Source: Arthrobacter silviterrae (GTDB lineage Bacteria > Actinomycetota > Actinomycetes > Actinomycetales > Micrococcaceae). From it: 64,000 nt of DNA. The stretch lies in contig NZ_JAAKZI010000026.1 of assembly GCF_011045165.1 (NCBI RefSeq), positions 1 through 64,000 on the forward strand. The letters are read 5' to 3'. The position numbers were made by a program, and so were the translations under genes. Of the stretch, positions 1-64,000 are shown one piece after another (within the stretch, counting starts at the first letter, position 1; every line of letters starts with the position of its first letter). The notes under the pieces are model-generated. The model was not told the DNA's origin, ran no database searches, and saw nothing but the letters and a program-made list of their open reading frames with translations.

Positions 1-2
1 TG

Positions 3-590
3 AAAACGTATGACGGATCAACGTTGATCGAACGGCTGACGAAGCTGAATAGACCCTCAAAGACAGCCTTCGCGGCAGCATGCGCCCAGCGGCTGTCGCC
101 ACTGTATCGCCGCTACTTTGGCGACGGTGAATCTGCCAAAATAGACACATTGGACGGAATCTTGAACCAGATTTGGGACGCTGCCAAGGGGAAAGATGTC
201 ACGCTGGACGGCCTGGATGACGTGGCTGAGAGCCTGGTGCCCATTGACGATGAACGACTGGGTGACCCTGCCTATGCGCAAAGTGCCACCGCATGCGTTG
301 CCTATGCTGCCAGCCTTTGGCAATCAGATGATCCTGTCGATGCTGAACTGGCGGCCAGGCAGGTCTATGACGCTGCGGACTGTGGAGCATGGACCCTGTT
401 TCCTATCCTGGGGGCAGTCCCGCCAGGAACGGACAAGTTCATCGAACACCAGCCGGTTGTCCAAGCCGCCCTGGACGGGATCGAAAGGGACCTCCTCACC
501 GCCGAGATGGCATCTGCCAATGATGGGTGGGGCGAGCTTCGGCTACGGGCTTCTGCAGAAGGTGAAGCGTGGTGCCTTACTCTTCCATAG
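3..590 (+). CDS. DUF416 family protein, 5' end cut by window
   Basis: The frame is open from the first bases of the window to the stop, so the gene probably begins outside; TTG at 24 is the first possible internal start. The visible protein (about 195 residues) resembles the DUF416/YjaG family: a leader such as IERLTKLNRPSKTAFAAAC, then an ILNQIWDAAKGKD helix and an ACVAYAASL helix, in the same order and spacing as YjaG (196 residues). It looks all-alpha and cytosolic, without signal peptide or membrane segment. The family has no established function. The next gene starts 6 bases downstream on the same strand, suggesting co-transcription. Family call moderate; function unknown. Confidence 0.7.
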   Translation, partial: KTYDGSTLIERLTKLNRPSKTAFAAACAQRLSPLYRRYFGDGESAKIDTLDGILNQIWDAAKGKDVTLDGLDDVAESLVPIDDERLGDPAYAQSATACVAYAASLWQSDDPVDAELAARQVYDAADCGAWTLFPILGAVPPGTDKFIEHQPVVQAALDGIERDLLTAEMASANDGWGELRLRASAEGEAWCLTLP

Positions 591-596
591 CAAGAC

Positions 597-1736
597 TTGC
601 ATCATGGAACCATTTCCCAATACCGAGTGCACATCGATGCCAGTCACGCGGGTGAAACTCTGCGGGATGGAAGTGTCGAAATAGCAGTGGACGGGGGGAG
701 CCAATACCGTAGCCTTGACGCCATGCATCTATTCCGTCGGAATGACCCCGCTACCCTCTTACATCCCATTTCTGCTTTTTGGGACTGGTGGGGCAGGCAG
801 GGGCACACGATTGATCCGCACCGACAGTCGGCCGCTGTTGATCAGCTAGGCCAGCTGGTGGCGGCGATCCACCCCGAGCTGACCTGGCATTTCGGGGCCG
901 GCAGCATGTCAGAGCACCGGCTGACTGTATCGGCTGCGGGAGTCGCTGAGGTGCGCCCAATAGCGGAACGCTGGCTCCGCGCCGCACCACAGGCAGACGC
1001 AACTTGGGAGTTCCGATCGAGCCAAGAGGCCGTTCAGGGTCCCCTCGTCGACGTCCTGGAAATCGCAGGCAGGAAGGTCGACCTGTCAAAGATGCTTTTC
1101 CACGTGGACCCTGATGAGCAGAATCTCAGGGTCCATGTCGGGGTCCACCACCCAATGTTCCCCGACCTTCCGGAGACTGTGCGGTGGCAAGTGACCTTTC
1201 TCGTTCTCGACTGGCTGCTCGGCGAGGACGACGTGGAGCGATGGATGGGCCGGGTTGAGACACTGGAAACTGTCCCGGTCGCACCCACGGACGGCGCCGG
1301 TTTGGTGCGCTCTGTCGCCACGATGGCTGGGCACCACCAACCCGATGAGTGGACTATGGCGCAGTGGCAGAACGCAGACGGCACGCCGGGACTGGCCCTA
1401 TTTCGTCAGGCGCTGCGATGGATCGACTACCCAACCCTCGACGTACATAACACCGTCCTTGCTACGTTTTCGGCACAAGACAATGGCCTTCCTGCCGACA
1501 GTTCCGTACTCGAAGATCTTCGCAGCCTCGAAGGTGAGCTGGAATCCCTTCTTGGTTCCCGGGGATTGCTTGTCGGTCACGAGACCCAATCCGGACAACG
1601 CACATTTCACGTCTATACCGATGGCGAGGACCAGAACGTCGCGGCCAGTCTGGCCAGCTGGGCCCGCTCCCGGCGCCTCGGAATTAACTCCGCACACGAC
1701 CCCGCCTGGCGGCTTGTACGTCACCTTACCGGGTGA
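597..1736 (+). CDS. Hypothetical protein with C-terminal DUF695-like domain
   Basis: A 379-residue soluble protein, probably translated from TTG at 597; no ATG in frame lies close and the start is uncertain. The last 110 residues (from about 265) read like a DUF695 domain: a GLPADSSVLEDL segment, LVGHETQSGQRTFHVY, and a terminal HDPAWRLVRHL with the DPxW signature. The N-terminal half has an FWDWWGRQG start and tryptophan-rich strands often seen ahead of DUF695 in actinobacteria. No catalytic motif is recognisable. It follows the DUF416 gene by 6 bases and probably shares its transcript. Function unknown; an immunity or stress role would be guesswork. Confidence 0.6.
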   Translation: MHHGTISQYRVHIDASHAGETLRDGSVEIAVDGGSQYRSLDAMHLFRRNDPATLLHPISAFWDWWGRQGHTIDPHRQSAAVDQLGQLVAAIHPELTWHFGAGSMSEHRLTVSAAGVAEVRPIAERWLRAAPQADATWEFRSSQEAVQGPLVDVLEIAGRKVDLSKMLFHVDPDEQNLRVHVGVHHPMFPDLPETVRWQVTFLVLDWLLGEDDVERWMGRVETLETVPVAPTDGAGLVRSVATMAGHHQPDEWTMAQWQNADGTPGLALFRQALRWIDYPTLDVHNTVLATFSAQDNGLPADSSVLEDLRSLEGELESLLGSRGLLVGHETQSGQRTFHVYTDGEDQNVAASLASWARSRRLGINSAHDPAWRLVRHLTG

Positions 1737-1859
1737 GAATTGCTACCCTTTTTCACCAACAAAGTGGACCAGCAGTCGCATATGGGACTGTCAGCCAATA
1801 GTTTTGAATGTACTGGATAACCCCGCGCACCTGACGCTAATCCGGGCGGCTGTCGTCTC

Positions 1860-2067
1860 AGTATGCGCGCCACAGCCCGTCCGTCGACATAGTGGGGACC
1901 GTCAAGGGACGCTGGTGCGGCGCTCCCTCGCCCGCGCTCTCGGCGATGACAACAGGCTTACTCCCGCACGAACACGGCAGCTCCTCCAGCTCGCGGCCAC
2001 GAAGCTCACTGTTGAACCCCGGGATTTGGACCGAGCAATATGGCGACACGAGAGTCTATGGAAGTAA
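1860..2067 (+). pseudogene. C-terminal relic of an unidentified protein
   Basis: Within the 500-base gap before the Abi gene, this frame carries a protein-like tail: LTPARTRQLLQLAATKLTV followed by EPRDLDRAIWRHESLWK and a stop. An LDxAIWxxxS ending is common at the C-terminus of several actinobacterial DNA-repair or hypothetical proteins, and helix periodicity is good. There is no start or ribosome site and no upstream part, so it is read as a gene remnant. The rest of the gap (1740-1859) shows nothing recognisable. Parent family not identified. Confidence 0.35.
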
Positions 2068-2087
2068 TTGACTGGTTAGGGTTTTGG

Positions 2088-2218
2088 GCCGGACGCCGAA
2101 TCGTGGCGCGGCAGGATCGAGACTGCCGGTGTCAGATACCGCGGTTGCACACCGTCTGCGATAGACTGGATGCATTAAGCCCCAGCCCCTCTGCCACCGG
2201 CAAGGGCTGGCTTTCTTT
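2088..2218 (+). ncRNA. Candidate structured RNA upstream of the Abi gene
   Basis: Several short perfect stems lie in 130 bases: GCCG/CGCC (2088-2097) with GGCG/CGGC (2105-2112), GGCAG (2110-2114) with CTGCC (2123-2127), CGGTGT (2127-2132) with ACACCG (2149-2154), GTCT (2154-2157) with AGAC (2163-2166), and a final CCAGCCC/GGGCTGG stem followed by CTTTCTTT. The first two and the last two of the short stems share bases, so they may be alternatives. There is no coding frame. AbiF-type genes are known to associate with a conserved non-coding RNA acting as antitoxin, so an RNA partner is expected in this position. Promoter not certain: TTGACT at 2068 lacks a convincing -10. This is inference from structure and context. 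Confidence 0.35.
2176..2218 (+). terminator. Stem-loop with pyrimidine tail
   Basis: CCAGCCC (2182-2188) pairs perfectly with GGGCTGG (2204-2210) across a 15-base loop, followed by CTTTCTTT. It looks like an intrinsic terminator and ends 18 bases before the proposed Abi start, so it would end a short upstream transcript (possibly the candidate RNA). Confidence 0.55.
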
Positions 2219-2235
2219 AACCGGAAGGGGCCGTC

Positions 2236-3213
2236 CTGGAACCGAAACCGCATCGCAGCTACGAGCAACAGCTGGAAATCCTCCTCTCACGAGGGATGCT
2301 CATCCCCAGCCGCGACGATGCGCTGCGAGACCTGCGGAACGTCGGCTACTACCGGCTGGCCGCCTACTGGTACCCGTTCCGTGAAATTGACCATGTTGAC
2401 GTGGACGGGACCGTAGTCCGCTCGGACCTGCTCCATGCAGGAACGACATTCGATGACGCCCACGCGTTGTGGACGTTTGACCAACGGCTCCGCCTCATAC
2501 TGCTGGAGGCGCTGGAACAGATCGAGGTCGCCCTGCGTGTCAGGACGGCCCACTGCATCGGCGCCCAGGATCCCTTCGCGCACTTGAATGCCTCCCACCT
2601 GGACACGGCCCGCTGCGTGGCACCGGTTCAGACGCCGCAAGGGCCAATGATGGCCCATCAATGGTGGGTGGCCCGTTACGAGGAAAAGCTGGCAAGCACC
2701 CACGATGACATCCTGCGGTTGTACAGGTCCCGCTGGGATCTCAAACCCCCCGTATGGATTGCCGTTGAACTGCTCGACTTCGGCATGCTCTCAACCTTCT
2801 TCAGGCAGTTTCTAACCAAAGCCCAGCACAGTGAAATCTCACGGACTTTCGGAATCTCCCAGGGCAGCTTTCTGGTCAACTGGATCAAAGTCCTCAATCA
2901 CGTCCGCAACATGTGCGCCCACCACGCGCGTGTCTGGAACCAGCCAGTGACCTTCCGGCTCCAGCGAATACCCACCGGAATGTCACCCCTTCTGGACCCA
3001 CTAAATACGCTGACCGGAACACCGAAGACACGCATCTACTCAGTCCTGTACCTCTGCGCGTTCCTCCTTGACGGCCTTGGTGACAACAGCGACTGGATGA
3101 ACAACGCACACGCCCTCCTGGCCTCCTTCCCCAATGTTCCCGGACCCACCCTCAACGACATCGGCGCACCCGGCAACTGGCAGACCCACGCCATCTGGAA
3201 TACCCGAAACTGA
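2236..3213 (+). CDS. Abi family (Abi_2, AbiD/AbiF-type) abortive infection protein
   Basis: Abi_2 (PF07751) protein. The conserved opening SYEQQLEILLSRGMLIPS, the VGYYRLAAYWYPFRE block and the C-terminal HEPN nuclease motif VRNMCAHHARVWNQ (Arg224 to His229 here, RNxxxH) are all present. HEPN proteins of this type are usually RNases that stop translation in phage-infected cells. ATG at 2296 would delete the family's first conserved segment. The frame upstream is closed by TAA at 2218-2220 and contains no ATG, GTG or TTG, only CTG at 2236, six bases after a GGAAGGGG ribosome-site-like sequence, so a CTG start is preferred (325 residues). A hairpin-rich region lies just upstream. Soluble, no membrane segment. 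Confidence 0.85.
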   Translation: MEPKPHRSYEQQLEILLSRGMLIPSRDDALRDLRNVGYYRLAAYWYPFREIDHVDVDGTVVRSDLLHAGTTFDDAHALWTFDQRLRLILLEALEQIEVALRVRTAHCIGAQDPFAHLNASHLDTARCVAPVQTPQGPMMAHQWWVARYEEKLASTHDDILRLYRSRWDLKPPVWIAVELLDFGMLSTFFRQFLTKAQHSEISRTFGISQGSFLVNWIKVLNHVRNMCAHHARVWNQPVTFRLQRIPTGMSPLLDPLNTLTGTPKTRIYSVLYLCAFLLDGLGDNSDWMNNAHALLASFPNVPGPTLNDIGAPGNWQTHAIWNTRN

Positions 3214-3615
3214 AAACACCTTGCAAAAAAGTATTCACAACACAAGCTCGTGCCCGCCCAGAATCCTGGGAAACCGGATTCGCATTTCATCGAATCCGGC
3301 AGTCATTTTTCGGTTCGCAATTTGACTCACGAAACGGTCCCGATTCATGCCGCGGAGGACGCCAGATTAGCAGCAAATTGCCCTTTCATCATGGAAGTTG
3401 GTGCTCCGCTCCCCCAACAAAACATCACCAAATTGCTTGTTTCGCAATGGCAACTAACCACCTGGCAGGCCGGACCGAAACCGCAGCCTGAACAACGCGA
3501 ATGGTTGAGGCACAACAGCCTTCTTTTCACAACCAGTGGCATGCCACCAGCCATGCCCACGAACCTGCAAACGGCCAGTAAATAGCAGTTCCGGGGCTGC
3601 GCTGCGGGGCTTCGT
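3214..3615. other. Gap without recognisable gene
   Basis: About 400 bases between the Abi gene and the tRNA-fragment repeat. Only weak open frames are seen; the longest plus-strand one (3250-3585) has no family resemblance and no convincing ribosome site. AT content is higher than in neighbouring genes, fitting an element boundary. Confidence 0.5.
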
Positions 3616-4023
3616 CACGTTTTACTCACGTTTTTGAACGAAAACCCATGCCAAATATTGGCATGCCAATGGGGCCCCGTTGTTCCGCACTCCCCCGGAA
3701 TTTGGCGGATTTTGGCGCCGGTTGAAGGCTGTTGGCATGAGGTTCCTGGGTTTCTCTTGGCCGTCGGTTCGAGTCCGACCCGGGGCACCAATGTGGCGCT
3801 GACCTGCGGTTATGTCCCCCAGGCCAGCAACGGCAAGGGCCCAAAATTATCACAACTCACCTTTTACTCATCTATTTCAGCAAAATTCTCTTGGACTGGC
3901 ACTCATCTATTTGAAGACCGCCAAGTCATCTTTTTGGACAGGGGAGCCCAAAAAGTGGCCAAAATCCGCGGTTTCTCCGAGCCTGGAAAGCACGAAGGCC
4001 AGATTGCCATAAATTGGCCCTCC
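3616..4023 (+). repeat. Long diverged direct repeat with tRNA 3' end, copy A
   Basis: This stretch matches 17246-17650 in the same orientation, by eye near 80 % over the core from 3752 to about 3960, and more loosely around it. Shared words are TTTTACTCAC, a GCATGCC-type inverted repeat, TTCTCTTGGCCG, the tRNA T-arm and CCA end, TTTTACTCATCT, CATCTATTTGAAGACCGCC and CCCAAAAAGTGGCC. A tRNA 3' end joined to foreign flanks is the usual scar of an integrated element. No integrase gene survives beside it. Confidence 0.75.
3763..3790 (+). tRNA. tRNA 3' fragment (T-arm, acceptor strand, CCA), not a functional gene
   Basis: GTCGG-TTCGAGT-CCGAC forms a perfect T-arm, followed by seven acceptor bases CCGGGGC, a discriminator A and CCA. 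No matching 5' acceptor strand, D-arm or anticodon arm lies upstream, so this is only the 3' end, as expected of an attachment-site core. Confidence 0.7.
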
Positions 4024-4118
4024 GATCGCCGTACTCGCATACGATTCCTTCGGGGCGAATGGTTTCCCGCCCAGGGGAACAGCACCCAGCCGCCATAGAC
4101 CTCACTGCGTGACACTGC

Positions 4119-4168
4119 AGAGGCACGCGCGAACCATTTGGCTTTCATCTTGACATTAGGCACCACGG
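4119..4168. repeat. Short repeat R2, copy A
   Basis: A 50-base segment (GAGGCACGC, GAACCATTTGGC, CATCTTGACAT, GGCACCACGG) recurs at 21762-21810 in the same orientation. On the minus strand both read as protein-like VVPxVKMxAKWFxRAS, suggesting the tail of a lost mobile-element gene. Copy identity by eye about 80 %. Confidence 0.5.
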
Positions 4169-4253
4169 AAGCCCACAAGGAAATCCAACCCACCGCGCCA
4201 CGTCCTCAGCCAAGCGACCAATCGCGGTCATCCACTGCAACACGTAACAATGA

Positions 4254-7200
4254 TTAGCGGGTAAATCTCAGCGTTACCAACTGGAAGGGGCGCAGGGTCA
4301 ACTTGGCATGGTCCGTCCCGGTGGCCACGCCGGCCTCGCCTGGATGGTCCCTTTCGAGTAGGTCCGTGGTGTTGACCGAGCGGGTCGCAAAGCCCGCTTG
4401 TATTGTTCCGGTGCTGCGTTGGCCCAGTGATTCGTAGAGGCGGACAATTACGTCGCCGGAATGGTCTTCGGCGAGCTTGACTGCCTCGATGACGATGCCG
4501 GGATTTGAAAGTACAAACAACGGTTCCACTGTGTGCGCCCCACTGAACATGCGCGCGGTGAGGTTGGTCCGGTAGCCTTCCTCGACTGCGTCGGCGATCT
4601 CTGCGCCCGGGCGGACAGTAACGGTAAAGGAGTGCGGACCCCTGTCACTGTTGGGGTCAGGATATTTTGGGGCCCGCAACAGCGACAACCGTACCCGCGT
4701 CGTGGTCCCGCCGTCGTCACGTATTGAGCGGGATACGTCGTGTCCGTAGCTTGCATCATTGGTGACGGCCACGCCATAGCCTGGTTCGCCGACGTGGATC
4801 CATCTGTGTGCGCAGATTTCAAATTTGGCTGCCTCCCATGACGTGTTTTCGTGGGTGGGCCGGAAGACGTGGCCGAATTGGGTTTCAGCTGCTGACCGGT
4901 CGGCCCGGACATCGAAGGGAAACCCAAGCTTGAGCAGCTTGTCATTTTCCTGCCAGTCGATCTCGGTAGTAATCGAGATCGATTTCGCTCCCGGCGTCAG
5001 ACTGATCCTTTGGATAATTTCAGACTTCCCCGTGTTTCGGGCGACCACGACGCATGCCATGCCTTCTTCGAACATGACCGGCCGGGTCGTTTCTTCAAGA
5101 CTTGTCACGTTTTGGCGGTAGTGCTCGTCGATGTCCCATGCGTCCCATTGGTTGGGGATGTCCCGGTGGAGCTCGAGGTGGTTGCCGAACGTATTTGGCG
5201 CTATGGATTCGCGTCCGCTCGCGTAATCCACGAGTGAGACTAGGCGGCCCGCCGAATCGACGGCTGCCTTGATGAGGCCATTGTCCAAGACATGGACGCC
5301 GTCCTTGACTGAAGTCGCCACCGGCGCCCCAGATTCCTTGATGGGAGCCGCGCCCAATGCTGAAACCCCGTCCCTGCTGTGGGGCGTTGCATTCAGGAGC
5401 AGCCGAATATCTCCAATACCCGCCGCTTGCTCAGCAGATTTCGTGATGACGGATTCCAGGTCGCGGCTGATCGCAGCGTAGTTGCGCTCCGCGTCCTGGT
5501 GCACCCAGGAGATGGAAGAGCCAGGAAGAATGTCGTGAAATTGTTGCAACAACACGAGCTGCCATATCCTCGAGAGCTCCTCGTATGGATATTGGGCGCC
5601 ATTGCGAATCGTGGCCGTCGTCGCCCAAAGTTCGGCTTCCCGAAGCAGATGTTCGCTGCGACGATTGCCACGTTTCGTGTTGGACTGGGACGTGTATGTG
5701 CCTCGATGGAGTTCCAAATACATTTCCCCGACCCAAACCGGGATCCGCTTGTTTTCGTCCTGGGCCTCCTGGAAGAAGCTGGATGCCGAACCGATTCTTA
5801 CCCTTGGCGAGCCTTCCAAGTCGTTGGTGCGCGCCGCGGCTGCCAACATTTCCCGGGTTGGGCCTCCCCCGCCGTCTCCCCAGCCAAAAGGAACCAGGGA
5901 GACGTTCCCTCTGCCTTTCTCCCGATAGTTGCGCTGGGCGTGGGCAAGTTCAGCCCCGGACAGCTCAGAGTTGTACGTGTCAACGGGCGGGAAATGCGTG
6001 AACACTCGCGTGCCGTCAATGCCTTCCCACTCGAAAGTGTGGTGGGGGAACTTGTTGGTCTGGTTCCAGGAGATCTTTTGCGTCAAGAACCACTTAGACC
6101 CCGCCGCCTTGACTATCTGGGGAAGTGCGCCCGAATAGCCGAAGGAATCCGGAAGCCAGACTTCCTGCGTGTCCACCCCGAATTCTTCAAGGAAGAACGT
6201 TTTTCCGACCACAAACTGGCGGGCCAGCGCCTCACCGCCAGGCATGTTGGTGTCCGATTCGACCCACATGCCCCCGACAGGAACAAATTGGCCAGCTTTC
6301 ACCTTTTCCTTGATGCGGAGAAAGAGGTCGGGATAGAACTCCTTCATCCAGGCCAGTTGCTGGGCCGAGGAACATGAAAAGACAAATTCCGGGTAGGCAT
6401 CCATCAAGGCAACGACATTGGAGAAAGTTCTCGCGCATTTGCGAATAGTCTCTCGGACTGGCCACAGCCAGGCAGAATCGATGTGGGCGTGGCCGGTGGC
6501 AACAATTCGGTGTGCCGAAGCATAAGCAGGACGGCCCATCACCTCGGCGAGTTCGGCACGGCCCGCCGACGCGGTGCCCGGCACATCTTCCGGGTCCATT
6601 GCGTTGAGCATGCTCTCAAAAGCTGTCAGCAAGTCAGCCCTCCGCGGAACCTCAGTGCTCAACTCGCGCATTAGCCCCCGGAGGGTCCAAATGTCTTGCC
6701 GGAGGGCCCAGACCTCGTCATTGCGTTCGGCAACTTCCACCTGTTGAAGCCGGTAGATCGGGTCGGATCCTGCCGTCGCCTTGTCGCCCAACACCGTCGG
6801 GGCAAATATGAAAGCTTCAGCAACATTCGGATTTGCTGCGGCCTCAACATACAGATCAATGGTGGGGCCAGCGACTGGTATCCAGTTGTTTCGTGGTGAG
6901 AGTGCCTTGACGATGGTTCCGTCCGAGTTCCAGACAATTCCTTCACACTGGAATCCCGGAGAGTTGATATTGAAGCCCAAGTCCACCAGCAGTTCGACGG
7001 TATGCCCCGGGGTCTTGCCAAAGTCCGCCGGTACAGTTCCCGTGATGTGGAACCATACTGTTCCCCAGGGTTTCCCCCACGGTTGTCCTACTTCAAATGG
7101 TTTGTATTGTTCGCTCAGGGCTTGGGCAGCAGGGACCGGTTCATCAGGCGCCTCCCACATCGAAACGGACAGAGCCTCGGACCGCGTGTAGATCGATGGC

Positions 7201-7262
7201 TCGATTCGCTCGGTCAGGAACCGGTCGAGCCGTCCTTCGGTAATGAGCCGGAAGTCATGCAT
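4254..7262 (-). CDS. Alpha-mannosidase, glycoside hydrolase family 38
   Basis: A 1002-residue cytosolic GH38 enzyme that would cleave alpha-mannosides brought in by the adjacent importer. The zinc-binding GHAHIDSAWLWP motif is at residues 257-268 (His258, His260, Asp262). The catalytic nucleophile is Asp372 in WLPDSFGYSG. A middle three-helix and C-terminal beta-sandwich region follow, giving the usual length for bacterial MAN2C1/Ams1-type enzymes. The start is ATG at 7262 after AAGGAGGACTC; the frame stays open 400 bases further upstream but that part overlaps the permease and lacks family resemblance. It is the last gene of an operon with two permeases and a binding protein; a ROK regulator gene precedes it. 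No signal peptide, so oligosaccharides are probably imported before cleavage. Confidence 0.93.
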   Translation of the reverse strand: MHDFRLITEGRLDRFLTERIEPSIYTRSEALSVSMWEAPDEPVPAAQALSEQYKPFEVGQPWGKPWGTVWFHITGTVPADFGKTPGHTVELLVDLGFNINSPGFQCEGIVWNSDGTIVKALSPRNNWIPVAGPTIDLYVEAAANPNVAEAFIFAPTVLGDKATAGSDPIYRLQQVEVAERNDEVWALRQDIWTLRGLMRELSTEVPRRADLLTAFESMLNAMDPEDVPGTASAGRAELAEVMGRPAYASAHRIVATGHAHIDSAWLWPVRETIRKCARTFSNVVALMDAYPEFVFSCSSAQQLAWMKEFYPDLFLRIKEKVKAGQFVPVGGMWVESDTNMPGGEALARQFVVGKTFFLEEFGVDTQEVWLPDSFGYSGALPQIVKAAGSKWFLTQKISWNQTNKFPHHTFEWEGIDGTRVFTHFPPVDTYNSELSGAELAHAQRNYREKGRGNVSLVPFGWGDGGGGPTREMLAAAARTNDLEGSPRVRIGSASSFFQEAQDENKRIPVWVGEMYLELHRGTYTSQSNTKRGNRRSEHLLREAELWATTATIRNGAQYPYEELSRIWQLVLLQQFHDILPGSSISWVHQDAERNYAAISRDLESVITKSAEQAAGIGDIRLLLNATPHSRDGVSALGAAPIKESGAPVATSVKDGVHVLDNGLIKAAVDSAGRLVSLVDYASGRESIAPNTFGNHLELHRDIPNQWDAWDIDEHYRQNVTSLEETTRPVMFEEGMACVVVARNTGKSEIIQRISLTPGAKSISITTEIDWQENDKLLKLGFPFDVRADRSAAETQFGHVFRPTHENTSWEAAKFEICAHRWIHVGEPGYGVAVTNDASYGHDVSRSIRDDGGTTTRVRLSLLRAPKYPDPNSDRGPHSFTVTVRPGAEIADAVEEGYRTNLTARMFSGAHTVEPLFVLSNPGIVIEAVKLAEDHSGDVIVRLYESLGQRSTGTIQAGFATRSVNTTDLLERDHPGEAGVATGTDHAKLTLRPFQLVTLRFTR

Positions 7263-7291
7263 GAGTCCTCCTTGGAAGGTCAGAATATTTG

Positions 7292-8152
7292 TTAGCCCTT
7301 GACTGCGCCGGCCATGGCGAATGACCCGCCCAGGACCTTCTGCACGATGACGTACAGCACGATGACGGGCACGGAATAGACGAGGGAAAAAGCAGCCAGC
7401 TGGCCATAGGCCACCGCGCCGTATTGGCCAAAGAAGCTGAAGATCGAAACTGCCGCTGGCTGCTTGTCTGGCGAGAGCAGCAACACGAAGGGGACGAAAA
7501 AATTCCCCCAGCCTTGTATGAAGACAAAGATAAAGACCACGGCGATCCCCGGACGCATGAGCGGAACGACTATTGCGCGCAGGGTTTGCATTGACGAGGC
7601 GCCATCCACCCAGGCAGCCTCTTCTAGGGAGATGGGGACTTCGTCCATGAAGTTCTTGGTCATCCAAATGGCCATCGGCAGGGATGTTGCCGCCATGAAG
7701 AACATCGTGCCGGTCAAGGAATCCATCAGGTTCAGTGTTACGAAGAGACTGTAGACGGGCACCATCATGGCTGTGATAGGCAGTCCTGTGCCAAACAGGA
7801 CGCCGTAGAGGAACGGCTTTTTAATCCGGAGTGGATAGCGTGAGAGTGGGTAGGCGGCCAATACGGCACAGGTCACGGTGACCAGCGCACACCCGGCCGA
7901 CAGCAGGAAGCTGTTCCATAACGGGATAAGGGTCTGCTCGGGCGTCATGACCTTGGCAAAATTGGCCAACGACCACTGTGCCGGCCAATTGACCGCCAGG
8001 GTGGCCTCCGTGTCGAACGACGCCAGTAGCAGCCACACCATCGGCAGCAAGAAGCACAGCGCCAGAAACAACAGGAGCCCGTTCGTTAGCGATTTGACAC
8101 CGAGGTGCCGTGGGGAAGACATCGAAATCTTGGGAAGTGCAGCAACACTCAC
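7292..8152 (-). CDS. Sugar ABC transporter permease (MalG-type, CUT1)
   Basis: A 286-residue inner-membrane permease with six predicted membrane spans; the first is LLLFLALCFLLPMVWLLL. The EAA loop that contacts the ATPase reads EEAAWVDGASSMQTLRAIVV (about residues 186-205), the pattern of MalG-like CUT1 permeases. The start is GTG at 8152, directly after the TAA of the preceding permease gene; ATG ten codons on is an alternative. It lies 29 bases upstream of the mannosidase start, so co-transcription is clear. No ATP-binding subunit is encoded nearby; CUT1 importers in actinobacteria usually share one MsiK-type ATPase encoded elsewhere. Predicted cargo: mannose-containing oligosaccharide. 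Confidence 0.93.
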   Translation of the reverse strand: MSVAALPKISMSSPRHLGVKSLTNGLLLFLALCFLLPMVWLLLASFDTEATLAVNWPAQWSLANFAKVMTPEQTLIPLWNSFLLSAGCALVTVTCAVLAAYPLSRYPLRIKKPFLYGVLFGTGLPITAMMVPVYSLFVTLNLMDSLTGTMFFMAATSLPMAIWMTKNFMDEVPISLEEAAWVDGASSMQTLRAIVVPLMRPGIAVVFIFVFIQGWGNFFVPFVLLLSPDKQPAAVSIFSFFGQYGAVAYGQLAAFSLVYSVPVIVLYVIVQKVLGGSFAMAGAVKG

Positions 8153-9097
8153 TTAGTCCACCTCGGGCTTCAGGACTCGAAGGTAAATTATTGAAAAGAT
8201 TGCCCCCACCACCAGAAGAATGGTGGCGATTGCCGTCCCGTAGCCAAGGTTCGAGAACTGGAATGCTTCCTGGTAGGCCAAAACAGGCAGGGTGGAGCTC
8301 TTGCTGCCTGGCCCGCCAGCCGTCATCACCCAGATCAAGGTGAAAACCGACAGGGTCTGGAGTGTAATCAGCATGAGGTTCGTCGAAATGCTACGCCGGA
8401 TCATGGGCAAGGTAATGTTCCACATCCGCTTCCATCCTCCCGCCCCATCAACGGTGGCCGCCTCCGTTATTTCAGGGGGAATGTTCATGAGCGCGGCCGA
8501 ATAAACCATCATGGAAAATGCGGTTCCCCGCCATACATTGGCTAAGGTGACCGCAAGCATCGGTGTGTCGTACAACCAATTGATGGTGGGCAAGCCAACG
8601 GCGTGCAGGATGACGTTCAGGGTTCCTGTGTTGCTAAAGAATGCGTACGCGCCAAACGCCGCAACGATCTCAGGCAGCACCCATGCTGCGACGACAGACG
8701 CACCGACGGCGGCGCGAACCACCTTGTTGGACTTTCGCATCAACACGGCCAGCGCAAGCCCAATCAGGTTTTGCCCGATGACCGCGGAAGCGAAGACGAA
8801 AATGAGGGTCAGTAGCAACGACATCGGAAAGGCTGAGGATGTAAACAAGCTGCTGTAGTTATCCAAGCCAACAAATGAAGTGTGGTTGGCTGCTGCCCCT
8901 GTTAGCGCCGAATTGGTGAACGATCCATAGAACGACCACACCACGGGCCCCAACAAGAAGACCGCGAGCAAGACGGTGGCCGGCAGCAAGGGGACCAGCC
9001 GTGCCGGCCGTGGCCTTTTCTTCCTGGACGGGAACCGGGGTTCCCCAGCACTCGGAGAAGTGACCGTTCCCACGGGCAGCACCCCGGTCCCGCCCAT
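8153..9097 (-). CDS. Sugar ABC transporter permease (MalF-type, CUT1)
   Basis: A 314-residue partner permease. After a basic cytoplasmic leader (SRKKRPRPARLVPLLPA) come six membrane spans with a large periplasm-facing loop after the first. The EAA motif reads EAATVDGAGGWKRMWNITLP near residue 217. This is the MalF/UgpA-like half of the heterodimeric channel made with the downstream gene. It starts two bases after the binding-protein stop, and its own TAA abuts the next GTG start, a typical translationally coupled arrangement. Cargo inferred from the mannosidase at the end of the operon. Confidence 0.92.
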   Translation of the reverse strand: MGGTGVLPVGTVTSPSAGEPRFPSRKKRPRPARLVPLLPATVLLAVFLLGPVVWSFYGSFTNSALTGAAANHTSFVGLDNYSSLFTSSAFPMSLLLTLIFVFASAVIGQNLIGLALAVLMRKSNKVVRAAVGASVVAAWVLPEIVAAFGAYAFFSNTGTLNVILHAVGLPTINWLYDTPMLAVTLANVWRGTAFSMMVYSAALMNIPPEITEAATVDGAGGWKRMWNITLPMIRRSISTNLMLITLQTLSVFTLIWVMTAGGPGSKSSTLPVLAYQEAFQFSNLGYGTAIATILLVVGAIFSIIYLRVLKPEVD

Positions 9098-9099
9098 TC

Positions 9100-10455
9100 T
9101 TACTTGCCGCCAGTCGTCTTGGCAGGGCCAACGGCCGACGAAACCGCCTGGTCGTACGCCTGCGCTGCTTGGTCAACCGTTTGTTGACCGGTCATGACTG
9201 CTTCCATGGCTACTTGGATGTTGTTGGACACCTTGGGGTAATCAGTATTGGCAGGGCGGAACTTTGTAACCGCCACGACATCCGACAGGACGCCAAAAGC
9301 CGAGCTCGAGGACTTGTACGCAGGATCAGACATGACGTCCTTGCGTACGGCAATTTGAGCTCCGTCGATGTCGTAACTCAATGAGTTCTTCTGATTCAAC
9401 GCCGTTTCCAAGAACTTCACCGCAAGATCGGGGCTTTTCGTTTTGGCACCAACAGAAAGCGTCCAGCCGCCGGACATGCTCACAGAACCAGGAGCTTGCC
9501 CATTCTGAGTGGGCATGGCGGCGGTGGCCATCGTTTTCTCCCACCCCGGCCACGGAGTAGCGCCCGTAGGGCCCCAGTTACTTGGGAGCCACGACCCGTC
9601 CAACGCTATTGCGAGCTTGGACTGGGGCAGCCACTGGCCACCAACAATGCTGTTTATTTGCGCGTCAAGGGCTTGTTGGGGTGTGGGTGTCAACCCCTCA
9701 GAGTAAACCTTGTGGATAAAGGCCAGGGAGTCCTTAAACCCTTGAGAACCCAGCACCCACTTCTGGCTGGCGCTGTCGAAGAGCGGTGTGGGCGTGCCAT
9801 AGTTCAGCATCTCAAATCCCTGCATTGAAGAGGCCTCACCGGCGGCCTTGCCCGAATAGACGTTCAGGGGCATGACGCCGGGAACTTTGTCTTTGATCGT
9901 CTGGGCGGCCGTGATGATGTCTTGCCAGGTCTTGGGCTGCCACGGCACTGTGATGCCGGCCTTCTGGAACAATTCCTTGTTGTACCAAAGTGCACGCGTG
10001 TCGGTGCCCATGGACACGCCATAAATCTTGCCGTCGTCGCCCTTGCCTGCATCCTGGGCACTGGTGACAAATTGGTTCCATTCCGGCCACTTGCTCAGGT
10101 AGTCGTCCAAGGGGAGCAAGTACCCGGCAGCGGCGTCGGACTTGATCAAGAACGTGTCCTCGTAGGCGATGTCGGGCGCCGTGGATGCCGACTTGTTCAT
10201 GAGTGAGAGCTTCGTATAGTAATCGTTTTCCGCCGCCTTGATCGGCACCAACGTGACCGTCGTGCCCGGGTTGGCTTTTTCCACTTCCGACTTCGCGGTG
10301 TTCAGAAGCTTTTCCAGCGGCTGGTAGTTACCAAATTGCTGGTAGGCGACCTTGATGGTGGTGTTTGCCGGCCCCGCGTTGGTGCTTCCACAGCCGGACA
10401 TCGACATCGCCGTCAGTGCCGATAGCCCGATGGCTGCCAGTTGTAACTTTTTCAC
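9100..10455 (-). CDS. Extracellular sugar-binding lipoprotein of ABC importer (CUT1)
   Basis: A 451-residue SBP_bac_1-type binding protein. The chosen start is GTG at 10455 (VKKLQLAAIGLSALTAMSMSGC), placed five bases after GGGAG; the signal peptide ends in a lipobox-like SGC, so it is anchored on the outer face of the membrane. Frames from ATG 10470 or ATG 10608 are also open and the latter has a fair AGGAG site, but both would bury the signal peptide. The mature part has the usual two-lobe pattern (APDIAYEDTFLIKSDAAAGY, TRALWYNKELFQKAGI, LFDSASQKW). First gene of the mannosidase operon. It should bind a mannose-containing oligosaccharide; specificity not readable. Confidence 0.9.
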   Translation of the reverse strand: MKKLQLAAIGLSALTAMSMSGCGSTNAGPANTTIKVAYQQFGNYQPLEKLLNTAKSEVEKANPGTTVTLVPIKAAENDYYTKLSLMNKSASTAPDIAYEDTFLIKSDAAAGYLLPLDDYLSKWPEWNQFVTSAQDAGKGDDGKIYGVSMGTDTRALWYNKELFQKAGITVPWQPKTWQDIITAAQTIKDKVPGVMPLNVYSGKAAGEASSMQGFEMLNYGTPTPLFDSASQKWVLGSQGFKDSLAFIHKVYSEGLTPTPQQALDAQINSIVGGQWLPQSKLAIALDGSWLPSNWGPTGATPWPGWEKTMATAAMPTQNGQAPGSVSMSGGWTLSVGAKTKSPDLAVKFLETALNQKNSLSYDIDGAQIAVRKDVMSDPAYKSSSSAFGVLSDVVAVTKFRPANTDYPKVSNNIQVAMEAVMTGQQTVDQAAQAYDQAVSSAVGPAKTTGGK

Positions 10456-10619
10456 GTTGCTCCCTTGCATCGATCCCCAGTTATCCATGAAGTGTTGCTT
10501 CGCCTCCCGCCCCGCGGGAACTAATCCTGCATCACCCGGCGAGTGCCAGTCACCTGCCGCATAGCGGTCAAATTTGAAACCGACACCCCTGCGTGATGTA
10601 CAACACATGGCTCCTCATT

Positions 10620-10649
10620 ATCTAAATCTAATTGAGTAAGTAAAGTCAA
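10620..10649 (-). promoter_or_regulatory. Likely promoter of the mannosidase operon
   Basis: On the minus strand TTGACT (10644-10649) is followed after 18 bases by TTAGAT (10620-10625). The stretch is strikingly AT-rich compared with the surroundings and contains repeated ATCTAA words, plausible as a binding site for the ROK regulator encoded just upstream. About 150 untranslated bases would precede the preferred start of the binding-protein gene. Confidence 0.5.
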
Positions 10650-10761
10650 GGACTTTTTTGAATGCCACGTTTCGTCTCGGAGCAGCCCGCATGGCCGGCC
10701 ATGGCAAGGGACGCCGATAGGCAAGGCAGGCCCGAGTCCCGAGCCGGATGAAGCCGCGAAA

Positions 10762-11988
10762 TTAGTCCTGGAGCAACAGTCCGGTCTGTTTGGGCGCCAA
10801 CATGTGGTCCAAAATCGCGCATCCAGCCCCGATTGCCGCGATGTCCTCCCCCAGGACTGAACTCGTGACGTCAATTCCGTGAATCGCGCGCACTTCGTAT
10901 CGTGCCGCTAGTTCCGGGCCAAGGATCCCCAAGTAGCGCCGACTCACGGGATGCCACATGGGTCCGCCGAGAATTACGGTGTCAACGTCAATCAGGCTGG
11001 CGACGTTTTCCACTGCCACTGCCAGTTGCCGCGCTGAAGTGTCGACGATGTCGCGTGCACCAGGGTCACCCTTGTCCGCAAGACGGCCGAGTTCCACAAA
11101 GGCCTCGATAACTTCTCCCGAGTCTGCCCCATTAATCAAGGGGGGCAATACGCCACGTTCGATGGCCCATGCGACGAGGTTGGCCGGCTGGGTTGCCGCC
11201 CCGACGCAGCCAGACCGCCCACAAGAACAAAGTGGCGTAGTTGAACCAGTGGCAAAATGACCGATTCCACCCACATTGTTGGACGCGCCCCTGAGGACTT
11301 GACCGTCGACAACCAGCCCCGCACCTATTCCCGTGCCCAAGTAGATGAAGGCGAAATTCTCATCGTCGTTGTCCCTGGACCACTGTTCTCCATGGGCCGC
11401 GGCTATGACGTCCTTCTCCATCAGGACGGGCAGCCCCACGGCATCCCGAAGGGCTTCCCGCACCCGAATCGCGTCCCATCCCTGAAGGAGAGGCGGAGAG
11501 ACGATGGTTCCCATTGCCTCATCTATGGGCCCTGGAACTGCGATGCCGATCCCCAATAGTCGTTCCGGGGGAATACGCACCGAGGCGACCCATTGTTCAA
11601 TAATCTCGGCAATCCGCGCAACCATAGTGGCTGCATCGACACCAAGGCCAGTCTGTTCCCTTGATCGGAATGCGACGCTCCCTGTGAGGTCCAGTGCAAC
11701 AACCGTTATCACCGACGGGTCCAAATGGACGCCGATCGCAAACCTGCTGTTCGGAACCACCACCAGTGGCGTGCGCGGTTTTCCAATTCCCGTGACCGTT
11801 TTTTCTCCCTCAGAGACGATTCCCTGCTTCAGCAGCCGACGGACAATATTTGACACGGTCTGGGTCGACAAGCCACTGGTTTGCACCAGCTCCGTCCTGC
11901 TGATGCCATCCTGTGAGCGCCGAATCGCATCCAAGACAACGGCCTGGTTGAAATCCCCCACCTTCCCAAGATTTGACCCACGGCCCAC
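10762..11988 (-). CDS. ROK family transcriptional regulator
   Basis: A 408-residue NagC/XylR-type ROK protein. Residues 14-70 form a winged helix (AVVLDAIRRSQDGISRTELV, LSTQTVSNIVRRLLKQGIV). The sugar-kinase-like part has the phosphate loop YLGTGIGAGLV and the ROK zinc centre GHFATGSTTPLCSCGRSGC. GTG at 11988 follows AAGGAG at 8-9 bases. It sits directly upstream of, and in the same direction as, the mannosidase/ABC operon and most likely represses it until a sugar ligand binds. The kinase active-site region is not clearly degenerate, but the HTH makes regulation the main role. Confidence 0.9.
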   Translation of the reverse strand: MGRGSNLGKVGDFNQAVVLDAIRRSQDGISRTELVQTSGLSTQTVSNIVRRLLKQGIVSEGEKTVTGIGKPRTPLVVVPNSRFAIGVHLDPSVITVVALDLTGSVAFRSREQTGLGVDAATMVARIAEIIEQWVASVRIPPERLLGIGIAVPGPIDEAMGTIVSPPLLQGWDAIRVREALRDAVGLPVLMEKDVIAAAHGEQWSRDNDDENFAFIYLGTGIGAGLVVDGQVLRGASNNVGGIGHFATGSTTPLCSCGRSGCVGAATQPANLVAWAIERGVLPPLINGADSGEVIEAFVELGRLADKGDPGARDIVDTSARQLAVAVENVASLIDVDTVILGGPMWHPVSRRYLGILGPELAARYEVRAIHGIDVTSSVLGEDIAAIGAGCAILDHMLAPKQTGLLLQD

Positions 11989-12438
11989 GGGCGACGCTCC
12001 TTAAGTCGAATGATGAGACTAACTATAAGGCCGCATCCGCCTGGCCCCCATGCCTCTCCCCTGCGGAGCCAGGCCGCACCGACCACCAAAGACCACCAAA
12101 GACCTCCGTGACGCCAAATTGGACCATCCCGAGACGTACCTATCATCGTCCATAAAGAGGAAACAAAACTGTGTCAAAAACAGATCCGACCCCATTTCAG
12201 TGGCGATCGTCGCCGCCGAAACCAGTCACCCTAACCACAGCAATTGGAAAAGCCAGCGCTTCCCACGCCCTGCAACAACTGCTCGACAAAATCGGCGATT
12301 AACACGGCACCACTATCCCATACACCCGCCCCGCCAGGCCCATCGACGGACGGGCAGAAGCAGCCACGCTCCACAGGTGCGCGACACCGCCACGCAGCGG
12401 CGCGCTGGGCACGGCAAATAAGGTTCGAGTAACGAAGT
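11989..12438. other. Gap without recognisable gene
   Basis: Roughly 450 bases upstream of the ROK gene, with no convincing coding frame, terminator or RNA. It should contain the ROK promoter; no clear -35/-10 pair was identified. Confidence 0.4.
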
Positions 12439-12710
12439 CCCTTCAAGGGTTACGGCCGCAAGTTCCTCGTGGAGGCTATACAAAATGAAGTGATCTCTGT
12501 CTATGTCCCGGACATCTGCAACGGCCTCCCGCCCCCATGCGCGTTCCTCCGGACCAATAAGCGTGTCAGCGGAACCGAGGAGGATGGTCGAAGCGATCTC
12601 GGACCAAGCCACCGCGCGTACCGGATCACTGAGCATCCTGGACGTGACTGGCCAGCGCGGCTTGGACCCCAGGTATGCCCGCACATCGGCAGGAAGCTCC
12701 AGTGCTGCAG
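12439..12710 (-). pseudogene. C-terminal fragment of an alpha/beta hydrolase
   Basis: This minus-strand frame reads like the last third of an alpha/beta-hydrolase: VAWSEIASTILLGSADTLI resembles the strand carrying the acid residue, and DIDRDHFILYSLHEELAAV resembles the DxDH(F) segment with the catalytic histidine. No catalytic serine part, start codon or ribosome site is present upstream, so the first two-thirds are lost. It lies between the ROK and PucR genes inside the repeat-bracketed island. Family call moderate; non-functional. Confidence 0.5.
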
Positions 12711-12845
12711 GGCCTTCATGAAGCCACCAGTCACTATCCAGGGCCCCAGTCTCCGCGCTGGTGACGTATCAGTGGCTGTGGCGGAGTCCTCCCGGACGTT
12801 TTTGCCAGGGCCGAGGTTTGCGTATATTTGTCAGTCATCATCTCA

Positions 12846-14345
12846 CTACCCGGCATCCATTGCTTGGTGGATCTGCAGGGCGATCCAGGCTTGGGCCAGC
12901 CCCGAGGTTTCGGTCAGATCAAGACCAGTCAGCTCACTAATTTTTCGGATGCGGTAAATGATGGTTTGTCGATGGACGAAGAGGGCAGCGGCGGTCTTTT
13001 GCCAGGAGCGCTGGTTGTCGAGGTATGTTCCCAATGTGAGAATAAGGTCTGGTTTGCGTCCCCTCTCATATTCAATAACGGGCCCGAGCACGTGCTGAAC
13101 CAGTGCCTGGCCTTCGACGAAACTGGTCAATCCCAGCCAGGACGGCCCCTGGGCATAGCGCACCAGCGACTCCCCCGAGCTGGCTGCCGTGCCCAGAGCC
13201 CACATCGACTCCTGCAAGGCACTTTGAAATCCGGACGCCGTCGCAGGCCGGCTGAGCCCTATCCTGACCCCCGGTCCGACGGCGTGGCGCAGCAGATCCT
13301 GCGGGCACCCGGCGGAAATAGCGACATGAAGCCTATTGGCACGGCGCAAGCATGCGGATGCATAGCCGTGCCGCCACAAATTCGCATGGATGTTGTCAAG
13401 GCCTTGCTCATCCGGGCTGGACATCGTTGCGATGATAAAGTCGTTCGCCGGCAAACCAAAACCCGACAACCGGCTTTCCATGTCCGCGGTACCGTGGTGC
13501 CCGTCGATGGCCCGCAAGAAGAATTCTGATCCCAGCCTGTATTGGTTCTCCAGTTCCAGGACGGTCCCCGACAGTTCAAGCCCCAGCACCGTTGCGGCGT
13601 GCAGGAGCACCACGGCGTCGGGGTGCAGCGCCGAATTAGGCAAAACAACCAGGAGCGCATTTGCATGCGTGGGGATGTCCATCATCAGCAAATGCCGGTC
13701 CCCGCCCAAGTGGTGCCACTGGAAATGTTTGACGACCTCGGCGGCCTGCCCGAGCAGCGGGATCAGCGCCTCGGCCAGCTCATGCGGGATCGCCTCACCG
13801 TGTGGATGCCACGGATGCAAACAGCGTTTATCGAGCACAAAGAGCTGCGCGTCCAATTCGCCTGCCATTCTGGTCCGGAGCGCATTCCACCCATTTCCGG
13901 TAGTCCCCACCTGCCGGACCAAGTCGTAGATGCGGGCCGTCTGGCGCAATCTGCGTGACTCCTCCAGCAGGGATGCTTCGGCCACAGAGCGGGCTATGGC
14001 AATGAATGGCAAAGGGTACGGAACGCTGAGAAGCGGCAAGGGGAGGCTGTTGCAGGCAGCGACGAATTCTGGCTGGAACTCGGGCGCATGCATCTTCTCA
14101 CCAATGGCCAGCGCACTTGCCCCCGCCTGAACCAATGCCTCCGCAAAAGCCACCTGGCCCGCAGAGTCGCTGGGCAGCGAGAGCCCATTGGTCATCATCA
14201 GCTCGCCGCCGGTAACCCATTCCCACAGTCGTGGAAGGTCGGAAGTGTGAGCCCAAGTAATTTGGTTCCCCAAACCGGCAGAACCGGCCAACAAGGAGAG
14301 CCCAAGTTGAGGCTCGCCCAGCAGTTCGGCGACAGTAACTCCCAC
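12846..14345 (-). CDS. PucR family transcriptional regulator
   Basis: A 499-residue regulator. The N-terminal PucR domain starts right after the chosen GTG (VTVAELLGEPQLGLSLLAGS) and runs to about residue 125. A GGDEF-like middle region follows. The C-terminal PucR-type HTH (HTH_30) contains SWQKTAAALFVHRQTIIYRI and ends near SGLAQAWIALQI. GTG at 14345 lies five bases after GGAAGG; a longer frame reaches 14498 but would overlap the divergent promoter region and adds no domain. Divergent from the MFS/agmatinase operon and therefore its likely regulator. PucR proteins often activate purine or nitrogen-compound catabolism genes. Confidence 0.9.
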   Translation of the reverse strand: MGVTVAELLGEPQLGLSLLAGSAGLGNQITWAHTSDLPRLWEWVTGGELMMTNGLSLPSDSAGQVAFAEALVQAGASALAIGEKMHAPEFQPEFVAACNSLPLPLLSVPYPLPFIAIARSVAEASLLEESRRLRQTARIYDLVRQVGTTGNGWNALRTRMAGELDAQLFVLDKRCLHPWHPHGEAIPHELAEALIPLLGQAAEVVKHFQWHHLGGDRHLLMMDIPTHANALLVVLPNSALHPDAVVLLHAATVLGLELSGTVLELENQYRLGSEFFLRAIDGHHGTADMESRLSGFGLPANDFIIATMSSPDEQGLDNIHANLWRHGYASACLRRANRLHVAISAGCPQDLLRHAVGPGVRIGLSRPATASGFQSALQESMWALGTAASSGESLVRYAQGPSWLGLTSFVEGQALVQHVLGPVIEYERGRKPDLILTLGTYLDNQRSWQKTAAALFVHRQTIIYRIRKISELTGLDLTETSGLAQAWIALQIHQAMDAG

Positions 14346-14517
14346 GGAGGCCTTCCTAAATAGTCGCCCGGTAGTTCCCCGAGCAGGACTTAGACAAATG
14401 TATAAGCGACTCTGGCTATTGTAGTCAATGTGCAGATATGTTTCGTGACGCCAATCACGAATGATGGAGGAACAATTATCCCGCTCAGTGATGAGCATTC
14501 ACGAAAGAGGGTTTGCA

Positions 14518-15900
14518 ATGAGTGCAACGAGCAATCTCATTGATGACGCCCCGTTAACCTGGTTTCACAAGAAGTTGACCGTTTTCTCCTCGGGCGGGCC
14601 ATTCATCGACGGCTACGCACTGTCAATCATTGGCATCGCGCTGATCACCATGACGCCGGGATTGAAGCTGTCCACGGGTGAAATCGGGATGATTGGCGCA
14701 GCAAGCTTGGTGGGCATCTTCTTTGGCGGTGCCATCTTCGGGTGGCTCACCGATAAGATCGGCCGCCACAAAATGTATATCGCGGACCTCATAGCGCTTG
14801 CCGTCTTCTCCCTCCTGAACGGCTTCGCGAACGAAGTGTGGCAGGTGGTCCTGTGCCGGTTCCTGCTCGGCATGGCCATCGGCGCCGACTACCCGATCGC
14901 CACATCACTGCTGGCCGAATTCCTGCCCAAGAAATACCGCGGGCGACTGCTCGGTGCCACCTTCGTGGTCTGGGCGGTAGGTGCCGCCAGCGCGTTCGCC
15001 GTTGGCTATCTGCTACGCAGCTTCGGGCCCGATGCCTGGCGAGTCATGGTTGCAAGTCCAGCAGTATTCGCAATCATCACGCTGTTGTGCCGGCTCGGTA
15101 CACCGGAATCACCCCGGTGGCTGCTGTCCCGAGGCCGCAAAGATGAAGCCCGGGCCGTGATCAAGCAGGTCTACGGGCACCAATACGACCTAAGTGACAT
15201 CTCTTCCGATGTCGATGCCAACACCAGCCGGGCAAAATTTACCGACATCTTCAAGGGCCGCCTTTGGAAGCGGACACTGTTCGTCTCCATCTTTTGGACC
15301 GCCCAAGTCATTCCGCTGTTCGCCGTCTACACTTTCGCCCCGGATCTGCTCTCCTCCTTCGGCCTATCGGGAGACGCGAACCTCTACGGCGGGTCGCTGC
15401 TGATCTCAATGCTGTTTGTCATCGGAGGCATCCCCGGCCTGTGGCTGGTCGAAAGGATCGGCCGACGCAAACTGCTGCTGTGGAGCTTCGCCGTCATCGT
15501 TGTAGCTCTGGCGATCCCGGCCTTTATCCACGATGTGCAGGCCACGCCCCTGTTCATTGCCTTGGCCATTTTCGCCCTGGCATCGGGAGCCTCCAGCTTC
15601 CTCGAAGTCGTCTATCCCAATGAGCTGTTCCCCACCGAAATCCGTGCCACAGCCGTTGGTTTTGGCACCGCCATCAGCCGGGTGGGATCAGCTGCCAGCA
15701 CCTACCTCATGCCGGCCGCCATCATCAGCTTTGGCGCCGCAGGTTCCCTGCTCATAGGTGCCGGCATTACCCTGGTCGGCCTGGTGGCAACACTCATCCT
15801 CGCACCGGAGACAGCCAACAAGACACTTCACGAACTCACCACCAAAAACAACACTGCCTCACCGACAGAAATCAAAGTAACCGAAGGATCCCTCCCATGA
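14518..15900 (+). CDS. MFS transporter (sugar-porter/AAHS-like)
   Basis: A 460-residue major-facilitator permease with twelve predicted membrane helices. The loop 2-3 signature reads GWLTDKIGRHKMYIADLIAL; the repeated signature in the second half is ERIGRRKLLLWS; PESPRWLLSRGR after helix 6 is typical of the sugar-porter-like group. ATG at 14518 follows AAGAGGG; the frame is open from 14461 but the extra residues are not family-like. The stop overlaps the next gene in an ATGA, so it is translationally coupled to the ureohydrolase. It probably imports that enzyme's guanidino substrate. The PucR gene is divergent, leaving 172 bases for both promoters. Confidence 0.9.
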   Translation: MSATSNLIDDAPLTWFHKKLTVFSSGGPFIDGYALSIIGIALITMTPGLKLSTGEIGMIGAASLVGIFFGGAIFGWLTDKIGRHKMYIADLIALAVFSLLNGFANEVWQVVLCRFLLGMAIGADYPIATSLLAEFLPKKYRGRLLGATFVVWAVGAASAFAVGYLLRSFGPDAWRVMVASPAVFAIITLLCRLGTPESPRWLLSRGRKDEARAVIKQVYGHQYDLSDISSDVDANTSRAKFTDIFKGRLWKRTLFVSIFWTAQVIPLFAVYTFAPDLLSSFGLSGDANLYGGSLLISMLFVIGGIPGLWLVERIGRRKLLLWSFAVIVVALAIPAFIHDVQATPLFIALAIFALASGASSFLEVVYPNELFPTEIRATAVGFGTAISRVGSAASTYLMPAAIISFGAAGSLLIGAGITLVGLVATLILAPETANKTLHELTTKNNTASPTEIKVTEGSLP

Positions 15901-16895
15901 CCTCGCACAAGCCCGTCGGCCCCGTCGACACAACCAAAGTCCCCCGCTACGCCGGACTGGCCACTTTTGCCAAGCTTCCGCAGATCGACCAGGTCCCCGA
16001 TTACGACATCGCCATCGTAGGCGTCCCGTTCGACGGCGGCACCTCCTACCGCCCCGGCGCCCGTTTCGGTCCGGCCGCCGTCCGTGAAGCGTCCAGGCTG
16101 CTGCGTCCCGGCTACCATGTGGAGCTCGACGTCGAGCCCGTCAACGAAGCACAAGTTGTAGATGCCGGCGACCTTGCATGCACGCCATACGATATTGCCC
16201 AAGCAGTGAAGGAAATTGAAGAGCAGGCCCTGCCCCTCATGGCAACGGACAAGCGGGTCATCGCGATCGGCGGTGACCACACGATTGCCCTTCCCATGCT
16301 TCGGGCACTCACCGCGGTCCACGGGCCAGTCGCCTTGCTGCATTTCGACGCACACCTGGATACGTGGGACACGTACTTCGACCAGCCCGTCACCCACGGA
16401 ACCATCTTCCGCCGAGCATTCGAGGAAGGGCTCCTCGTGGAGGACAGCTCGATGCACATCGGGATCCGCGGCCCCGTCTACGACCGGGCCGACTTCCTGC
16501 GGGACCACGAATTCGGGTTCCAGATCATCCGCTGCTCCGACCTGGACGTGACCGGCGTGCCCGCCGCCATCCAGCAGGTCACGGAACGACTCGGCAACAC
16601 GCCCGTCTACGTCTCCATCGACATCGACGTCCTCGACCCGTCCTATGCACCCGGAACCGGTACACCCGAAATGGGCGGCCTGCATTCACGCGAACTGCTC
16701 GCCCTACTGCGAGGACTGAACGGCATCAATATCGTCGGCGCCGATGTCGTCGAAGTTGCCCCCGCCTACGACCACGCAGACATAACCTCCATCGCCGCGG
16801 CAACAGTCGTTTTCGACCTGCTGGGCCTCATGGTTAACCGCAGTAAGGGCGCCTCCTTCGCCGGGGAACGCGACCTGGAAAGGTCAGCCGTCTAA
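15897..16895 (+). CDS. Agmatinase-type ureohydrolase
   Basis: A 332-residue member of the arginase/agmatinase family, cytosolic with a dinuclear manganese centre. All ligands are visible: His128 in GGDHT, Asp151-His153-Asp155 in DAHLD, and Asp242/Asp244 in SIDIDVLDP. The reaction is hydrolysis of a guanidino compound to an amine plus urea. Agmatine (giving putrescine) is the default family substrate; 4-guanidinobutyrate or another guanidino acid is equally possible, and the partnership with a PucR regulator and an MFS permease favours a catabolic role rather than polyamine synthesis. The ATG overlaps the MFS stop (ATGA). A strong inverted repeat follows the stop. Confidence 0.9.
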   Translation: MTSHKPVGPVDTTKVPRYAGLATFAKLPQIDQVPDYDIAIVGVPFDGGTSYRPGARFGPAAVREASRLLRPGYHVELDVEPVNEAQVVDAGDLACTPYDIAQAVKEIEEQALPLMATDKRVIAIGGDHTIALPMLRALTAVHGPVALLHFDAHLDTWDTYFDQPVTHGTIFRRAFEEGLLVEDSSMHIGIRGPVYDRADFLRDHEFGFQIIRCSDLDVTGVPAAIQQVTERLGNTPVYVSIDIDVLDPSYAPGTGTPEMGGLHSRELLALLRGLNGINIVGADVVEVAPAYDHADITSIAAATVVFDLLGLMVNRSKGASFAGERDLERSAV

Positions 16896-16907
16896 TCACG
16901 AACCGCA

Positions 16908-16940
16908 CTGTGGGCCCGCAGACCGAACGCGGGCCCACAG
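16908..16940 (+). terminator. Perfect 12-bp inverted repeat after agmatinase gene
   Basis: CTGTGGGCCCGC and GCGGGCCCACAG pair perfectly around a 9-base loop, 13 bases after the stop. There is no T-run, but the stem is strong and the position fits transcription termination. Confidence 0.65.
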
Positions 16941-17245
16941 CCGCGAATGAGTTGTGGGTTCCACCCCGAAGAGTTGGAGAGCCTTTCGTCCAACGTCACT
17001 CAAACCAACTGCATCTTTCCTGACAGCGAAAACCCCTGTCTTTCAGCGTTCACAGTCAGCCCGCCGTGGCTTGATCTGCGCTATCACCACAAACAGCTAA
17101 CGGCAAGCCAGTGCCCAGGTATCAGTCGTAAAATAATAGGCGTGGACAGCAGCCAGCACTGCCCGAAATCGGACCGCCCAGGACCTAGTTTCCACAGATT
17201 TCGCGGTCAACCCCCGATAGCGTCATAGGCTCCAGAGGGGCCACT
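16941..17245. other. Gap without recognisable gene
   Basis: About 300 bases of relatively AT-rich sequence between the agmatinase terminator and repeat copy B. No gene, RNA or further repeat was recognised. Confidence 0.4.
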
Positions 17246-17650
17246 CATCTTTTACTCACCTCATTCAAACAAAAAGCCCCGCATGCCACGGCATGCCAAA
17301 GGCTGACGAAGCAGACAAAAATGCCTGAAACACGCGGACTTTGACAGTCAACCGCACCCTTCAAAATCCAGATCGTGAGATTCTCTTGGCCGCCGGTTCG
17401 AGTCCGGCCCGGGGCACCAATGTGGCCTTGACCTGCGGTTAAGTTCCCAAGGCCAGCGACGGCAAGGGCTTAAAATTGCCGCAACCCATCTTTTACTCAT
17501 CTTATTCAGTAAATTTTTCTCAGACTTGCGCTCATCTATTTGAAGACCGCCACCTCATCTTTCTGGACAGCTGGGCCCAAAAAGTGGCCAGATTCCGAGG
17601 TTTCCTGGAGCTCGGGCTGCCCGGAGGCGTAACTGGCATAAATTGACCCT
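17246..17650 (+). repeat. Long diverged direct repeat with tRNA 3' end, copy B
   Basis: Counterpart of 3616-4023 in the same orientation, sharing TTTTACTCACCTCATT-type words, GCATGCCACGGCATGCC, TTCTCTTGGCCG, the T-arm and CCA end, CTCATCTATTTGAAGACCGCC and CCCAAAAAGTGGCC. The two copies bracket about 13 kb containing the mannosidase and agmatinase loci. They differ too much to be the two ends of one recent integration; accretion of related elements at a tRNA 3' end is more likely. Confidence 0.75.
17392..17419 (+). tRNA. tRNA 3' fragment, not a functional gene
   Basis: GCCGG-TTCGAGT-CCGGC T-arm, CCGGGGC acceptor strand, A, CCA. It differs from the 3763-3790 fragment at two compensating stem positions, so pairing is kept. 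No upstream tRNA body exists. Confidence 0.7.
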
Positions 17651-17870
17651 TGGATCGTCCTAATCACGCCGGTAATAGATACTTCGATGGGCAAGAACGT
17701 GCCCGCAGGACAGAAACCCAGCGATGCTGCTTCGAACCTTGAGCCCTCGTAATTCGGCCATCTTGCCGTGAACCACCGGCAAACCGAACGGCGACGGCAT
17801 GCCCATTCCAGCCCGGCCTTCTTCCGGTCAGCCCGGCTCCCTGCTCTTGCCCCAACGGGAACATTAACTG

Positions 17871-18236
17871 GTCAGCGTGGAGGGCAGCAAGGCGGCCGGG
17901 AAATTCGCTACCATCTCGACCGGGCAGAGCCGCCGCAACGTCGCGGATTCCTCGTCCGGGGATGTACCCGAATGTGCCGCCGGACGGGAATTGGACTTAT
18001 CCCCTGGCACCCGTGCCCGCCGTCGAGCCCGGCCGCCATGGCGGAATCCTTCATGGAGCGCCCCGGCGCCCGGAGCAACGACGCCGCATCTTGCCCTGGC
18101 GTGGCTGCCGCGCCGCGCACCGGTCATGGTGTGCGTTCCCGGCACAGGTTCGCTCACGCACCTGGAGGAAAACCCCGGCGCCGTCGGTGTCGAGCTGGAC
18201 GGGGCCTCGTACACGGACCTTCCCGCCGCGCAACAG
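17871..18236 (+). pseudogene. Degenerate aldo/keto reductase
   Basis: Three pieces in order match the C-terminal half of an aldo/keto reductase but lie in different frames. From 17877, KFATISTGQSRRNVADSSSGD corresponds to the usual IxTVQNRYNxxDRSSED segment. Near 17965, CRRTGIGLIPWHP corresponds to EGIGFIPWFPL. At 18087-18236, HLALAWLPRRAPVMVCVPGT and SLTHLEENPGAVGVEL give the NADP-binding end. No N-terminal barrel or start is present. The gene has lost its 5' part and taken at least two frameshifts; it lies just beyond repeat copy B. Confidence 0.7.
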
Positions 18237-18283
18237 GGCAACGGAGCAACTATCCGACCCTCGACGGTGCGAGAATTGCCTCC

Positions 18284-19492
18284 ATGGCGCAAACTCAATC
18301 CGGCGAGTCCGCAGAACCCCTGCCCCCGGTAACCCCGGTGGCTGCCCGTGGCGGGAGATACGCACAAGGACTGCCCGCGATCTGGGGCGACGCACTGGGC
18401 CGGTCCGCGATCCGATCAGCCCAGGCGTTGTTGGTCCTTGCCCTTGTCGCGGGCGTCATCTGGGCCCTCACACGGGTCCCCCTTGTCCTCACCCCAATCC
18501 TGCTTTCAATGATCCTTGCCGCGGCGATCAGCCCCTTGGTCCATTGGCTGAGCAGACACCGCTGGCCCCGGGCCGTGGCGGTGCTGACATCATTCGTGGC
18601 GATCCTGGCGGTCTTCGGCGGCGTGATCACCGGCATTGTCTTTCTCATCCGTTCCCAGTCAAAAGACCTGGCCGCCCAGGCCGACATCGGCATCGACCGA
18701 CTCCACGGGCTGCTCGTCCAAGGCCCCTACCCCATCACCGACGCCCAAATCAGTTCCACCCGAGACGCCATACAAAAATTCATCCTCAGCGCCACCTTCG
18801 GAAACGAAGCCCTGACCGGGCTCCGCGTGGCCTCCGAGGTAGCCGTCGGGGCGATCTTGATGGCCGTCATCTTGTTCTTCCTCCTCAAGGACGGGGATAG
18901 GATCCGCAACTTCCTGTTCGATTTCCTCCCCGCAACCCAACGCACGAAGGCCCACGTCGCGGCCGATCACGGCGCCGTCGTGCTGGGCGGATACGTACGC
19001 GGCACCGCCTTGGTGGCATTGACAGACGCGCTCATCATCGGCCTGGCCCTGGCCATCATGCGCGTGCCCCTGGCGCTGCCGCTGGCCGTGTTCGTATTCA
19101 TCGGCGGATTCATTCCGATCATAGGCGCCACCACCGCCGGTACCCTGGCCGTGGTCGTCGCACTGATCTTCAACGGCCCGGTCCCGGCCCTGGTGGTGCT
19201 CATCGTCCTTGTCGGCGCCAACCAGCTCGAACACCACGTCCTCCAGCCCCTGCTCATGGGCAAGGTCCTGCGCATCCACGGCCTTGCCATCCTCCTCGCC
19301 CTCGCCGCCGGAACCACCCTGGCGGGGCTGGTCGGAGCACTGCTGGCCGTACCGCTCACCGCCGTCGGCTGGTCGATCATCAAAGTCTGGACCGGGCGGG
19401 ACGCCCTCGCGACAACGCCGCCTGACACGCCCGCTGCTGCCGTCGAGCCTCCCGGGGCCACTGGCCCCCCTGCCGGCAAGGCGCAGGAATAG
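18284..19492 (+). CDS. AI-2E family transporter (PerM/TqsA-like)
   Basis: A 402-residue membrane protein of the AI-2E transporter family (PF01594). Helix pairs near residues 45-75 (LLVLALVAGVIWALT, ILLSMILAAAISPLV), one at 85-105, and four or five towards the C-terminus (DALIIGLALAIM, PLAVFVFIGGFIPIIGA, NQLEHHVLQPLLMG) match the family. The NQxExxVxQPxxxG motif is diagnostic. Members export small molecules or sodium; autoinducer export is shown for TqsA only. ATG at 18284 is chosen because the frame upstream runs through the aldo/keto reductase relic. The tail is proline/alanine-rich. Convergent with the following regulator gene. Confidence 0.88.
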   Translation: MAQTQSGESAEPLPPVTPVAARGGRYAQGLPAIWGDALGRSAIRSAQALLVLALVAGVIWALTRVPLVLTPILLSMILAAAISPLVHWLSRHRWPRAVAVLTSFVAILAVFGGVITGIVFLIRSQSKDLAAQADIGIDRLHGLLVQGPYPITDAQISSTRDAIQKFILSATFGNEALTGLRVASEVAVGAILMAVILFFLLKDGDRIRNFLFDFLPATQRTKAHVAADHGAVVLGGYVRGTALVALTDALIIGLALAIMRVPLALPLAVFVFIGGFIPIIGATTAGTLAVVVALIFNGPVPALVVLIVLVGANQLEHHVLQPLLMGKVLRIHGLAILLALAAGTTLAGLVGALLAVPLTAVGWSIIKVWTGRDALATTPPDTPAAAVEPPGATGPPAGKAQE

Positions 19493-19585
19493 TCCCCTCA
19501 TGGACGGATGGGAGGACGCAGTGAAAACACCTGTTTCCCAGAAAACCCACCTGCGCGCAGGATGGCACCAGTGCCGTACCTGGCA

Positions 19586-20272
19586 TTACCGGAGCGCGAG
19601 GAGCACGACTGATGCATCGGCGGGCGGCCGCAAGTCCAACCCAGTGTGTCGCTGAAAAGACTCCAGGCGATTGACAATGGTGTTCCTGTGGCAATGCAGT
19701 TCGACGGCGGCATTGACCAGACTTCCCGTGCGCAGGTATACGACGGCCATCTCCAGCAACCGTTCCCTCTCGGCGTCCGTGCACCGTCGCAGAAGCGGAT
19801 GGACCAACTGGCCCGGGTCACACCCGAGCTGTGCCATCCGGTGGCGGACAATGGACTGCCACCGGTCGCCGAGAGTGAAGATCCCCGTGCACCCCATCGG
19901 GAGATCACTCATGATCTCCCGTGCGGCGAGAACTGCGGGGCGGACGTTGGCAGAGCCTGCCGACAGGAGTGCCACGGCCGCTGCCGCTCCCTCAAACAGC
20001 GACACGTCATCAAATTCCAGCTCGGGCGCCACCCCCTGTCGACGCCACTTGATGACCCGCGTGTGGTGCCCCTGGTCGTATGTGAAAACCTTGTCGTTCT
20101 TTCGCGATTTCAAGGCAAAACGTCGCTTTACCGGCAAACTGTCGTCTCGACTGCAGACCGCCACAAGGAAATCGGCCGACATGTCGACCTTCAAGGCCCC
20201 CGCGATGCGTTGAAGCACCGACTTTGAGGGGTCGACAGGGGCGAGCAACTGCGTCAAATACTGGTGTTGCAA
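19586..20272 (-). CDS. PucR/CdaR-type C-terminal HTH regulator
   Basis: A 228-residue protein ending in a PucR-family HTH_30 domain (VNAAVELHCHRNTIVNRLES, FQRHTGLDLRPPADASVVLL). The first 160 residues resemble the middle region of CdaR/PucR regulators; there is no N-terminal PucR or sugar-diacid domain, so it is either a short family member or truncated. An in-frame TAG lies 24 bases before the proposed TTG start at 20272, and only CTG-type codons lie between, so nothing upstream can be added. Divergent from the phosphoesterase gene across about 110 bases; it may control that gene, which is inference from position. Confidence 0.75.
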   Translation of the reverse strand: MQHQYLTQLLAPVDPSKSVLQRIAGALKVDMSADFLVAVCSRDDSLPVKRRFALKSRKNDKVFTYDQGHHTRVIKWRRQGVAPELEFDDVSLFEGAAAAVALLSAGSANVRPAVLAAREIMSDLPMGCTGIFTLGDRWQSIVRHRMAQLGCDPGQLVHPLLRRCTDAERERLLEMAVVYLRTGSLVNAAVELHCHRNTIVNRLESFQRHTGLDLRPPADASVVLLALR

Positions 20273-20383
20273 ATCTGCGTCGACCAGTTCAATATCCTCC
20301 AGCTCGGCATGCTACCGCTCCTGGACACTTGCAGCGAAGACACCGCCATGGCCGGGAGGGGCCGCTCCGACTACCATCAAATA

Positions 20384-21379
20384 ATGAGCCGGATGTCCAG
20401 ATCTCTTGCAGCGTTCGTCATCGGAATCGCCGTGCTCGCGCTGATCATGGCAGGATGCGCATCCCCGGACCCGGTTGCCACCCACCCGCCACCGTCCCCG
20501 TCCCCCGCCTCAAGCAGCCCGGCCGGCAGTCCGGCCGACAGCCCTGCGGGCAGTCCGGCGGGCAGTCCGTCCGCCGCCGGACGAACACGTCCGGGGATCG
20601 ACCATGTCGTCATCATCGTCGAGGAGAACAAGCCCGCCTCAACCATCCTGAGCAATCCTGCCGCCCCGTACATCAACAAGCTCGCCACCGAAAACGCCCT
20701 GGCCACCAACTACCAGGCCATCACCCACCCGAGCCTGCCCAACTACATCGCCCTGACCAGCGGCACCACCGCCGGCATCACCGACGACTGTTCCCCCGGC
20801 GGCGCCTGCACGGCACACGTAGCGAACATCGCCGACTCAATCGAGAAATCCGGACGAACCTGGAAAATGTATGCCGAGAGCATGCCCGCCCCCTGCACGC
20901 CGGAGGACTCCGCCCCTTACGCCGTCAGACACAACCCGTTCATGTACTACCCCGCCATCACCAACAACCACACCTCATGCGCAGCCCACGACGTTCCCCT
21001 GGCACAGCTCAGCCAAGACCTGAAAACCCCTACAACCCTGCCCAACTATGTCTTCATCAGTCCCAACATCTGCAACGACATGCACGACTGCCCAGTGGCG
21101 ACAGGCGACGCCTGGCTCTCCCACCTTGTGCCCGAAATCCTGGCCTCACCCGCCTTCACCACACAGAACTCCCTCCTCGTGATCACCTGGGACGAAGGCG
21201 AAGGCGACAACAACACCATCTCAACAATCTTCGCCGGCCCCGCAGCCCGCCCCCGCTACAAATCATCCCAGGCCTACAACCACTACTCCCTGCTGCACAC
21301 CATCGAAAACCTGTGGGGACTGGCACCACTAACCAACAACGACAAAAACGCGCCCACCATGACCGACATGCTCAAATAA
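20384..21379 (+). CDS. Secreted lipoprotein phosphoesterase (PF04185-like)
   Basis: A 331-residue protein with a lipoprotein signal (SLAAFVIGIAVLALIMAGC) and a linker of SPAGSP/SPADSP repeats (about residues 25-60). The catalytic part begins with HVVIIVEENK, has THPSLPNYIALTSG carrying the likely nucleophile region, and VITWDEGEGDNN as metal-binding end: the phosphoesterase family of acid phosphatases and phospholipase-C-like enzymes. It should act outside the membrane on phosphomonoesters or phospholipids. ATG 20384 is chosen; ATG 20393 and ATG 20348 are alternatives and no start has a strong ribosome site. Confidence 0.85.
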   Translation: MSRMSRSLAAFVIGIAVLALIMAGCASPDPVATHPPPSPSPASSSPAGSPADSPAGSPAGSPSAAGRTRPGIDHVVIIVEENKPASTILSNPAAPYINKLATENALATNYQAITHPSLPNYIALTSGTTAGITDDCSPGGACTAHVANIADSIEKSGRTWKMYAESMPAPCTPEDSAPYAVRHNPFMYYPAITNNHTSCAAHDVPLAQLSQDLKTPTTLPNYVFISPNICNDMHDCPVATGDAWLSHLVPEILASPAFTTQNSLLVITWDEGEGDNNTISTIFAGPAARPRYKSSQAYNHYSLLHTIENLWGLAPLTNNDKNAPTMTDMLK

Positions 21380-21469
21380 CGGTTTGCCGGCGCCAGAACA
21401 GGATCATGCGAACCCGGCATGGATCCCCAAAATGTGCAAGGGTGAGGCAGGATGACGCGGTGACCTTCA

Positions 21470-21739
21470 ATGACGAACAGCTCTTTCTGGCCCCCATCCA
21501 AAAAGAACCCGACTAACACCACGTACTTCACCGCGCACCGCTGCTCGGCGTCTCGGATGGGTGGCCAACGGCAAATCAAGGACACCGGGATCCTGCTCGA
21601 ACCCCAACGCCTGCACATGGACGAGCTCTACGAAATACTCAACCTGGCCGGGCTGACGAACAGGATCAACGAGATCCAGCAACACCTCATCCACGTGGCC
21701 GCCGCCAAGACCAACTCCCAATCACCCCACGCAGCATGA
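21470..21739 (+). CDS. Small hypothetical ORF, doubtful
   Basis: An 89-codon frame from ATG 21470. Its second half (MDELYEILNLAGLTNRINEI, QQHLIHVAAAK) has amphipathic helix character and reads like a real C-terminus, while the first half does not. No ribosome site is convincing. It may be the 3' end of a lost gene next to repeat R2 copy B. No family recognised. Confidence 0.25.
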   Translation: MTNSSFWPPSKKNPTNTTYFTAHRCSASRMGGQRQIKDTGILLEPQRLHMDELYEILNLAGLTNRINEIQQHLIHVAAAKTNSQSPHAA

Positions 21740-21761
21740 GACTTACGCGAGCACAATAGAT

Positions 21762-21810
21762 GAGGCACGCAGGAACCATTTGGCGAGCATCTTGACATGA
21801 GGCACCACGG
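21762..21810. repeat. Short repeat R2, copy B
   Basis: Matches 4119-4168 in the same orientation. On the minus strand it reads VVPHVKMLAKWFLRASSIVLA and then a stop, slightly longer and cleaner than copy A, so it may be the C-terminus of a lost gene. Together with copy A it brackets a larger 17.6-kb segment that includes both tRNA-fragment repeats. Confidence 0.5.
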
Positions 21811-22240
21811 TACGTCGAATCAATAGAGTGACTGAATCGCGACAGGACATGGGCCGCCACGACAACCAGGGCCGGTGCATCGGTGGACCTGATATTGCCA
21901 TCGTCACCGTCGAATCCACGACGCCGTCATGGTGGCCACACAGGGAACTCCCCTTTTGAACCAAGAACTTCGGCAATGCACGGCATGCCACGGACTTCGT
22001 CACTGAGACCATCGGTTTCCCCGGAACTTCCATCGAGACTGCCAGCGTCCCGGCACGGCAGACGCGATCCTCCAGCTCCCGCGATCGCCATCCCGCTTGC
22101 CAGACTCCCAACTCATCTCCAATGAAGGAACCATCACCGGACACCGAAAGACTGCGACCGAAGGAAATCGCTCATAGAAGTCCGCCACATGGCGCCGACG
22201 ATCATTGGTATTCTTCCCTCAAGGGAATCGAGGCCATGAT
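21811..22240. other. Gap without recognisable gene
   Basis: About 430 bases before the nuclease gene. No domain-like frame was found apart from the R2 tail on the minus strand; no terminator or RNA was seen. It should hold the promoter of the nuclease gene. Confidence 0.4.
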
Positions 22241-23296
22241 ATGGGCATTCTGATCCGAGACGCGGAGAGCGGATGGCGTGAGCCCGCCGGCATGGGCTAC
22301 GAAAACGAAAGCACCCTACAGCAGATCCTGCACGCCCACCCAAATTTGGTGCCCGGCGTCTCCGAGCAGGCAGTGGCCTGCCGCGAATTCCAGTCCGGTC
22401 CCGATCGGGCTGACATCGTCATCCTGGACGTCCAAGGGAAGCTGACCCTTGTGGAGTGCAAGCTGGCCGCGAACCCGCAGGTTCGCCGCGAGGTGATCGG
22501 GCAAATCCTCGACTACGCATCCAGATTGTGGCGCATGGACGTGAACGAGTTCGAGCGGGTGTGGCGGCGCACGGACGGAGGCCGGGGCTCCCCGTTCGAG
22601 GAACTGGACGATCAGGACGGCCGAATTAGGACTGCGGTGAAAGAGAACCTCGCATCCGGCCGGTTCAATCTTGTCCTCGCCGTCGACGATCTGAACGACG
22701 ACGTCAAGCGGATCGTTGAGTTCCTCAACGCCGTAACCGTCCCCGCAACCGGGGTAATCGTCGTCGAATTCACACATGCCCAGGATGGGGACGTCGAGAT
22801 CCTCATCCCCACCGCATACGGTTCCGATCTCGTCGAGGCGAAGGCCGCAGTGCACGCCGCGAACGAGCCGGCCTGGCGGGAGGAAGACTTCCTGGCCTGG
22901 TGCGAAGCCAACGACCCGACGGCGACCCCGCTGATCCTCGAGTTTTTAGGCGCCCTGCGCGCCACCGGGTTCCAGATAGTCGGCGGCAAAGCACAAACCC
23001 CATCCCTGAACTGCTCGATCGGCTCGCCTCGCGGCGTGAAGTGGCCCGTGGCCCTCTATACATCCGCTTCCTCGAAGGAGGCGAAGGTCGAGGTGAGGTT
23101 CCCCGATTTTCGCGGGCAGCCCGAAGTGCAGGAAGCCCTCGCGCAAGGGGTGGAGGCGATCCCCGGAATCCCGATCCCCGTCGGCCTGGTCCGGCAGACC
23201 GACTTCAGGAAGCGGCCGAACATCCCCGCCCGAGACTTTACGGCCGAACAGCTGCGGGCACTGCCATCTGCGGTGGCGGCAGCAATCCGAGGCTAA
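22241..23296 (+). CDS. PD-(D/E)XK nuclease-like (NucS-type fold) protein
   Basis: A 351-residue soluble protein. Residues about 35-90 carry a restriction-endonuclease-like core: an early acidic helix, then GPDRADIVILDVQGKLTLVE with D-(x)n-ExK completed by CKL (RADIVILD and LVECKLAAN), followed by VRREVIGQILDYASRL, the helix expected after the nuclease strand pair. That matches the C-terminal domain of NucS/EndoMS-like enzymes and several orphan nucleases. The remainder (residues 130-350) has no known domain to me. ATG at 22241 is preferred over 22205 because family-like sequence starts there. It stands alone between gaps and could belong to defence or repair; cleavage activity is inferred from the motif. 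Confidence 0.65.
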   Translation: MGILIRDAESGWREPAGMGYENESTLQQILHAHPNLVPGVSEQAVACREFQSGPDRADIVILDVQGKLTLVECKLAANPQVRREVIGQILDYASRLWRMDVNEFERVWRRTDGGRGSPFEELDDQDGRIRTAVKENLASGRFNLVLAVDDLNDDVKRIVEFLNAVTVPATGVIVVEFTHAQDGDVEILIPTAYGSDLVEAKAAVHAANEPAWREEDFLAWCEANDPTATPLILEFLGALRATGFQIVGGKAQTPSLNCSIGSPRGVKWPVALYTSASSKEAKVEVRFPDFRGQPEVQEALAQGVEAIPGIPIPVGLVRQTDFRKRPNIPARDFTAEQLRALPSAVAAAIRG

Positions 23297-23684
23297 GGCT
23301 TGCCCACCTTCCACGGTCGTGCGAGCCCTGCGTGCCCTGGGCGTTGCACCAGTGAGTGGAGCCTCGAAGAATGGACCCAGCCGAGACGCATGCACGCTTG
23401 TCAGGTACCGGGATCTCCGCAACACGCTATCTTCGTTGCGAGGTACGGAACACGCGTGTTGAACCTAACGGCGCGGGTGCTGCAAGCTTGCCAGGTCAGC
23501 TGAACAGATGACCGGGCCCACTGAACACCCTTCGTCCAGAAGCTGAAGGCGGCCCGAATGGGGAACGTCTGCCGGGCGGTTCGGTCCCTGAATGGAATAC
23601 TGAATCGCGGTCCGGCAGTGTAAGACTTCCGGCGGTGGCCACCGCGGAAGGGGAAGGGAACCGCAGATGAACGGCTTCTTCAAT
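23297..23684. other. Gap with one palindromic hairpin
   Basis: Nearly 390 bases without a supported gene. At 23626-23650 CTTCCGGCGGTGG is followed immediately by its near-complement CCACCGCGGAAG, a strong near-perfect hairpin 35 bases beyond the stop of the minus-strand RDD gene and a possible terminator for it. Confidence 0.45.
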
Positions 23685-24233
23685 TCATGTAACGGATGTT
23701 CGGACAACAACTGTAGTGCCTGAGATCCGGTCATAAGGCGTCCGACCCGAGCCGATGAAAAGTGAAACCACATAAACGATCGGCAGGATGTACGCACATG
23801 CAGTCACAATCCATGTAGAGACAGGGACAGCGCCAGTCGTGCTCGTTGCGGTGATCTCAAACACCGCCGCATGGCCAACCGTCCACGGCAAGGCTATCTT
23901 CAGGACGTTGCGAACGAGCGCACGTGACCTGGAAATACGGCGGGAGGTCCCTACGGTGACGACGACGAGCCGACGAGCGCGCTTCCCAATGGACGCTTCC
24001 CGAGCACTCGATTCCAGAACAGCCATTCCAACGGTCACTGGGACCACGACGACGAGAGTTGCAATGACATTCAGCGCCAAATCCGACAGCCAGCCAACAT
24101 AACCGCCAAGGAACAAAGGCAGCCCCGCAGCGGCAGTAACCGCCACCCACCCCAGAACGAGCAACCAGTCAACGAGCCAGGCTGCCAGACGACTCCACGG
24201 GTGTCGATTCACGACAGCGAGTCTATCCGCCAT
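23685..24233 (-). CDS. RDD family membrane protein
   Basis: A 182-residue protein with the RDD pattern: an arginine in the first helix region (HPWSRLAAWLVDWLLVLGW), an aspartate in that helix, and a second half containing SIGKRARRLVVVTVG and GRTPYDRISGTTVV. About four membrane helices. RDD proteins are thought to act in transport or cell-envelope homeostasis, with sodium/proton exchange shown for a few. ATG at 24233 is chosen since the RDD helix begins a few residues later; the frame continues upstream without family character. Isolated on the minus strand. Confidence 0.8.
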   Translation of the reverse strand: MADRLAVVNRHPWSRLAAWLVDWLLVLGWVAVTAAAGLPLFLGGYVGWLSDLALNVIATLVVVVPVTVGMAVLESSAREASIGKRARRLVVVTVGTSRRISRSRALVRNVLKIALPWTVGHAAVFEITATSTTGAVPVSTWIVTACAYILPIVYVVSLFIGSGRTPYDRISGTTVVVRTSVT

Positions 24234-24633
24234 TCGCACCGGCCCGCCCGTAAGACGCTCCGCCCCGTAACGCGGTCCACCACTGGACGAACCAAGTGCT
24301 GGCCTGCACTTATGTCTTGGCAGCTCGCGGATCGCCGGCAGGCTTGACCCGTCCACTGACACGTTCAATGAGCAGGCACCAAACGGCACGGTTCTCGACA
24401 CAAACTGATGCGCATCCCGGCCAACCCTTTTTGACTCCGCAGACTGGCCCTTCAGAACGACCCTTTAAAACGACCGCAGGACATGCCGCCCTTGATCCAT
24501 AGGCGGTCCGGATTCCTCCACCACGTCGCCGAGCATCCACACTCGCGCCAGGCACGAGAAATTTCTTGCTCCCCTGCTTTTCCGGCTGCGGCCAGGGCAT
24601 CGAACGCTGAAGCTTCCTGAATGTTGCAGGCGG
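24234..24633. other. Gap without recognisable gene
   Basis: About 400 bases between two minus-strand genes. No protein-like frame, terminator or RNA was recognised; it should include the RDD promoter. Confidence 0.4.
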
Positions 24634-24855
24634 TTACCTTCCACGGAACCGGCGGGCTAGATCCTTTGATTTCCAGTCGAAGTCCGGGGTCAGGGCGTCA
24701 TAGTATGACTGTTCCCAGCAAACCAGATCGAGAACCAGCCCGGATGTCAGGCCGGTGAGGTTGTAGTTGACAGGGCCACGAAACCACAATGCGGTGCCTG
24801 CATGGTCCGGAAACATTCGTACAGTCAGACGCAGGACGCCCCCGGGAAAGTTCAT
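24634..24855 (-). CDS. Small hypothetical protein
   Basis: A 73-codon minus-strand frame with ordinary amino-acid make-up: RLTVRMFPDHAGTALWFRGP, a LTGLTSGLVLDLVCWEQSYY helix and DFDWKSKDLARRFRGR. The pattern of a short strand ending in LW, a leucine-rich segment and a tryptophan-anchored helix resembles small actinobacterial proteins of unknown function. The start is uncertain (ATG 24855 or a later ATG) and no ribosome site is clear. Divergent from the metallo-hydrolase gene. Confidence 0.4.
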   Translation of the reverse strand: MNFPGGVLRLTVRMFPDHAGTALWFRGPVNYNLTGLTSGLVLDLVCWEQSYYDALTPDFDWKSKDLARRFRGR

Positions 24856-25056
24856 ACCGCGATGGTACTTCCGCCGCCCATTCCGCTCAACGACATTAGC
24901 CGATCCGTCAGCGGGCAGTTCCAGTCACCCGTGTCTGGCAATGAGTTCCGCGCGTCCGCGATCGACTCCGATACCGTTGGACGGAGTTGAAAACAGTCAG
25001 CTTGCATCAGACGCCGAGGGAAGCCAGGCCAACCAGGCGCAAGTAGTATCAAGAAT

Positions 25057-25893
25057 ATGACGTGGACAGAACTGGGAACCGGCGTCTTTGTGAAGCGGTA
25101 TGAGGCTGGCGACATCAACGTTGGGGCCGTCGTCGGGCCGCAGGGGGTGACCATAGTCGACACCCGCGGTTCGGGTGCGGAGGCGCAGGAAATCGTCGAC
25201 GACGTCGCGCATCAGTTCAGGAAGCCCATCGTTGCGGCCATCAACACGCATGCGCACTACGACCACAGCTTCGGCAATTCAGTCTTCGCCGGGCTCGGAG
25301 TCCCCATCTACGGACACCACAAGATTCCCGCCCACTACGACGCCTTCGAGGCCCCGCGCCTGGCAGCGTGGCAGGCGGATCCGGCCCGCGAACCCGACAA
25401 ACACTGGGACGACGTCGTGCTGGCGCCGCCCACCGCTTCCATCCACCGGCCGACGACGCTCACCCACAGCGGCCGCGACATCGTCTGCATCCCGGTTTCA
25501 CCGGGACACACCGACACGGACCTTGCCGTCGTCGTGCCGGATTCGCGGGTGTGGATGCTCGGTGACGTGGTGGAGGAATCCGGACCGCCCATGTTTGGGT
25601 CCGGAAGCCGGCCGCTTGGCTGGCCGGGCGCCGTCGTCGAGCTCCTGATGCAGATCCAGCCCCGTGACGTCATTGTCCCTGGCCACGGCCGGATCGTGGG
25701 TCGGGACTTTGTTGTCCAACAGGCGTCCACCCTGCAACGAGTGGCCGATTCCATTCGCAGCTCCCATGCCGCGGGGCGCACCGTGGACGAGGCGGTGCAC
25801 GCCGCAGCCCTTCCCTGGACGGATTGGATGCTGCGCTCCGCCTTCGAGCAGGGATTTTCCGAGCTTGGCGCAGCCCCGCAGGATCCCCGCTGA
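25057..25893 (+). CDS. MBL-fold metallo-hydrolase
   Basis: A 278-residue metallo-beta-lactamase-fold enzyme. The zinc motif HAHYDH is at residues 65-70 (His65, His67, Asp69, His70); SPGHTDTDLAV gives the next histidine; MLGDVVEESG supplies the bridging aspartate; VPGHGRIVGR the last histidine. The fold and the lack of cysteine ligands suggest a glyoxalase-II-like or quorum-quenching-like hydrolase; the substrate is open. No signal peptide, so cytosolic. It converges with the amidohydrolase gene, with a hairpin-linked GCACGACGGCGGC motif between the two. Confidence 0.88.
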   Translation: MTWTELGTGVFVKRYEAGDINVGAVVGPQGVTIVDTRGSGAEAQEIVDDVAHQFRKPIVAAINTHAHYDHSFGNSVFAGLGVPIYGHHKIPAHYDAFEAPRLAAWQADPAREPDKHWDDVVLAPPTASIHRPTTLTHSGRDIVCIPVSPGHTDTDLAVVVPDSRVWMLGDVVEESGPPMFGSGSRPLGWPGAVVELLMQIQPRDVIVPGHGRIVGRDFVVQQASTLQRVADSIRSSHAAGRTVDEAVHAAALPWTDWMLRSAFEQGFSELGAAPQDPR

Positions 25894-25961
25894 GGCACCG
25901 GACGCCGTCGCACCCGGTGCCTTATGTTGGGCCCAGGCGCCTTCGGCGCATCCATGGCCAG

Positions 25962-26008
25962 GCACGACGGCGGCTTCCGGGCTTGGCAGGCGACGCCCGG
26001 CACCGTCG
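25962..26008. repeat. GCACGACGGCGGC element 1, with nested hairpin
   Basis: The 13-base motif occupies 25962-25974. CGACGG (25965-25970) pairs with CCGTCG (26003-26008) around an inner CCGGGC/GCCCGG stem. It lies between convergent stop codons and could serve as a bidirectional terminator. Confidence 0.55.
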
Positions 26009-26012
26009 AAGA

Positions 26013-27305
26013 CTAGGCCCGCTCCGGGCGCCTCTGGGCGGCCGTCCTGCGCTGGCGCACGGCCTCCACAACCTTGGCGATCTGGGCGTCAAAGGCTTCA
26101 AGCTGCTCAGTTTCGGCAGCACTGGCAACAAAAGAGTGCCGATCACAGGCCGTGCCACCGCGCCATATCCGCTCGATCGAACGCGTTTCCGTGATGTCCT
26201 GCAAAGGGTCGCCGGAAACAAGGACCAGGTCTGCACGCAGTCCGGTTCCCACACATCCCCGGTCGCTGAGGCCGAAGACCCGTGCCGGTGCCGAAGTGGC
26301 GGCGGCCAGGGCCTGTGCCGGGTCCAGGCCGGACCGCACCAGAAGTTCCAGTTCCCTGTGCAGACTGGCGCCAAACACTGTCCCGGGGTTTGGTGCGTCG
26401 GTGCCCGCCAACAGCGTGACACCGGCTGCTGCCAGCAGCCGCACATTGGCTTCGGCCCGCGAGTAGGGCGGCAATCTGCGCCCGCCCAGCCTCGGGGCCT
26501 CCGCGGTGAGCCGGCGGACCCATTCCTCTCCAAGCCCGCCTGCCAGCCGCGGATCCGCAGCCACGGCAGCGCCGCCCGATCCGCCAAGAGTGTTCTCAAC
26601 AGTGGCCAGTGTCGGCCCGACTGCGATTCCAGCGCCGGCAAGGCGTGCGACGAGGGCCTGGTCCAGTTCGGCATCGGCAGGGACGTGGGCGATGACGTCG
26701 ACACCGCCAGACACCACCTCCTCGACGCCTGCGCCAGAGCTGACGTGGGCGACGACGAGCAGGCCGCGGGCATGCGCGGCGGCCACCAAGGCCCCAATCG
26801 TTGCCGCATCCAGCGAAGGCCACAGGCCTCCGGCGCCGGAGATGATCTTCAGGTAGTCCGAGCCCTCCGCAATCCGGTCGACGACAAACTGCTCGGCCTG
26901 GTGGGGGCCCGCCACGGTACGGAACGGGGCATACATTGCGGACGGATGCCCGCCGGGCGCGGTGGCACCGATGCCCGAGGAGAGCACATCGGCCGCGCCG
27001 CGTTGTGAACGTGCCTGTTCCTTCGCCCGGGCCACCTCACCGGGTTTGCTGAACATGTCCAGGACCGTAGTGACGCCGAAGGTCAGGGATTGTTCCAGGG
27101 CACCGGGAACGATGTGCACATGGGCGTCGATCAGCCCGGGGAACAGTGTTCCGCCCGCGGCATCGACCACCTCGTCGCCGTCCTGGGCAGCCGAAGCAAC
27201 AGCACACTCGGTAATCCACCCGTCAACGATCCGGACCGACGTCCAACGCTGCAGCCTGGTGCCGTCAAATACCCTGGCGTTCACGATCGTTGTTGCCGCT
27301 GCCAT
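26013..27305 (-). CDS. Amidohydrolase family protein
   Basis: A 430-residue metal-dependent amidohydrolase of the imidazolonepropionase/prolidase-like group. A short N-terminal beta part (NARVFDGTRLQ) precedes the barrel; the metal motif DAHVH lies at residues 61-64 on (His62, His64). GSDYLKIISGAGG contains a lysine that may be the carboxylated ligand; VAHVSSGAGVE and VIAHV supply histidines; LLAGTDAPN provides the catalytic aspartate. ATG at 27305 is chosen because the fold begins there; the frame upstream is open but unrelated. Cytosolic. It would hydrolyse a cyclic amide or dipeptide-like substrate; the exact one is not readable. Confidence 0.85.
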   Translation of the reverse strand: MAAATTIVNARVFDGTRLQRWTSVRIVDGWITECAVASAAQDGDEVVDAAGGTLFPGLIDAHVHIVPGALEQSLTFGVTTVLDMFSKPGEVARAKEQARSQRGAADVLSSGIGATAPGGHPSAMYAPFRTVAGPHQAEQFVVDRIAEGSDYLKIISGAGGLWPSLDAATIGALVAAAHARGLLVVAHVSSGAGVEEVVSGGVDVIAHVPADAELDQALVARLAGAGIAVGPTLATVENTLGGSGGAAVAADPRLAGGLGEEWVRRLTAEAPRLGGRRLPPYSRAEANVRLLAAAGVTLLAGTDAPNPGTVFGASLHRELELLVRSGLDPAQALAAATSAPARVFGLSDRGCVGTGLRADLVLVSGDPLQDITETRSIERIWRGGTACDRHSFVASAAETEQLEAFDAQIAKVVEAVRQRRTAAQRRPERA

Positions 27306-27456
27306 CCTGGATTCCTCACCGTCGCCTCCCGTGTCTGGCCCATGCCTGATCTGTGCCATCCTACGATGGGGCCGCTGCGAGTTGACGAAGCTGGTCTTCA
27401 GCCACCGGGAATGACAGCAGTGAACATCTGTTGGCTGCCGCGAGCAAGCCCCGGTG

Positions 27457-27972
27457 TCAGTCGCTAAACACCAGCCAGCATATGTCGTTGCGGCGGGCCT
27501 GGTCCTCGAGGACCAGGACGTAAAGGCTGGCGGGGATCTGCCGGCGCTGCCAGTCACGCTCGGCAAGGCCCCGCACCTTTTCCTGGCCCGCCGGTGCCGC
27601 GGCCTGAACCGCCTTGATGGCGTAGGCGGCGGCACCGAGGTCGTGTTCGGGGACGTGGGCAACGCAGGCTGCCTGGCCCGCTGCATATGCGGCAAAACGT
27701 GCAGCGCCACGCAGGGGCCGGGCGGCGCCCATGGCATGGCCGCCCATTGCCCGGGTCGCCATCATCGCCGCCTGCCCGCGGGACCACGCCCGCGCCGCCT
27801 CGATTGCCTCGCGCGGACGGACGTCTTCGCCGTGTTCCGCCTCAAAGAACTGCAGCACATGTTCGGCGCAATCAGCCGCCCACACGGCCAAAAGCCGGTG
27901 GTCGGGTTCGCTGAGCGTCCCGCCCCGTTGAACGCTCACCAGCCGCGGGTCACGGACTGCGGGAAGAATCAT
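27457..27972 (-). CDS. Putative immunity protein (Imm5-like)
   Basis: A 171-residue helical protein matching the actinobacterial putative-immunity-protein group: LLAVWAADCAEHVLQFFEAE, VRPREAIEAARAWSRG, then alanine-rich helices (AAYAAGQAACVAHVPEHD, LGAAAYAIKAV). These conserved words, notably DCAEHVL and RPREAIEAARAW, identify the family. Related domains neutralise polymorphic toxins in other bacteria, but no toxin gene is next to it here, so it may be an orphan. Soluble. Divergent from the broken phzF-like gene. Confidence 0.75.
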   Translation of the reverse strand: MILPAVRDPRLVSVQRGGTLSEPDHRLLAVWAADCAEHVLQFFEAEHGEDVRPREAIEAARAWSRGQAAMMATRAMGGHAMGAARPLRGAARFAAYAAGQAACVAHVPEHDLGAAAYAIKAVQAAAPAGQEKVRGLAERDWQRRQIPASLYVLVLEDQARRNDICWLVFSD

Positions 27973-28105
27973 GGAGCCACTTTACTCCCCGCCAACCATC
28001 TGTCCGTGGTGCCTGGATTCTCCAACGGCAGAAGATTTCCATGTCGGCACCGGGCAGGGCGGTAGTCTGAAAAATAATGCAATTCCCCACGGGAGAGGCC
28101 TTTCC

Positions 28106-28793
28106 ATGCAACGTCAGGGTGCCAAGACGCCAACTGTCCTGCGCTATGCCGCCTTCGCTGCCACGCCTGCAAGTGGCAATCCCACCGGAATCGTCCTGGA
28201 CGCCACCGGGCTCGCGGACTCGGACATGCAACGCATCGCGGCCGACGTCGGCTACGCCGAAACTGCCTTCGTCACCGAACGGGACCTCGCCGGGAATCCG
28301 CGCCATCTGCACATCCGCTCCTTCTCACCGGTGGCCGAAGTTCCGTTCTGCGGGCATGCGACGATCGCCACGGCGGTGGTGCTCGCCGAGCGTGAGGGAA
28401 CCGGTGCCTTCGAATTTGAGACCCCGGCGGGCCCGGTCATGGTGGAAACCAGTACAGGCAACACCGGGATCACCGCTTCCTTCACGAGCGTCAAACCCGA
28501 GGTGGCGCCGCTTGATGGCGGAGCCGAACATGAGCTGTTGAAGCTGTTGGGACTGGCCCACGAGTTTCGAGGCACGCAAGCTGTTTCCCGTAGGAACCCT
28601 GACCGTGGACCCGGCAACCGGGTCTGCTGCCGCGTCGCTCGGCGGCTACCTGCGGGCCATCGAATCAGTAACGGCGCCCTGCGAGGTGGAGGTGCACCAG
28701 GGTTCGCACATCGGCCGGCCCAGCCTGCTCAAGGTTGAGATACCACCAACGGGAGGCATCGTCGTCAGCGGCACCGCAACCAAGATCTCCTGA
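28106..28793 (+). pseudogene. PhzF family protein, internally deleted and frameshifted
   Basis: The N-terminal part from ATG 28106 reads as a PhzF/isomerase-like protein: TPASGNPTGIVLDATGL, YAETAFV, IRSFSPVAEVPFCGHATIAT. After about 150 residues it runs out of frame. The C-terminal signature DPATGSAAASLGGYLRAIE reappears from about 28605 in another frame and continues to a stop at 28793. Roughly 50-60 family residues in between are missing, so a deletion joined the two parts with a frame change. Intact family members are near 280 residues and use both halves for the active site, so this copy is probably inactive. Confidence 0.8.
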
Positions 28794-29087
28794 CCCGGCC
28801 AGTTCCCCGCCACTCGGCCGAAGGCCGCTCCATGGATTCGGCTGGGCACCGCCGGCTCGCCCAGTTTTTGGGCCACTGGTCCACCAACAGCCACAATGGG
28901 TGGCTTGTGAAGAATGGATATTTGACGCCAGTAGCAACGTGGCGCCTATTTTCGGTCCCGCCGGCAGATCATGCGGCAAGTTTGACCGGGCATCCACTTT
29001 TAGGACGAACCATTAATTGAGGCAGGCTCCCTAGGTGTTGCAACCCCGGGGTTTGTTACAGCCAGGTTTTGCGAGCAGAATTGAGGC

Positions 29088-29890
29088 GTGCAGCAGGACA
29101 TCGCCCGGGTGACGACGGCCGACGGCACCGGCGTGGCATACGCCTCGATCGGCGTCGGCCGGCCATTGGTGTTCGTCGCGGGCTGGCTCAGCCATCTGCA
29201 GCTGGGCTGGGAGCTGCCTGAGGAGCGGGCGTTCTACGAGAGCTTGGCGCTGGGCTGCCAACTTGTGCGCTACGATCGTGCCGGATGTGGGTTGTCAGCA
29301 CCGTCAACCCGGCCACCGTCCATGGCCTTCGAACTCGATCAGCTTGCCGCCGTCGTCGGGCATCTCGGTCCGGAGCCCTTCGACTTGCTCGGCACGTCAA
29401 TGGTGCACTGGTCGCGGTGGCGTGGGCCGCGGCGCACCCCGAAACCGTCCGGAGGCTGGTGCTCTACGGCGGCTGGGTGTCGGGCGCGGACATGTCCCCG
29501 CCCACTGCGAAGGAACACATCCTCGGGCTGGTCGAGTCGCATTGGGGGCTCGGCTCGGACGTTCTCACCAACATCTTCGCGCCCGACGCAGATGCATCGA
29601 TGCGAAAGCAATTCGGTCGCTACCAACGGGCCTGCTCGACGGCTGCCACGGCGAGGGCACTTTTGGCGATGAGCTATGAGCTCAACGTCAGTGACCTTCT
29701 CCCCCATGTGCGCTCCCCCACCCTGGTGGTGCATCGGGCCCACGACCGGGCCGCTCCTGTCGGGCAGGCAGCCAAACTTGCTGACGGCATCTCGGGGGCG
29801 CAGTTCGTTGTTCTGCCCGGAAGCTCGCATTTGCCATACGCGGGCGACACCCGTGCGCTCGTCACGACGGTCCGACGAGGGCCACGTTGA
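29088..29890 (+). pseudogene. Alpha/beta hydrolase with single frameshift
   Basis: The first half (from GTG 29088) reads RVTTADGTGVAYASIGVG, VFVAGWLSHLQLGWELPEE and DRAGCGLSAPS up to DLLGTS at the nucleophile elbow near 29398. There the frame breaks: NGALVAVAWAAAHPETVRRL and the rest, including the acid region and GSSHLPYAG with the catalytic histidine, continue one frame over to 29890. One missing base in the GTS-N-GA codons explains it. The N-terminal words are typical of hydrolases related to those fused to adenylate cyclase domains. It could be a genuine pseudogene or a sequencing error. Confidence 0.8.
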
Positions 29891-30028
29891 ACGGATCCGC
29901 CTGCGCCTGGACCTTCATTCGCGGGCCCAGATTGCCGCATGGTACGCTGCCCACCGGAACCAGACCGAACTGTGAACTGGGGTATTTTCACGCCTGAAAG
30001 TTCTCACGTAATCGTCCACAATGGTCAG

Positions 30029-30697
30029 ATGGACATCCAAGCAACTGATTCCGCCCCATCACCGACCGACTTTGAGCTGCACGCCGGCCGGGGCCGGTTC
30101 AACGCTTCATTCTTTCGGTTGATGGACCCGTACCTGGAGTGGACCCTCCGGCGCCACAAACGAGAAGTGTTCGCAAGCCTTCCGCACGCCGTTGTCGAGA
30201 TCGGGCCCGGCGTCGGGGCCAACCTCCGCTACCTCCCGGCCGGCGGCACCCTCGTTGCCATCGAGCCGAACCGATACATGCATGGGCGGCTTCGCGCAGC
30301 AGCCCGCCAGGCCGGCGTCGGGCTCGACTTGCGCGAGCGCATGGCCGAGAAGATTGGTCTCCCCGACCACAGCGTTGACACCGTAATCTCCTCCCTCGTG
30401 CTCTGCACGCTGCAGGATCCAGCGACCGTACTCGCAGAGGTCCGGCGCATCCTGCGCCTCGGTGGCACCTTCCGTTTCATCGAACACGTCGCTGCCCGGA
30501 AAGGCACTCCCACCCGCGCTGCACAGCGGATCCTTCGCCGCCCGTGGGCCTGGACCTTCGAAGGCTGTTCCCGCGAACGGGACCTGGAGCATTCCATGCG
30601 CGCTGCCGGATTCGAGAGCGTCGTGATCGACCGCTACAGGGTCCACACACCGTTCCTCCCGTTCAACACCCACATTGCCGGCGTCGCGCGGTCATAG
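30029..30697 (+). CDS. Class I SAM-dependent methyltransferase
   Basis: A 222-residue methyltransferase. Motif I is VVEIGPGVGANLRYLPAG (from about residue 55), the acidic end of strand 2 is LVAIEPNRYM, and the later LGGTFRFIEHVAARKG resembles the strand-5 region of UbiE/Methyltransf_11 proteins. ATG at 30029 is selected because the fold begins about 40 residues in; upstream sequence in frame is not protein-like. The tail CSRERDLEHSMRAAGFESVV is seen in phosphatidylethanolamine- and METTL7-like methyltransferases, so a lipid or small-molecule acceptor is plausible. It follows the broken hydrolase gene by 138 bases; the stop overlaps the start of an intergenic motif. Confidence 0.85.
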   Translation: MDIQATDSAPSPTDFELHAGRGRFNASFFRLMDPYLEWTLRRHKREVFASLPHAVVEIGPGVGANLRYLPAGGTLVAIEPNRYMHGRLRAAARQAGVGLDLRERMAEKIGLPDHSVDTVISSLVLCTLQDPATVLAEVRRILRLGGTFRFIEHVAARKGTPTRAAQRILRRPWAWTFEGCSRERDLEHSMRAAGFESVVIDRYRVHTPFLPFNTHIAGVARS

Positions 30698-30713
30698 CAC
30701 GACGGCGGCCGCC
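30697..30713. repeat. GCACGACGGCGGC element 2
   Basis: The motif (30697-30709) begins on the last base of the methyltransferase stop codon and runs into the palindrome GGCGGCCGCC (30704-30713). The flanking genes are convergent. Confidence 0.5.
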
Positions 30714-30947
30714 GGCCGGTGGCGGGTGGATGAGCGATGGGGGCGGCTTTTCCCGCCCATCGCTGCGGAGGAGCCCAAATCTGGGAGGTGCACATCCCAG
30801 ATTTCATCAGAGGCTTGCCCGCGTCTCACGCTGCACCATCTGGGTTGTCGAGAAGCCGACCGCATTCGGGACCGGTGAAGCTGTTTGTGCAGATGTTCGC
30901 CATCGAAGGGCGGACCCTGCCGAAGGTACCACCCGTGGCCGGGTCGA

Positions 30948-31643
30948 CTACCGGACCGCTCCGGATTCGGGGCGGATGGTCCGGCCGGATGGGGCCCGGC
31001 CCGCAGCTGTGACGGTGGGCCGGTGCGGGATCGACGATGCGAGCGCAAGCACGACGACGAACGACGTCGCCAACACGGCAACCCAGGCGCCGCGTGGTTC
31101 AGTAAGAGCGAGCCTGGATCCAGCGATGCCGGATCCCGACAGGGCGAGTACCACGACGAGGGCCGCGCTGACGATGCCGCAGACGAGCCTGGCCCAGAGC
31201 GGCCCCCGTCGGGAGAGGGCGTAGCCGCCGCCGATCCCCATCAGGGGGACGGCGATCGCCCCTCCGCCGAGACCTTGGGTCAGAAGGATGCCAATGGCGC
31301 CGGGGCTCAGCATTGGCGCGATGGCAAATGCGAGTGGCGCGAGTGTGAGCCAGCGCCATCCCCGCCGGCCGCCGGCGCGCCGGATGGCTTCCGCCCAGCC
31401 CAGCAGTCCGCCCGCAATGGCTCCGGGGACGAGGATCGCTCCGAACGTCCCCCACCAGCTGATTGTGGATTCCGGGCCTGCGAGTTCCACCATGTAGCCA
31501 CGGAACCCCGCGGCCCAGGCGATACCACCGGTTGTCCCGATCGCTATGAACGCGGCACTTCGGGCGCCAATTGAGTGCGTGGTCACAGGGTGCTCTTTGC
31601 GTCGGGAGCCAGCCAAGGAAGGGTATTCGCTCCGAGTTTTCAT
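30948..31643 (-). CDS. Hypothetical multi-pass membrane protein
   Basis: A 231-residue protein with about five hydrophobic helices (AAFIAIGTTGGIAWAAGF, FGAILVPGAIAGGLLGW, LAPLAFAIAPMLSPGAIGIL, LVCGIVSAALVVVLALSG, AWVAVLATSFVVVLALASS). No transporter motif is visible and the family is not recognised. The start may be ATG 31643 or slightly downstream, since the first 20 residues are charged. It is divergent from the TetR gene across 57 bases that hold a palindrome, so it is the obvious TetR target: a membrane protein under local TetR control, as often seen for efflux or stress functions. Confidence 0.65.
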   Translation of the reverse strand: MKTRSEYPSLAGSRRKEHPVTTHSIGARSAAFIAIGTTGGIAWAAGFRGYMVELAGPESTISWWGTFGAILVPGAIAGGLLGWAEAIRRAGGRRGWRWLTLAPLAFAIAPMLSPGAIGILLTQGLGGGAIAVPLMGIGGGYALSRRGPLWARLVCGIVSAALVVVLALSGSGIAGSRLALTEPRGAWVAVLATSFVVVLALASSIPHRPTVTAAGRAPSGRTIRPESGAVR

Positions 31644-31665
31644 GACAAGCTCCCGTCTATGTATT

Positions 31666-31677
31666 TCACTGTAGTGA
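31666..31677. promoter_or_regulatory. Palindromic operator between membrane protein and TetR genes
   Basis: TCACTGTAGTGA is a perfect 5-2-5 inverted repeat. A further AGTGA half-site follows at 31684-31688. It sits in the 57-base divergent gap, the expected binding place of the TetR protein for both directions. Confidence 0.55.
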
Positions 31678-31700
31678 CGCTTTAGTGAGATACTCTAAAT

Positions 31701-32357
31701 ATGACCCCGAACACACCGCCAGTCAATAGCATTCGCAGGAAGAAAGCAGACGCCACCAGGCGCAAGATCATCCAGGCTGCGCACAAGGAATTCATCGCCC
31801 GGGGATTCCACGGGGCCACCATGGCGGGCATCGCCGCCCGCGCGGGAGTGGCCTCGCAGACCGTGTACTTCGTCTTCCACACCAAACCCGAACTGATCAG
31901 TGCCGTCATCGATGCGGCAGTCCTGGGTGAAGAGGATCCCCGCCCGCCGCGGGCCCAGCCCTGGTGGGCGGAAATGGTGGCGGAACCCGATGCGGCGGAG
32001 GCCCTGCGGATTTTCATCCACGGCGCCGGGGACGTTTTTGCGCGCGCGGCGGCCATCGCCGAAGTACTCAGAGCGGCTGCGCTGACGGACGACGAAGTTC
32101 GCCGAACGCACAAGCACCATGAGGCCCTTCGCCGGGACGGATTCGGCCAAGTTTTGGAAATACTCGCGGGCAAGGGGCCGCTCAGGGATGACCGGTCCTT
32201 CGATGAGCTGACCGACGCATTCATGACTGTCTACGGCGACAGTACCTACAACCTGCTCGCCACGGAGCGCGGCTGGAGCCACGACCAGATCATGGCGTGG
32301 CTCTGCGATGTCCTTCCAGGAATGCTGCTGGCCCGCCCGGCGACAGTAAGAAGCTGA
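31701..32357 (+). CDS. TetR family transcriptional regulator
   Basis: A 218-residue TetR-type repressor. The HTH runs from about residue 17 to 60: RKIIQAAHKEFIARGFHGAT, MAGIAARAGVASQTVYFVFH, then TKPELISAVID. The C-terminal ligand domain is helical without clear similarity. ATG at 31701 is very close to the TACTCTAAAT promoter-like stretch, so the transcript may be nearly leaderless. It probably represses itself and the divergent membrane-protein gene through the TCACTGTAGTGA site. Ligand unknown. Confidence 0.88.
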   Translation: MTPNTPPVNSIRRKKADATRRKIIQAAHKEFIARGFHGATMAGIAARAGVASQTVYFVFHTKPELISAVIDAAVLGEEDPRPPRAQPWWAEMVAEPDAAEALRIFIHGAGDVFARAAAIAEVLRAAALTDDEVRRTHKHHEALRRDGFGQVLEILAGKGPLRDDRSFDELTDAFMTVYGDSTYNLLATERGWSHDQIMAWLCDVLPGMLLARPATVRS

Positions 32358-32405
32358 TTGGGTTGCAGGGGTGTCCATTGAACTGGCTTTATGGCCGTCG
32401 AATAT

Positions 32406-33053
32406 CTAAGAACGTTTTTGGGAAAGCGATTGGTGTTTGCCGGTCACTGGGCGGACGGTGGATCCATCGGCGGCGCGCCCAACATTCGCCGCTGCCTGCG
32501 TGGGACGGTACCGCATGGCGACGACTCCTGACCTAAACTCGTGGCGATCCACGAGCTCGAGTTGGATTCGTTCGCTGAGCCCTGCGAGCAACGTCGGCCC
32601 GTGCCCGGCAAGGACGGGCTGCACGAGGAACTCGTACTCGTCAATCAGCCCCAGGCCTGCCAATGTCAGTGGGAGCCTCACGCCGCCCACCCACAGCCCC
32701 TCGCCGGGTTCCTGCTTGAGCCGCTGAACCGCTTGGCCCACGGCGCCCTGCACCAGCTCGGCATTCCAATCGACCCCGCCCAGCGTGCTTGACACGACGT
32801 ACTTCTTTGCCCGGTCGATGGCCTCGGCGAAGGGAACCTCCCACTCCTCCATCCAGGCAGGCCACGTGCCAGTGGCCGGCTGCCGCCACGCCCCCTCCAT
32901 CATCCCGTAGGTCACCCGGCCGAACAGCAGGGCATCTGCCCTTTGCATCTCAGCGGTCCAATAGCGCATCGACTCCTCGTCTGGTGGGAGACCTGCCTCG
33001 TGATGGCAGCAGCCGTCGAGCGTGACGTTGATCGAGTATCGAAGTGGCCGCAT
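32406..33053 (-). CDS. Dihydrofolate reductase-like (RibD C-terminal fold) protein
   Basis: A 215-residue protein of the RibD_C/DHFR-like family common in actinobacteria: MRPLRYSINVTLDGCCHHEA, then ALLFGRVTYGMMEGAW, a YVVSSTLGGVDWN strand, GLWVGGVRLPLTLAGLGLID and EYEFLVQPVLAGHGPTLL. These match NADPH-binding reductase-fold proteins usually annotated dihydrofolate reductase family; real folate reduction is not established for this branch. Start ATG 33053. Cytosolic. Convergent with the TetR gene, 48 bases apart. Confidence 0.85.
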   Translation of the reverse strand: MRPLRYSINVTLDGCCHHEAGLPPDEESMRYWTAEMQRADALLFGRVTYGMMEGAWRQPATGTWPAWMEEWEVPFAEAIDRAKKYVVSSTLGGVDWNAELVQGAVGQAVQRLKQEPGEGLWVGGVRLPLTLAGLGLIDEYEFLVQPVLAGHGPTLLAGLSERIQLELVDRHEFRSGVVAMRYRPTQAAANVGRAADGSTVRPVTGKHQSLSQKRS

Positions 33054-33368
33054 CCCGATGCCCTCCCTTGATGCGCAAGTGCGTTTTCACCGGATCATCC
33101 CCAGACTAGTGTCCGCGCCACGCTGTCGCCAAGGGTTCTTCGCGCCTGACCTTCCGACGGACTTGTGGCCCTGTTGCCACGGACGTGGCTCCAACGAGAA
33201 GCACATGACAGTCACCCGAGCGTTTCCGCAAGTCCTCGGAGCACGCTGGGTCTGGTCGGAGGCCGCAATGGTGCGGCTGAAGCAGGCGCGGCTGAACGAC
33301 GTCGCCCCTAAGTCAGGCAGCGGGCTGCCCGCAGCGGAATGCTGGCCGTTTGCTGTCGCCAGCCGGGT
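33054..33368. other. Gap without recognisable gene
   Basis: About 315 bases upstream of the reductase-like gene. No coding frame, hairpin or motif was supported. Confidence 0.4.
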
Positions 33369-34025
33369 CTACACGGCGGGGACTTTGGCCTTCAGCGCAT
33401 TGATGATGCGCGGGACGCTGTTGAGCCAGTTGGCCTCAAGCGCAGCAATGGCGGCCGGCAGGTCGTTCGCCAGCAACGCTTCCGCGATGGCTTCGTGCTC
33501 GGCCGCCGCCCGCTCCATCAAGTCGGCGTTCCCCACATACAGGCGCTCGTAACGCCGCAGGGCCAGCTTGTACGACGCCACAGTCTCCGCCAGGCGCTTG
33601 TTCGGGCTGCCGGAGGCGAGCAGCGCATGGAAGGCATCGTCATGATCATGGATGTCCGCGGCGGAGCTGACGGACGCGGTAAATTCGTGCGCCTGCGCGG
33701 CCAGTTCCCGACCGATGCGGGCCAGCTCCGACGCCGGTGTCAGCCGCAGGGCCAACCCCTCCAGTGCGGCAATGATCTGCACAGCTTCGGTAAAGTCGTT
33801 TGCCCCAATGGGCGCCCACCGGAACCCCTTGCCCGAAACACGCGTGATGACGCCCTGCTGCGAAAGGGAAATAAGGGCTTCCCGCAGCGGGGTCCGGCTG
33901 ACACCCAACTCCTCGGACAGGGAGACCTCATTGATGTTGTCCCCCATGCGGAACTCACCGGCCCCAACACGGTCCATGATTTCTGTTTCAATTTGTTCAC
34001 GCAGGGTTTGGCGCTGAATGGACAC
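33369..34025 (-). CDS. GntR/FadR-type (FCD) transcriptional regulator
   Basis: A 218-residue GntR protein. The winged helix spans residues 7-70 (DNINEVSLSEELGVSRTPLR, EALISLSQQGVITRVSGKGF), followed by an FCD ligand domain. Two expected metal-site elements are visible (DDAFH and AAEHEAI), but the usual final histidine helix reads ALEANWLNS, so one ligand may be replaced. GTG at 34025 lies five bases after AAGGAGG. The divergent gap holds GTATACTGTATAC, and a CTGTATACAG core recurs at two other promoters in the window, the classic GntR-type half-site arrangement. It is therefore the likely repressor of three operons. FCD ligands are usually organic or amino acids. Confidence 0.92.
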   Translation of the reverse strand: MSIQRQTLREQIETEIMDRVGAGEFRMGDNINEVSLSEELGVSRTPLREALISLSQQGVITRVSGKGFRWAPIGANDFTEAVQIIAALEGLALRLTPASELARIGRELAAQAHEFTASVSSAADIHDHDDAFHALLASGSPNKRLAETVASYKLALRRYERLYVGNADLMERAAAEHEAIAEALLANDLPAAIAALEANWLNSVPRIINALKAKVPAV

Positions 34026-34104
34026 TTGTTCCTCCTTGCACCGCAGTCTCGAGTCATGAAGCGAAGTGATCACGCGGTAGATCTACCACTCCACTCACAA
34101 TTCA

Positions 34105-34119
34105 GTATACTGTATACAG
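34105..34119. promoter_or_regulatory. GntR operator 1 (CTGTATACAG) in the divergent gap
   Basis: Overlapping palindromes: GTATAC-T-GTATAC (34105-34117) and CTGTATACAG (34110-34119). A -10-like TATACT (34106-34111) for the plus-strand operon is embedded in it, so binding would block initiation and, by position, autoregulate the gntR gene. Confidence 0.75.
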
Positions 34120-34137
34120 AAGTGAAGGGGTACTTGT

Positions 34138-35388
34138 ATGGACATTGTTAGTGTAGGGCTCATCGTCAATCCGATCGCCGGACTCGGCGGCCCGTCGGGG
34201 CAAAAAGGCAGCGACGCCGCAGATATCCGTGAAATTGCGCGCCGTTCCGGCTACTCATGCACGTCTCCCGCCCGGGCGCGCCGCGCCGTTGCCCAGCTAT
34301 CCGCACAGCTGGAACGCACGGGCCGCCGCCTCCGCCTGTTGACGGGGCCGGGGGCGCTGGGTGAGGACGCAGCCCGCGGACTGTGCACCACCACCGTGCT
34401 GGCCGGCGACGCAGCCGGCAGCCCAGCCACCGACGTCTCAGCCAATGACGGCGCAGCAAACGACGGCGACACCCCCGCCAGCGGCGTCAGCGGCACCAGC
34501 AGTGCGGGCGACACCCGCCAGCTGGCCCGGCTGATGGCAGGGGCCGGCGTGGACCTGATCCTCTTTGCCGGCGGTGACGGGACGGCCCGGGACGTGCTCG
34601 ACGCGGTTGGCGGGAGCGTCCCTGTGCTGGGCATTCCGGCCGGCGTCAAGATCTACTCGGCGGTATTCGCCCTCACGCCCACAGCCGCCGGATCGCTGGC
34701 GGCCGCCTGGCTTGCGGCAGGGTCCAGGGAGGTGGCCGACCGCGACGTGGTGGACATCGACGAGGAGCTGCTGCGGGCCGGCCTGGCCTCCCCCGCGCTG
34801 TACGGAACCCTCAGCGTGCCCGTGGACCCCAGCCGGCTCCAGGCACGCAAGGCCGCAACGCCGGCGTCGGACGCAAACGCGGTCGCAGCCCTGGCCCGGG
34901 CCTTTGTCCGTGGCATGGACCCCCGCAGCACCTACATCCTGGGCCCGGGCGGAACCACCCAGGCCATCGGCGCCGAACTTGGCCTGGCAACCACCCGGCT
35001 AGGCGTCGACGTGGTTCGGCGGGACGGGCTGCTTGCCGCCGACGCCGACTCGCACACCTTGGAGGCCATGCTGGACGCCGGGTTTGACGGCTCTCCCGCG
35101 GTGGTGGTCCTCACCCCCCTGGGCGGCCAGGGCTTCGTGGTGGGCCGCGGCAACCAGCAGGTCACCGCACGCATGCTCTCCCGGCTACCCCTCCAGATTG
35201 TCGCCACGGACGGCAAGCTCGCCTCGCTGGCCGGTCGTCCGCTGTGGGTTGACTCCGGGAACGACGACGTCGATGCCCGGCTCAGCGGTTACGCGAAAGT
35301 TTTCACGGGTGCTGGCACCCACACGGTCTACCCGGTCCGCCGGGTGTTGGAAGAAACCTCAGGCAACACCACAACCAAGGAGTACTAA
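34138..35388 (+). CDS. ATP-NAD/AcoX-type kinase family protein
   Basis: A 416-residue protein of the ATP-NAD kinase/AcoX family. It opens VGLIVNPIAGLGGPSGQKGS; the nucleotide-binding GGDGT is at residues 145-149 (FAGGDGTARDVLDAVG), followed by VLGIPAGVKIYSAVFALTP. AcoX is linked to acetoin catabolism but has no settled reaction; NAD phosphorylation or phosphorylation of a small substrate is possible. Between about residues 87 and 124 there is an Ala/Asp/Ser/Gly/Thr-rich low-complexity insert that I do not expect from the family. ATG follows AAGGGG; the stop directly abuts the dehydrogenase start. Controlled by GntR operator 1. Confidence 0.85.
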   Translation: MDIVSVGLIVNPIAGLGGPSGQKGSDAADIREIARRSGYSCTSPARARRAVAQLSAQLERTGRRLRLLTGPGALGEDAARGLCTTTVLAGDAAGSPATDVSANDGAANDGDTPASGVSGTSSAGDTRQLARLMAGAGVDLILFAGGDGTARDVLDAVGGSVPVLGIPAGVKIYSAVFALTPTAAGSLAAAWLAAGSREVADRDVVDIDEELLRAGLASPALYGTLSVPVDPSRLQARKAATPASDANAVAALARAFVRGMDPRSTYILGPGGTTQAIGAELGLATTRLGVDVVRRDGLLAADADSHTLEAMLDAGFDGSPAVVVLTPLGGQGFVVGRGNQQVTARMLSRLPLQIVATDGKLASLAGRPLWVDSGNDDVDARLSGYAKVFTGAGTHTVYPVRRVLEETSGNTTTKEY

Positions 35389-36147
35389 ATGCGTTTGCAG
35401 GACAAGAATGCCATCATCACCGGCGGCGGCTCGGGAATCGGCCGCGCCACTGTCCTGGCCATGGCGGCCGAAGGCGCCAACGTGGCCGTCTTCGACATCA
35501 ACGAGGCCGCTGCCAAGGCTGTCGCGCAAGAGGCAGCCGCCTTGGGCGTGAAGGCCATTGGTGTGGCCGTCAACGTTGCCGACAATGACCAGGTCCAGGC
35601 CGGCGTGGCCCAGGTGGTGGAGGCCTTTGGCGGCGTGAACGTGCTGTTCAACAACGCCGGCATCATCCGCCGCGCCAACGTCCTGGAAACTTCCGTCGAG
35701 GACTGGGACCGCGTCATGGGCGTGAACGTGCGCGGGCCGTTCCTGCTGTGCAAGCACGTGGTTCCCCTCATGCAGGCGGCCGGCGGAGGTTCGATCGTCA
35801 ACACCGGCTCCGGCTGGGGCCTGAAGGGCGGCGGCGACGCCCTGTCCTACTGCACCTCCAAGGCTGCCGTCGTCAACATGACCCGCGCCCTCGCAATCGA
35901 CCACGGCCCGGACAACATCCGCGTCAACTCGGTCAACCCGGGCGACACCAACACGCCCATGCTGCGCGAGGAGGCCCGCCAGCTCTCGCAGGAGGAGCAG
36001 AGCTTCCTGGCCGAGTCCAACGACCGCCCCCTCAAGCGCATGGGCACGCCGGAGGAAATCGCCGAGGCCGTGGTCTGGCTGGCCAGCGACGCCAGCTCCT
36101 ACGTCACCGGCTCCGCCCTGGTGGTCGACGGCGGCGGCATCGCCTAA
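35389..36147 (+). CDS. Short-chain dehydrogenase/reductase (SDR)
   Basis: A 252-residue classical SDR. The NAD(P) motif is TGGGSGIG near residue 12 and an aspartate after strand 2 (VAVFDINEA) favours NAD(H). NNAGI is conserved, and the active-site YCTSKAA carries Tyr and Lys. The C-terminus GSALVVDGGGIA is standard. Homologues oxidise hydroxy groups of sugars, polyols or hydroxy acids; diacetyl/butanediol-type activity is one possibility given the AcoX-like neighbour. ATG directly follows the TAA of that gene, with AAGGAG upstream, so they are coupled. A strong terminator follows. Confidence 0.9.
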   Translation: MRLQDKNAIITGGGSGIGRATVLAMAAEGANVAVFDINEAAAKAVAQEAAALGVKAIGVAVNVADNDQVQAGVAQVVEAFGGVNVLFNNAGIIRRANVLETSVEDWDRVMGVNVRGPFLLCKHVVPLMQAAGGGSIVNTGSGWGLKGGGDALSYCTSKAAVVNMTRALAIDHGPDNIRVNSVNPGDTNTPMLREEARQLSQEEQSFLAESNDRPLKRMGTPEEIAEAVVWLASDASSYVTGSALVVDGGGIA

Positions 36148-36162
36148 AGTCCGCACACAGGC

Positions 36163-36206
36163 AAAAGGGGCCCGCCCCGGAGTGATCCGGGGCGGACCCC
36201 TTTTTG
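36163..36206 (+). terminator. Intrinsic terminator after SDR gene
   Basis: AAAAGGGG-CCCGCCCCGGA pairs with TCCGGGGCGG-CCCCTTTTT around GTGA. Long stem with a T-run, 15 bases after the stop; it separates the plus-strand pair from the minus-strand operon ahead. Confidence 0.9.
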
Positions 36207-36275
36207 GCGTAAGTGCCTCGGGTGAGTGCTGGGCGCAAGTGTTTGGCGCAAGTGCTTGGCGCACGTGCCAGGCTG

Positions 36276-38009
36276 TCAGCCGTCCCTGTCTGCCAGCCAC
36301 ACCGCCAGGTCCAGGAACAATGCCGCTGACCAGCCGAACCCGGTGGTGGCGCCGGCTGCGCGGGCGCCCGTCTGCGGATTCCAGTATTCGTGGATGCCGC
36401 CGCTCTCGCGGACCATGTCGACGGTCCGCGCGGCCAGAGCCACGGCTTCGGCTTCCAGTCCGCTGCGCAGCAGCCCCTGGACCACCAGCCAGTTCACGTT
36501 CAGCCAAACGGGTCCGCGCCACATCCTGTCGGCATTGAACTCAGGCTCGGCCTGGGCGACTGTGGGCAGTGGCCAGGGCGCCCCCAGCCCGGCCGGATCG
36601 GCCAGCGACTGCCGCAAGGACTCCAGCACGGGTTCGGGCAGCCTGCCTGTCAGCAGCGGCATCAACGCAAACGGCGTGAGCGTGGTCCGCGTGCCGGACG
36701 GTGTCAGCGCCACAAACTGGCGGCGCCCCGCATCGTAGCGACGGGCCACCAGCCGTTCGGCAGTGGCATCAGCCAGGGTACGCTGCGCGGCAGCTTCCGC
36801 AGCGTCGCCGCGTTCGTCCGCCAGCTCCGCCATGGCGTCCAGCGCCCTGACCAGGTAGCTGGGGAGGTCGGGCGCAAACACCGGGCCGCCGTCGTCAAAG
36901 AGCGGCGAGTCATCCAGCCCTGAGGAATAGACATGCTCGTAGCCGGGCAGGCCGTCCGGGGAGGGCCGGGCGAACCACCAGCGGTGCAGCCTGTCCAGCC
37001 CCTCCCGCAGTTCCGCCTGCACCGAGCCGCCGCCAACCTCATCGACGGCGCGGGCAGCCCAGGCGGCCAGCGGCGGCTTCGTGATGGGCATGTCCGCCTG
37101 GACCACCATGGGTGAATCCGGGCCGTGGATCCGGGCCAGGGTGGCCAGGTCCCCCGGCGGCATGTCGGCCACGCAGGCCAGCGTGCCGCCGTCGTGCACC
37201 ACATCCGGCAGGCCGCCGTCGGGCGCCTGCTCGCCGAAAAACAGGCGGAGCTGGTCCGCGGCAAGCTGCGGGTCGCCGTGGCGCAGCCCGAAGCTGATGA
37301 AGTAGGAATCCCACTGCCACGCGGCAACGTAGCCCTGCTTGGACGGGATCACCGCCTCAATGTCCGGATGGGTGTCCAGGCGGACAATGTTGCTGGCCAG
37401 CAGCCACCAGGCGTAGCGGACCATTTCCAGGTCCGCGTCCCGGACGGCGGGAAGCCTGGCGAACCATTCCTGCCAGCGGGCGGACGCGGCCGCAAGGCAC
37501 TGCCCATGGCTGCCACGCACGGGCGTGGTGCGGACTGGGCCGCCAATGCGGACGCTCACGCTGCCGCCTGCCGGCAGCACGATGCGGGGGGCGCCGAAGG
37601 TGTCGCTGCCCTCCGTGCTGCACCAGCGGATCGGCGCGCCGTCCACCTCGGAGGCCGGCGCGCCGTCGCGGCCGGTGCCAAACGCCTCAAGCGCCACGGT
37701 TACCGGGTCGCCGTCGGCTGCCGCTCCGATGCTCAGCGTGTCCGCGTCTGCGAAGGTCAGCGAGGCCGCCCCGTGGGCAAAGGTGATGCCTTCGGGCCCG
37801 ACGGCGGTTACCTCCAGCAGCCTGCCGGTGGAGTCGTGCACGGCCAGCCGCCGCAGGTGGTTGCACCGGTCCGCGTGGCGCTCATAGACGGCACCGGCGA
37901 CCCGGAGCCCGCCGTCGGGGCGGGCAAAAATGAGCAGCCGCGAGCCCCTGTCCGTCAGCGGCACGGAGTCCAGGTCGATGAAGGCGCCGGCTCCGGGCCA
38001 GGAACGCAT
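36276..38009 (-). CDS. GH63/MGH1-like glycoside hydrolase
   Basis: A 577-residue enzyme with an N-terminal beta-sandwich (to about 190) and an (alpha/alpha)6 barrel. AAWQWDSYFISFGLRHGD contains the presumed general acid Asp234; NADRMWRGPVWLNVNWLVVQ and ESGGIHEYWNPQTG (glutamate base) match GH63 and glucosylglycerate/mannosylglycerate-hydrolase-like families. No signal peptide, so it acts on an imported alpha-glucoside or mannoside. Start ATG 38009 overlaps the stop of the upstream permease (TGATG). Last gene of the gcvPA-gcvPB-ABC operon. The substrate is open; glycosylglycerate-type compounds are one hypothesis from family membership. Confidence 0.82.
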   Translation of the reverse strand: MRSWPGAGAFIDLDSVPLTDRGSRLLIFARPDGGLRVAGAVYERHADRCNHLRRLAVHDSTGRLLEVTAVGPEGITFAHGAASLTFADADTLSIGAAADGDPVTVALEAFGTGRDGAPASEVDGAPIRWCSTEGSDTFGAPRIVLPAGGSVSVRIGGPVRTTPVRGSHGQCLAAASARWQEWFARLPAVRDADLEMVRYAWWLLASNIVRLDTHPDIEAVIPSKQGYVAAWQWDSYFISFGLRHGDPQLAADQLRLFFGEQAPDGGLPDVVHDGGTLACVADMPPGDLATLARIHGPDSPMVVQADMPITKPPLAAWAARAVDEVGGGSVQAELREGLDRLHRWWFARPSPDGLPGYEHVYSSGLDDSPLFDDGGPVFAPDLPSYLVRALDAMAELADERGDAAEAAAQRTLADATAERLVARRYDAGRRQFVALTPSGTRTTLTPFALMPLLTGRLPEPVLESLRQSLADPAGLGAPWPLPTVAQAEPEFNADRMWRGPVWLNVNWLVVQGLLRSGLEAEAVALAARTVDMVRESGGIHEYWNPQTGARAAGATTGFGWSAALFLDLAVWLADRDG

Positions 38010-38908
38010 CAGGAGCCGCCCATGCCGGACATGGCCATGGAGTTCAGGATCCGGCGGTTGCCGATCAGGAATGCGATCAGCATGGGCACGATGGAGATGG
38101 CCGACGCCGCCATGATTACGGAGTAGTTGATGCCCCCATATTGGCCGGTGAACTGGGAGAGCAGCAGCGGCACCGTGAACTGGTTTTCACTGTTGAGCAC
38201 AATCAAGGGCAGGAAGAAGTTGTTCCAGGCACCCAGCGCCACCACGATGGACAGGGCGGCAAGGCCGGGCTTGATGTTCGGCATGACAATGCTGAACAGG
38301 ATCCGCCAGCGGCCGGCGCCGTCCAGCCGGGCGGCCTCTTCCAGCTCCACGGGCAGCGAGCGGATGAACTGGCGGACCAGGAACACGGCGAAGGGGTTGC
38401 ACAGCACGGCCGGGATGATGAGCGCCAGGTGTGTGTCCACCCAGCCCAGCTTGGAGAAGATCATGTACAGGGGCACAATCGTCACCTGCTGCGGGACCAT
38501 TTGGGTGGCAAGAAACAGCACGAACAGGAATTTGCTGCCCTTGAACTCAATCCGCGCGAAGGCGTAGGCCGCCATGGAGGCCGTCACAATGGTGCCCGCC
38601 ACCGTCAGCACGCAGATGTAGATGCTGTTCCAGTACGCCAGCCCGAACGGGGCCGCGTTCCAGGCATCGGCATAGTTGCTGAAGTTCCACGGGTTGGGCA
38701 ACAGCCCCAGCGGGTTGCTGAGGATCTGCGGCAGCGACTTGAAGGACGTCAGCATCATCCACAGGAAGGGTGCCACCATCAGGAAGCCGCCCACCGCCAG
38801 GAGGAGGTGCAGCGCCAGGCCGGACAGCTTGATGCTGCCTTCCGTGCGGTTGCGGCGGCCCATGGCCGGGAGTGTGCGCTGCGGTGTTTTTTGCAGTGTG
38901 GTTGTCAC
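38009..38908 (-). CDS. Sugar ABC transporter permease (MalG-type)
   Basis: A 299-residue CUT1 permease. A basic N-terminus precedes LALHLLLAVGGFLMVAPFLW; six membrane helices follow. The EAA loop reads EEAARLDGAGRWRILFSIVM near residue 195. It pairs with the product of the gene five bases upstream. Downstream its stop overlaps the glycosidase start. No ATPase gene is present in the operon; a shared MsiK-type ATPase elsewhere is expected. Cargo presumably the glycoside cleaved by the GH63-like enzyme. Confidence 0.92.
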   Translation of the reverse strand: MTTTLQKTPQRTLPAMGRRNRTEGSIKLSGLALHLLLAVGGFLMVAPFLWMMLTSFKSLPQILSNPLGLLPNPWNFSNYADAWNAAPFGLAYWNSIYICVLTVAGTIVTASMAAYAFARIEFKGSKFLFVLFLATQMVPQQVTIVPLYMIFSKLGWVDTHLALIIPAVLCNPFAVFLVRQFIRSLPVELEEAARLDGAGRWRILFSIVMPNIKPGLAALSIVVALGAWNNFFLPLIVLNSENQFTVPLLLSQFTGQYGGINYSVIMAASAISIVPMLIAFLIGNRRILNSMAMSGMGGS

Positions 38909-38913
38909 GTGTT

Positions 38914-39852
38914 TCAGCTTTCGTAGTGCACGAACCGGCGCTGCAGGCCAAGCTGCACGGCGGTGACCACCAGGGTCAGGACGAGCAGGATGATGGACGC
39001 CGCGCTGGCCATTCCGAACTGGAAGTGGCGGAAGCCCTCGTCGTAGATCTGGTAGACGATGGTCCGGGCAGAATTGTCCGGACCGCCGTTCTTCGTGAGG
39101 ACAAAGACCACGTCAAAGGTTTGGAAGGAACTGATCACGGCCACCACGGTGGAGAAGAAGACAACGGGCGACAGGAGCGGCAGCCGGATCGCCATCATGG
39201 TGCGAAAGGCCCCCGCCCCGTCCACGCGTGCCGCTTCAAGGACGTGTGGATTGATTCCCTGCAGGCCGGCCAGGAAAATGATCACGTTCAGGCCCAGGGA
39301 TGACCAGATGGTCACGATGGAGACGGCCGCCAGCACAAAGTGCGGGTCCCCCAGCCAATCCGGCCCGGGAATGCCAAACACCTTCGAGAACGCCTGGTTC
39401 AGGGGCCCGTCGGCACGCAGGATCTGCTGCCACACCAGTGAGATGGCGATGGAGCTGGTCATGACCGGGGCAAAGTAGAGCAGCAGGTAGCCAGTGCGCC
39501 CGCGCAGCTTGTCCAGTGCGACGGCGATCAGCAGTGACAGCGCCAGCCCCACGGGGACGGTGATGAGCGCCAGCACCAGCGTGTTGATGATGGAGCGCAG
39601 GAACACGGGGTCGGCAAGTTCCGCCTGGAAGTTTGCGAACCCCACCCAGGTCAGCTGGGTCAGCCCGTCCCACTGGGCGAATGCCAGGACCAGCCCGACG
39701 GCGAACGGCAGCAGCACGAAGCCGCACATGCCTATCAGCTGGGGGCTGACGAAGACCAGGCCCCACCAGCGGTCGCGCTTGCGCCAGCTCGCCTCCCCGC
39801 GCTCCACCGGGGGCGCATCCGGCGTGCGGGTTTTGGCCAGGACAGCGGTCAC
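38914..39852 (-). CDS. Sugar ABC transporter permease (MalF-type)
   Basis: A 312-residue permease with six helices; the first is WWGLVFVSPQLIGMCGFVLL. The EAA motif reads EAARVDGAGAFRTMMAIRLP near residue 210, and KNGGPDNSARTIVYQIYDEG is the typical loop of UgpA/MalF relatives. It starts four bases after the binding-protein stop. Together with the following permease it forms the import channel. Regulation as for the whole operon, by the GntR operator at 44189-44204. Confidence 0.92.
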   Translation of the reverse strand: MTAVLAKTRTPDAPPVERGEASWRKRDRWWGLVFVSPQLIGMCGFVLLPFAVGLVLAFAQWDGLTQLTWVGFANFQAELADPVFLRSIINTLVLALITVPVGLALSLLIAVALDKLRGRTGYLLLYFAPVMTSSIAISLVWQQILRADGPLNQAFSKVFGIPGPDWLGDPHFVLAAVSIVTIWSSLGLNVIIFLAGLQGINPHVLEAARVDGAGAFRTMMAIRLPLLSPVVFFSTVVAVISSFQTFDVVFVLTKNGGPDNSARTIVYQIYDEGFRHFQFGMASAASIILLVLTLVVTAVQLGLQRRFVHYES

Positions 39853-39856
39853 CCGG

Positions 39857-41152
39857 TCAAACCGCCTTTTGCATCAGCTTGGACACGGCCGTGATGGTGT
39901 CGGCCGGGCTGGTCTTGCCCTGGTACATGCCGAGCATGGCCGTGCTGACGTCGGAGGAGAGCCCGGGCACCTTGGCCTCGACGGCAAAGTCCTCGAAGCC
40001 TGCACTGGTCATGTCCAGGAAGGACTTGGCGTGGGCCGGATAGTTGCCGTCCAGGACCACCGAATCGGCGCCTTTGACCGAAGGGACGGCATTGCCGCCG
40101 TCGGCCAGGCGAAGGGTCTGGCCCTTGGCGCTGAGGAAGTCCCCCACAAACGTCTTGGCCGCATCGGCAGCCTTAGTTTTGGCGTTGATGACCAGGTACG
40201 ACGCTGCCACGCCGCTGCTGCCGGGCTTGCCGGAAACGGTGGGCCACGGCGCGATGTCGTAGTCGTCCTTGCTGCCCGATTGCTGGGCGGTGGCAATGCC
40301 GTAGCGCCCCTGGACGTAGAAGCCCGCCTTGTGGGATACAAACAGGCTGTCCGCCCCGGAACCGTCCGGCAGGGTGTCCGCCACGGTGAAGGACTTGCTG
40401 GTGAAGCCGTCGGCCAGCGACTTGATGGCGGCTACGCTCTTGGGGTCCTCCGGCAGGACGAACTTTCCGGCCGCGTCGAAGACCTGGCCGCCGTTGGCCG
40501 CCACCCAGCTCCAGTGCGTGGACCAGTAGTTCCAGAACATGGCCCCGTGCAGGCCCTTGGCCGCGAGCTTGGCGCACATGCCCAGGAAGGTCTCAATGGT
40601 CCAGATGCCGGCAGCAGCCAGGTCGGCGGGATTTTCGGTGATGCCGGCCGCGGCCAGGGCCTTTTTGTCGAACCAGAACACGTCCGGGTTGCAGTCGTTG
40701 GGCAGGGCAAAGAGGCCCTTGTCCGTCTTGCCGGCGCCAAACAGGGCCGGGTTGAAGTCAGCAAGCTTGACCTTGGCGTCCGCGCCGTCCACCACGGGGG
40801 TCAGGTCCATGAGCACGCCGGAGGAGACGAACTTGCCGATGTAGTCATCGCCCACGTAGAACACGTCCGGTGCGGTGCCGGAGGTAAGCTGGGTCAGCAG
40901 CTTGGAGTGGTAGTCCGAGTAGGACGGCACCATCTGCAGGGTGGCCGTGATGGTGGGGTGGTCCGTCTTGAACTGCGCGTTGAACTTCTTGAAGCGCTGT
41001 CCTTCCTCCGGGGTGCCCCAGGTGGACCAGGTGATTTTGGCTGAGGATCCTGCGGCGCCGCCGGACTGGCCGCAGGCTGTGGTGGCCAGCAGGGCGCCGA
41101 CGCCCAAGGCCCCTGCGAAGAAATTCCGGCGGCTGAAGGTGTTGCTGTTCAC
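39857..41152 (-). CDS. Sugar-binding lipoprotein with Tat signal (ABC importer)
   Basis: A 431-residue SBP_bac_1-type protein. GTG 41152 starts VNSNTFSRRNFFAGALGVGA, a twin-arginine signal (SRRNFF) that ends in a lipobox-like TTAC, so it is exported folded and lipid-anchored. GGAG lies seven bases upstream. The body shows WSTWGTPEEGQRFKKFNAQF, DVFWFDKKALAAAGI and VQGRYGIATAQQSGS, typical of CUT1 binding proteins. It follows gcvPB by 41 bases in the same operon. The ligand is presumably a glycoside; unusual is the coupling to glycine-decarboxylase genes. Confidence 0.9.
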   Translation of the reverse strand: MNSNTFSRRNFFAGALGVGALLATTACGQSGGAAGSSAKITWSTWGTPEEGQRFKKFNAQFKTDHPTITATLQMVPSYSDYHSKLLTQLTSGTAPDVFYVGDDYIGKFVSSGVLMDLTPVVDGADAKVKLADFNPALFGAGKTDKGLFALPNDCNPDVFWFDKKALAAAGITENPADLAAAGIWTIETFLGMCAKLAAKGLHGAMFWNYWSTHWSWVAANGGQVFDAAGKFVLPEDPKSVAAIKSLADGFTSKSFTVADTLPDGSGADSLFVSHKAGFYVQGRYGIATAQQSGSKDDYDIAPWPTVSGKPGSSGVAASYLVINAKTKAADAAKTFVGDFLSAKGQTLRLADGGNAVPSVKGADSVVLDGNYPAHAKSFLDMTSAGFEDFAVEAKVPGLSSDVSTAMLGMYQGKTSPADTITAVSKLMQKAV

Positions 41153-41193
41153 GGGGGTACTCCTTGGTCGTTGGTGCATGGTGGGGTGGGACC

Positions 41194-42756
41194 TTAGTTG
41201 CTCAGGTGCTTCTTTTGGTATGCGCGCCACGTGATGGCCCAGCGGGCCGGATCATTCAGGTCGTCGTGGTGGATGTGGTGCACCGTTTGGTTGTGCGGGG
41301 CGGTGCGGACAATCTCCGGGTTGGTGCGGGCCTCCCCGGCAACATGGGCCAGGACCGCCACGTATTCGTCGATCTCCGACTTGGAGTAGGACTCCGTGGG
41401 TTCCAGCGTGAACGGCTGCGGCACCAGGTAGGGGTGGTGGCTGGTCCAGTAGTGCATGCCGAAGTCGGACATGCGGATGCCGATCTCCTCGCTGCTGACG
41501 CCGGTTTCCTCAAAGAGTTCCTGCCAGGAATACCTGACCTGTTCGATGCGCCGCTTGCCTTCCGCGTAGGGTGCGGAGGCTCCGGGGATCTCCAGGACCT
41601 TGGCCAGCAGGTAGTTGTTGTTGAGCACCGCGGTTTCGGCAACCTGGCGCAGGCCGTCGGCGCCGAGGGCCATGATCCAGGCGTAGGCGCGGACCACGTT
41701 GGGGGCGACACCGAAGAACGGGGCCACCGTCCCGACGGACTGCGGGTGGTTGTGGTTGACGGTGAAAGTCTCCCCCACCTTTTCGATGGTCGGACCGGGC
41801 AGGAAGGGGACCAGTTTCTCCGAGACGCAACTGGCGCCGGCTCCGGGCCCGCCGCTGGCGTGCGGGGTGCTGAACGTCTTGTGCAGGTTGAAGTGGCACA
41901 GGTCAAAGCCGGCGTCGGAGGCCCTGGTGATGCCCAGGATGCCGTTCGCGTTGGCCTGGTCGTAGGCAGCCAGCCCGCCCACCTCGTGGACAATGTCGAC
42001 AAACTCGCGGATCTTGGCGTTGTAGATGCCGGTGTCTTCGGGGTTGGTGATCATGAGGGCCGCGGTGCGCGGGGAGACGGCGGCACGCAGGGCGTCGATG
42101 TCTGGGTAGCCGTTGGCGTCGGGCATCAGCGTGATGACCTTGTAGCCGGCAGCCTTGGCGCAGGCGGCGTTGGAGGGGTGGGAGAAGATGGTGGTGATGA
42201 CCTCGTCACGCACCCCGCCGTCGCCGTTGGCCTCGTGGTAGGCGCGGATCATGGCGATGTTGGCCCAGATGGCGGCCGAACCGCCCTGGGTCTGCAGGCT
42301 GACCCGGGCCATGCCGGAGATCTCGGCCAGCAGCCGCTCCGTGCGCCAGAAGATTTCCAGCACGCCCTGGATGCTGGCCTCGTCCTGGTGCGGGTGGACG
42401 TCCATCAGCTTCGGCGTGCGGATGATGGTCTCGTTGACCTTGGGGCTGTACTTCATGGTGCAGGTGCCCTGGCCAATGTCGATGTTGAAGTCGGCGCCGA
42501 GATTTTCCTGGCTGATGCGCAGGTAGTGGCGGACCACGCGCATCTGGGCGAGTTCGGGCAGGGCCGGGGCGTCCGAACGCCGCAGCGGGGCCAGGCGGTC
42601 CTCGCGCAGGGCGAGTGCGTCCACGGCGGCCGGTTCGGGCTGCTGGACTAGGATGCCGCGTTCGCCGGGGGTGCTCAGTTCGAAAATGATCGGCTCGTCC
42701 CAGCGTGCCTGGTGAAAGCGGCGCAGGGCGGGCTTGGGTGCAACGGGAAGTGCCAT
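41194..42756 (-). CDS. gcvPB: Glycine dehydrogenase (decarboxylating) subunit 2-like
   Basis: A 520-residue PLP enzyme of the GcvPB family. RFHQARWDEPIIFELSTPGE and NIDIGQGTCTMKYSPKVNE are the N-terminal hallmarks. The PLP lysine is Lys293 in CHFNLHKTFSTPHASGGPGA (consensus NLHKTFSTPHGGGGPG; two glycines replaced by Ala-Ser). With subunit 1 it would decarboxylate glycine, or a related amino acid, onto a lipoyl H-protein. No gcvT, gcvH or lipoamide dehydrogenase is nearby, so partners must come from elsewhere or the reaction differs. It starts two bases after the subunit-1 stop behind AAGGAG. The transport neighbours are not the usual context. Confidence 0.9.
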   Translation of the reverse strand: MALPVAPKPALRRFHQARWDEPIIFELSTPGERGILVQQPEPAAVDALALREDRLAPLRRSDAPALPELAQMRVVRHYLRISQENLGADFNIDIGQGTCTMKYSPKVNETIIRTPKLMDVHPHQDEASIQGVLEIFWRTERLLAEISGMARVSLQTQGGSAAIWANIAMIRAYHEANGDGGVRDEVITTIFSHPSNAACAKAAGYKVITLMPDANGYPDIDALRAAVSPRTAALMITNPEDTGIYNAKIREFVDIVHEVGGLAAYDQANANGILGITRASDAGFDLCHFNLHKTFSTPHASGGPGAGASCVSEKLVPFLPGPTIEKVGETFTVNHNHPQSVGTVAPFFGVAPNVVRAYAWIMALGADGLRQVAETAVLNNNYLLAKVLEIPGASAPYAEGKRRIEQVRYSWQELFEETGVSSEEIGIRMSDFGMHYWTSHHPYLVPQPFTLEPTESYSKSEIDEYVAVLAHVAGEARTNPEIVRTAPHNQTVHHIHHDDLNDPARWAITWRAYQKKHLSN

Positions 42757-42758
42757 AG

Positions 42759-44129
42759 TTAGTTCTCCTTCAAAACGGCCGTGAGGGTGGCGGCTAGTGT
42801 GTCAATGTCGGCGGCGGTGACCTGTTCCGTCACGCAGACCAGGAGGCGGTTGCCGGGCAGGACCACACCGGGCTCGATGCCCCGGGCACGCAGGGCCGCG
42901 ACGGCGGCGGTGCTGGTCAGGGAGGCGTTGGAAAAGTCGACGGCGATTTCCCGCAGGTGGAGCGCGGAGTCGGACAGTTCAAGCCCGTCCACGGAGGCCA
43001 GCTGCTGCGCGGCGTAGGCCGTGCGGGCCAGCAGGGTCTCCCCCAATTCGGCCATGCCGGTGGGGCCCATGGAGGCCAGGTAGACCCCGGCTGCGATCCC
43101 CCACAGCGCGGCGGCGGTCCCCACCCACTCCTTCCCTTCCTCGCGCAGGGCGAATGAGGTGCGGTCCCAGGCGACGTCGCCAAAGCCGTACTCTCCCGGT
43201 ACGTCGGTGGATTCCAGGCCAAAGAGGCGGGATGGCATTTCCAGCACGAACGTGGGGTCGTCGTGGACGGCGATGAAGCCGCCGCGGCCGCCGCCAAACC
43301 ACTGGTGGATGCCCAGGGACTGGATGTCGCCGCAGACAATGTCAGCACCCCAGTCCGCAGGGGGTGTCAGGGCACCGTAGGCGATGGGGTCGGTGCCCAC
43401 CACGGCGAGTGCACCGGCGTCGTGCGCCAGTTGGGCCAGCCGGGCCCCCTGCTCCTCCAGCGCGCCGTGGAAGCTGGGGGTCTGGATCCAGACGGCGGCG
43501 GTGTCGGCGCCGATGGCCTGCTCCGCGGCGGCGAGATCGGCCGTGCCGTTGCTGGAGGGGATGATGGTCAGGTCCATGAAGGAACGCACGTAGTCGGTGA
43601 CCTTGGAGACCAGGTCCGGGTTGGCGTCGCTGACCAGGACGATTCCGCGGCGGCCGGTGATGCGCCCCGCCATGGCCAGCGCAGTGGCCGTGGCCTGCAT
43701 GCCGTCATACGTGGGGACGTTGACCACGTCCATGTTCAGCAGCTCGCCCATCATGGACTGGTACTCGAAGAGTGCCTGGAAGCGGCCGTGGTCCTCATAG
43801 GGCTCCCCCGCGTAGGCAGTCAGGAATTCGCTGCGGCCAATCACCTCGTCCACCACGGACGGCACGTAGTGGTTGTACGTGCCCGCGCCCAGGAAGCTCA
43901 GGGCCTCGCGGGTGCTGGTGTTCTTGTTCAGCAGCCCGCTGACATGGCGTTCCAGTTCAGCCTCGGACAGCAGCGGTGCCGGCAGGTTCAGGCTGCCCTG
44001 CACGCGCAGGCTGGACGGAATGTCCGCGTAGAACTCCTCGATGTCGGCCGCGCCGACGGCGGCCAGTATCTCTTCCCGCACGGCCGGGACCGTGTTGGGG
44101 ATGTAGGGGTGGGTTACGGGGTTGTTCAT
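42759..44129 (-). CDS. gcvPA: Glycine dehydrogenase (decarboxylating) subunit 1-like
   Basis: A 456-residue GcvPA-type subunit. HPYIPNTVPAVREEILAAVG, SLRVQGSLNLPAPLLSEAEL, ALSFLGAGTYNHYVPSVVDE and the glycine-rich HQWFGGGRGGFIAVHDDP are conserved. This half lacks the PLP lysine and forms the heterotetramer with GcvPB. First gene of the operon; ATG 44129 follows GAGGTGA. The leader from the promoter is only about 60-70 bases, too short for a glycine riboswitch, and instead carries a perfect GntR operator. Actinobacteria commonly have a single-chain GcvP, so a split pair in a sugar operon looks like a specialised, possibly acquired, paralogue. Confidence 0.9.
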   Translation of the reverse strand: MNNPVTHPYIPNTVPAVREEILAAVGAADIEEFYADIPSSLRVQGSLNLPAPLLSEAELERHVSGLLNKNTSTREALSFLGAGTYNHYVPSVVDEVIGRSEFLTAYAGEPYEDHGRFQALFEYQSMMGELLNMDVVNVPTYDGMQATATALAMAGRITGRRGIVLVSDANPDLVSKVTDYVRSFMDLTIIPSSNGTADLAAAEQAIGADTAAVWIQTPSFHGALEEQGARLAQLAHDAGALAVVGTDPIAYGALTPPADWGADIVCGDIQSLGIHQWFGGGRGGFIAVHDDPTFVLEMPSRLFGLESTDVPGEYGFGDVAWDRTSFALREEGKEWVGTAAALWGIAAGVYLASMGPTGMAELGETLLARTAYAAQQLASVDGLELSDSALHLREIAVDFSNASLTSTAAVAALRARGIEPGVVLPGNRLLVCVTEQVTAADIDTLAATLTAVLKEN

Positions 44130-44188
44130 GGATTCACCTCAGGTGTTGTGGCGGCCGGGCCGCCTCATGGAGCGATACTTCGTTTTGC

Positions 44189-44204
44189 ATTCTGTATACA
44201 GAAT
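44189..44204. promoter_or_regulatory. GntR operator 2, perfect 16-bp palindrome
   Basis: ATTCTGTATACAGAAT is fully self-complementary and contains the CTGTATACAG core shared with the sites at 34110 and 49467. It directly abuts the -10 region of the gcvPA operon promoter, so binding would block RNA polymerase. Confidence 0.8.
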
Positions 44205-44233
44205 ACATTATGCCCATTGTGTGATGTGGTCAA
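44205..44233 (-). promoter_or_regulatory. Promoter of the gcvPA operon
   Basis: On the minus strand TTGACC (44228-44233) is followed by TAATGT (44205-44210) at 17 bases, or by CATAAT (44207-44212) at 15. The start point would fall inside the operator palindrome. Confidence 0.65.
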
Positions 44234-44254
44234 CATTTTCCGCCGGAAATGTTT

Positions 44255-44289
44255 CAGCCCGCCCCGGCGAAGACTGCCGGGGCGGGCTG
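44255..44289 (-). terminator. Perfect 13-bp inverted repeat after GH42 gene
   Basis: CAGCCCGCCCCGG pairs with CCGGGGCGGGCTG around a 9-base loop. It lies 31 bases beyond the GH42 stop and before the gcvPA promoter, separating the two minus-strand operons. No T-run follows. Confidence 0.65.
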
Positions 44290-44319
44290 GGGTGCCCGAT
44301 AACGGGCAAATGGTGGGGC

Positions 44320-46386
44320 CTAGACAGCCTGGAGGCGGTCACTTTCGGACACGACACGAACCGTGTCGGCGCGGTCATGCCGGACCACCAGGACTCCGCG
44401 GGCCGGGAGCGGCTGCAGTCCCCCGGCGCCAGGCGCCGGGCCGTCCCCGCCCACCAGGATGCTGGCCCGGGCCGGCACCGATACGTCCAGGGCCGCCGTC
44501 GAGCGGTTAAGCACGAAGGTAAACGATGTGTCACCGCTGCGGCGCACCACCACCTCAACATCAGGCCCGGCACCGTCGCGCAGGGGCACGCCCGCTTCGA
44601 CGAAGATCCGGCGCACCAGTTCCCGCAGCCCGGCGTCGGCCAGGCAGGCGCTCACGTACCAGGCCGCACCGCGGCCATGGTCCCGGACAGTGACTGCCGG
44701 GCGGCCGTCCAGCTCGCCGCCGGAGTAGCTGGCCACGGTGCGCGCCCCCGGCGCGTCAAGCCATTCGCTGACCGTGTGCACGGCGTGCAGGGCACCGTCC
44801 AGGCGCAGCTGCCCGCTTTCGCCGTCGGGCAGCGGCCAGACCTCGTCCACTTCCACGCCCAGCAGCCCGCGCAGCGGGCCGGGCGCCCCGCCCGGGTGGA
44901 CGTGGTCGTTTTCGTCAACAACGCCGGAAAACGCCCCGACGACGACGGTCCCGCCGGCGGCCGCATAATCGTCCAGCTGGGCGGCCAGGCCGGGCGTGGC
45001 GAGGTAGATATTGGGCACCAGCAGCACCCGGTAAGCGGACCAGTCCGCCCCGGCCCGGACCAGGTCCACGGTGGCGCCGAGGGTGAACGAGGCCCGGTGC
45101 CAGTCCCGTGCCTGGCCGATCCAGCTGAGCCGGTTGGTGGGCAGGGAATCCGGCGCGGCCAGGGCCCACATGTTGTCCCAGTCGCAGAGCATGGCAACGT
45201 GGGCCTCGACGCGGCTGCCCTTCAGGGCGCCGAGCTGCCGGAGTTCGGCACCGAGCAGGCTGCATTCCTGGAAGGTCCGGCTCGCCTCGCCGCGGTGGCC
45301 CAGGATGGCGGCGTGGAACTTCTCCGGACCGAATTTTGCCGCCCGCCACTGGAAGTACATGATGCCGTCGGCGCCGTGGGCCAGCGCCTGGTAGCTGTCG
45401 AGGCGCATCACGCCCGGCGCCTTGGGCACGTTGACGTCGCGCCAGCTGACGGCGCTGGCTGATTGTTCCAGGAGGAGCCAGGGCGCGCCGCCCTTGGCAC
45501 CGCGCATGAGTGCGTAGTTCAAGGATGCGTCAATGTGGGCGCCGGGGTCCGCGGGATCGGGGTAGGCGTCGTCGGTGACAATGTCCTCGGCGTCGGCAAA
45601 GGCAAAGTAGTCCAGCTCTCGCAGGATGGACATGAAGTTGGTGGTCACGGGCAGCTCCGGCGTCACCTCTCGGAGCACTTCCACCTCGGAGGTGAACAGT
45701 TCCAGCATGGCGGCCGAGGAGAACCGCTCGAAGTCCAGGTGCTGGGTGGAATTGATGGGGCCGGTGGACTCGCGTGGCGGTTCGATGGACTCGAAGTCAA
45801 GGTAGTGCTGTCCCCAGCAGCTGGTCCCCCAGGCCTCGTTGAGGGCGTCAATGCTCCGGTACTTGGTGCGCAGCCAGGTGCGGAAATGAACGGCGGAGGC
45901 GTCGCACCAGCAGCGGGGCACATGGTCGCCGTATTCATTGGACACGTGCCAGAGGCGCACGGCGGGGTGTTTTCCGTAGCGTTCGGCCATGGCGCGGGTG
46001 AGCCGGAGTGCGTAGCGGCGGAAGATGGGCGAACTGAAGCAATAGGCCTGCCGCGAGCCGAATTCCAGGTGTGTCCCGTCCGCCGTGACGGGCAGGATCT
46101 GCGGGTATTTGCGGATGAGCCAGGCCGGCGGCGTTGCCGTGGCGGTGGCCAGGTCGACGGCGATGCCGGCGCCGTGCAGCAGTTCAATGACGTCGTCCAG
46201 CCAGCCAAAGTCAAAGCAGCCTTCCACAGGCTCCAGCAGGGGCCAGGAAAAGACGGAGACGGTGATGAAATTGACCCCGGCCTGGCGCATCAGCCGAATG
46301 TCCTCCTCCCACACCTCCCGCGGCCACTGCTCCGGGTTGTAGTCTCCGCCGAAGGCGATTCCATCGAGTTCAAGCGTCCGGGTCAT
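44320..46386 (-). CDS. Beta-galactosidase, glycoside hydrolase family 42
   Basis: A 688-residue GH42 enzyme. GGDYNPEQWPREVWEEDIRL is the family opening; the acid/base is Glu151 in WHVSNEYGDH and the nucleophile Glu307 in LLLEQSASAVSW; CWCD and nearby cysteines suggest the GH42 zinc site. A trimerisation-type and a small beta domain follow. ATG 46386 overlaps the permease stop (ATGA); the frame upstream is an overlap artefact. Cytosolic, so it would hydrolyse beta-galactosides brought in by the importer of the same operon. Last gene of the third putative GntR-controlled operon. Confidence 0.93.
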   Translation of the reverse strand: MTRTLELDGIAFGGDYNPEQWPREVWEEDIRLMRQAGVNFITVSVFSWPLLEPVEGCFDFGWLDDVIELLHGAGIAVDLATATATPPAWLIRKYPQILPVTADGTHLEFGSRQAYCFSSPIFRRYALRLTRAMAERYGKHPAVRLWHVSNEYGDHVPRCWCDASAVHFRTWLRTKYRSIDALNEAWGTSCWGQHYLDFESIEPPRESTGPINSTQHLDFERFSSAAMLELFTSEVEVLREVTPELPVTTNFMSILRELDYFAFADAEDIVTDDAYPDPADPGAHIDASLNYALMRGAKGGAPWLLLEQSASAVSWRDVNVPKAPGVMRLDSYQALAHGADGIMYFQWRAAKFGPEKFHAAILGHRGEASRTFQECSLLGAELRQLGALKGSRVEAHVAMLCDWDNMWALAAPDSLPTNRLSWIGQARDWHRASFTLGATVDLVRAGADWSAYRVLLVPNIYLATPGLAAQLDDYAAAGGTVVVGAFSGVVDENDHVHPGGAPGPLRGLLGVEVDEVWPLPDGESGQLRLDGALHAVHTVSEWLDAPGARTVASYSGGELDGRPAVTVRDHGRGAAWYVSACLADAGLRELVRRIFVEAGVPLRDGAGPDVEVVVRRSGDTSFTFVLNRSTAALDVSVPARASILVGGDGPAPGAGGLQPLPARGVLVVRHDRADTVRVVSESDRLQAV

Positions 46387-47204
46387 CCCTTGACCGCCCC
46401 TCCCATAAGTCCTGATACGAATTGTTTTTGAAAAATGATGAAGACCAGCAGCAGTGGCAGGGTGGCCAGGAGGGAGCCGAGCATGAGGCCTGAATAGTCC
46501 ACCCGGGACAGCCCGATCATGGTGTTCAGGGCCACGGGCAGCGTGTACTTGTCCTCGGTGTTGAGCATCAGCAGCGGCCAGATGAAGGAGTTCCACTGGC
46601 TGATGAAGGTGTAGATCATCAGCGCGGCCAGCTGCGGGCGGGCCACCGGCATCACAATGCGGTAAAACGTCTTCAATTCCCCGGCGCCGTCAATGCGGGC
46701 CGACTCTATCAGGCTGTCGGGGAAGTCGAGGAATGCCTGGCGCATGAGGAAGATCCCGAAGGCGTTGGCCAGGAACGGCAGGATCAGCGCCTGGTAGCTG
46801 TTGACCCAGCCCAGGCTTGCCATCATCTGAAACAGGGGAACCAGCAGCACCTGCATGGGGATCATCATGGTCAGCAGCACCGCGCCAAGCACCAGGCCGC
46901 GGCCACGGAAGCGGAACTTGGCCAGCCCGTATCCGCACATGGCACTGACCACGCAGGAAAAAGCGGTATAGATGACGGCGACAACCAGGGAGTTGACCAT
47001 CACCTGGGAAAAGTTGGTCTCTTGCTGGAGCCGGGCCAGGTTTTTCCACAGCTCCCCGCCCGGCAGAAGGGGCAGCGGCGTGGCGAACAGGGCCGCCGTC
47101 GTATGCGTTGAAGCGATGACCATCCACAGGAACGGGATGATGCTCAGCGCTGCCCCGACCAGCAGTACCAGGTACACCGGAAGCCGTTTGAGCGTCTGTG
47201 TCAT
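46383..47204 (-). CDS. Sugar ABC transporter permease (MalG-type)
   Basis: A 273-residue CUT1 permease with six helices starting LPVYLVLLVGAALSIIPFLW. The EAA-type loop reads ESARIDGAGELKTFYRIVMP near residue 168 (Ser replaces the first Ala of EAA). It overlaps the upstream permease by four bases and the GH42 gene by an ATGA, so all are tightly coupled. It works with the product of 47201-48130; cargo presumably a beta-galactoside. Confidence 0.92.
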   Translation of the reverse strand: MTQTLKRLPVYLVLLVGAALSIIPFLWMVIASTHTTAALFATPLPLLPGGELWKNLARLQQETNFSQVMVNSLVVAVIYTAFSCVVSAMCGYGLAKFRFRGRGLVLGAVLLTMMIPMQVLLVPLFQMMASLGWVNSYQALILPFLANAFGIFLMRQAFLDFPDSLIESARIDGAGELKTFYRIVMPVARPQLAALMIYTFISQWNSFIWPLLMLNTEDKYTLPVALNTMIGLSRVDYSGLMLGSLLATLPLLLVFIIFQKQFVSGLMGGAVKG

Positions 47205-48130
47205 TTCTTTTCCTTCATGATCGCGAACTGCACCACGGAAACCACCGCGATGATGGCCACCAGCAGCCAGGCGATGGCGGAGGCATAGCCAAAGTCAAAC
47301 TGCTGAAAGCCCACCTTGTAGAGGTACAGCACGGGGGTCAGCGTGGCGTTGTTGGGCCCGCCGCCGGTCAGGATGAAGTTTTCATCAAACAGCTGGAGGG
47401 CGCCGATGGTGGAGGTGATGGAGCTGAAAAGGATGACAGGGCGCAGCTGCGGGATGACGATTTTGGTGAAAATGGCCCACCGGCCGGCGCCGTCAATGCG
47501 GGCGGCCTCGTAGAGCTCGGCGGGGATTCCCTGGAGTCCGGCCAGGATGATGACCATGTTGTAGCCGGTCCACCGCCACGTAATCGAGGCGATCAGGGCC
47601 ACGCGGGACCACGCTTCGCTGTTGAGCCAGTCCACCGGTGACATTCCCACCATGGCGAGCAACTGGTTGACGGCGCCGCCGTCCGTGGCGAGCATGACCC
47701 GGAAAACCAGGGAATACGCCACCAGGGTGGTTACCGCGGGCAGGAAGTGCATGGCACGGAATCCGGTGCGGAAACGCAGCCATGACTGGTTGAGCAGGTA
47801 GGCCAGTCCCAGCGCCGTACAGACCATGAGAGGGACCTGGATGACCAGGATGAGGCCAACGTTGAACAGGCTCTTGGCCACCAGCGGATCGTGGAACAGG
47901 CGCAGGTACTGTGCACCGCCCACCCACGTGGACTCACCGCCCGTGGTCGAGAAGAAGCTCTGCCACAGGGAAGACAGCAGGGGGTAGAGGAAGAAGATGG
48001 CGAAGAGCGCGACCGCCGGCAGGACAAACCAATAGCCGGGCCGGCTGCGGCCGGCGGTGGAGCGTGCCCCCGCCCGCCCGCCCGCGTTTGCGGACGGCCG
48101 GCGGGAGGGCCGCAGGAGTGTGCTGGTCAT
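47201..48130 (-). CDS. Sugar ABC transporter permease (MalF-type)
   Basis: A 309-residue permease. After a basic alanine/arginine-rich leader comes WFVLPAVALFAIFFLYPLLS and five further helices. The EAA motif reads EAARIDGAGRWAIFTKIVIP near residue 218. Four-base overlaps join it to the binding-protein gene upstream and to the second permease downstream. It forms the channel heterodimer of the GH42 operon. Confidence 0.92.
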   Translation of the reverse strand: MTSTLLRPSRRPSANAGGRAGARSTAGRSRPGYWFVLPAVALFAIFFLYPLLSSLWQSFFSTTGGESTWVGGAQYLRLFHDPLVAKSLFNVGLILVIQVPLMVCTALGLAYLLNQSWLRFRTGFRAMHFLPAVTTLVAYSLVFRVMLATDGGAVNQLLAMVGMSPVDWLNSEAWSRVALIASITWRWTGYNMVIILAGLQGIPAELYEAARIDGAGRWAIFTKIVIPQLRPVILFSSITSTIGALQLFDENFILTGGGPNNATLTPVLYLYKVGFQQFDFGYASAIAWLLVAIIAVVSVVQFAIMKEKK

Positions 48131-49440
48131 GGTTGCTGGGCGATCTTTCGCCCGGTGGCGGTGGCGATCTGCTCCGCCGCGGACTTCAATGCCGCGGCCG
48201 GGTCCTGATGGTTGAGCACGGCAGCCACGACGGCGCTGGAGACCGTGTCCCCCGCCTTGGCATTGTCACTGGTGTAGGTGATTGACGGGATCTTGGGTGT
48301 TTGGGCCGCGAAGAGCTCATAGACCTTTTCACCGCCGAAGTACGCCTGGGGTGCGTGGAACAGGGGCGCATCCAGGGCCGGAAGATAGGACGGGAACAGG
48401 CCCTCGTCCTTCATCATGGACACCTGGTTGTCCTTGTTGGCCAGCATGAACTTCACGAAGGAGCCGGCCAGCTGCGGGTTCTTGGCCTGGGTGGGGATGG
48501 CGAGGGTGGAGCCGCCGTCGTTGGAGGTCTGCGTGCCTCCGGCCGTGAAGGCAGGCAGCGGCACCACCGTGATCTTGTTGGCGAGCTCCGGCATTTCGCC
48601 TGTGAGCGTGCCGATCCACCACACGGCCTCGGGCATGACTGCGGACTTGCCGTTCTTGGTGGCCGTCACGCGCCCGTCCCAGCCCTTGACGTTGTCTAAC
48701 AGGCCCTTGTCGTTCATGGTCTTGATCAGCGCCAGTGCCTTGACGGCGGCAGCTGAGGTCAGGTTGATGGCGCCGTCGGGGGTGAAGATGCCCTGGCCCT
48801 GCTGCTGGAGCAGCATCTGAAACAGGCTGCCGGTCGAGAGGTCGGTGGAGATGAGGGCGTGGCCGGTGGCTGCCTTGACCTCCTCCCCCGCGGTGATCAA
48901 GTCATCCCAGGTGGCGAGCTTGCTGGGGTCAACACCTGCGGCCTTGAAGTAGTCGGTGCGCACGTAGAGCGCCACCGTGCCTGAATCCCAGGGCATGGAG
49001 AGGAGCTTGCCGTCGGCACTGGACGACGCCGAAATCTTGGAGGGGTCGAACTGGGCCTCATCCGCGCCGATGAGCGGCTTGAGGTCCGTGAACGCCTTGG
49101 GAAACTGGTGGATGTACGCCGGCATGTGGTCCGTTTCGACCGTAATGACGTCCGGCAGCCCGCTATTGGCCTGCAGTCCCACTGACATTTTGTCGTAAGC
49201 GTTGTCATAGCCGATGTCCACGACGTTGATGGTGGTGCCGGGATGTTCCTTCGTGTACTCCTTGGACAGCCGCTTGAGGGCCGTGGCGGCCACATCCCAG
49301 CTCCACACGGTAATTTGTCCGGACACGGCGGCGTCGCTGCTGAGCTTGGTCCCGGCGGCGGACGGCACACCGCCGGTGGCGCAGCCGGAGAGCAGGGCCA
49401 GGGCAAGCAGCGGCGCGGCAAGCTTCATTGCTTTGGGCAT
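48127..49440 (-). CDS. Sugar-binding lipoprotein (ABC importer, GH42 operon)
   Basis: A 437-residue CUT1-type binding protein. The signal peptide MPKAMKLAAPLLALALLSGC has a textbook lipobox (LLSGC), so it is lipid-anchored outside the membrane. Characteristic parts: ITVWSWDVAATALKRLSKEY, DVITVETDHMPAYIHQFPKA and MPWDSGTVALYVRTDYFKAA. Start ATG 49440 after AAGGAA; ATG 49428 is an alternative. First gene of the operon, with a promoter and GntR operator 25-70 bases upstream. Expected ligand: a galactoside or galactose-containing oligosaccharide. Confidence 0.9.
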   Translation of the reverse strand: MPKAMKLAAPLLALALLSGCATGGVPSAAGTKLSSDAAVSGQITVWSWDVAATALKRLSKEYTKEHPGTTINVVDIGYDNAYDKMSVGLQANSGLPDVITVETDHMPAYIHQFPKAFTDLKPLIGADEAQFDPSKISASSSADGKLLSMPWDSGTVALYVRTDYFKAAGVDPSKLATWDDLITAGEEVKAATGHALISTDLSTGSLFQMLLQQQGQGIFTPDGAINLTSAAAVKALALIKTMNDKGLLDNVKGWDGRVTATKNGKSAVMPEAVWWIGTLTGEMPELANKITVVPLPAFTAGGTQTSNDGGSTLAIPTQAKNPQLAGSFVKFMLANKDNQVSMMKDEGLFPSYLPALDAPLFHAPQAYFGGEKVYELFAAQTPKIPSITYTSDNAKAGDTVSSAVVAAVLNHQDPAAALKSAAEQIATATGRKIAQQP

Positions 49441-49466
49441 GAGGGTTCCTTGTGAGAGTCAAAATT

Positions 49467-49476
49467 CTGTATACAG
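49467..49476. promoter_or_regulatory. GntR operator 3 (CTGTATACAG)
   Basis: The exact 10-base core found at 34110 and 44192, here within GTACTGTATACAGAATT on the minus strand. It lies just downstream of the -10 of the GH42 operon, the same position as operator 2. Confidence 0.75.
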
Positions 49477-49481
49477 TACAC

Positions 49482-49511
49482 ACTGTAAAGGGTTGGCGTT
49501 GTGATTGGCAA
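49482..49511 (-). promoter_or_regulatory. Promoter of the GH42 operon
   Basis: Minus-strand TTGCCA (49506-49511), 18-base spacer, TACAGT (49482-49487). The predicted start point falls next to or within operator 3. Confidence 0.55.
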
Positions 49512-49695
49512 CACTCCGCCCTAAAATAAACAAACCTTGACATTAGTGAACATGACTTCCGCGGCGCAGGGGTAGCGGCGGGGCGCATGCGTTATCGCCC
49601 CACCGGGCTCACGGCCGGACTGTGGGCATGGCGAAGCTGGGCCGTGATGAAACGGCAGAATCATGGACAGCTGCGCGTGGCGGCCATCCGGGAGG

Positions 49696-50148
49696 TCAGT
49701 CCCCCTGGGACTCCGCCTTCTTGGCCTGGAGCTGGCCAATCTGCCGGCGCGCGGCAGCAACAAGTTCGTCATTGGTGTTGGCGTGTCCGCCAAGTCCCCA
49801 ACCGCCCGGAACGGCCTCGGTCAGCAACACCCAGGTGCGTCCGGCCAGTGTTGGGTCTCCGGCCGCCTTCGCCACCAGCTCGGTAAATTGCCAAACGACG
49901 GCGAGTTGCTTGTCCCGATCCAGTGCGCCGGCGTTCGTCAGCACCTGCACTCGGATGTAGTTGCTGTCCCCGTCGACGTTTGAGAGATCACCCTCGGGCA
50001 ATTCGTGCACAAATCCGGCAGTGTTTTGCCGGAACATCGGTATGTCCGGGACGCCCTCGATAATTTTGAGCGTCTCGGCAAGGTCCTTGGCCAGTTGGTG
50101 TTTGTCCGCAAAGGTGCCCGCTGTTGCATACACGTCGATCATTGGCAT
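49696..50148 (-). CDS. Tautomerase-family protein
   Basis: A 150-residue protein starting MPMIDVYATAGTF. After loss of Met the N-terminal proline would be the catalytic base of the tautomerase superfamily. DKHQLAKDLAETLKIIEGVP and the NYIRVQVLTNAGALDRDKQL segment give two beta-alpha-beta units; the length fits two fused 4-oxalocrotonate-tautomerase-type units. Start ATG 50148 is fixed by the proline. Cytosolic. Substrate unknown; many members act in degradation of aromatic or unsaturated acids. The C-terminus (QIGQLQAKKAESQGD) is charged. Confidence 0.75.
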   Translation of the reverse strand: MPMIDVYATAGTFADKHQLAKDLAETLKIIEGVPDIPMFRQNTAGFVHELPEGDLSNVDGDSNYIRVQVLTNAGALDRDKQLAVVWQFTELVAKAAGDPTLAGRTWVLLTEAVPGGWGLGGHANTNDELVAAARRQIGQLQAKKAESQGD

Positions 50149-50294
50149 TGTCGTATTCCCAACCACTCGTTTGGACCTTGCTGGTGGTGGCAATGATGCG
50201 CGCGGAGGCGGTGCTCCGTCAAGGAAATACTCGCCGTGCATGGCCGGGGCGCCGACCACTTACAGGGCGCCGCGGTTCCAGGGCCGCCCGCCCG

Positions 50295-50852
50295 TCAGCT
50301 GTGTGGATGAAGCCTTGGCCCCGCCAGGCCGTGGTCCGCCGCGGACAGGATCCATTCAACAGTGAGCGGCCGTCCCGTGGGCAGCGGGCAGGCAAGGCGA
50401 AACCTGTGGACGGCCCACACCACGTTGTCCGGGGTGAAATACCCCTCGCTGGCCGGCAGCCGTTCATAACTGATGCCCTCGCTGGTCGAGGCGATCTCCA
50501 CGGAGTCCCAGAGGTTTCCCGCCGCCAAACCTTGGGTGTCCAGGGTCAGTGCCACGGGGATGTCCATCCGCAGCACTTCAGGCGCCTCGCCTTCGCAGGC
50601 CGTGCTGACGGTAAAAGTGGTTGAAAGTATGCGAATCGCACCGGCCGCCGGGACATCGTCCAGGCAACCCCGCAACGGGACGGTCCACTCGCGGGGGATG
50701 ACTGTCAATTCCCTGTCATCGTGCCGTCCGGCAGCTGCGCAGCCGGCGCTGCCCGGTGTCCCCTTGCCAGCCCCGTTCTCAACCCTGAGCACACATTCCC
50801 CTTCACGTTTCCGCCAACCCCGTCCACCACAAGAGAGTGCCCTGCCGGGCAT
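50295..50852 (-). CDS. Hypothetical protein
   Basis: A 185-codon minus-strand frame. From about residue 50 on it has strand-like alternation: VIPREWTVPLRG, IRILSTTFTVSTACEG, LRMDIPVALTLDTQGLAAGN, YERLPASEGYFTPDNVVWAV and RFRLACPLPTGRPLTVEWIL. The first 45 residues are glycine/arginine-rich and may not be translated; the true start could be a GTG or TTG inside. No family recognised and no signal peptide in the present frame. It follows the sigma-factor gene on the same strand. Confidence 0.45.
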   Translation of the reverse strand: MPGRALSCGGRGWRKREGECVLRVENGAGKGTPGSAGCAAAGRHDDRELTVIPREWTVPLRGCLDDVPAAGAIRILSTTFTVSTACEGEAPEVLRMDIPVALTLDTQGLAAGNLWDSVEIASTSEGISYERLPASEGYFTPDNVVWAVHRFRLACPLPTGRPLTVEWILSAADHGLAGPRLHPHS

Positions 50853-50948
50853 TCATGACGGACTAATTGCAAGAAGTCCCGGCCCCGGCGGCACGGCTGG
50901 TGTGCTGGAGGCCGAATTGCGCCACGCCCGTGTGCCCCGCGGCACCAG

Positions 50949-52385
50949 CTAGGGCACCTCGGCTGAAACAGTGGGCGCTTGCAGCCCGAGGGCACCGCTC
51001 ATGGAGACATTGAGCTCAAGGGCCGTCTCCAGCAGGCCCTGCGACACAATGCATCCGGTCACCAGAATGCGCACCGGCGCAGTCTGGACTGTCTGCCCCT
51101 TGCCTGGCAACAGCGGCGGCTTGACGGGCACGACGGCGGTGGGCGCCGCCGTCGTTCTTGGTCCGTGGGAGTCCTCCCCCTGCGCATCACCGTCCTGGGC
51201 CTCCCCCTTTTCCGTCTCCCGGGCTGCGACCGGCCGCGCGGCCGGCTTCGCGGCTTTGGCCGCCGGCTTCGTTGCCGGGCCCGGGGAGGCGGGCTGCTGG
51301 TTGACCACCAGGATGCTGCCGGGCCGGTCCGCTGCCAGGTGGCCCGGCACCGCCGGGGGCCCGTCCGGCGGCGTGTCCCCGGCCGGTGGCGGGGCCGGAA
51401 GGGAGATTGCAGGCAGGGAGTCGGCGATCGCCGGGCCCTGGTCCGGTACAAACAGCCCGCCACCGGACAGGCCCGCGGTCAGGGCGCCGGCCGTGGCAAG
51501 CCCGGCCGCCGAGTAGGTCAGCAGGGCGCGCATGCCCATGCCGGCACCGTGCTGGCCGGCGCCCAGCAGACTGCCCACATCCAGGGCCGCGCCCTTCGCC
51601 ATTTCCCTACCGGAGTAGGCCAGTCCCGCCAGTGCCGGAAAAATGATGCCGCGCATGCCAGTGCCTACGTCCTTGACGTGGAGCAGGATTGCGCCGCATT
51701 CCGTGCAGCTTTCCAGGTGCCGCTCCAGCCTGTCCACCCGCCGGGGCGCCAGGGATCCCCGGGCGTAGGCCCCGAGATGCTTGGCATACGCTTCGCAACC
51801 GGCTTCCACCGCACCGACATGGTGTTGCAGGTATGCCAGGCGCAGGCCTTCCCTGGCGCGGACTGCTAGGGCCGACACAGCGTTGGGGGCCAGGCCCAGC
51901 AATGGAGCAATGTCAGCAGGTGCCATCCCGTCAACTTCCTGGTACCACAGCACGGCCTGCCAGCGCTCGGGGAGGTCCCTGAAGGAGCGCGCCACCACCT
52001 CGTCTTCAAAGGCGGAGACCAAGGGATCGGGCCATTCGTCAACCTCCATGACCGATTCCATGTCGTCGGTGACCATCCGCTTGCCGTCGATGGCCCGCAG
52101 GGCGCTGGCCAGCCGCCGCAAGGTGGTCAGGAGGTAGGCCCGGAAGAAGACTTTGGGCCCTTTGCCGCCCTGGATGGCCGCGAGCACCTTGGCAAACGAC
52201 TCTGCCACCAGATCGGAAACGTCGCTGAAATTGCCGGCATGCCTGCGGGCGGTGGCCTCCGCGCTGTCACGGTGCCGTTCATAAAGCAGCCCGTAGGCTT
52301 CCGTGGAACCGTTGCGGACTTGTCGAATCAAGTCCTCGTCGCTGGGCGCGTCGACGTTGTCATTTCCGTTTTCCAGTGATCCCAC
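50949..52385 (-). CDS. ECF-type sigma factor with fused anti-sigma-like C-terminus
   Basis: A 478-residue protein. Region 2 (from YGLLYERHRDSAEATARRHA) and region 4 (PERWQAVLWYQEVDGMAPAD, IAPLLGLAPNAVSALAVRAR) form a complete ECF sigma factor in the first 190 residues. A zinc-finger-like RHLESCTECG (His223, Cys227, Cys230) follows, as in anti-sigma factors; then a hydrophobic segment LLTYSAAGLATAGALTAGL (about 285-305), a long Pro/Ala/Lys-rich stretch and a terminal beta domain. This order suggests a membrane-tethered sigma factor with its own sensor. GTG 52385 follows GGGGAG. Divergent from the thioesterase gene. Confidence 0.88.
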   Translation of the reverse strand: MGSLENGNDNVDAPSDEDLIRQVRNGSTEAYGLLYERHRDSAEATARRHAGNFSDVSDLVAESFAKVLAAIQGGKGPKVFFRAYLLTTLRRLASALRAIDGKRMVTDDMESVMEVDEWPDPLVSAFEDEVVARSFRDLPERWQAVLWYQEVDGMAPADIAPLLGLAPNAVSALAVRAREGLRLAYLQHHVGAVEAGCEAYAKHLGAYARGSLAPRRVDRLERHLESCTECGAILLHVKDVGTGMRGIIFPALAGLAYSGREMAKGAALDVGSLLGAGQHGAGMGMRALLTYSAAGLATAGALTAGLSGGGLFVPDQGPAIADSLPAISLPAPPPAGDTPPDGPPAVPGHLAADRPGSILVVNQQPASPGPATKPAAKAAKPAARPVAARETEKGEAQDGDAQGEDSHGPRTTAAPTAVVPVKPPLLPGKGQTVQTAPVRILVTGCIVSQGLLETALELNVSMSGALGLQAPTVSAEVP

Positions 52386-52595
52386 GACTACTCCCCATAG
52401 TCGCGATTGATCAAAATGCACATATCCTTGGATATTACCCCAGCCCCCGCACGGCAGCTGTGAGGCGGATTCCCCGTTTCGTGACGCACGAATTGATGGA
52501 AATTTCTGCGGCAGCAACACGTGCATTGTGACGCCCCGAATTGGCCATGAGGACGCCCATGCCCCATATTGGTGCGTCTTCAATAAACTTTTCCC

Positions 52596-53588
52596 ATGAC
52601 TGAAACTGCAGCCAATTCCGTAACCCTCCGGTTCCTCGCGGCCCCCACCGATGTGGGCCACAGCGGATCCGTCGACGCCGGCACCGTCCTCGAATGGGTC
52701 GACAAGGCCGCCTACGCCGCGGCGGTGGGGTGGGCCAAGTCCTATTGTGTGACGGCCTATGTGGGCAACATCCACTTTGCCGACCCGGTCAACAGCGGGG
52801 ACATGGTGGAGGTGGAGGCTACCATTGTCTACACGGGGCGGTCCTCCATGCACATCCACACAGTGGTGTCCTCGGGCGATCCCAAGGGCGGCACCCCCAC
52901 CATGCGCAGCCAGTGCCTGGTGATCTTCGTAGCCGTCGGAGCCGATGGCAGGCCAACTCCCGTTCAGCAGTTTGCCCCGGCCTCTCCGGAGGAAATTGGG
53001 CAGCGCGATGACGCGCTGGCCCGAATCAAGGTCCGCGAGGAGATCGTGGCCGCCATGAAGGCCCAGGCGTACACGGATGAAGGTACCGCCGAGCGCGTGG
53101 TGCTGCGCTTCATGGCCGCCCCCACCGACGTCAACTGGGGCGGGAAGGTCCACGGCGGGATCGTCATGAAGTGGATCGATGAAGCCGCGTACGTGTGCGC
53201 CACCCGGTATTGCGGGACGGACGCCGTGGCCGTGTTCTCCGGCGGCGTGCGCTTCTACAGGCCGCTGCTGATTGGCCACGTGGTGGAAGTTGAGGCCCGG
53301 CTGGTTTACACGGGGACCAAGGGCATGCACATCGCCGTCCATGTCCGTTCGGGAGACCCCAAGGGCCGCGACATGAACCTGACCACCTACTGCCTGACCG
53401 TCATGGTGGCCCGGGACCATTCCGGAAACTCCGTCCCCGTCCCGCCGTGGCTGCCCGTCTCGGACGAGGACAGGCGCCTGCACGCCCACGCCCGCGAACT
53501 GCTCGAGATTCGCGGCCGGGCCCCGGGAAACAGGCTCCCCAACCACCTGCTGCCTGTTGGCGGCATGAGGGCGGGACTGCCTAGCTGA
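52596..53588 (+). CDS. Acyl-CoA thioesterase with two hotdog domains
   Basis: A 330-residue protein made of two BFIT/ACOT-type hotdog units. Unit 1: LRFLAAPTDVGHSGSVDAGT, VEWVDKAAYAA-like helix, YVGNIHFADPVNSGDMVEVE. Unit 2: LRFMAAPTDVNWGGKVHGGI, VMKWIDEAAYVCATRYCG, GVRFYRPLLIGHVVEVEARL. The paired helices with D/E in WVDKA and WIDEA match the catalytic acid position. Reaction: hydrolysis of fatty acyl-CoA. ATG 52596. Its stop overlaps the stop of the convergent MarR gene by eight bases. Cytosolic. Confidence 0.9.
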   Translation: MTETAANSVTLRFLAAPTDVGHSGSVDAGTVLEWVDKAAYAAAVGWAKSYCVTAYVGNIHFADPVNSGDMVEVEATIVYTGRSSMHIHTVVSSGDPKGGTPTMRSQCLVIFVAVGADGRPTPVQQFAPASPEEIGQRDDALARIKVREEIVAAMKAQAYTDEGTAERVVLRFMAAPTDVNWGGKVHGGIVMKWIDEAAYVCATRYCGTDAVAVFSGGVRFYRPLLIGHVVEVEARLVYTGTKGMHIAVHVRSGDPKGRDMNLTTYCLTVMVARDHSGNSVPVPPWLPVSDEDRRLHAHARELLEIRGRAPGNRLPNHLLPVGGMRAGLPS

Positions 53589-54045
53589 GCAAATTAAGGG
53601 CGTCAGTGAAGGCGCCGAGCTCGGGCAGCCGTCCGAAGAACGATGCATCCGCGGCTTCCACGTCCCCGGTGGCCGCCCTGGCCGCCAGGATTCCACGGGG
53701 CGTGGGGCGCAGGATGCGGGCGCGGCCGTCTCCCGGGTGCCGCGCCCGTTCCACCATGCCCTTGGCTTCGAGGGCGCGGAGCACCTGGGATGTCATCATC
53801 ACGTCAGTGGCCGTGTGTTCGGCGAGCGCCGCCTGCGTCATTTGCCGGTCCGGTTCAACCGAGTGGAGCCAGACAAGGCTTGCCAACAACACATACTGCA
53901 CATGGGTGAGCCCGTGTGGTGCCAGCGCGGCCCGCATCACGGCCTGCCATCGGTTCGTGACGTGCCAGAGGGCCAGGCCCGGGCTCTGCGCCGAGGATGA
54001 ATAGCGGCTGCCAAGTGAAGCGTCAGGCACGGAGCCGTCAGGCAC
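53581..54045 (-). CDS. MarR family transcriptional regulator
   Basis: A 154-residue winged-helix protein: LTHVQYVLLASLVWLHS, QMTQAALAEHTATDVMMTSQ (recognition helix), VLRALEAKGMVERARHPGDG (wing). GTG 54045 is chosen, overlapping the upstream SRPBCC stop; GTG 54030 is possible. Coupled to the SRPBCC gene, it probably regulates that operon, for which a TAAG-N4-CTTA palindrome exists upstream of the first gene. Ligand not known. Confidence 0.85.
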   Translation of the reverse strand: MPDGSVPDASLGSRYSSSAQSPGLALWHVTNRWQAVMRAALAPHGLTHVQYVLLASLVWLHSVEPDRQMTQAALAEHTATDVMMTSQVLRALEAKGMVERARHPGDGRARILRPTPRGILAARAATGDVEAADASFFGRLPELGAFTDALNLLS

Positions 54046-54466
54046 GGACGCCGCGTTCGGCAGCTGCCAGCAGCTCCCCCATGGCCACGGGGAAGTCGCC
54101 GCTGATTTGGGGACCAAGCTCCGGGCCCAGCTCATCGGCCTGCTCCCCCGTGATTTCCAGTTCATGCGTGACGGTGGTCCCACCCGCGGCCACCGCCTCC
54201 AGGCGGTGGCGGAACGTCAGGGTGAGGCCTCCAAAGACTGTCTGGTCGGCGTAAACCTGACCGGGTTCCAGCTCCGTGATGACCGATTCCATCGGGTCCT
54301 GGCCCTGTGGGGTAACGGTCAGCCGGGTACCGGCCGCGAACGGGCCGTGGAGCTCAAACAGGTCCGAGTCCGGGCCCAGGCTGGTCCCAGAATGCAGTGC
54401 CGCAAGCGCGTTCCAGACCGCTCCCGATTCTGCCGCCGTCGTACCCTGGTGTTGTGTTGTCCACAT
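54038..54466 (-). CDS. SRPBCC family (polyketide cyclase/AHSA1-like) protein
   Basis: A 142-residue protein with the helix-grip pattern: VWNALAALHSGTSLGPDSDL, then FELHGPFAAGTRLTVTPQGQ, FGGLTLTFRHRLEAVAAGGT and a long C-terminal helix SGDFPVAMGELLAAAERGVR. Such small START-like domains bind hydrophobic ligands. ATG 54466 after GGAGACTCG. It overlaps the following MarR gene by 8 bases. Cytosolic. Substrate unknown. Confidence 0.8.
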   Translation of the reverse strand: MWTTQHQGTTAAESGAVWNALAALHSGTSLGPDSDLFELHGPFAAGTRLTVTPQGQDPMESVITELEPGQVYADQTVFGGLTLTFRHRLEAVAAGGTTVTHELEITGEQADELGPELGPQISGDFPVAMGELLAAAERGVRA

Positions 54467-54489
54467 GGCGAGTCTCCTTCGATAAATAG

Positions 54490-54501
54490 TAAGTGCGCTT
54501 A
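54490..54501. promoter_or_regulatory. Candidate MarR operator
   Basis: TAAG-TGCG-CTTA, an inverted repeat in the AT-rich stretch 23 bases upstream of the SRPBCC start, a typical MarR binding position. Short arms; moderate support. Confidence 0.35.
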
Positions 54502-54721
54502 TCATATCCAGGAGCCGCTCACAGCGCAAGGGGTTTTCGCGGACCCGCCGGGTCCAAGCAACAGCAGCCGCGCCCCTCAATCCGCCTGGCGGCGATTCTT
54601 GCATTAGGCAACCTTTTCCATGGCAAAAACCATTGCCGCATCGGCCCGCTGGTCTTAGCCTTGACCCAGCGGGCTTCCGACAGCCGTCACACAGCCCCTT
54701 AAAAAGTCTGGAGATCCTGGA

Positions 54722-56632
54722 ATGCGCAAACACTTCCTTGGAGTGTCAATGGCGGTCGTTGTGACCGTCATCGCCGCGGTCACCGGAGCGGGCGTCGCCG
54801 ACGCCGCCCCCACACCCAAACCAATTCCGAACTCGTCGCCGGGGTGGCTGACGCACGGGAAGAACCTCGGCGCCGCCTCCCCGAACGGGCAGGTCAGCGC
54901 ACGCGTGTACCTTGCCCCGAACGGCGGGCTCACCGCCTTGCAGTCCGCCGCCGAGGCAGCCTCAAGCTCCCACCACTTCCTCACACCCGCGCAGTACCAC
55001 GCACAGTTTGACGCCACCGGGGCAACTGTCAGTGCCGTCAGCAGCTGGCTGAGCGGCGCAGGCCTGAAGGTCAAGGTGGACGCCAACCACCGCTACGTTG
55101 ACGTCACAGGCAATGTGCGCGCGGCGGACAAGGCATTCGGGGTGACCATCGCCAACTTCAGCCATGACGGGCTTAACGTGCAGGCGCCGACAGGCAGCGC
55201 CAGCGCACCGGCTTCCGTCGCTTCGGCCGTCATTGCCATACAGGGGCTCGACACCACGGTGTCCGTCGTCGAACCCCGGACGCAAAAGCCCTCGCCTCCC
55301 AGCGCCGGCTTCCGCAATGCGCCCGTCTGCTCCCACTGGTACGGGGACCAAACCCCGGCCACGCTGCCCACACCGGACGGCACCGTCCTTCCGCAGTTGA
55401 ACGGCGCCTCACTGCCCTATGCCCCCTGCGGATACACCGGGCCGCAACTGCGCAACGCCTACGAGGCAGGGGCGGCAGCGGGGCTTGACGGCCGCGGCGT
55501 AACGGTGGCGATCACCGACGCCTACGCCTCCGCCACCATTGAGGCGGACGCCAACAAGTACGCCGTCCAGACTGGTGACCAGCCGTTTGCCGCCGGTCAG
55601 TTCAGCCAGAGCCTGCCGAAGGCCTTCACCCAGGTGAACAGCAACAACTCGCCAAGGCAGTGTGATGCATCGGGCTGGTACGGCGAGGAAACGCTTGACG
55701 TTGAAGCAGTGCACGCCATGGCACCCGCGGCCAACATCCGCTACTACGCCGGCGCCAGCTGCCAGGACTCCGACCTCCTTGACACCTTCACCCGCATCAA
55801 CGACGAAGGCATCGCGACCATCGTGACGAATTCGTGGGGCGGGGTGGGCGACGTCGTCAAGCCGGCATTGTTCCAGGCCTACGAAACCGCCTTCCTCCAG
55901 GGCGCTGTCCAGGGCATCAGCTACGCGTTCTCCACGGGCGACTCCGGCGACGAGGCCGCCAACGTTGGCTCGCCCCAGACCGACTACCCGGCCTCCGACC
56001 CGTTTGTAACGGGCGTCGGCGGCACCTCCACCGCCATCACCCCGGCCGGCGTGACCGGGGAAACCGGCTGGCAAACCACCAAGTACACGCTCGCCAACGG
56101 GGCATGGGCTCCCACCGTGCCGTTCCAGTACGGCGGAGGCGGCGGGTTCTCCTCCAACATCCCCGAACCGGCCTACCAGGTTGCGGCGGGCATCCACAGC
56201 CCCAATGGCGGCCGTGCGCTGCCGGACGTGTCCATGGACGCCGACCCAACCACCGGCATGCTGGTGGGGCAGACGCAAACCTTCCCGGGCTCCGCGTCCT
56301 ACGACACCTACCGGATCGGCGGAACCAGCCTCGCCTCGCCACTGTTTGCCGGCATGACGGCCCTGAAAATCCAGGCCAGCGGCCACGGGCTGGGACTGCT
56401 CAACCCGGCGATCTACGCCGACCCGTCGGGTTTCCACGACGTGACGGGTGCCGGGATTGATGCGGGCAACATCCGCGTCGACTTCGTCAACGGGCTGGAC
56501 TCCAGCAACGGCTACGTCTACTCGGTTCGCTCCTTCAACACCACGAACACCACGCTGAAGGTCGGCACCGGCTGGGACAGCGAGACCGGCTGGGGCAGCG
56601 CCCGGGCGGGCTGGCTCACCCCGGCACCGTAA
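54722..56632 (+). CDS. Secreted S53 family serine-carboxyl peptidase (sedolisin)
   Basis: A 636-residue exported peptidase. The signal peptide (MRKHFLGVSMAVVVTVIAAV, cleaved after ADA) precedes a Pro_kumamolisin-type prodomain (to about 190). Catalytic Glu322 and Asp326 lie in GEETLDVEAVHAMAP, and Ser536 in GGTSLASPLFAG, which is the S53 signature. The C-terminal HDVTGAGIDAGN region is the calcium site. Such enzymes work outside the cell at acidic pH, and the prodomain is removed on activation. ATG 54722 follows CTGGAGATCCTGG. An intrinsic terminator follows the stop. Confidence 0.92.
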   Translation: MRKHFLGVSMAVVVTVIAAVTGAGVADAAPTPKPIPNSSPGWLTHGKNLGAASPNGQVSARVYLAPNGGLTALQSAAEAASSSHHFLTPAQYHAQFDATGATVSAVSSWLSGAGLKVKVDANHRYVDVTGNVRAADKAFGVTIANFSHDGLNVQAPTGSASAPASVASAVIAIQGLDTTVSVVEPRTQKPSPPSAGFRNAPVCSHWYGDQTPATLPTPDGTVLPQLNGASLPYAPCGYTGPQLRNAYEAGAAAGLDGRGVTVAITDAYASATIEADANKYAVQTGDQPFAAGQFSQSLPKAFTQVNSNNSPRQCDASGWYGEETLDVEAVHAMAPAANIRYYAGASCQDSDLLDTFTRINDEGIATIVTNSWGGVGDVVKPALFQAYETAFLQGAVQGISYAFSTGDSGDEAANVGSPQTDYPASDPFVTGVGGTSTAITPAGVTGETGWQTTKYTLANGAWAPTVPFQYGGGGGFSSNIPEPAYQVAAGIHSPNGGRALPDVSMDADPTTGMLVGQTQTFPGSASYDTYRIGGTSLASPLFAGMTALKIQASGHGLGLLNPAIYADPSGFHDVTGAGIDAGNIRVDFVNGLDSSNGYVYSVRSFNTTNTTLKVGTGWDSETGWGSARAGWLTPAP

Positions 56633-56655
56633 CGACAGGCTGGCATCACAAAACT

Positions 56656-56693
56656 AAAAGGGAGGGGCCGGTTCACGCCGGCACCTCCCTTTT
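56656..56693. terminator. Bidirectional intrinsic terminator
   Basis: AAAAGGGAGG (56656-56665) pairs with CCTCCCTTTT (56684-56693) and an inner CCGG/CCGG pair. T-runs are on both sides, between the convergent S53 and VOC genes. Confidence 0.85.
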
Positions 56694-56715
56694 GCCTTGC
56701 GGCATCCGGTTTCAG

Positions 56716-56735
56716 GCACGACGGCGGCCCGGCGG
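56716..56735. repeat. GCACGACGGCGGC element 3
   Basis: The motif (56716-56728) is followed by GCCC-GGC-GGGC. It lies between convergent genes, about 20 bases after the intrinsic terminator and just before the VOC stop. Confidence 0.5.
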
Positions 56736-56746
56736 GCTGGGCGGGG

Positions 56747-57145
56747 TCAGGGCCGGCGGGTCCACCAAAACTCCAGCTGGATGTTGTCCGGGTCGCGGAA
56801 CACCAAGGCAGCGCCATTGGCCGTGTCCTGGGGGGCGGAGTGCACCACATTCAGGGACGTCAGCTGTGCTTCCCAGGCGTCGAGGTCAGCCCGCTCGCCC
56901 ACGCTGAAACCGATGTGGTCCAAACCGACATTGCGGTCGTCAAAGGTGGTGACAGGCACGGAGGCGTGCTGGTTGAGGCCGATGACCAGCCCTGTGGCCT
57001 GGTGCAGCAGCACGATCATGATGCGGTTCTCCAGGTCTGCACGGCGCACCCGGCGCAGCCCCAGCACCTCGCAGTACCACTGCGCGCTGGACTCGGCATC
57101 GTTGACGGACAGGTCTATGTGTGACGGTGCCCCAAAGTTGGGCAT
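56747..57145 (-). CDS. VOC (glyoxalase/bleomycin-resistance) family protein
   Basis: A 132-residue vicinal-oxygen-chelate protein: SHIDLSVNDAESSAQWYCEV, LGLRRVRR, GLDHIGFSVGERADLDAWEA and DPDNIQLEFWW. The histidine of HIDLS, the second of LDHIGF and the glutamate of QLEFWW are the usual metal ligands. ATG 57145 after GAGGAGGAATCC. Cytosolic; could be a dioxygenase, lyase or binding protein. Convergent with the S53 peptidase gene. Confidence 0.87.
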   Translation of the reverse strand: MPNFGAPSHIDLSVNDAESSAQWYCEVLGLRRVRRADLENRIMIVLLHQATGLVIGLNQHASVPVTTFDDRNVGLDHIGFSVGERADLDAWEAQLTSLNVVHSAPQDTANGAALVFRDPDNIQLEFWWTRRP

Positions 57146-57459
57146 GGATTCCTCCTCTTTCCCTTTTGAGCATAGCCCCGGGCTCCGGCCCGTTGGCGGG
57201 CAGCCAGGCACGCCAGCGCCAACGCCCCCACCCCCTGCGCGCACGCCCCCCACCCCCGCGCGAACCGGCACTTAACGTGGATGTTTCGGCGCAACACCCC
57301 CGTTAAGTGCCCGCTCGGCCGTCGATTCACGGGCCTTCGTTGAAGCACTCGCGCTTTCGCGCCCCGCGGAGGCAGAATGGGACGATCGGCATGGACAGGC
57401 CGATCATGGCGCCGACGCGGCGCCCTTGCCGGATTGCGCTCACGGCCAGAGCAGGCCAG
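57146..57459. other. Gap without recognisable gene
   Basis: About 310 bases upstream of the VOC gene and the DUF5996 gene. It is proline- and arginine-codon-rich in several frames but without any family-like sequence. Promoters of both flanking genes should lie here; none is clear. Confidence 0.4.
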
Positions 57460-58165
57460 ATGACTGTTCAGGACCAGACGGGAAAAGGTTCCTGGCCGCA
57501 ACTGCGTGTCGAGGACTGGCAGGGGACCCGGGACACCGTGCAGCTGTGGACCCAGATCGTCGGCAAGGTCCGCATGGCGCACGCCCCGATGCTCAACCAC
57601 TGGTGGCAGGTGCCGCTCTATGTGACGCCCCGCGGCTTGGCGACGCACTCCATCCCCCATCCCTCAGGCCCCTTTGACATGGAATTCGACTTCTTCGACC
57701 ACCGGCTCGCCATCCGGTCCGGCAACGGCTCTGTGGCAAGCGTCGGCCTTGACGCAAAGTCGACGTCGGAATTCTATGCGGAGACCATGGCCGCACCGGC
57801 AGGGCTGGGACTTGAAACCACCATCAGGGCCGTTCCGGTGGAGGTGGATCCCGCCATTCCCTTCGCCGAGGACAGCGTCCACAACTCTTATGACGCAGCG
57901 GCAGTCCAGCTGTTTTGGCGCCAGCGGGTCCAGGCCGACCGCATATTGGACACCTTCCGTTCCTCCTTCCGCGGCAAGGTCAGGCCGGTGCACCACTATT
58001 GGGGAACCATGGACCTCGCCTGCACACGGTTTTCGGGCCGCGCCGCACCCCGCCATGCAGGCGCGCATCAAACTTCGCGGAATGGGTCATGGAGGAGAGC
58101 TACTCGCACGAATTGAGCAGTTGCGGTTTCTCCACGCCAGCCATGCTGCAGCGGCGGACCCTGGC
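57460..58165 (+). pseudogene. DUF5996 family gene, frameshifted near the 3' end
   Basis: From ATG 57460 the product follows DUF5996 closely: VQLWTQIVGKVRMAHAPMLN, HWWQVPLYVTPRGLATHSIP, MEFDFFDHRLAIRSGNG, VHNSYDAAAVQLFWRQR and MDLACTRFSGRAAPRHAG. Near 58066 the frame breaks. FAEWVMEESYSHELSSCGF, the expected next segment, is found one frame over, then a second break occurs before the family's C-terminus. The last 20-30 residues cannot be read in any one frame. Probably inactive unless the sequence is in error. Function of the family unknown. Confidence 0.75.
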
Positions 58166-58316
58166 CAGTGGAATCGTGCCGCACCGGAGATCGATCCGGA
58201 GCGCAGGGCCGGACGCACCAGGATGCCGGAACGGACCCCACCCCTCCCGCAAATCCACCCACCGGGCGTAAAGTTGTGCTGTCCTGAAGCCCGACCAAAG
58301 CTAAGGAGATGGCCCC

Positions 58317-58664
58317 ATGGACCACTTCACGGGAATCGATGCCGCAGTTCCGCCCACAGGAACGGGCTGTGTCGAATGCGAGTCCGCCGGAGGGTGGTGG
58401 GTCCACCTGCGCCGCTGCGCCCAATGCGGCCACATCGGCTGCTGTGACAGCTCCCCCGCTCAACACGCATCCGCCCATGCAGCCGCCACAGGCCACTCGA
58501 TCGTCCGCAGCTTCGAACCGGGCGAAGACTGGTTCTGGGACTACCGGACCAAGAGCTATCTCAACGGCCCGGAGCTGGCCCCGCCCAGCCACCGGCCCGT
58601 GGACCAGGGCTCCCCGGGCCCCTCAGCCCGCGTGCCCGCGGACTGGCAGAGCCACGTCCATTGA
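58317..58664 (+). CDS. UBP-type zinc finger protein
   Basis: A 115-residue protein with a complete zf-UBP domain: GCVECESAGGWWVHLRRCAQ, CGHIGCCDSSPAQHASAHAA, TGHSIVRSFEPGEDWFWDY. Cysteine and histidine ligands are in place. These bacterial UBP-finger proteins are short and of unknown role; a ubiquitin-like partner is not expected here. ATG 58317 after AAGGAGATGGCCCC. Cytosolic, hydrophilic tail. Confidence 0.87.
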   Translation: MDHFTGIDAAVPPTGTGCVECESAGGWWVHLRRCAQCGHIGCCDSSPAQHASAHAAATGHSIVRSFEPGEDWFWDYRTKSYLNGPELAPPSHRPVDQGSPGPSARVPADWQSHVH

Positions 58665-58833
58665 ACCGGCCGCCACCACGAGGTGGGCGCCAACGCACTT
58701 GCCGGAAAGATCCTGCGGAGATCGCCAACGCCTGACCCGCGGCTTTGAGCTTGCCTACCCCAATGCGAGCCTGGGCGCCGAAATCGGCACCATCGACTTC
58801 AACATCGGCGTCATCCGCTGACCCCGCGGCGTT

Positions 58834-59219
58834 TCACGCGGCAATCCGCACGCCCTCGGATCGGCTTTTCGCCACCATCCAGGCACGTATGACTGCGGCC
58901 AGTGCCTGTTTCTTGGCTTCGAGATCGGCCGCGTCGGCAAAACGCGCAACCCGGGAGACTTCGCCGTCGCCCTCCAGCAGGCCCAGGGGGTCATCGATCG
59001 AGGCCCCTGGTGGAACATGAGCGTGACAGTCTTCTTCGAGCGCGGAAAGAAGGAGGCTATATTCCCCCTGTAGATGAACGTGGGCGCCCTCCACTTGACG
59101 GCTTCGCCCAGGGCCGGATCGAGGGAGAGGATGTAGGCCCGCACGCTCGCGACCAGCTCGCGCTGCGGGTTGTCGTAGCTGTCGAACCAGGCGTCCACTT
59201 CGGGATTTCGATTGCCCAC
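58834..59219 (-). pseudogene. DUF1801 domain gene with single frameshift
   Basis: The N-terminal half from ATG 59219 reads [40 protein letters not shown] and TVTLMFHQG, a DUF1801 protein. Inside a GGGG run near 59012 the frame shifts by one base. The remaining SIDDPLGLLEGDGEVSRVAR and DLEAKKQALAAVIRAW, which match the usual end of the family, continue in the other frame to 58834. One lost G explains it. The homopolymer location makes a sequencing error as plausible as real inactivation. Confidence 0.75.
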
Positions 59220-59407
59220 GGCGTGCCTTCCTGTGCTGCATGCTCACCGTTTCCAGCCCACAATACCCCTGCTGCCGCTGTGACTTCGCTGACAGGGACT
59301 GGCAGACCCTCCCACGTTGCCTCCCGGCGGACGTAGCGTGGAGCTGTTGGAATTTCGCGGCGAACCACGGCCGCGCAAAACCCTCCCACAAACCACAGGA
59401 GATCCCC

Positions 59408-60448
59408 ATGTTGACCGTCAACGCCTATGCCGCCCCGTCCGCCACGGGCGCGCTCATGCCCACCACCATTGAACGCCGGGAAGTTGGCCCGCACGACGTC
59501 CTCATCGACATCAAGTACGCAGGCATCTGCCACTCAGACATCCACACGGTCCGCGGCGACTGGGGCCCGCAAACGTACCCGCTGGCCCCGGGCCATGAAA
59601 TCGCCGGCGTCGTCGCCAAAGTCGGCACAGCTGTCACCCGGCACCAGGTGGGCGACAGGGTGGGCGTGGGCTGCATGGTCAATTCCTGCGGAGAATGCAA
59701 AAACTGCCTGGCCGGAGAAGAGCAATACTGCCTCAACGGCAACGTCGGCACGTACGGCTCAATGGACCGCGACGGGACTATCACCCAGGGCGGCTACTCC
59801 ACCCACGTGGTTGTCACGGAAAACTTTGTGGTCCGCATCCCCGACGGACTGGAGCTGGATGTGGCCGCCCCGCTGCTGTGCGCCGGCATCACCACCTTTT
59901 CGCCGCTGCGCCACTGGGGCGCCGGGCCGGGAAAAAATGTCGCCGTCATCGGCCTGGGCGGGCTGGGCCACATGGGCGTCAAGCTGGCGCACGCCATGGG
60001 CGCCACGGTCACCGTGCTGTCCCAGTCGCTGAAGAAGCAGGAGGACGGCCTGCGGCTCGGCGCCGACCACTACTTCGCGACCAGCGATGAAAACACTTTC
60101 ACGGACCTTGCCGGCAGCTTCGACCTGATCATCAACACCGTCAGCGCCGCCATCGACATCAACGCGTACCTGCAGCTCCTGGCGCTCGACGGCGCCCTGG
60201 TCAACGTGGGTGCCCCGCCGCAGCCCCTGCCCGTGCAGGTCTTCTCCCTGATCGGGGGGCGCCGGTCCTTCGCCGGGTCCGCGATTGGCGGCATCGCCGA
60301 AACCCAGGAGATGCTCGACTTCTGCGCTGAGCACGGCATCGGCGCCGAGATCGAGGTCATCCCGGCCGGCAAAATCAACGAAGCCTACGAACGCGTCCTG
60401 GCATCGGATGTGCGCTACCGCTTCGTGATCGACGCAGCAACGTTCTAG
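59408..60448 (+). CDS. Zinc-dependent NAD(P) alcohol dehydrogenase (YahK/CAD-like)
   Basis: A 346-residue medium-chain dehydrogenase. Catalytic zinc ligands: Cys in [14 protein letters not shown], His-Glu in [10 protein letters not shown] and a later Cys in PLLCAGITT. The structural-zinc lobe is [15 protein letters not shown]. The Rossmann motif is [20 protein letters not shown]. This is the YahK/cinnamyl-alcohol-dehydrogenase-like branch reducing a wide range of aldehydes with NADPH. ATG 59408 lies after CAGGAGATCCCC. Cytosolic. Convergent with a membrane-protein gene. Confidence 0.92.
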
Positions 60449-60456
60449 AAGGAGCG

Positions 60457-60489
60457 GGCCGCCAGCACGGAAGCACGACGGCGGCCCGC
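60457..60489 (+). terminator. Hairpin after alcohol dehydrogenase gene
   Basis: GCGGGCCGCC pairs with GGCGGCCCGC across about 13-14 bases. Part of the right arm is the GCACGACGGCGGC motif (60473-60485, element 4). The flanking genes are convergent. A reversed GCCGGCGTCGTGC follows at about 60523-60535, able to pair with the motif instead. Confidence 0.6.
60473..60485. repeat. GCACGACGGCGGC element 4
   Basis: Same 13 bases as the other copies, with an inverted partial partner (GCCGGCGTCGTGC) about 40 bases further on, so the region can form alternative hairpins in the convergent gap. Confidence 0.5.
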
Positions 60490-60540
60490 ACCACCCGCGG
60501 GCCGCCCGCCCAAGTGCGGGAGCCGGCGTCGTGCCCTGCT

Positions 60541-61050
60541 TCAGGGCTGGGGGCGCTCCGCGAGGCGCTTGGGGCTGGGGTAGGCGTCCCGCATGTGGTC
60601 GCTGGTCAGGAAGTCCGCAATGCCGATCATGAGGGCGGCAAAGATGATCTGTTCCACCACCATCCAGTAAGGGTACAGACCAGGGATGGTGGCCACGATC
60701 AAGGTGATGACGGGGAAGATCTGGCTGAACAGCCGCAGCCGCTGGTAGCCCCAGTAGTAGCCCTGCTCCGCCCGCCACGCAAAAAAGAACAGTGTCAGCG
60801 TCATGAACAGCACCACCACGCCGCGGAACAGCACGGCGAAGCCCACCGGCGTGCCGCGGATTTCCAGCACCAGGGCAATCACGATGGCGCTCACGCCCAC
60901 CAGGACCTCAAGGGCCAGGATCCAATTTACCCAGCGGAAGGCCCGGCGCGTGCGCGGATGGACCCGCGCGGCCTCCTCGATCACGTAGTGGCCGTTGCGC
61001 CCGCCGGCCAGTTTGTCGATGTCCAGTCCAAACACTTTCAAGGCTGTCAT
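60541..61050 (-). CDS. Hypothetical membrane protein
   Basis: A 169-residue protein with four hydrophobic helices (WVNWILALEVLVGVSAIVIA, GFAVLFRGVVVLFMTLTLFF, FPVITLIVATIPGLYPYWMV, IIFAALMIGIADFLT) and a charged N-terminus (VHPRTRRAFR). No enzyme motif. ATG 61050 is taken since the frame beyond is not protein-like. Family not recognised; membrane location is clear, function unknown. Confidence 0.7.
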   Translation of the reverse strand: MTALKVFGLDIDKLAGGRNGHYVIEEAARVHPRTRRAFRWVNWILALEVLVGVSAIVIALVLEIRGTPVGFAVLFRGVVVLFMTLTLFFFAWRAEQGYYWGYQRLRLFSQIFPVITLIVATIPGLYPYWMVVEQIIFAALMIGIADFLTSDHMRDAYPSPKRLAERPQP

Positions 61051-61223
61051 GGGAACAGCGTAGTGGGCGCACGGCCCCTCCGGCATCACCGCCATGGGAC
61101 TGCCGACTCCGGCACCCTCATCGACACCTCCCCGGGCTGGTCAAAGCAGCCCTCAACCCCGGTCCGGTGCCCCGCCCGGGTGATGGACACGCTGACAGTC
61201 CGGGTTTCGGGCAGCGGCCAATC

Positions 61224-62492
61224 CTACGGTCCCAGTTCCGCAGCCCGCTGCAACAAATAGGTCCGCACCGCGGGCTGCGGGGTGGCGCCGGCCGCCGCGT
61301 TGTACGCCTCCGCCGCCTCCCGCCGTCGTCCGGCCCGGGCCAGCAGCTCCGCCCGGGTGGCCAGGAAGGGCTGGAAGTGCTCGACGGCGGCCGCCCCGGC
61401 AGGATCGTCCCGTACGGCAAGGGCGTCCAGTTCCGCCAGGCCGGCGGCCGGGGATTCGGCACGGCCAATCACCGCAGCCAGCGCCACCCGCGCGCCGAGG
61501 CTGGGTGCAACCGCCACAAGCGCCGCATACAGGGTCCGCAGGGCCGCCCAGTCAGTGGCGTGCGTGCGTGCGCGCTCGCAATGCACTGCCTGGATGGCTG
61601 CCTCCAGCTGGAAGCGCCCCGTGGCGCCCCCGGCCGAGGCCCGGCGCAGCAGGGATGCGCCCTCCTCCATGAGGCGGCTGTCCCACAGGGCCGTGTCCTG
61701 TTCCTCGAGCGGGACAAACGGGCCGCGGCGGGCAGGCGCGCGGGCCTGGGAAAGGGCGATCAGGGCAGCCAGGCCCCATGCCTCCGGCTCAGAGTCCAGA
61801 AGCGCGGCCAGGGTCACCGCCAGATAGAGCGCCTCAGCTGCCATGTCCCCGCCCTGCCCTTCCGGCGCGTCGAGGAAAGCCAGCGCATAGCAGCCGTAGA
61901 CGGCCTCCAGCACGGCGGGCAGCCGCCCGGGCATGGCATCCCGGCCGGGCACGGCGAACGGAATCCGGGCCGCCTTGATGCGCTTTTTGGCCCGCACCAG
62001 GCGTTGCGCCATGGCCGCGGCCGGGACGGCAAAGGCGGAAGCAATGCGGGCCGCGTCAAAGCCCAGGACCGCCTGCAGCATCAACGGCGTCCGGATTGCA
62101 GGGTCAATGGCGGGGTGGGCGCAGGTGAACAGGAGTTCCAGGCGCTTGTCCCCAATGGCGTCAACATCGAGTTCATCCAGGGCCGACATCGCGGTGCCTC
62201 CGTTCCCGTCCGCCTCCTCCAACGGCAGCGACGTCCGGCGGGAGGCTGATTTCCAGGTGTCGCGCTGCCTGTTGCGGGCCACCGTGAGCAGCCAGCCTTC
62301 GGGATTGGCGGGGACTCCCCCGGAGGGCCAGCTGAGCAGGGCCTGTTCAAAGGCATCCGAAAGCGCGTCCTCGGCCAGCGAAAGATCGCCCGTGGACGCT
62401 GCAAGAAGGGCAACAAGGTGCCCGTAGGAGGCGCGGGCAGCGTGCTCAGCCGCAGCCCGCGCCTCCGCGTGGGTCAGGCGTTCGGCGTCCAC
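61224..62492 (-). CDS. ECF42-type RNA polymerase sigma factor
   Basis: A 422-residue sigma factor. Region 2: HLVALLAASTGDLSLAEDAL, SDAFEQALLSWPSGGVPANP, EGWLLTVARNRQRD. Region 4: TPLMLQAVLGFDAARIASAF, AVPAAAMAQRLVRAKKRIKA. It continues with the long helical (TPR-like) C-terminal extension (from about residue 200) that marks the ECF42 group (COG4941). GTG 62492 overlaps the DGPF/YCII gene by 19 bases. ECF42 factors have no anti-sigma; they are thought to be switched by their C-terminal extension and control mainly the adjacent DGPF genes, usually linked to antibiotic stress. Confidence 0.88.
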   Translation of the reverse strand: MDAERLTHAEARAAAEHAARASYGHLVALLAASTGDLSLAEDALSDAFEQALLSWPSGGVPANPEGWLLTVARNRQRDTWKSASRRTSLPLEEADGNGGTAMSALDELDVDAIGDKRLELLFTCAHPAIDPAIRTPLMLQAVLGFDAARIASAFAVPAAAMAQRLVRAKKRIKAARIPFAVPGRDAMPGRLPAVLEAVYGCYALAFLDAPEGQGGDMAAEALYLAVTLAALLDSEPEAWGLAALIALSQARAPARRGPFVPLEEQDTALWDSRLMEEGASLLRRASAGGATGRFQLEAAIQAVHCERARTHATDWAALRTLYAALVAVAPSLGARVALAAVIGRAESPAAGLAELDALAVRDDPAGAAAVEHFQPFLATRAELLARAGRRREAAEAYNAAAGATPQPAVRTYLLQRAAELGP

Positions 62493-62851
62493 GCACCGTC
62501 CACGGTGTAGGTGGCCCCGGGCCGGATTTCCACGGCACCCCATTCCACGGACGGGGCCTTCCCCGCCCACTCGATGGCGGCGTCGAGGTCGGCAACGTCA
62601 ATGACGAACGTGCCGCCCAGCTGTTCCTTGGTGTCGGCAAACGGTCCGTCCTGCACGCGCAGGGTACCGCCGGCCTTGGTCAGCGTGGTGGTGTTCGACG
62701 AAGGCTGCAGCACCTCGGCGCTGATCAGGACCTTGGCCTGGTGCAACGCCGTGGCGTAGCTGCTGAAGGCCCGCTGCCCCTCGGCCATGGCCTCCTCACC
62801 GAGCGATGCGGCATCCATTTCCGGGTAGTGCAAAAGCAGTGTGTAGCGCAT
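62474..62851 (-). CDS. YCII-related DGPF-domain protein
   Basis: A 125-residue protein: MRYTLLLHYPEMDAASLGEE, then LRVQDGPFADTKEQLGGTFV containing the DGPF signature, and WAGKAPSVEWGAVEIRPG. It is the standard partner and target of ECF42 sigma factors; its gene overlaps the sigma start. ATG 62851 follows GGAGAATGAACC. Enzymatic role unproven; the YCII fold has been linked to small-molecule dehydrochlorinase-like chemistry. Confidence 0.9.
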   Translation of the reverse strand: MRYTLLLHYPEMDAASLGEEAMAEGQRAFSSYATALHQAKVLISAEVLQPSSNTTTLTKAGGTLRVQDGPFADTKEQLGGTFVIDVADLDAAIEWAGKAPSVEWGAVEIRPGATYTVDGAWTPNA

Positions 62852-62910
62852 GGTTCATTCTCCTTGATCGGGGCGGTGCCGTCCACGGGCGGCAACGCCT
62901 TTTGTGCCAA

Positions 62911-62946
62911 GCACGACGGCGGCTGGCGTGCCTCGTGGCCGTGCTT
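62911..62946. repeat. GCACGACGGCGGC element 5
   Basis: The motif is at 62911-62923; AAGCACG (62910-62916) pairs with CGTGCTT (62940-62946), a 7-base stem. Unlike the other copies it lies in a divergent gap. Confidence 0.5.
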
Positions 62947-63060
62947 CACCAGGATGACGATTGGGCGGGCGGCGGATCGACAACAATTTTCAAATGTGAC
63001 ACCGGTCACAACTCTCCGGTAGCGGCGTAGCGTTATTTGTGCACCCAAAGGAGGGGCACG

Positions 63061-63582
63061 ATGGACACAACACCAGCAATCATTGTCGGTTTGCCGGACT
63101 TGATGCACGCCGCGCGGGTCGAGGCGCGGGGCGTCATGGAGGAGTTCAAGGGCGATTACGTGGCCGAGCACCGGGCCGTGCTCGCCAGGCTGACGGCGGC
63201 CGGGGCCATTAGCGACGACGAGGCGGAGACGCTGCTTGGACTGTACAAGCTCGGCTATGAGGCAGGGGAGCCAAAGGGCAATGCCTTGCAGGCCTACTTT
63301 GAAACCCGGGACATCTACGCCAAAATGCTCGCGGGCACCAAGCCCAGCCCGGTGGCCCTGGTGCTCGCCTCAGCAGCACTGGGGTCCTTTGAAGTCTCAG
63401 TGGGCCCGGAAGGCTCGACGACGGTCTCGATCGCCAGGGTCAGCTACGGCTCAAGTCTGGCCGGGATCGGGGCAGCCTTGGGCACCTTGCTCGGCGGGGT
63501 TGCCGGCGGCGTCCTGGGAGGCGCCATTGGCGGGCTGATTGGCGGAATTGTGGACGACAAGAAAGGCAAGGGCAAGACCTGA
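63061..63582 (+). CDS. Hypothetical protein with C-terminal glycine zipper
   Basis: A 173-residue protein. The N-terminal half is helical and charged (MEEFKGDYVAEHRAVLARLT, DDEAETLLGLYKLGYEAGEP). The C-terminus has a glycine-zipper-type hydrophobic stretch (IGAALGTLLGGVAGGVLGGA, IGGLIGGIV) and ends DDKKGKGKT. Glycine zippers often insert in membranes or mediate oligomers. ATG 63061 after AAGGAGGGGCACG. No signal peptide. Family not known to me. Confidence 0.65.
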   Translation: MDTTPAIIVGLPDLMHAARVEARGVMEEFKGDYVAEHRAVLARLTAAGAISDDEAETLLGLYKLGYEAGEPKGNALQAYFETRDIYAKMLAGTKPSPVALVLASAALGSFEVSVGPEGSTTVSIARVSYGSSLAGIGAALGTLLGGVAGGVLGGAIGGLIGGIVDDKKGKGKT

Positions 63583-63616
63583 CGGGGCCCGCCCCGCCCC
63601 GCGCGGGCCGAAGGGC

Positions 63617-64000
63617 TCAGGCGCCGACTACCGCCGCGGCACCCACTTCGGCGGCAAGAAAGCCGCGGACGTCGTCGAGCTCGGGGCTGTTGATGCTGTG
63701 AGCCAGCCCCGGGTACACGCGCTCGACCAGCGAGGTGTGGCTCGGCAGGAATTCGGTGGTGCGGCCGATTGCCACCGGAGCGATGACCCTGTCCTCGGCG
63801 CCGCGCCCCCAGAACAGCGCGGGCATGGAGGCGCGCAGGGAGTCGTCGCCCGGCTGCGGCGCGCCCAGCACGAAGCCACCCAGCACCACGGGCGCCAGCA
63901 CGCGTTCGGGGCGTGTGCGCAGCAGTTGCGTGGCCATGAGCCCGCCCTGCGAGAATCCGATGGGCACGATGCGCGTTGCTGGGGCCAGGTTCGCCTCAAC
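63617..64000 (-). CDS. Phospholipase/carboxylesterase-type alpha/beta hydrolase, 5' end outside window
   Basis: The visible C-terminal 127 residues read PIGFSQGGLMATQLLRTRPE (nucleophile elbow GFSQGG), VVLGGFVLGAPQ, ALFWGRGAEDRVIAP with the catalytic aspartate, and VYPGLAHSIN with the histidine. This matches the small esterase/phospholipase family (Abhydrolase_2). The start lies beyond base 64000. Cytosolic in the visible part. Convergent with the glycine-zipper gene. Confidence 0.85.
   Translation of the reverse strand, partial: VEANLAPATRIVPIGFSQGGLMATQLLRTRPERVLAPVVLGGFVLGAPQPGDDSLRASMPALFWGRGAEDRVIAPVAIGRTTEFLPSHTSLVERVYPGLAHSINSPELDDVRGFLAAEVGAAAVVGA

What the first reader, a model, noticed from the sequence alone, without database searches (positions are those of the whole stretch)
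34105..49476. Three-operon regulon predicted by a shared CTGTATACAG operator next to an FCD-GntR gene
The identical 10-base palindrome occurs at the divergent gntR/AcoX gap, immediately downstream of the -10 of the gcvPA operon (as a perfect 16-mer) and just downstream of the -10 of the GH42 operon. Together these cover almost every gene in 16 kb. It points to one integrated pathway: import of glycosides, two glycosidases, a PLP decarboxylase pair, an AcoX-like kinase and a dehydrogenase.
Basis: partly seen in the sequence, partly recalled or inferred. Interest (0 to 1): 0.8.

Follow-up and report, generated by a model that had tools for sequence, protein, structure and literature searches.

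The report
Glycoside-catabolism regulon with orphan GcvPA/GcvPB
A repressor gene and three copies of its likely DNA switch mark out thirteen neighbouring genes that probably import a sugar-coated amino acid, perhaps one derived from collagen, and break it down in soil bacteria.

Summary
CTGTATACAG occurs three times in the 4.29-Mb genome, all at the named places. ATTCTGTATACAGAAT with up to 3 mismatches hits only these sites plus one overlapping half-site. Footprinting supports the regulon: all five sampled family relatives with a close gcvPA ortholog keep homologs of the thirteen genes and three TGTATACA sites before their operons. In 80 loci from GTDB genomes, 47 of 48 TGTATACA copies lie within 250 bp upstream of a cluster gene. 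No binding has been measured.

The GcvPA/GcvPB pair is probably not a glycine cleavage system. Two full-length gcvP genes with gcvH lie on other contigs, and the pair differs from both at many near-invariant positions. It usually travels with an AcoX/NAD-kinase-like protein and an SDR, and in most actinobacterial loci also with GH42, GH63 and sugar importers. The GH63 model's best PDB match is YgjK bound to Glc-alpha1,2-Gal.

My best reading, inferred rather than shown, is uptake and catabolism of Glc-alpha1,2-Gal-beta-O-hydroxylysine (collagen glycoside). A collagenase co-occurrence test was inconclusive.

The parts
33369..34073 (-). gntR: FCD-type GntR regulator, 234 aa, presumed repressor
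   Evidence: Pfam GntR 57 bits, FCD 50.7 bits; homologs in 59 of 80 named loci
34100..34119 (.). operator 1: two overlapping palindromes ATTCAGTATACTGTATACAG in the gntR/acoX gap
   Evidence: overlapping form also in L012-L016
34138..35388 (+). AcoX/NAD-kinase-like small-molecule kinase, 416 aa
   Evidence: Pfam NAD_kinase and NAD_kinase_C; GGDGT invariant in 35 of 35 aligned sequences; no PDB sequence match up to E=1
35389..36147 (+). SDR dehydrogenase, 252 aa
   Evidence: Pfam adh_short_C2 231.9 bits
36172..36195 (+). terminator-like hairpin between the convergent SDR and GH63 genes
   Evidence: 9 such hits in the region, shuffle mean 9.2
36276..38009 (-). GH63 / MGH1-like glycoside hydrolase with N-terminal beta domain
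   Evidence: Pfam PF22422 208.6 bits; AF2 pLDDT 91.4; best Foldseek match 3w7w YgjK with Glc-alpha1,2-Gal
38009..38908 (-). sugar ABC permease B1
   Evidence: Pfam BPD_transp_1
38914..39852 (-). sugar ABC permease A1
   Evidence: Pfam BPD_transp_1
39857..41179 (-). solute-binding protein 1 (start inferred at ATG 41179; longest ORF begins at 41230)
   Evidence: Pfam SBP_bac_1; start codon; nearest solved chain 6rjy, arabino-oligosaccharide-binding protein
41194..42756 (-). orphan GcvPB-like PLP subunit (PLP lysine K293)
   Evidence: NCBIfam GcvPB 569.8 bits
42759..44129 (-). orphan GcvPA-like subunit
   Evidence: NCBIfam GcvPA 445.6 bits
44189..44204 (.). operator 2: perfect palindrome ATTCTGTATACAGAAT before gcvPA
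44320..46386 (-). GH42 beta-galactosidase (start inferred at M71 of the 758-aa ORF, 46386)
   Evidence: ORF; Pfam GH42 488.3 bits; PDB beta-galactosidases
46383..47204 (-). sugar ABC permease B2 (273 aa)
   Evidence: relatives in L012-L016 at 83-95% identity; not given to Pfam
47201..48130 (-). sugar ABC permease A2 (309 aa)
   Evidence: relatives in L012-L016 at 78-93% identity; not given to Pfam
48127..49440 (-). solute-binding protein 2
   Evidence: PDB sugar-binding proteins 6q5g, 6h0h
49464..49479 (.). operator 3 before the SBP2-permeases-GH42 operon
   Evidence: TGTATACA at the same place in L012 (3440) and L013 (17609)

Best explanation
This is a local regulon. The FCD-GntR dimer binds the 16-bp palindrome (core TGTATACA) at or just downstream of the -10 of three promoter regions and blocks its own gene and three catabolic transcripts: acoX-SDR; gcvPA-gcvPB-SBP1-permeases-GH63; SBP2-permeases-GH42. 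A pathway intermediate is presumed to release it. The ABC importers take up an intact glycoside. GH63 removes an alpha-1,2-linked glucose and GH42 the beta-linked galactose. The freed amine-bearing aglycone, most likely 5-hydroxylysine from collagen, is handled by the kinase, the GcvPA/GcvPB-like PLP enzyme and the SDR. My guess for the chemistry is phosphorylation of the hydroxyl, PLP-dependent elimination or C-C cleavage at the aminomethyl end, and NAD-dependent oxidation. Shown by sequence: gene set, operators and their conservation, conserved kinase and PLP motifs. Inferred: repression, substrate, order of steps. Sub-confidences: regulon 0.93; glycoside of type Glc-alpha1,2-Gal-beta-X 0.65; X = hydroxylysine 0.45. 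The figure below is for the regulon plus a pathway for such an amine glycoside; the rivals overlap with it and with each other.
For: Only three sites in the genome, all here. TGTATACA or close variants conserved before cluster operons. Homologs of all thirteen genes in 5 of 5 close family relatives and seven core families in 45 of 55 loci longer than 21 kb. In L128 (Anaerolineales MAG) the same core and an MGH1-like GH63 stand beside a GH2 LacZ-type beta-galactosidase and no GH42 was found, so beta-galactosidase plus GH63 can be kept by replacement. GH63 model: best match is YgjK complexed with Glc-alpha1,2-Gal; that disaccharide, beta-linked to hydroxylysine, is the collagen O-glycan (PMC8626586, PMC11012932, PMC8537180, passages). 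The pair is distinct from the host's two full-length GcvP proteins. The 10-mer ATGTATACAT at the -10 is bound in gel shifts by the FCD-GntR Atu1419 (PMC7797058, passages).
Against: No binding or expression data. The 10-mer also marks an FCD-GntR/prp-like locus in relative G050, and 56 of 197 family genomes hold it somewhere. In 23 of 51 gntR gaps there is no GTATAC, only a looser variant of the palindrome. The substrate rests on enzyme families: the nearest curated names for GH63 are glucosylglycerate hydrolase and alpha-glucosidase, far below cut-off, and by sequence the Thermus mannosylglycerate hydrolase scores above YgjK. The own genome has no M9 match; within genus g64 cluster carriers have M9 in 5 of 6 against 106 of 193, p = 0.17. 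Core clusters without these glycosidases in the kept flanks exist, mostly Chloroflexi and Acidimicrobiia MAGs, and other variants carry amidohydrolase, HCDH, aminotransferase or ALDH genes. L081 lacks the AcoX-like gene and L106 the SDR although flanking DNA is present. No aldehyde dehydrogenase, expected after the animal hydroxylysine route (recalled), is among the thirteen genes.
Confidence: 0.5

Rival explanations
1. The regulon is real, but the glycoside's aglycone is another amino alcohol or amino acid (for example a sphingoid-like or plant amine), with the same kinase, PLP and dehydrogenase logic.
For: The kinase-PLP-dehydrogenase core occurs without the glycosidases in the kept flanks and beside amidohydrolase, HCDH, aminotransferase and ALDH genes, so it may serve several amine substrates. 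The AcoX-like protein also matches DAGK_cat.
Against: The combination GH63 (YgjK-like) plus beta-galactosidase fits Glc-alpha1,2-Gal-beta best, and hydroxylysine is the known amine carrier of that disaccharide. Sugar-type ABC importers argue against a hydrophobic substrate.
Confidence: 0.3
2. The SDR first oxidises the aglycone to an aminomethyl ketone; the GcvPA/GcvPB pair cleaves it through the aminomethyl carbanion it shares with glycine decarboxylase and hands the one-carbon unit to an H-protein of the normal glycine cleavage system. The AcoX-like protein has a lipoyl- or cofactor-related helper role, as AcoX is needed for acetoin dehydrogenase.
For: Two gcvH genes exist elsewhere in the genome. 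P. [quoted passage not shown] coli, and the protein is cited there as lacking acetoin, NAD and pyruvate kinase activity (PMC10943186, passages).
Against: No gcvH on this contig; near-invariant differences from the host's GcvP proteins; the kinase motif is invariant. That this protein is orthologous to P. putida AcoX was not tested.
Confidence: 0.15
3. Each operon is controlled by another FCD-GntR protein and the local gntR is incidental.
For: The TGTATACA core is shared by other FCD-GntR loci.
Against: Only three sites in the genome. Of 38 loci with a TGTATACA copy, 34 hold a gntR homolog; three of the other four are short fetched stretches (L100, L105, L113, 11.6-11.9 kb) and the fourth (L121) is a copy inside the AcoX-like gene.
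Confidence: 0.04
4. The genes are a plain beta-galactoside/oligosaccharide utilisation cluster and the GcvPA/GcvPB pair is a normal glycine decarboxylase that happens to lie there.
For: NCBIfam names them GcvPA and GcvPB above cut-off.
Against: GcvPB is in 80 of 80 scanned loci by construction, but AcoX-like kinase (73), SDR (71), GH42 (60) and GntR (59) come with it. Two full-length gcvP genes with gcvH exist elsewhere.
Confidence: 0.06

Closest known systems
Atu1419, FCD-GntR (VanR group) of Agrobacterium fabrum (PMC7797058, passages seen)
   Same: FCD-GntR; palindrome with TGTATACA core; sites overlapping or next to the -10; several sites close to its own gene
   Different: regulates hydroxycinnamic acid genes; operator flanks differ; the PDB entry 6z74 that I take to be Atu1419 (recalled) matches at 47.9 bits
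Glycine cleavage P-protein, two-subunit type (1wyt)
   Same: both subunits homologous; PLP lysine and pyridine aspartate kept
   Different: no gcvH on this contig; 72 (PB) and 66 (PA) near-invariant positions differ from both host GcvP proteins; linked to kinase, SDR and glycosidases
E. coli YgjK (GH63), crystal with Glc-alpha1,2-Gal (3w7w)
   Same: two-domain GH63 fold, best Foldseek match, TMq 0.71
   Different: 18% identity, rmsd 7.4 over a long gapped alignment; 577 versus 760 residues
AcoX of acetoin clusters (PMC10943186, passages seen)
   Same: described there as a predicted small-molecule kinase of unknown function, in a transcription unit with a dehydrogenase gene
   Different: here coupled to GcvPA/GcvPB rather than acetoin dehydrogenase; orthology not tested
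Animal collagen-glycoside route: PGGHG (GH65; PMC8626586 passages), hydroxylysine kinase and phosphohydroxylysine phospho-lyase (seen only as a reference title; that paper is not held)
   Same: same proposed logic: remove glucose, remove galactose, phosphorylate, PLP lyase
   Different: GH65 rather than GH63; the kinase and lyase belong to other families (recalled); substrate here not shown

Membership tests
FCD-type GntR regulator | GntR wHTH plus FCD effector domain | tested here: met
   Pfam GntR 57 bits (cut-off 27) and FCD 50.7 (cut-off 24.3)
FCD-type GntR regulator | short palindromic operator at own promoter and targets | tested here: met
   (sequence only; binding not testable here)
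Glycine cleavage P-protein (GcvPA/GcvPB) | homology of both subunits and PLP-binding lysine | tested here: met
Glycine cleavage P-protein (GcvPA/GcvPB) | genomic link to gcvH | tested here: not met
   gcvH only on contigs C63 and C85, which also carry full-length gcvP
Glycine cleavage P-protein (GcvPA/GcvPB) | genomic link to gcvT | not tested
   no gcvT among the thirteen genes; no genome-wide gcvT search was made
Glycine cleavage P-protein (GcvPA/GcvPB) | glycine decarboxylation with H-protein | not testable with these tools
   group-specific residues suggest another substrate
AcoX/NAD-kinase-like | NAD-kinase/DAGK domains with GGDGT | tested here: met
   Pfam; 35 of 35; Foldseek finds diacylglycerol kinases only at low TM, below unrelated glycosyltransferases by E-value
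AcoX/NAD-kinase-like | orthology to characterised AcoX | not tested
GH63, YgjK-like alpha-glucosidase | GH63 fold and two catalytic carboxylates | tested here: inconclusive
   fold met; candidate acid D366 and base E541 invariant in 21 of 21, but their catalytic assignment is recalled
GH42 beta-galactosidase | GH42 catalytic and trimerisation domains | tested here: met
   Pfam 488.3 and 183.4 bits; PDB beta-galactosidases
Collagen hydroxylysine-glycoside catabolism | enzymes act on Glc-Gal-Hyl | not testable with these tools
   collagenase co-occurrence inconclusive

The most novel reading that the evidence does not exclude
A widespread, undescribed bacterial pathway, most complete in actinobacteria with core-only versions in Chloroflexi, imports collagen-type Glc-alpha1,2-Gal-hydroxylysine, strips it with GH63 and a beta-galactosidase, and degrades hydroxylysine with an AcoX-family kinase and a repurposed split glycine-decarboxylase. 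Databases now annotate the latter as GcvPA/GcvPB. The pathway would give AcoX-family proteins an amine-catabolic role.
Probability: 0.38. Interest if true: 0.82.

Novelty: new variant of a known kind. Interest (0 to 1): 0.6.

Why it matters
The regulatory part is an ordinary kind of local repressor regulon, though unusually cleanly supported. The pathway part is not ordinary. It names a conserved gene set in which proteins that NCBIfam calls glycine dehydrogenase subunits are very probably doing something else. It pairs them with a kinase family whose role is an open question even in acetoin metabolism. It offers a testable candidate for how bacteria could use the hydroxylysine glycosides released from collagen. 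If true, many GcvPA/GcvPB annotations would need changing; one capped scan gave 564 relatives of the GcvPB alignment, of which I examined the best 80 and an unknown share of the rest may be true glycine cleavage proteins.

Tried and rejected
Normal glycine cleavage: set aside because two full-length gcvP genes with gcvH exist elsewhere and the pair is a distinct subgroup. gcvT was not searched.

Collagenase co-occurrence as a test of the collagen idea: M9 in 4 of 8 cluster genomes against 25 of 386 others in the class sample, p = 0.0014, but confounded by kinship. The 8 are own, G250, G363, G378, G464, G483, G516 and G554. G488 (3.3-kb contig) and G397, G415, G511, G584 (46-48% identity) were counted with the others; 2 of the 29 M9 matches were below the curated cut-off. 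Inside genus g64 the signal is 5 of 6 against 106 of 193, p = 0.17. Inconclusive.

Search for further conserved neighbours in the 80 loci found no family in more than 9 loci beyond the query set. The AcoX-like fold search gave low-TM matches only, glycosyltransferases first by E-value and diacylglycerol kinases with high probability over about 220 columns. Literature: none of the papers listed appeared from title and abstract start to link these genes to hydroxylysine, and one search found no paper holding both gcvPB and hydroxylysine. Nothing outside the held library was searched, and most hits of the broad searches were not listed. A glycosphingolipid reading was considered and not pursued (sugar importers, no lipid genes among the thirteen). 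The 80 loci are not independent and some repeat G-handle loci (equal contig lengths suggest L050 = L014's contig, L057 = L037's, L055 = L036's, L097 = L039's). ORFs were called mechanically, so limits of neighbour ORFs are approximate; several given to Pfam matched nothing.
Full report
Observation. CTGTATACAG occurs at 34110, 44192 and 49467 and nowhere else in the window (one mismatch adds none). In the whole genome of 4,287,170 bases it also occurs exactly three times, with 0 for the reversed control. The gcvPA copy is a perfect 16-base palindrome, ATTCTGTATACAGAAT. Allowing 3 mismatches in the whole genome gives only the three sites, plus an overlapping second palindrome at 34100.

Genes. 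Pfam and NCBIfam support FCD-GntR, an NAD-kinase/AcoX-like protein, an SDR, an MGH1-like GH63, two permeases and SBP1, GcvPB, GcvPA and GH42. The remaining three genes were not given to Pfam: SBP2 is identified by PDB matches and its two permeases by their place and conservation in relatives. The layout gives three catabolic transcripts plus gntR: acoX-SDR (right), gcvPA-gcvPB-SBP1-permA1-permB1-GH63 (left) and SBP2-permA2-permB2-GH42 (left). A terminator-like hairpin lies between the convergent SDR and GH63 genes (such hairpins are no more frequent in the region than in shuffles).

Footprinting inside the family. Of 197 family genomes drawn from a larger group, 8 have a gcvPA match at E <= 1e-50: the own genome, five at 76-90% identity (G056, G182, G050, G190, G141) and two at 52-53% (G007, G049). 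Within the own genus only G182 of the 10 other genomes listed has it, so the cluster is an accessory trait. In all five close relatives homologs of the thirteen genes are present and TGTATACA stands at three promoter regions. In G056 and G182 these are gntR/acoX, gcvPA and SBP2. In G050, G190 and G141 they are gntR/acoX, the divergent SBP2/gcvPA gap, and an SBP1-permeases-GH63-GH42 operon. The exact 10-mer is found somewhere in 56 of the 197 genomes, so it is not rare enough by itself. In G050 two further copies stand at the 5' end of an FCD-GntR gene that is followed by PrpD-like, PEP-mutase-like and citrate-synthase genes and faces an acyl-CoA-synthetase-type gene. Other FCD-GntR proteins therefore probably use the same core. 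The two distant relatives show no TGTATACA and none of the glycosidases in the fetched 20 kb, and have amidohydrolase, HCDH and PucR genes; GH63 was not found in their genomes at E <= 1e-20, GH42 was not searched there.

Footprinting across phyla. Tally of the 80: GcvPA 80, AcoX-like 73, SDR 71, GH42 60, GntR 59, GH63 56. Six of the 7 loci without AcoX-like gene and 8 of the 9 without SDR are stretches shorter than 12 kb; the exceptions are L081 and L106. Of 55 loci longer than 21 kb, 45 hold all seven families. TGTATACA occurs 48 times in these 1.51 Mb, against 0-31 for 35 other palindromes of related composition. 47 of the 48 lie within 250 bp upstream of a cluster gene. In 62 divergent gaps from 61 of the 80 loci (the other 19 have no such gap under my rule) the 16-mer is matched within 3 mismatches in 56 and within 4 in 61; shuffles reach 3 or fewer in 1 of 1240. 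In 23 of 51 gntR gaps there is no GTATAC; most of these, from Streptosporangium-, Nonomuraea- and Kitasatospora-type genomes, carry variants such as ATTCTGCATACAAAAT or ATTTTGAATACAAAAT at the same place behind TTGAC...TAT elements. The loci are related to each other, so these counts are not independent events.

What the pathway is. The host has two full-length gcvP genes, each with a gcvH on the same contig. The GcvPB group keeps K293, D266 and much of the PLP motif but differs from both host GcvP proteins at 72 near-invariant positions, and GcvPA at 66 (81 and 73 sequences, 97% threshold). The pair is therefore best seen as an orphan subgroup with its own function, although NCBIfam names it GcvPA/GcvPB above cut-off. 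It usually travels with the AcoX-like kinase and SDR, less often with the glycosidases. In the Anaerolineales locus L128 the core and an MGH1-like GH63 stand beside a GH2 LacZ-type enzyme, and no GH42 was found.

Which glycoside. The GH63 model (pLDDT 91.4) matches YgjK best; the top entry is YgjK in complex with 2-O-alpha-glucosyl-galactose, TMq 0.71, ahead of mannosylglycerate and glucosylglycerate hydrolases, TMq about 0.5. A fold match does not fix the substrate, and by sequence alone the Thermus enzyme scores higher than YgjK (79.8 against 60.8 bits). GH42 is most like solved beta-galactosidases. Together these suggest Glc-alpha1,2-Gal-beta-X. That disaccharide on hydroxylysine is the collagen O-glycan, whose glucose is removed in animals by PGGHG (PMC8626586, PMC8537180 and PMC11012932, passages). 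Hydroxylysine, an amino acid with a hydroxyl beside an aminomethyl group, would explain a kinase, a PLP enzyme and a dehydrogenase downstream. This step is inference; the collagenase test does not decide it, and the own genome has no M9 match.

Mechanism of regulation. By eye the operators lie at or just after the -10, as for Atu1419, an FCD-GntR that binds ATGTATACAT at the -10 (PMC7797058, passages). Repression with release by an intermediate is the most likely mode. The gntR/acoX site is a double, overlapping palindrome in all five close relatives too.

Judgement. The regulon claim is supported as far as sequence can go. The regulatory design is ordinary; the repurposed GcvPA/GcvPB plus AcoX-like kinase pathway is the part worth following.

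Noticed in passing
window 34100-34119: The divergent operator is two overlapping palindromes (AGTATACT and CTGTATACAG, 7 bp apart) also present in L012-L016, as if two dimers could bind.
   Followed up: partly
L128:13623-17018: In an Anaerolineales MAG a GH2 LacZ-type beta-galactosidase follows the GH63-GcvPAB-AcoX-SDR cluster; no GH42 was found there.
   Followed up: partly
L101:11630-13498: An ORF with tricorn-C1 and peptidase-S41 matches lies between GcvPB and AcoX in a Chloroflexi MAG.
   Followed up: no
L044 (G584:C14), L017, L018: Other GcvPAB-AcoX variants stand beside HCDH, class-III aminotransferase, ALDH and CoA-transferase (L044) or HCDH, amidohydrolase and PucR (L017, L018): perhaps the same core chemistry on other amines.
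   Followed up: partly
L058:5135-6127: An APH-family kinase (the family of animal hydroxylysine kinase, recalled) follows the SDR gene in an Acidimicrobiia MAG.
   Followed up: no
L022:5449-5521; L021:5546: CTGTATACAG also stands at an FCD-GntR gene next to PrpD-like, PEP-mutase-like, citrate-synthase and acyl-CoA-synthetase genes in relative G050 (L022); G141 (L021) has a copy in a similar-looking layout, but Pfam was run on L022 only.
   Followed up: partly
L014:14912-16498, L015:15028-16614, L016:2549-4135: In three g23 relatives an Amidohydro_3 enzyme lies beside gntR within the regulon region.
   Followed up: partly
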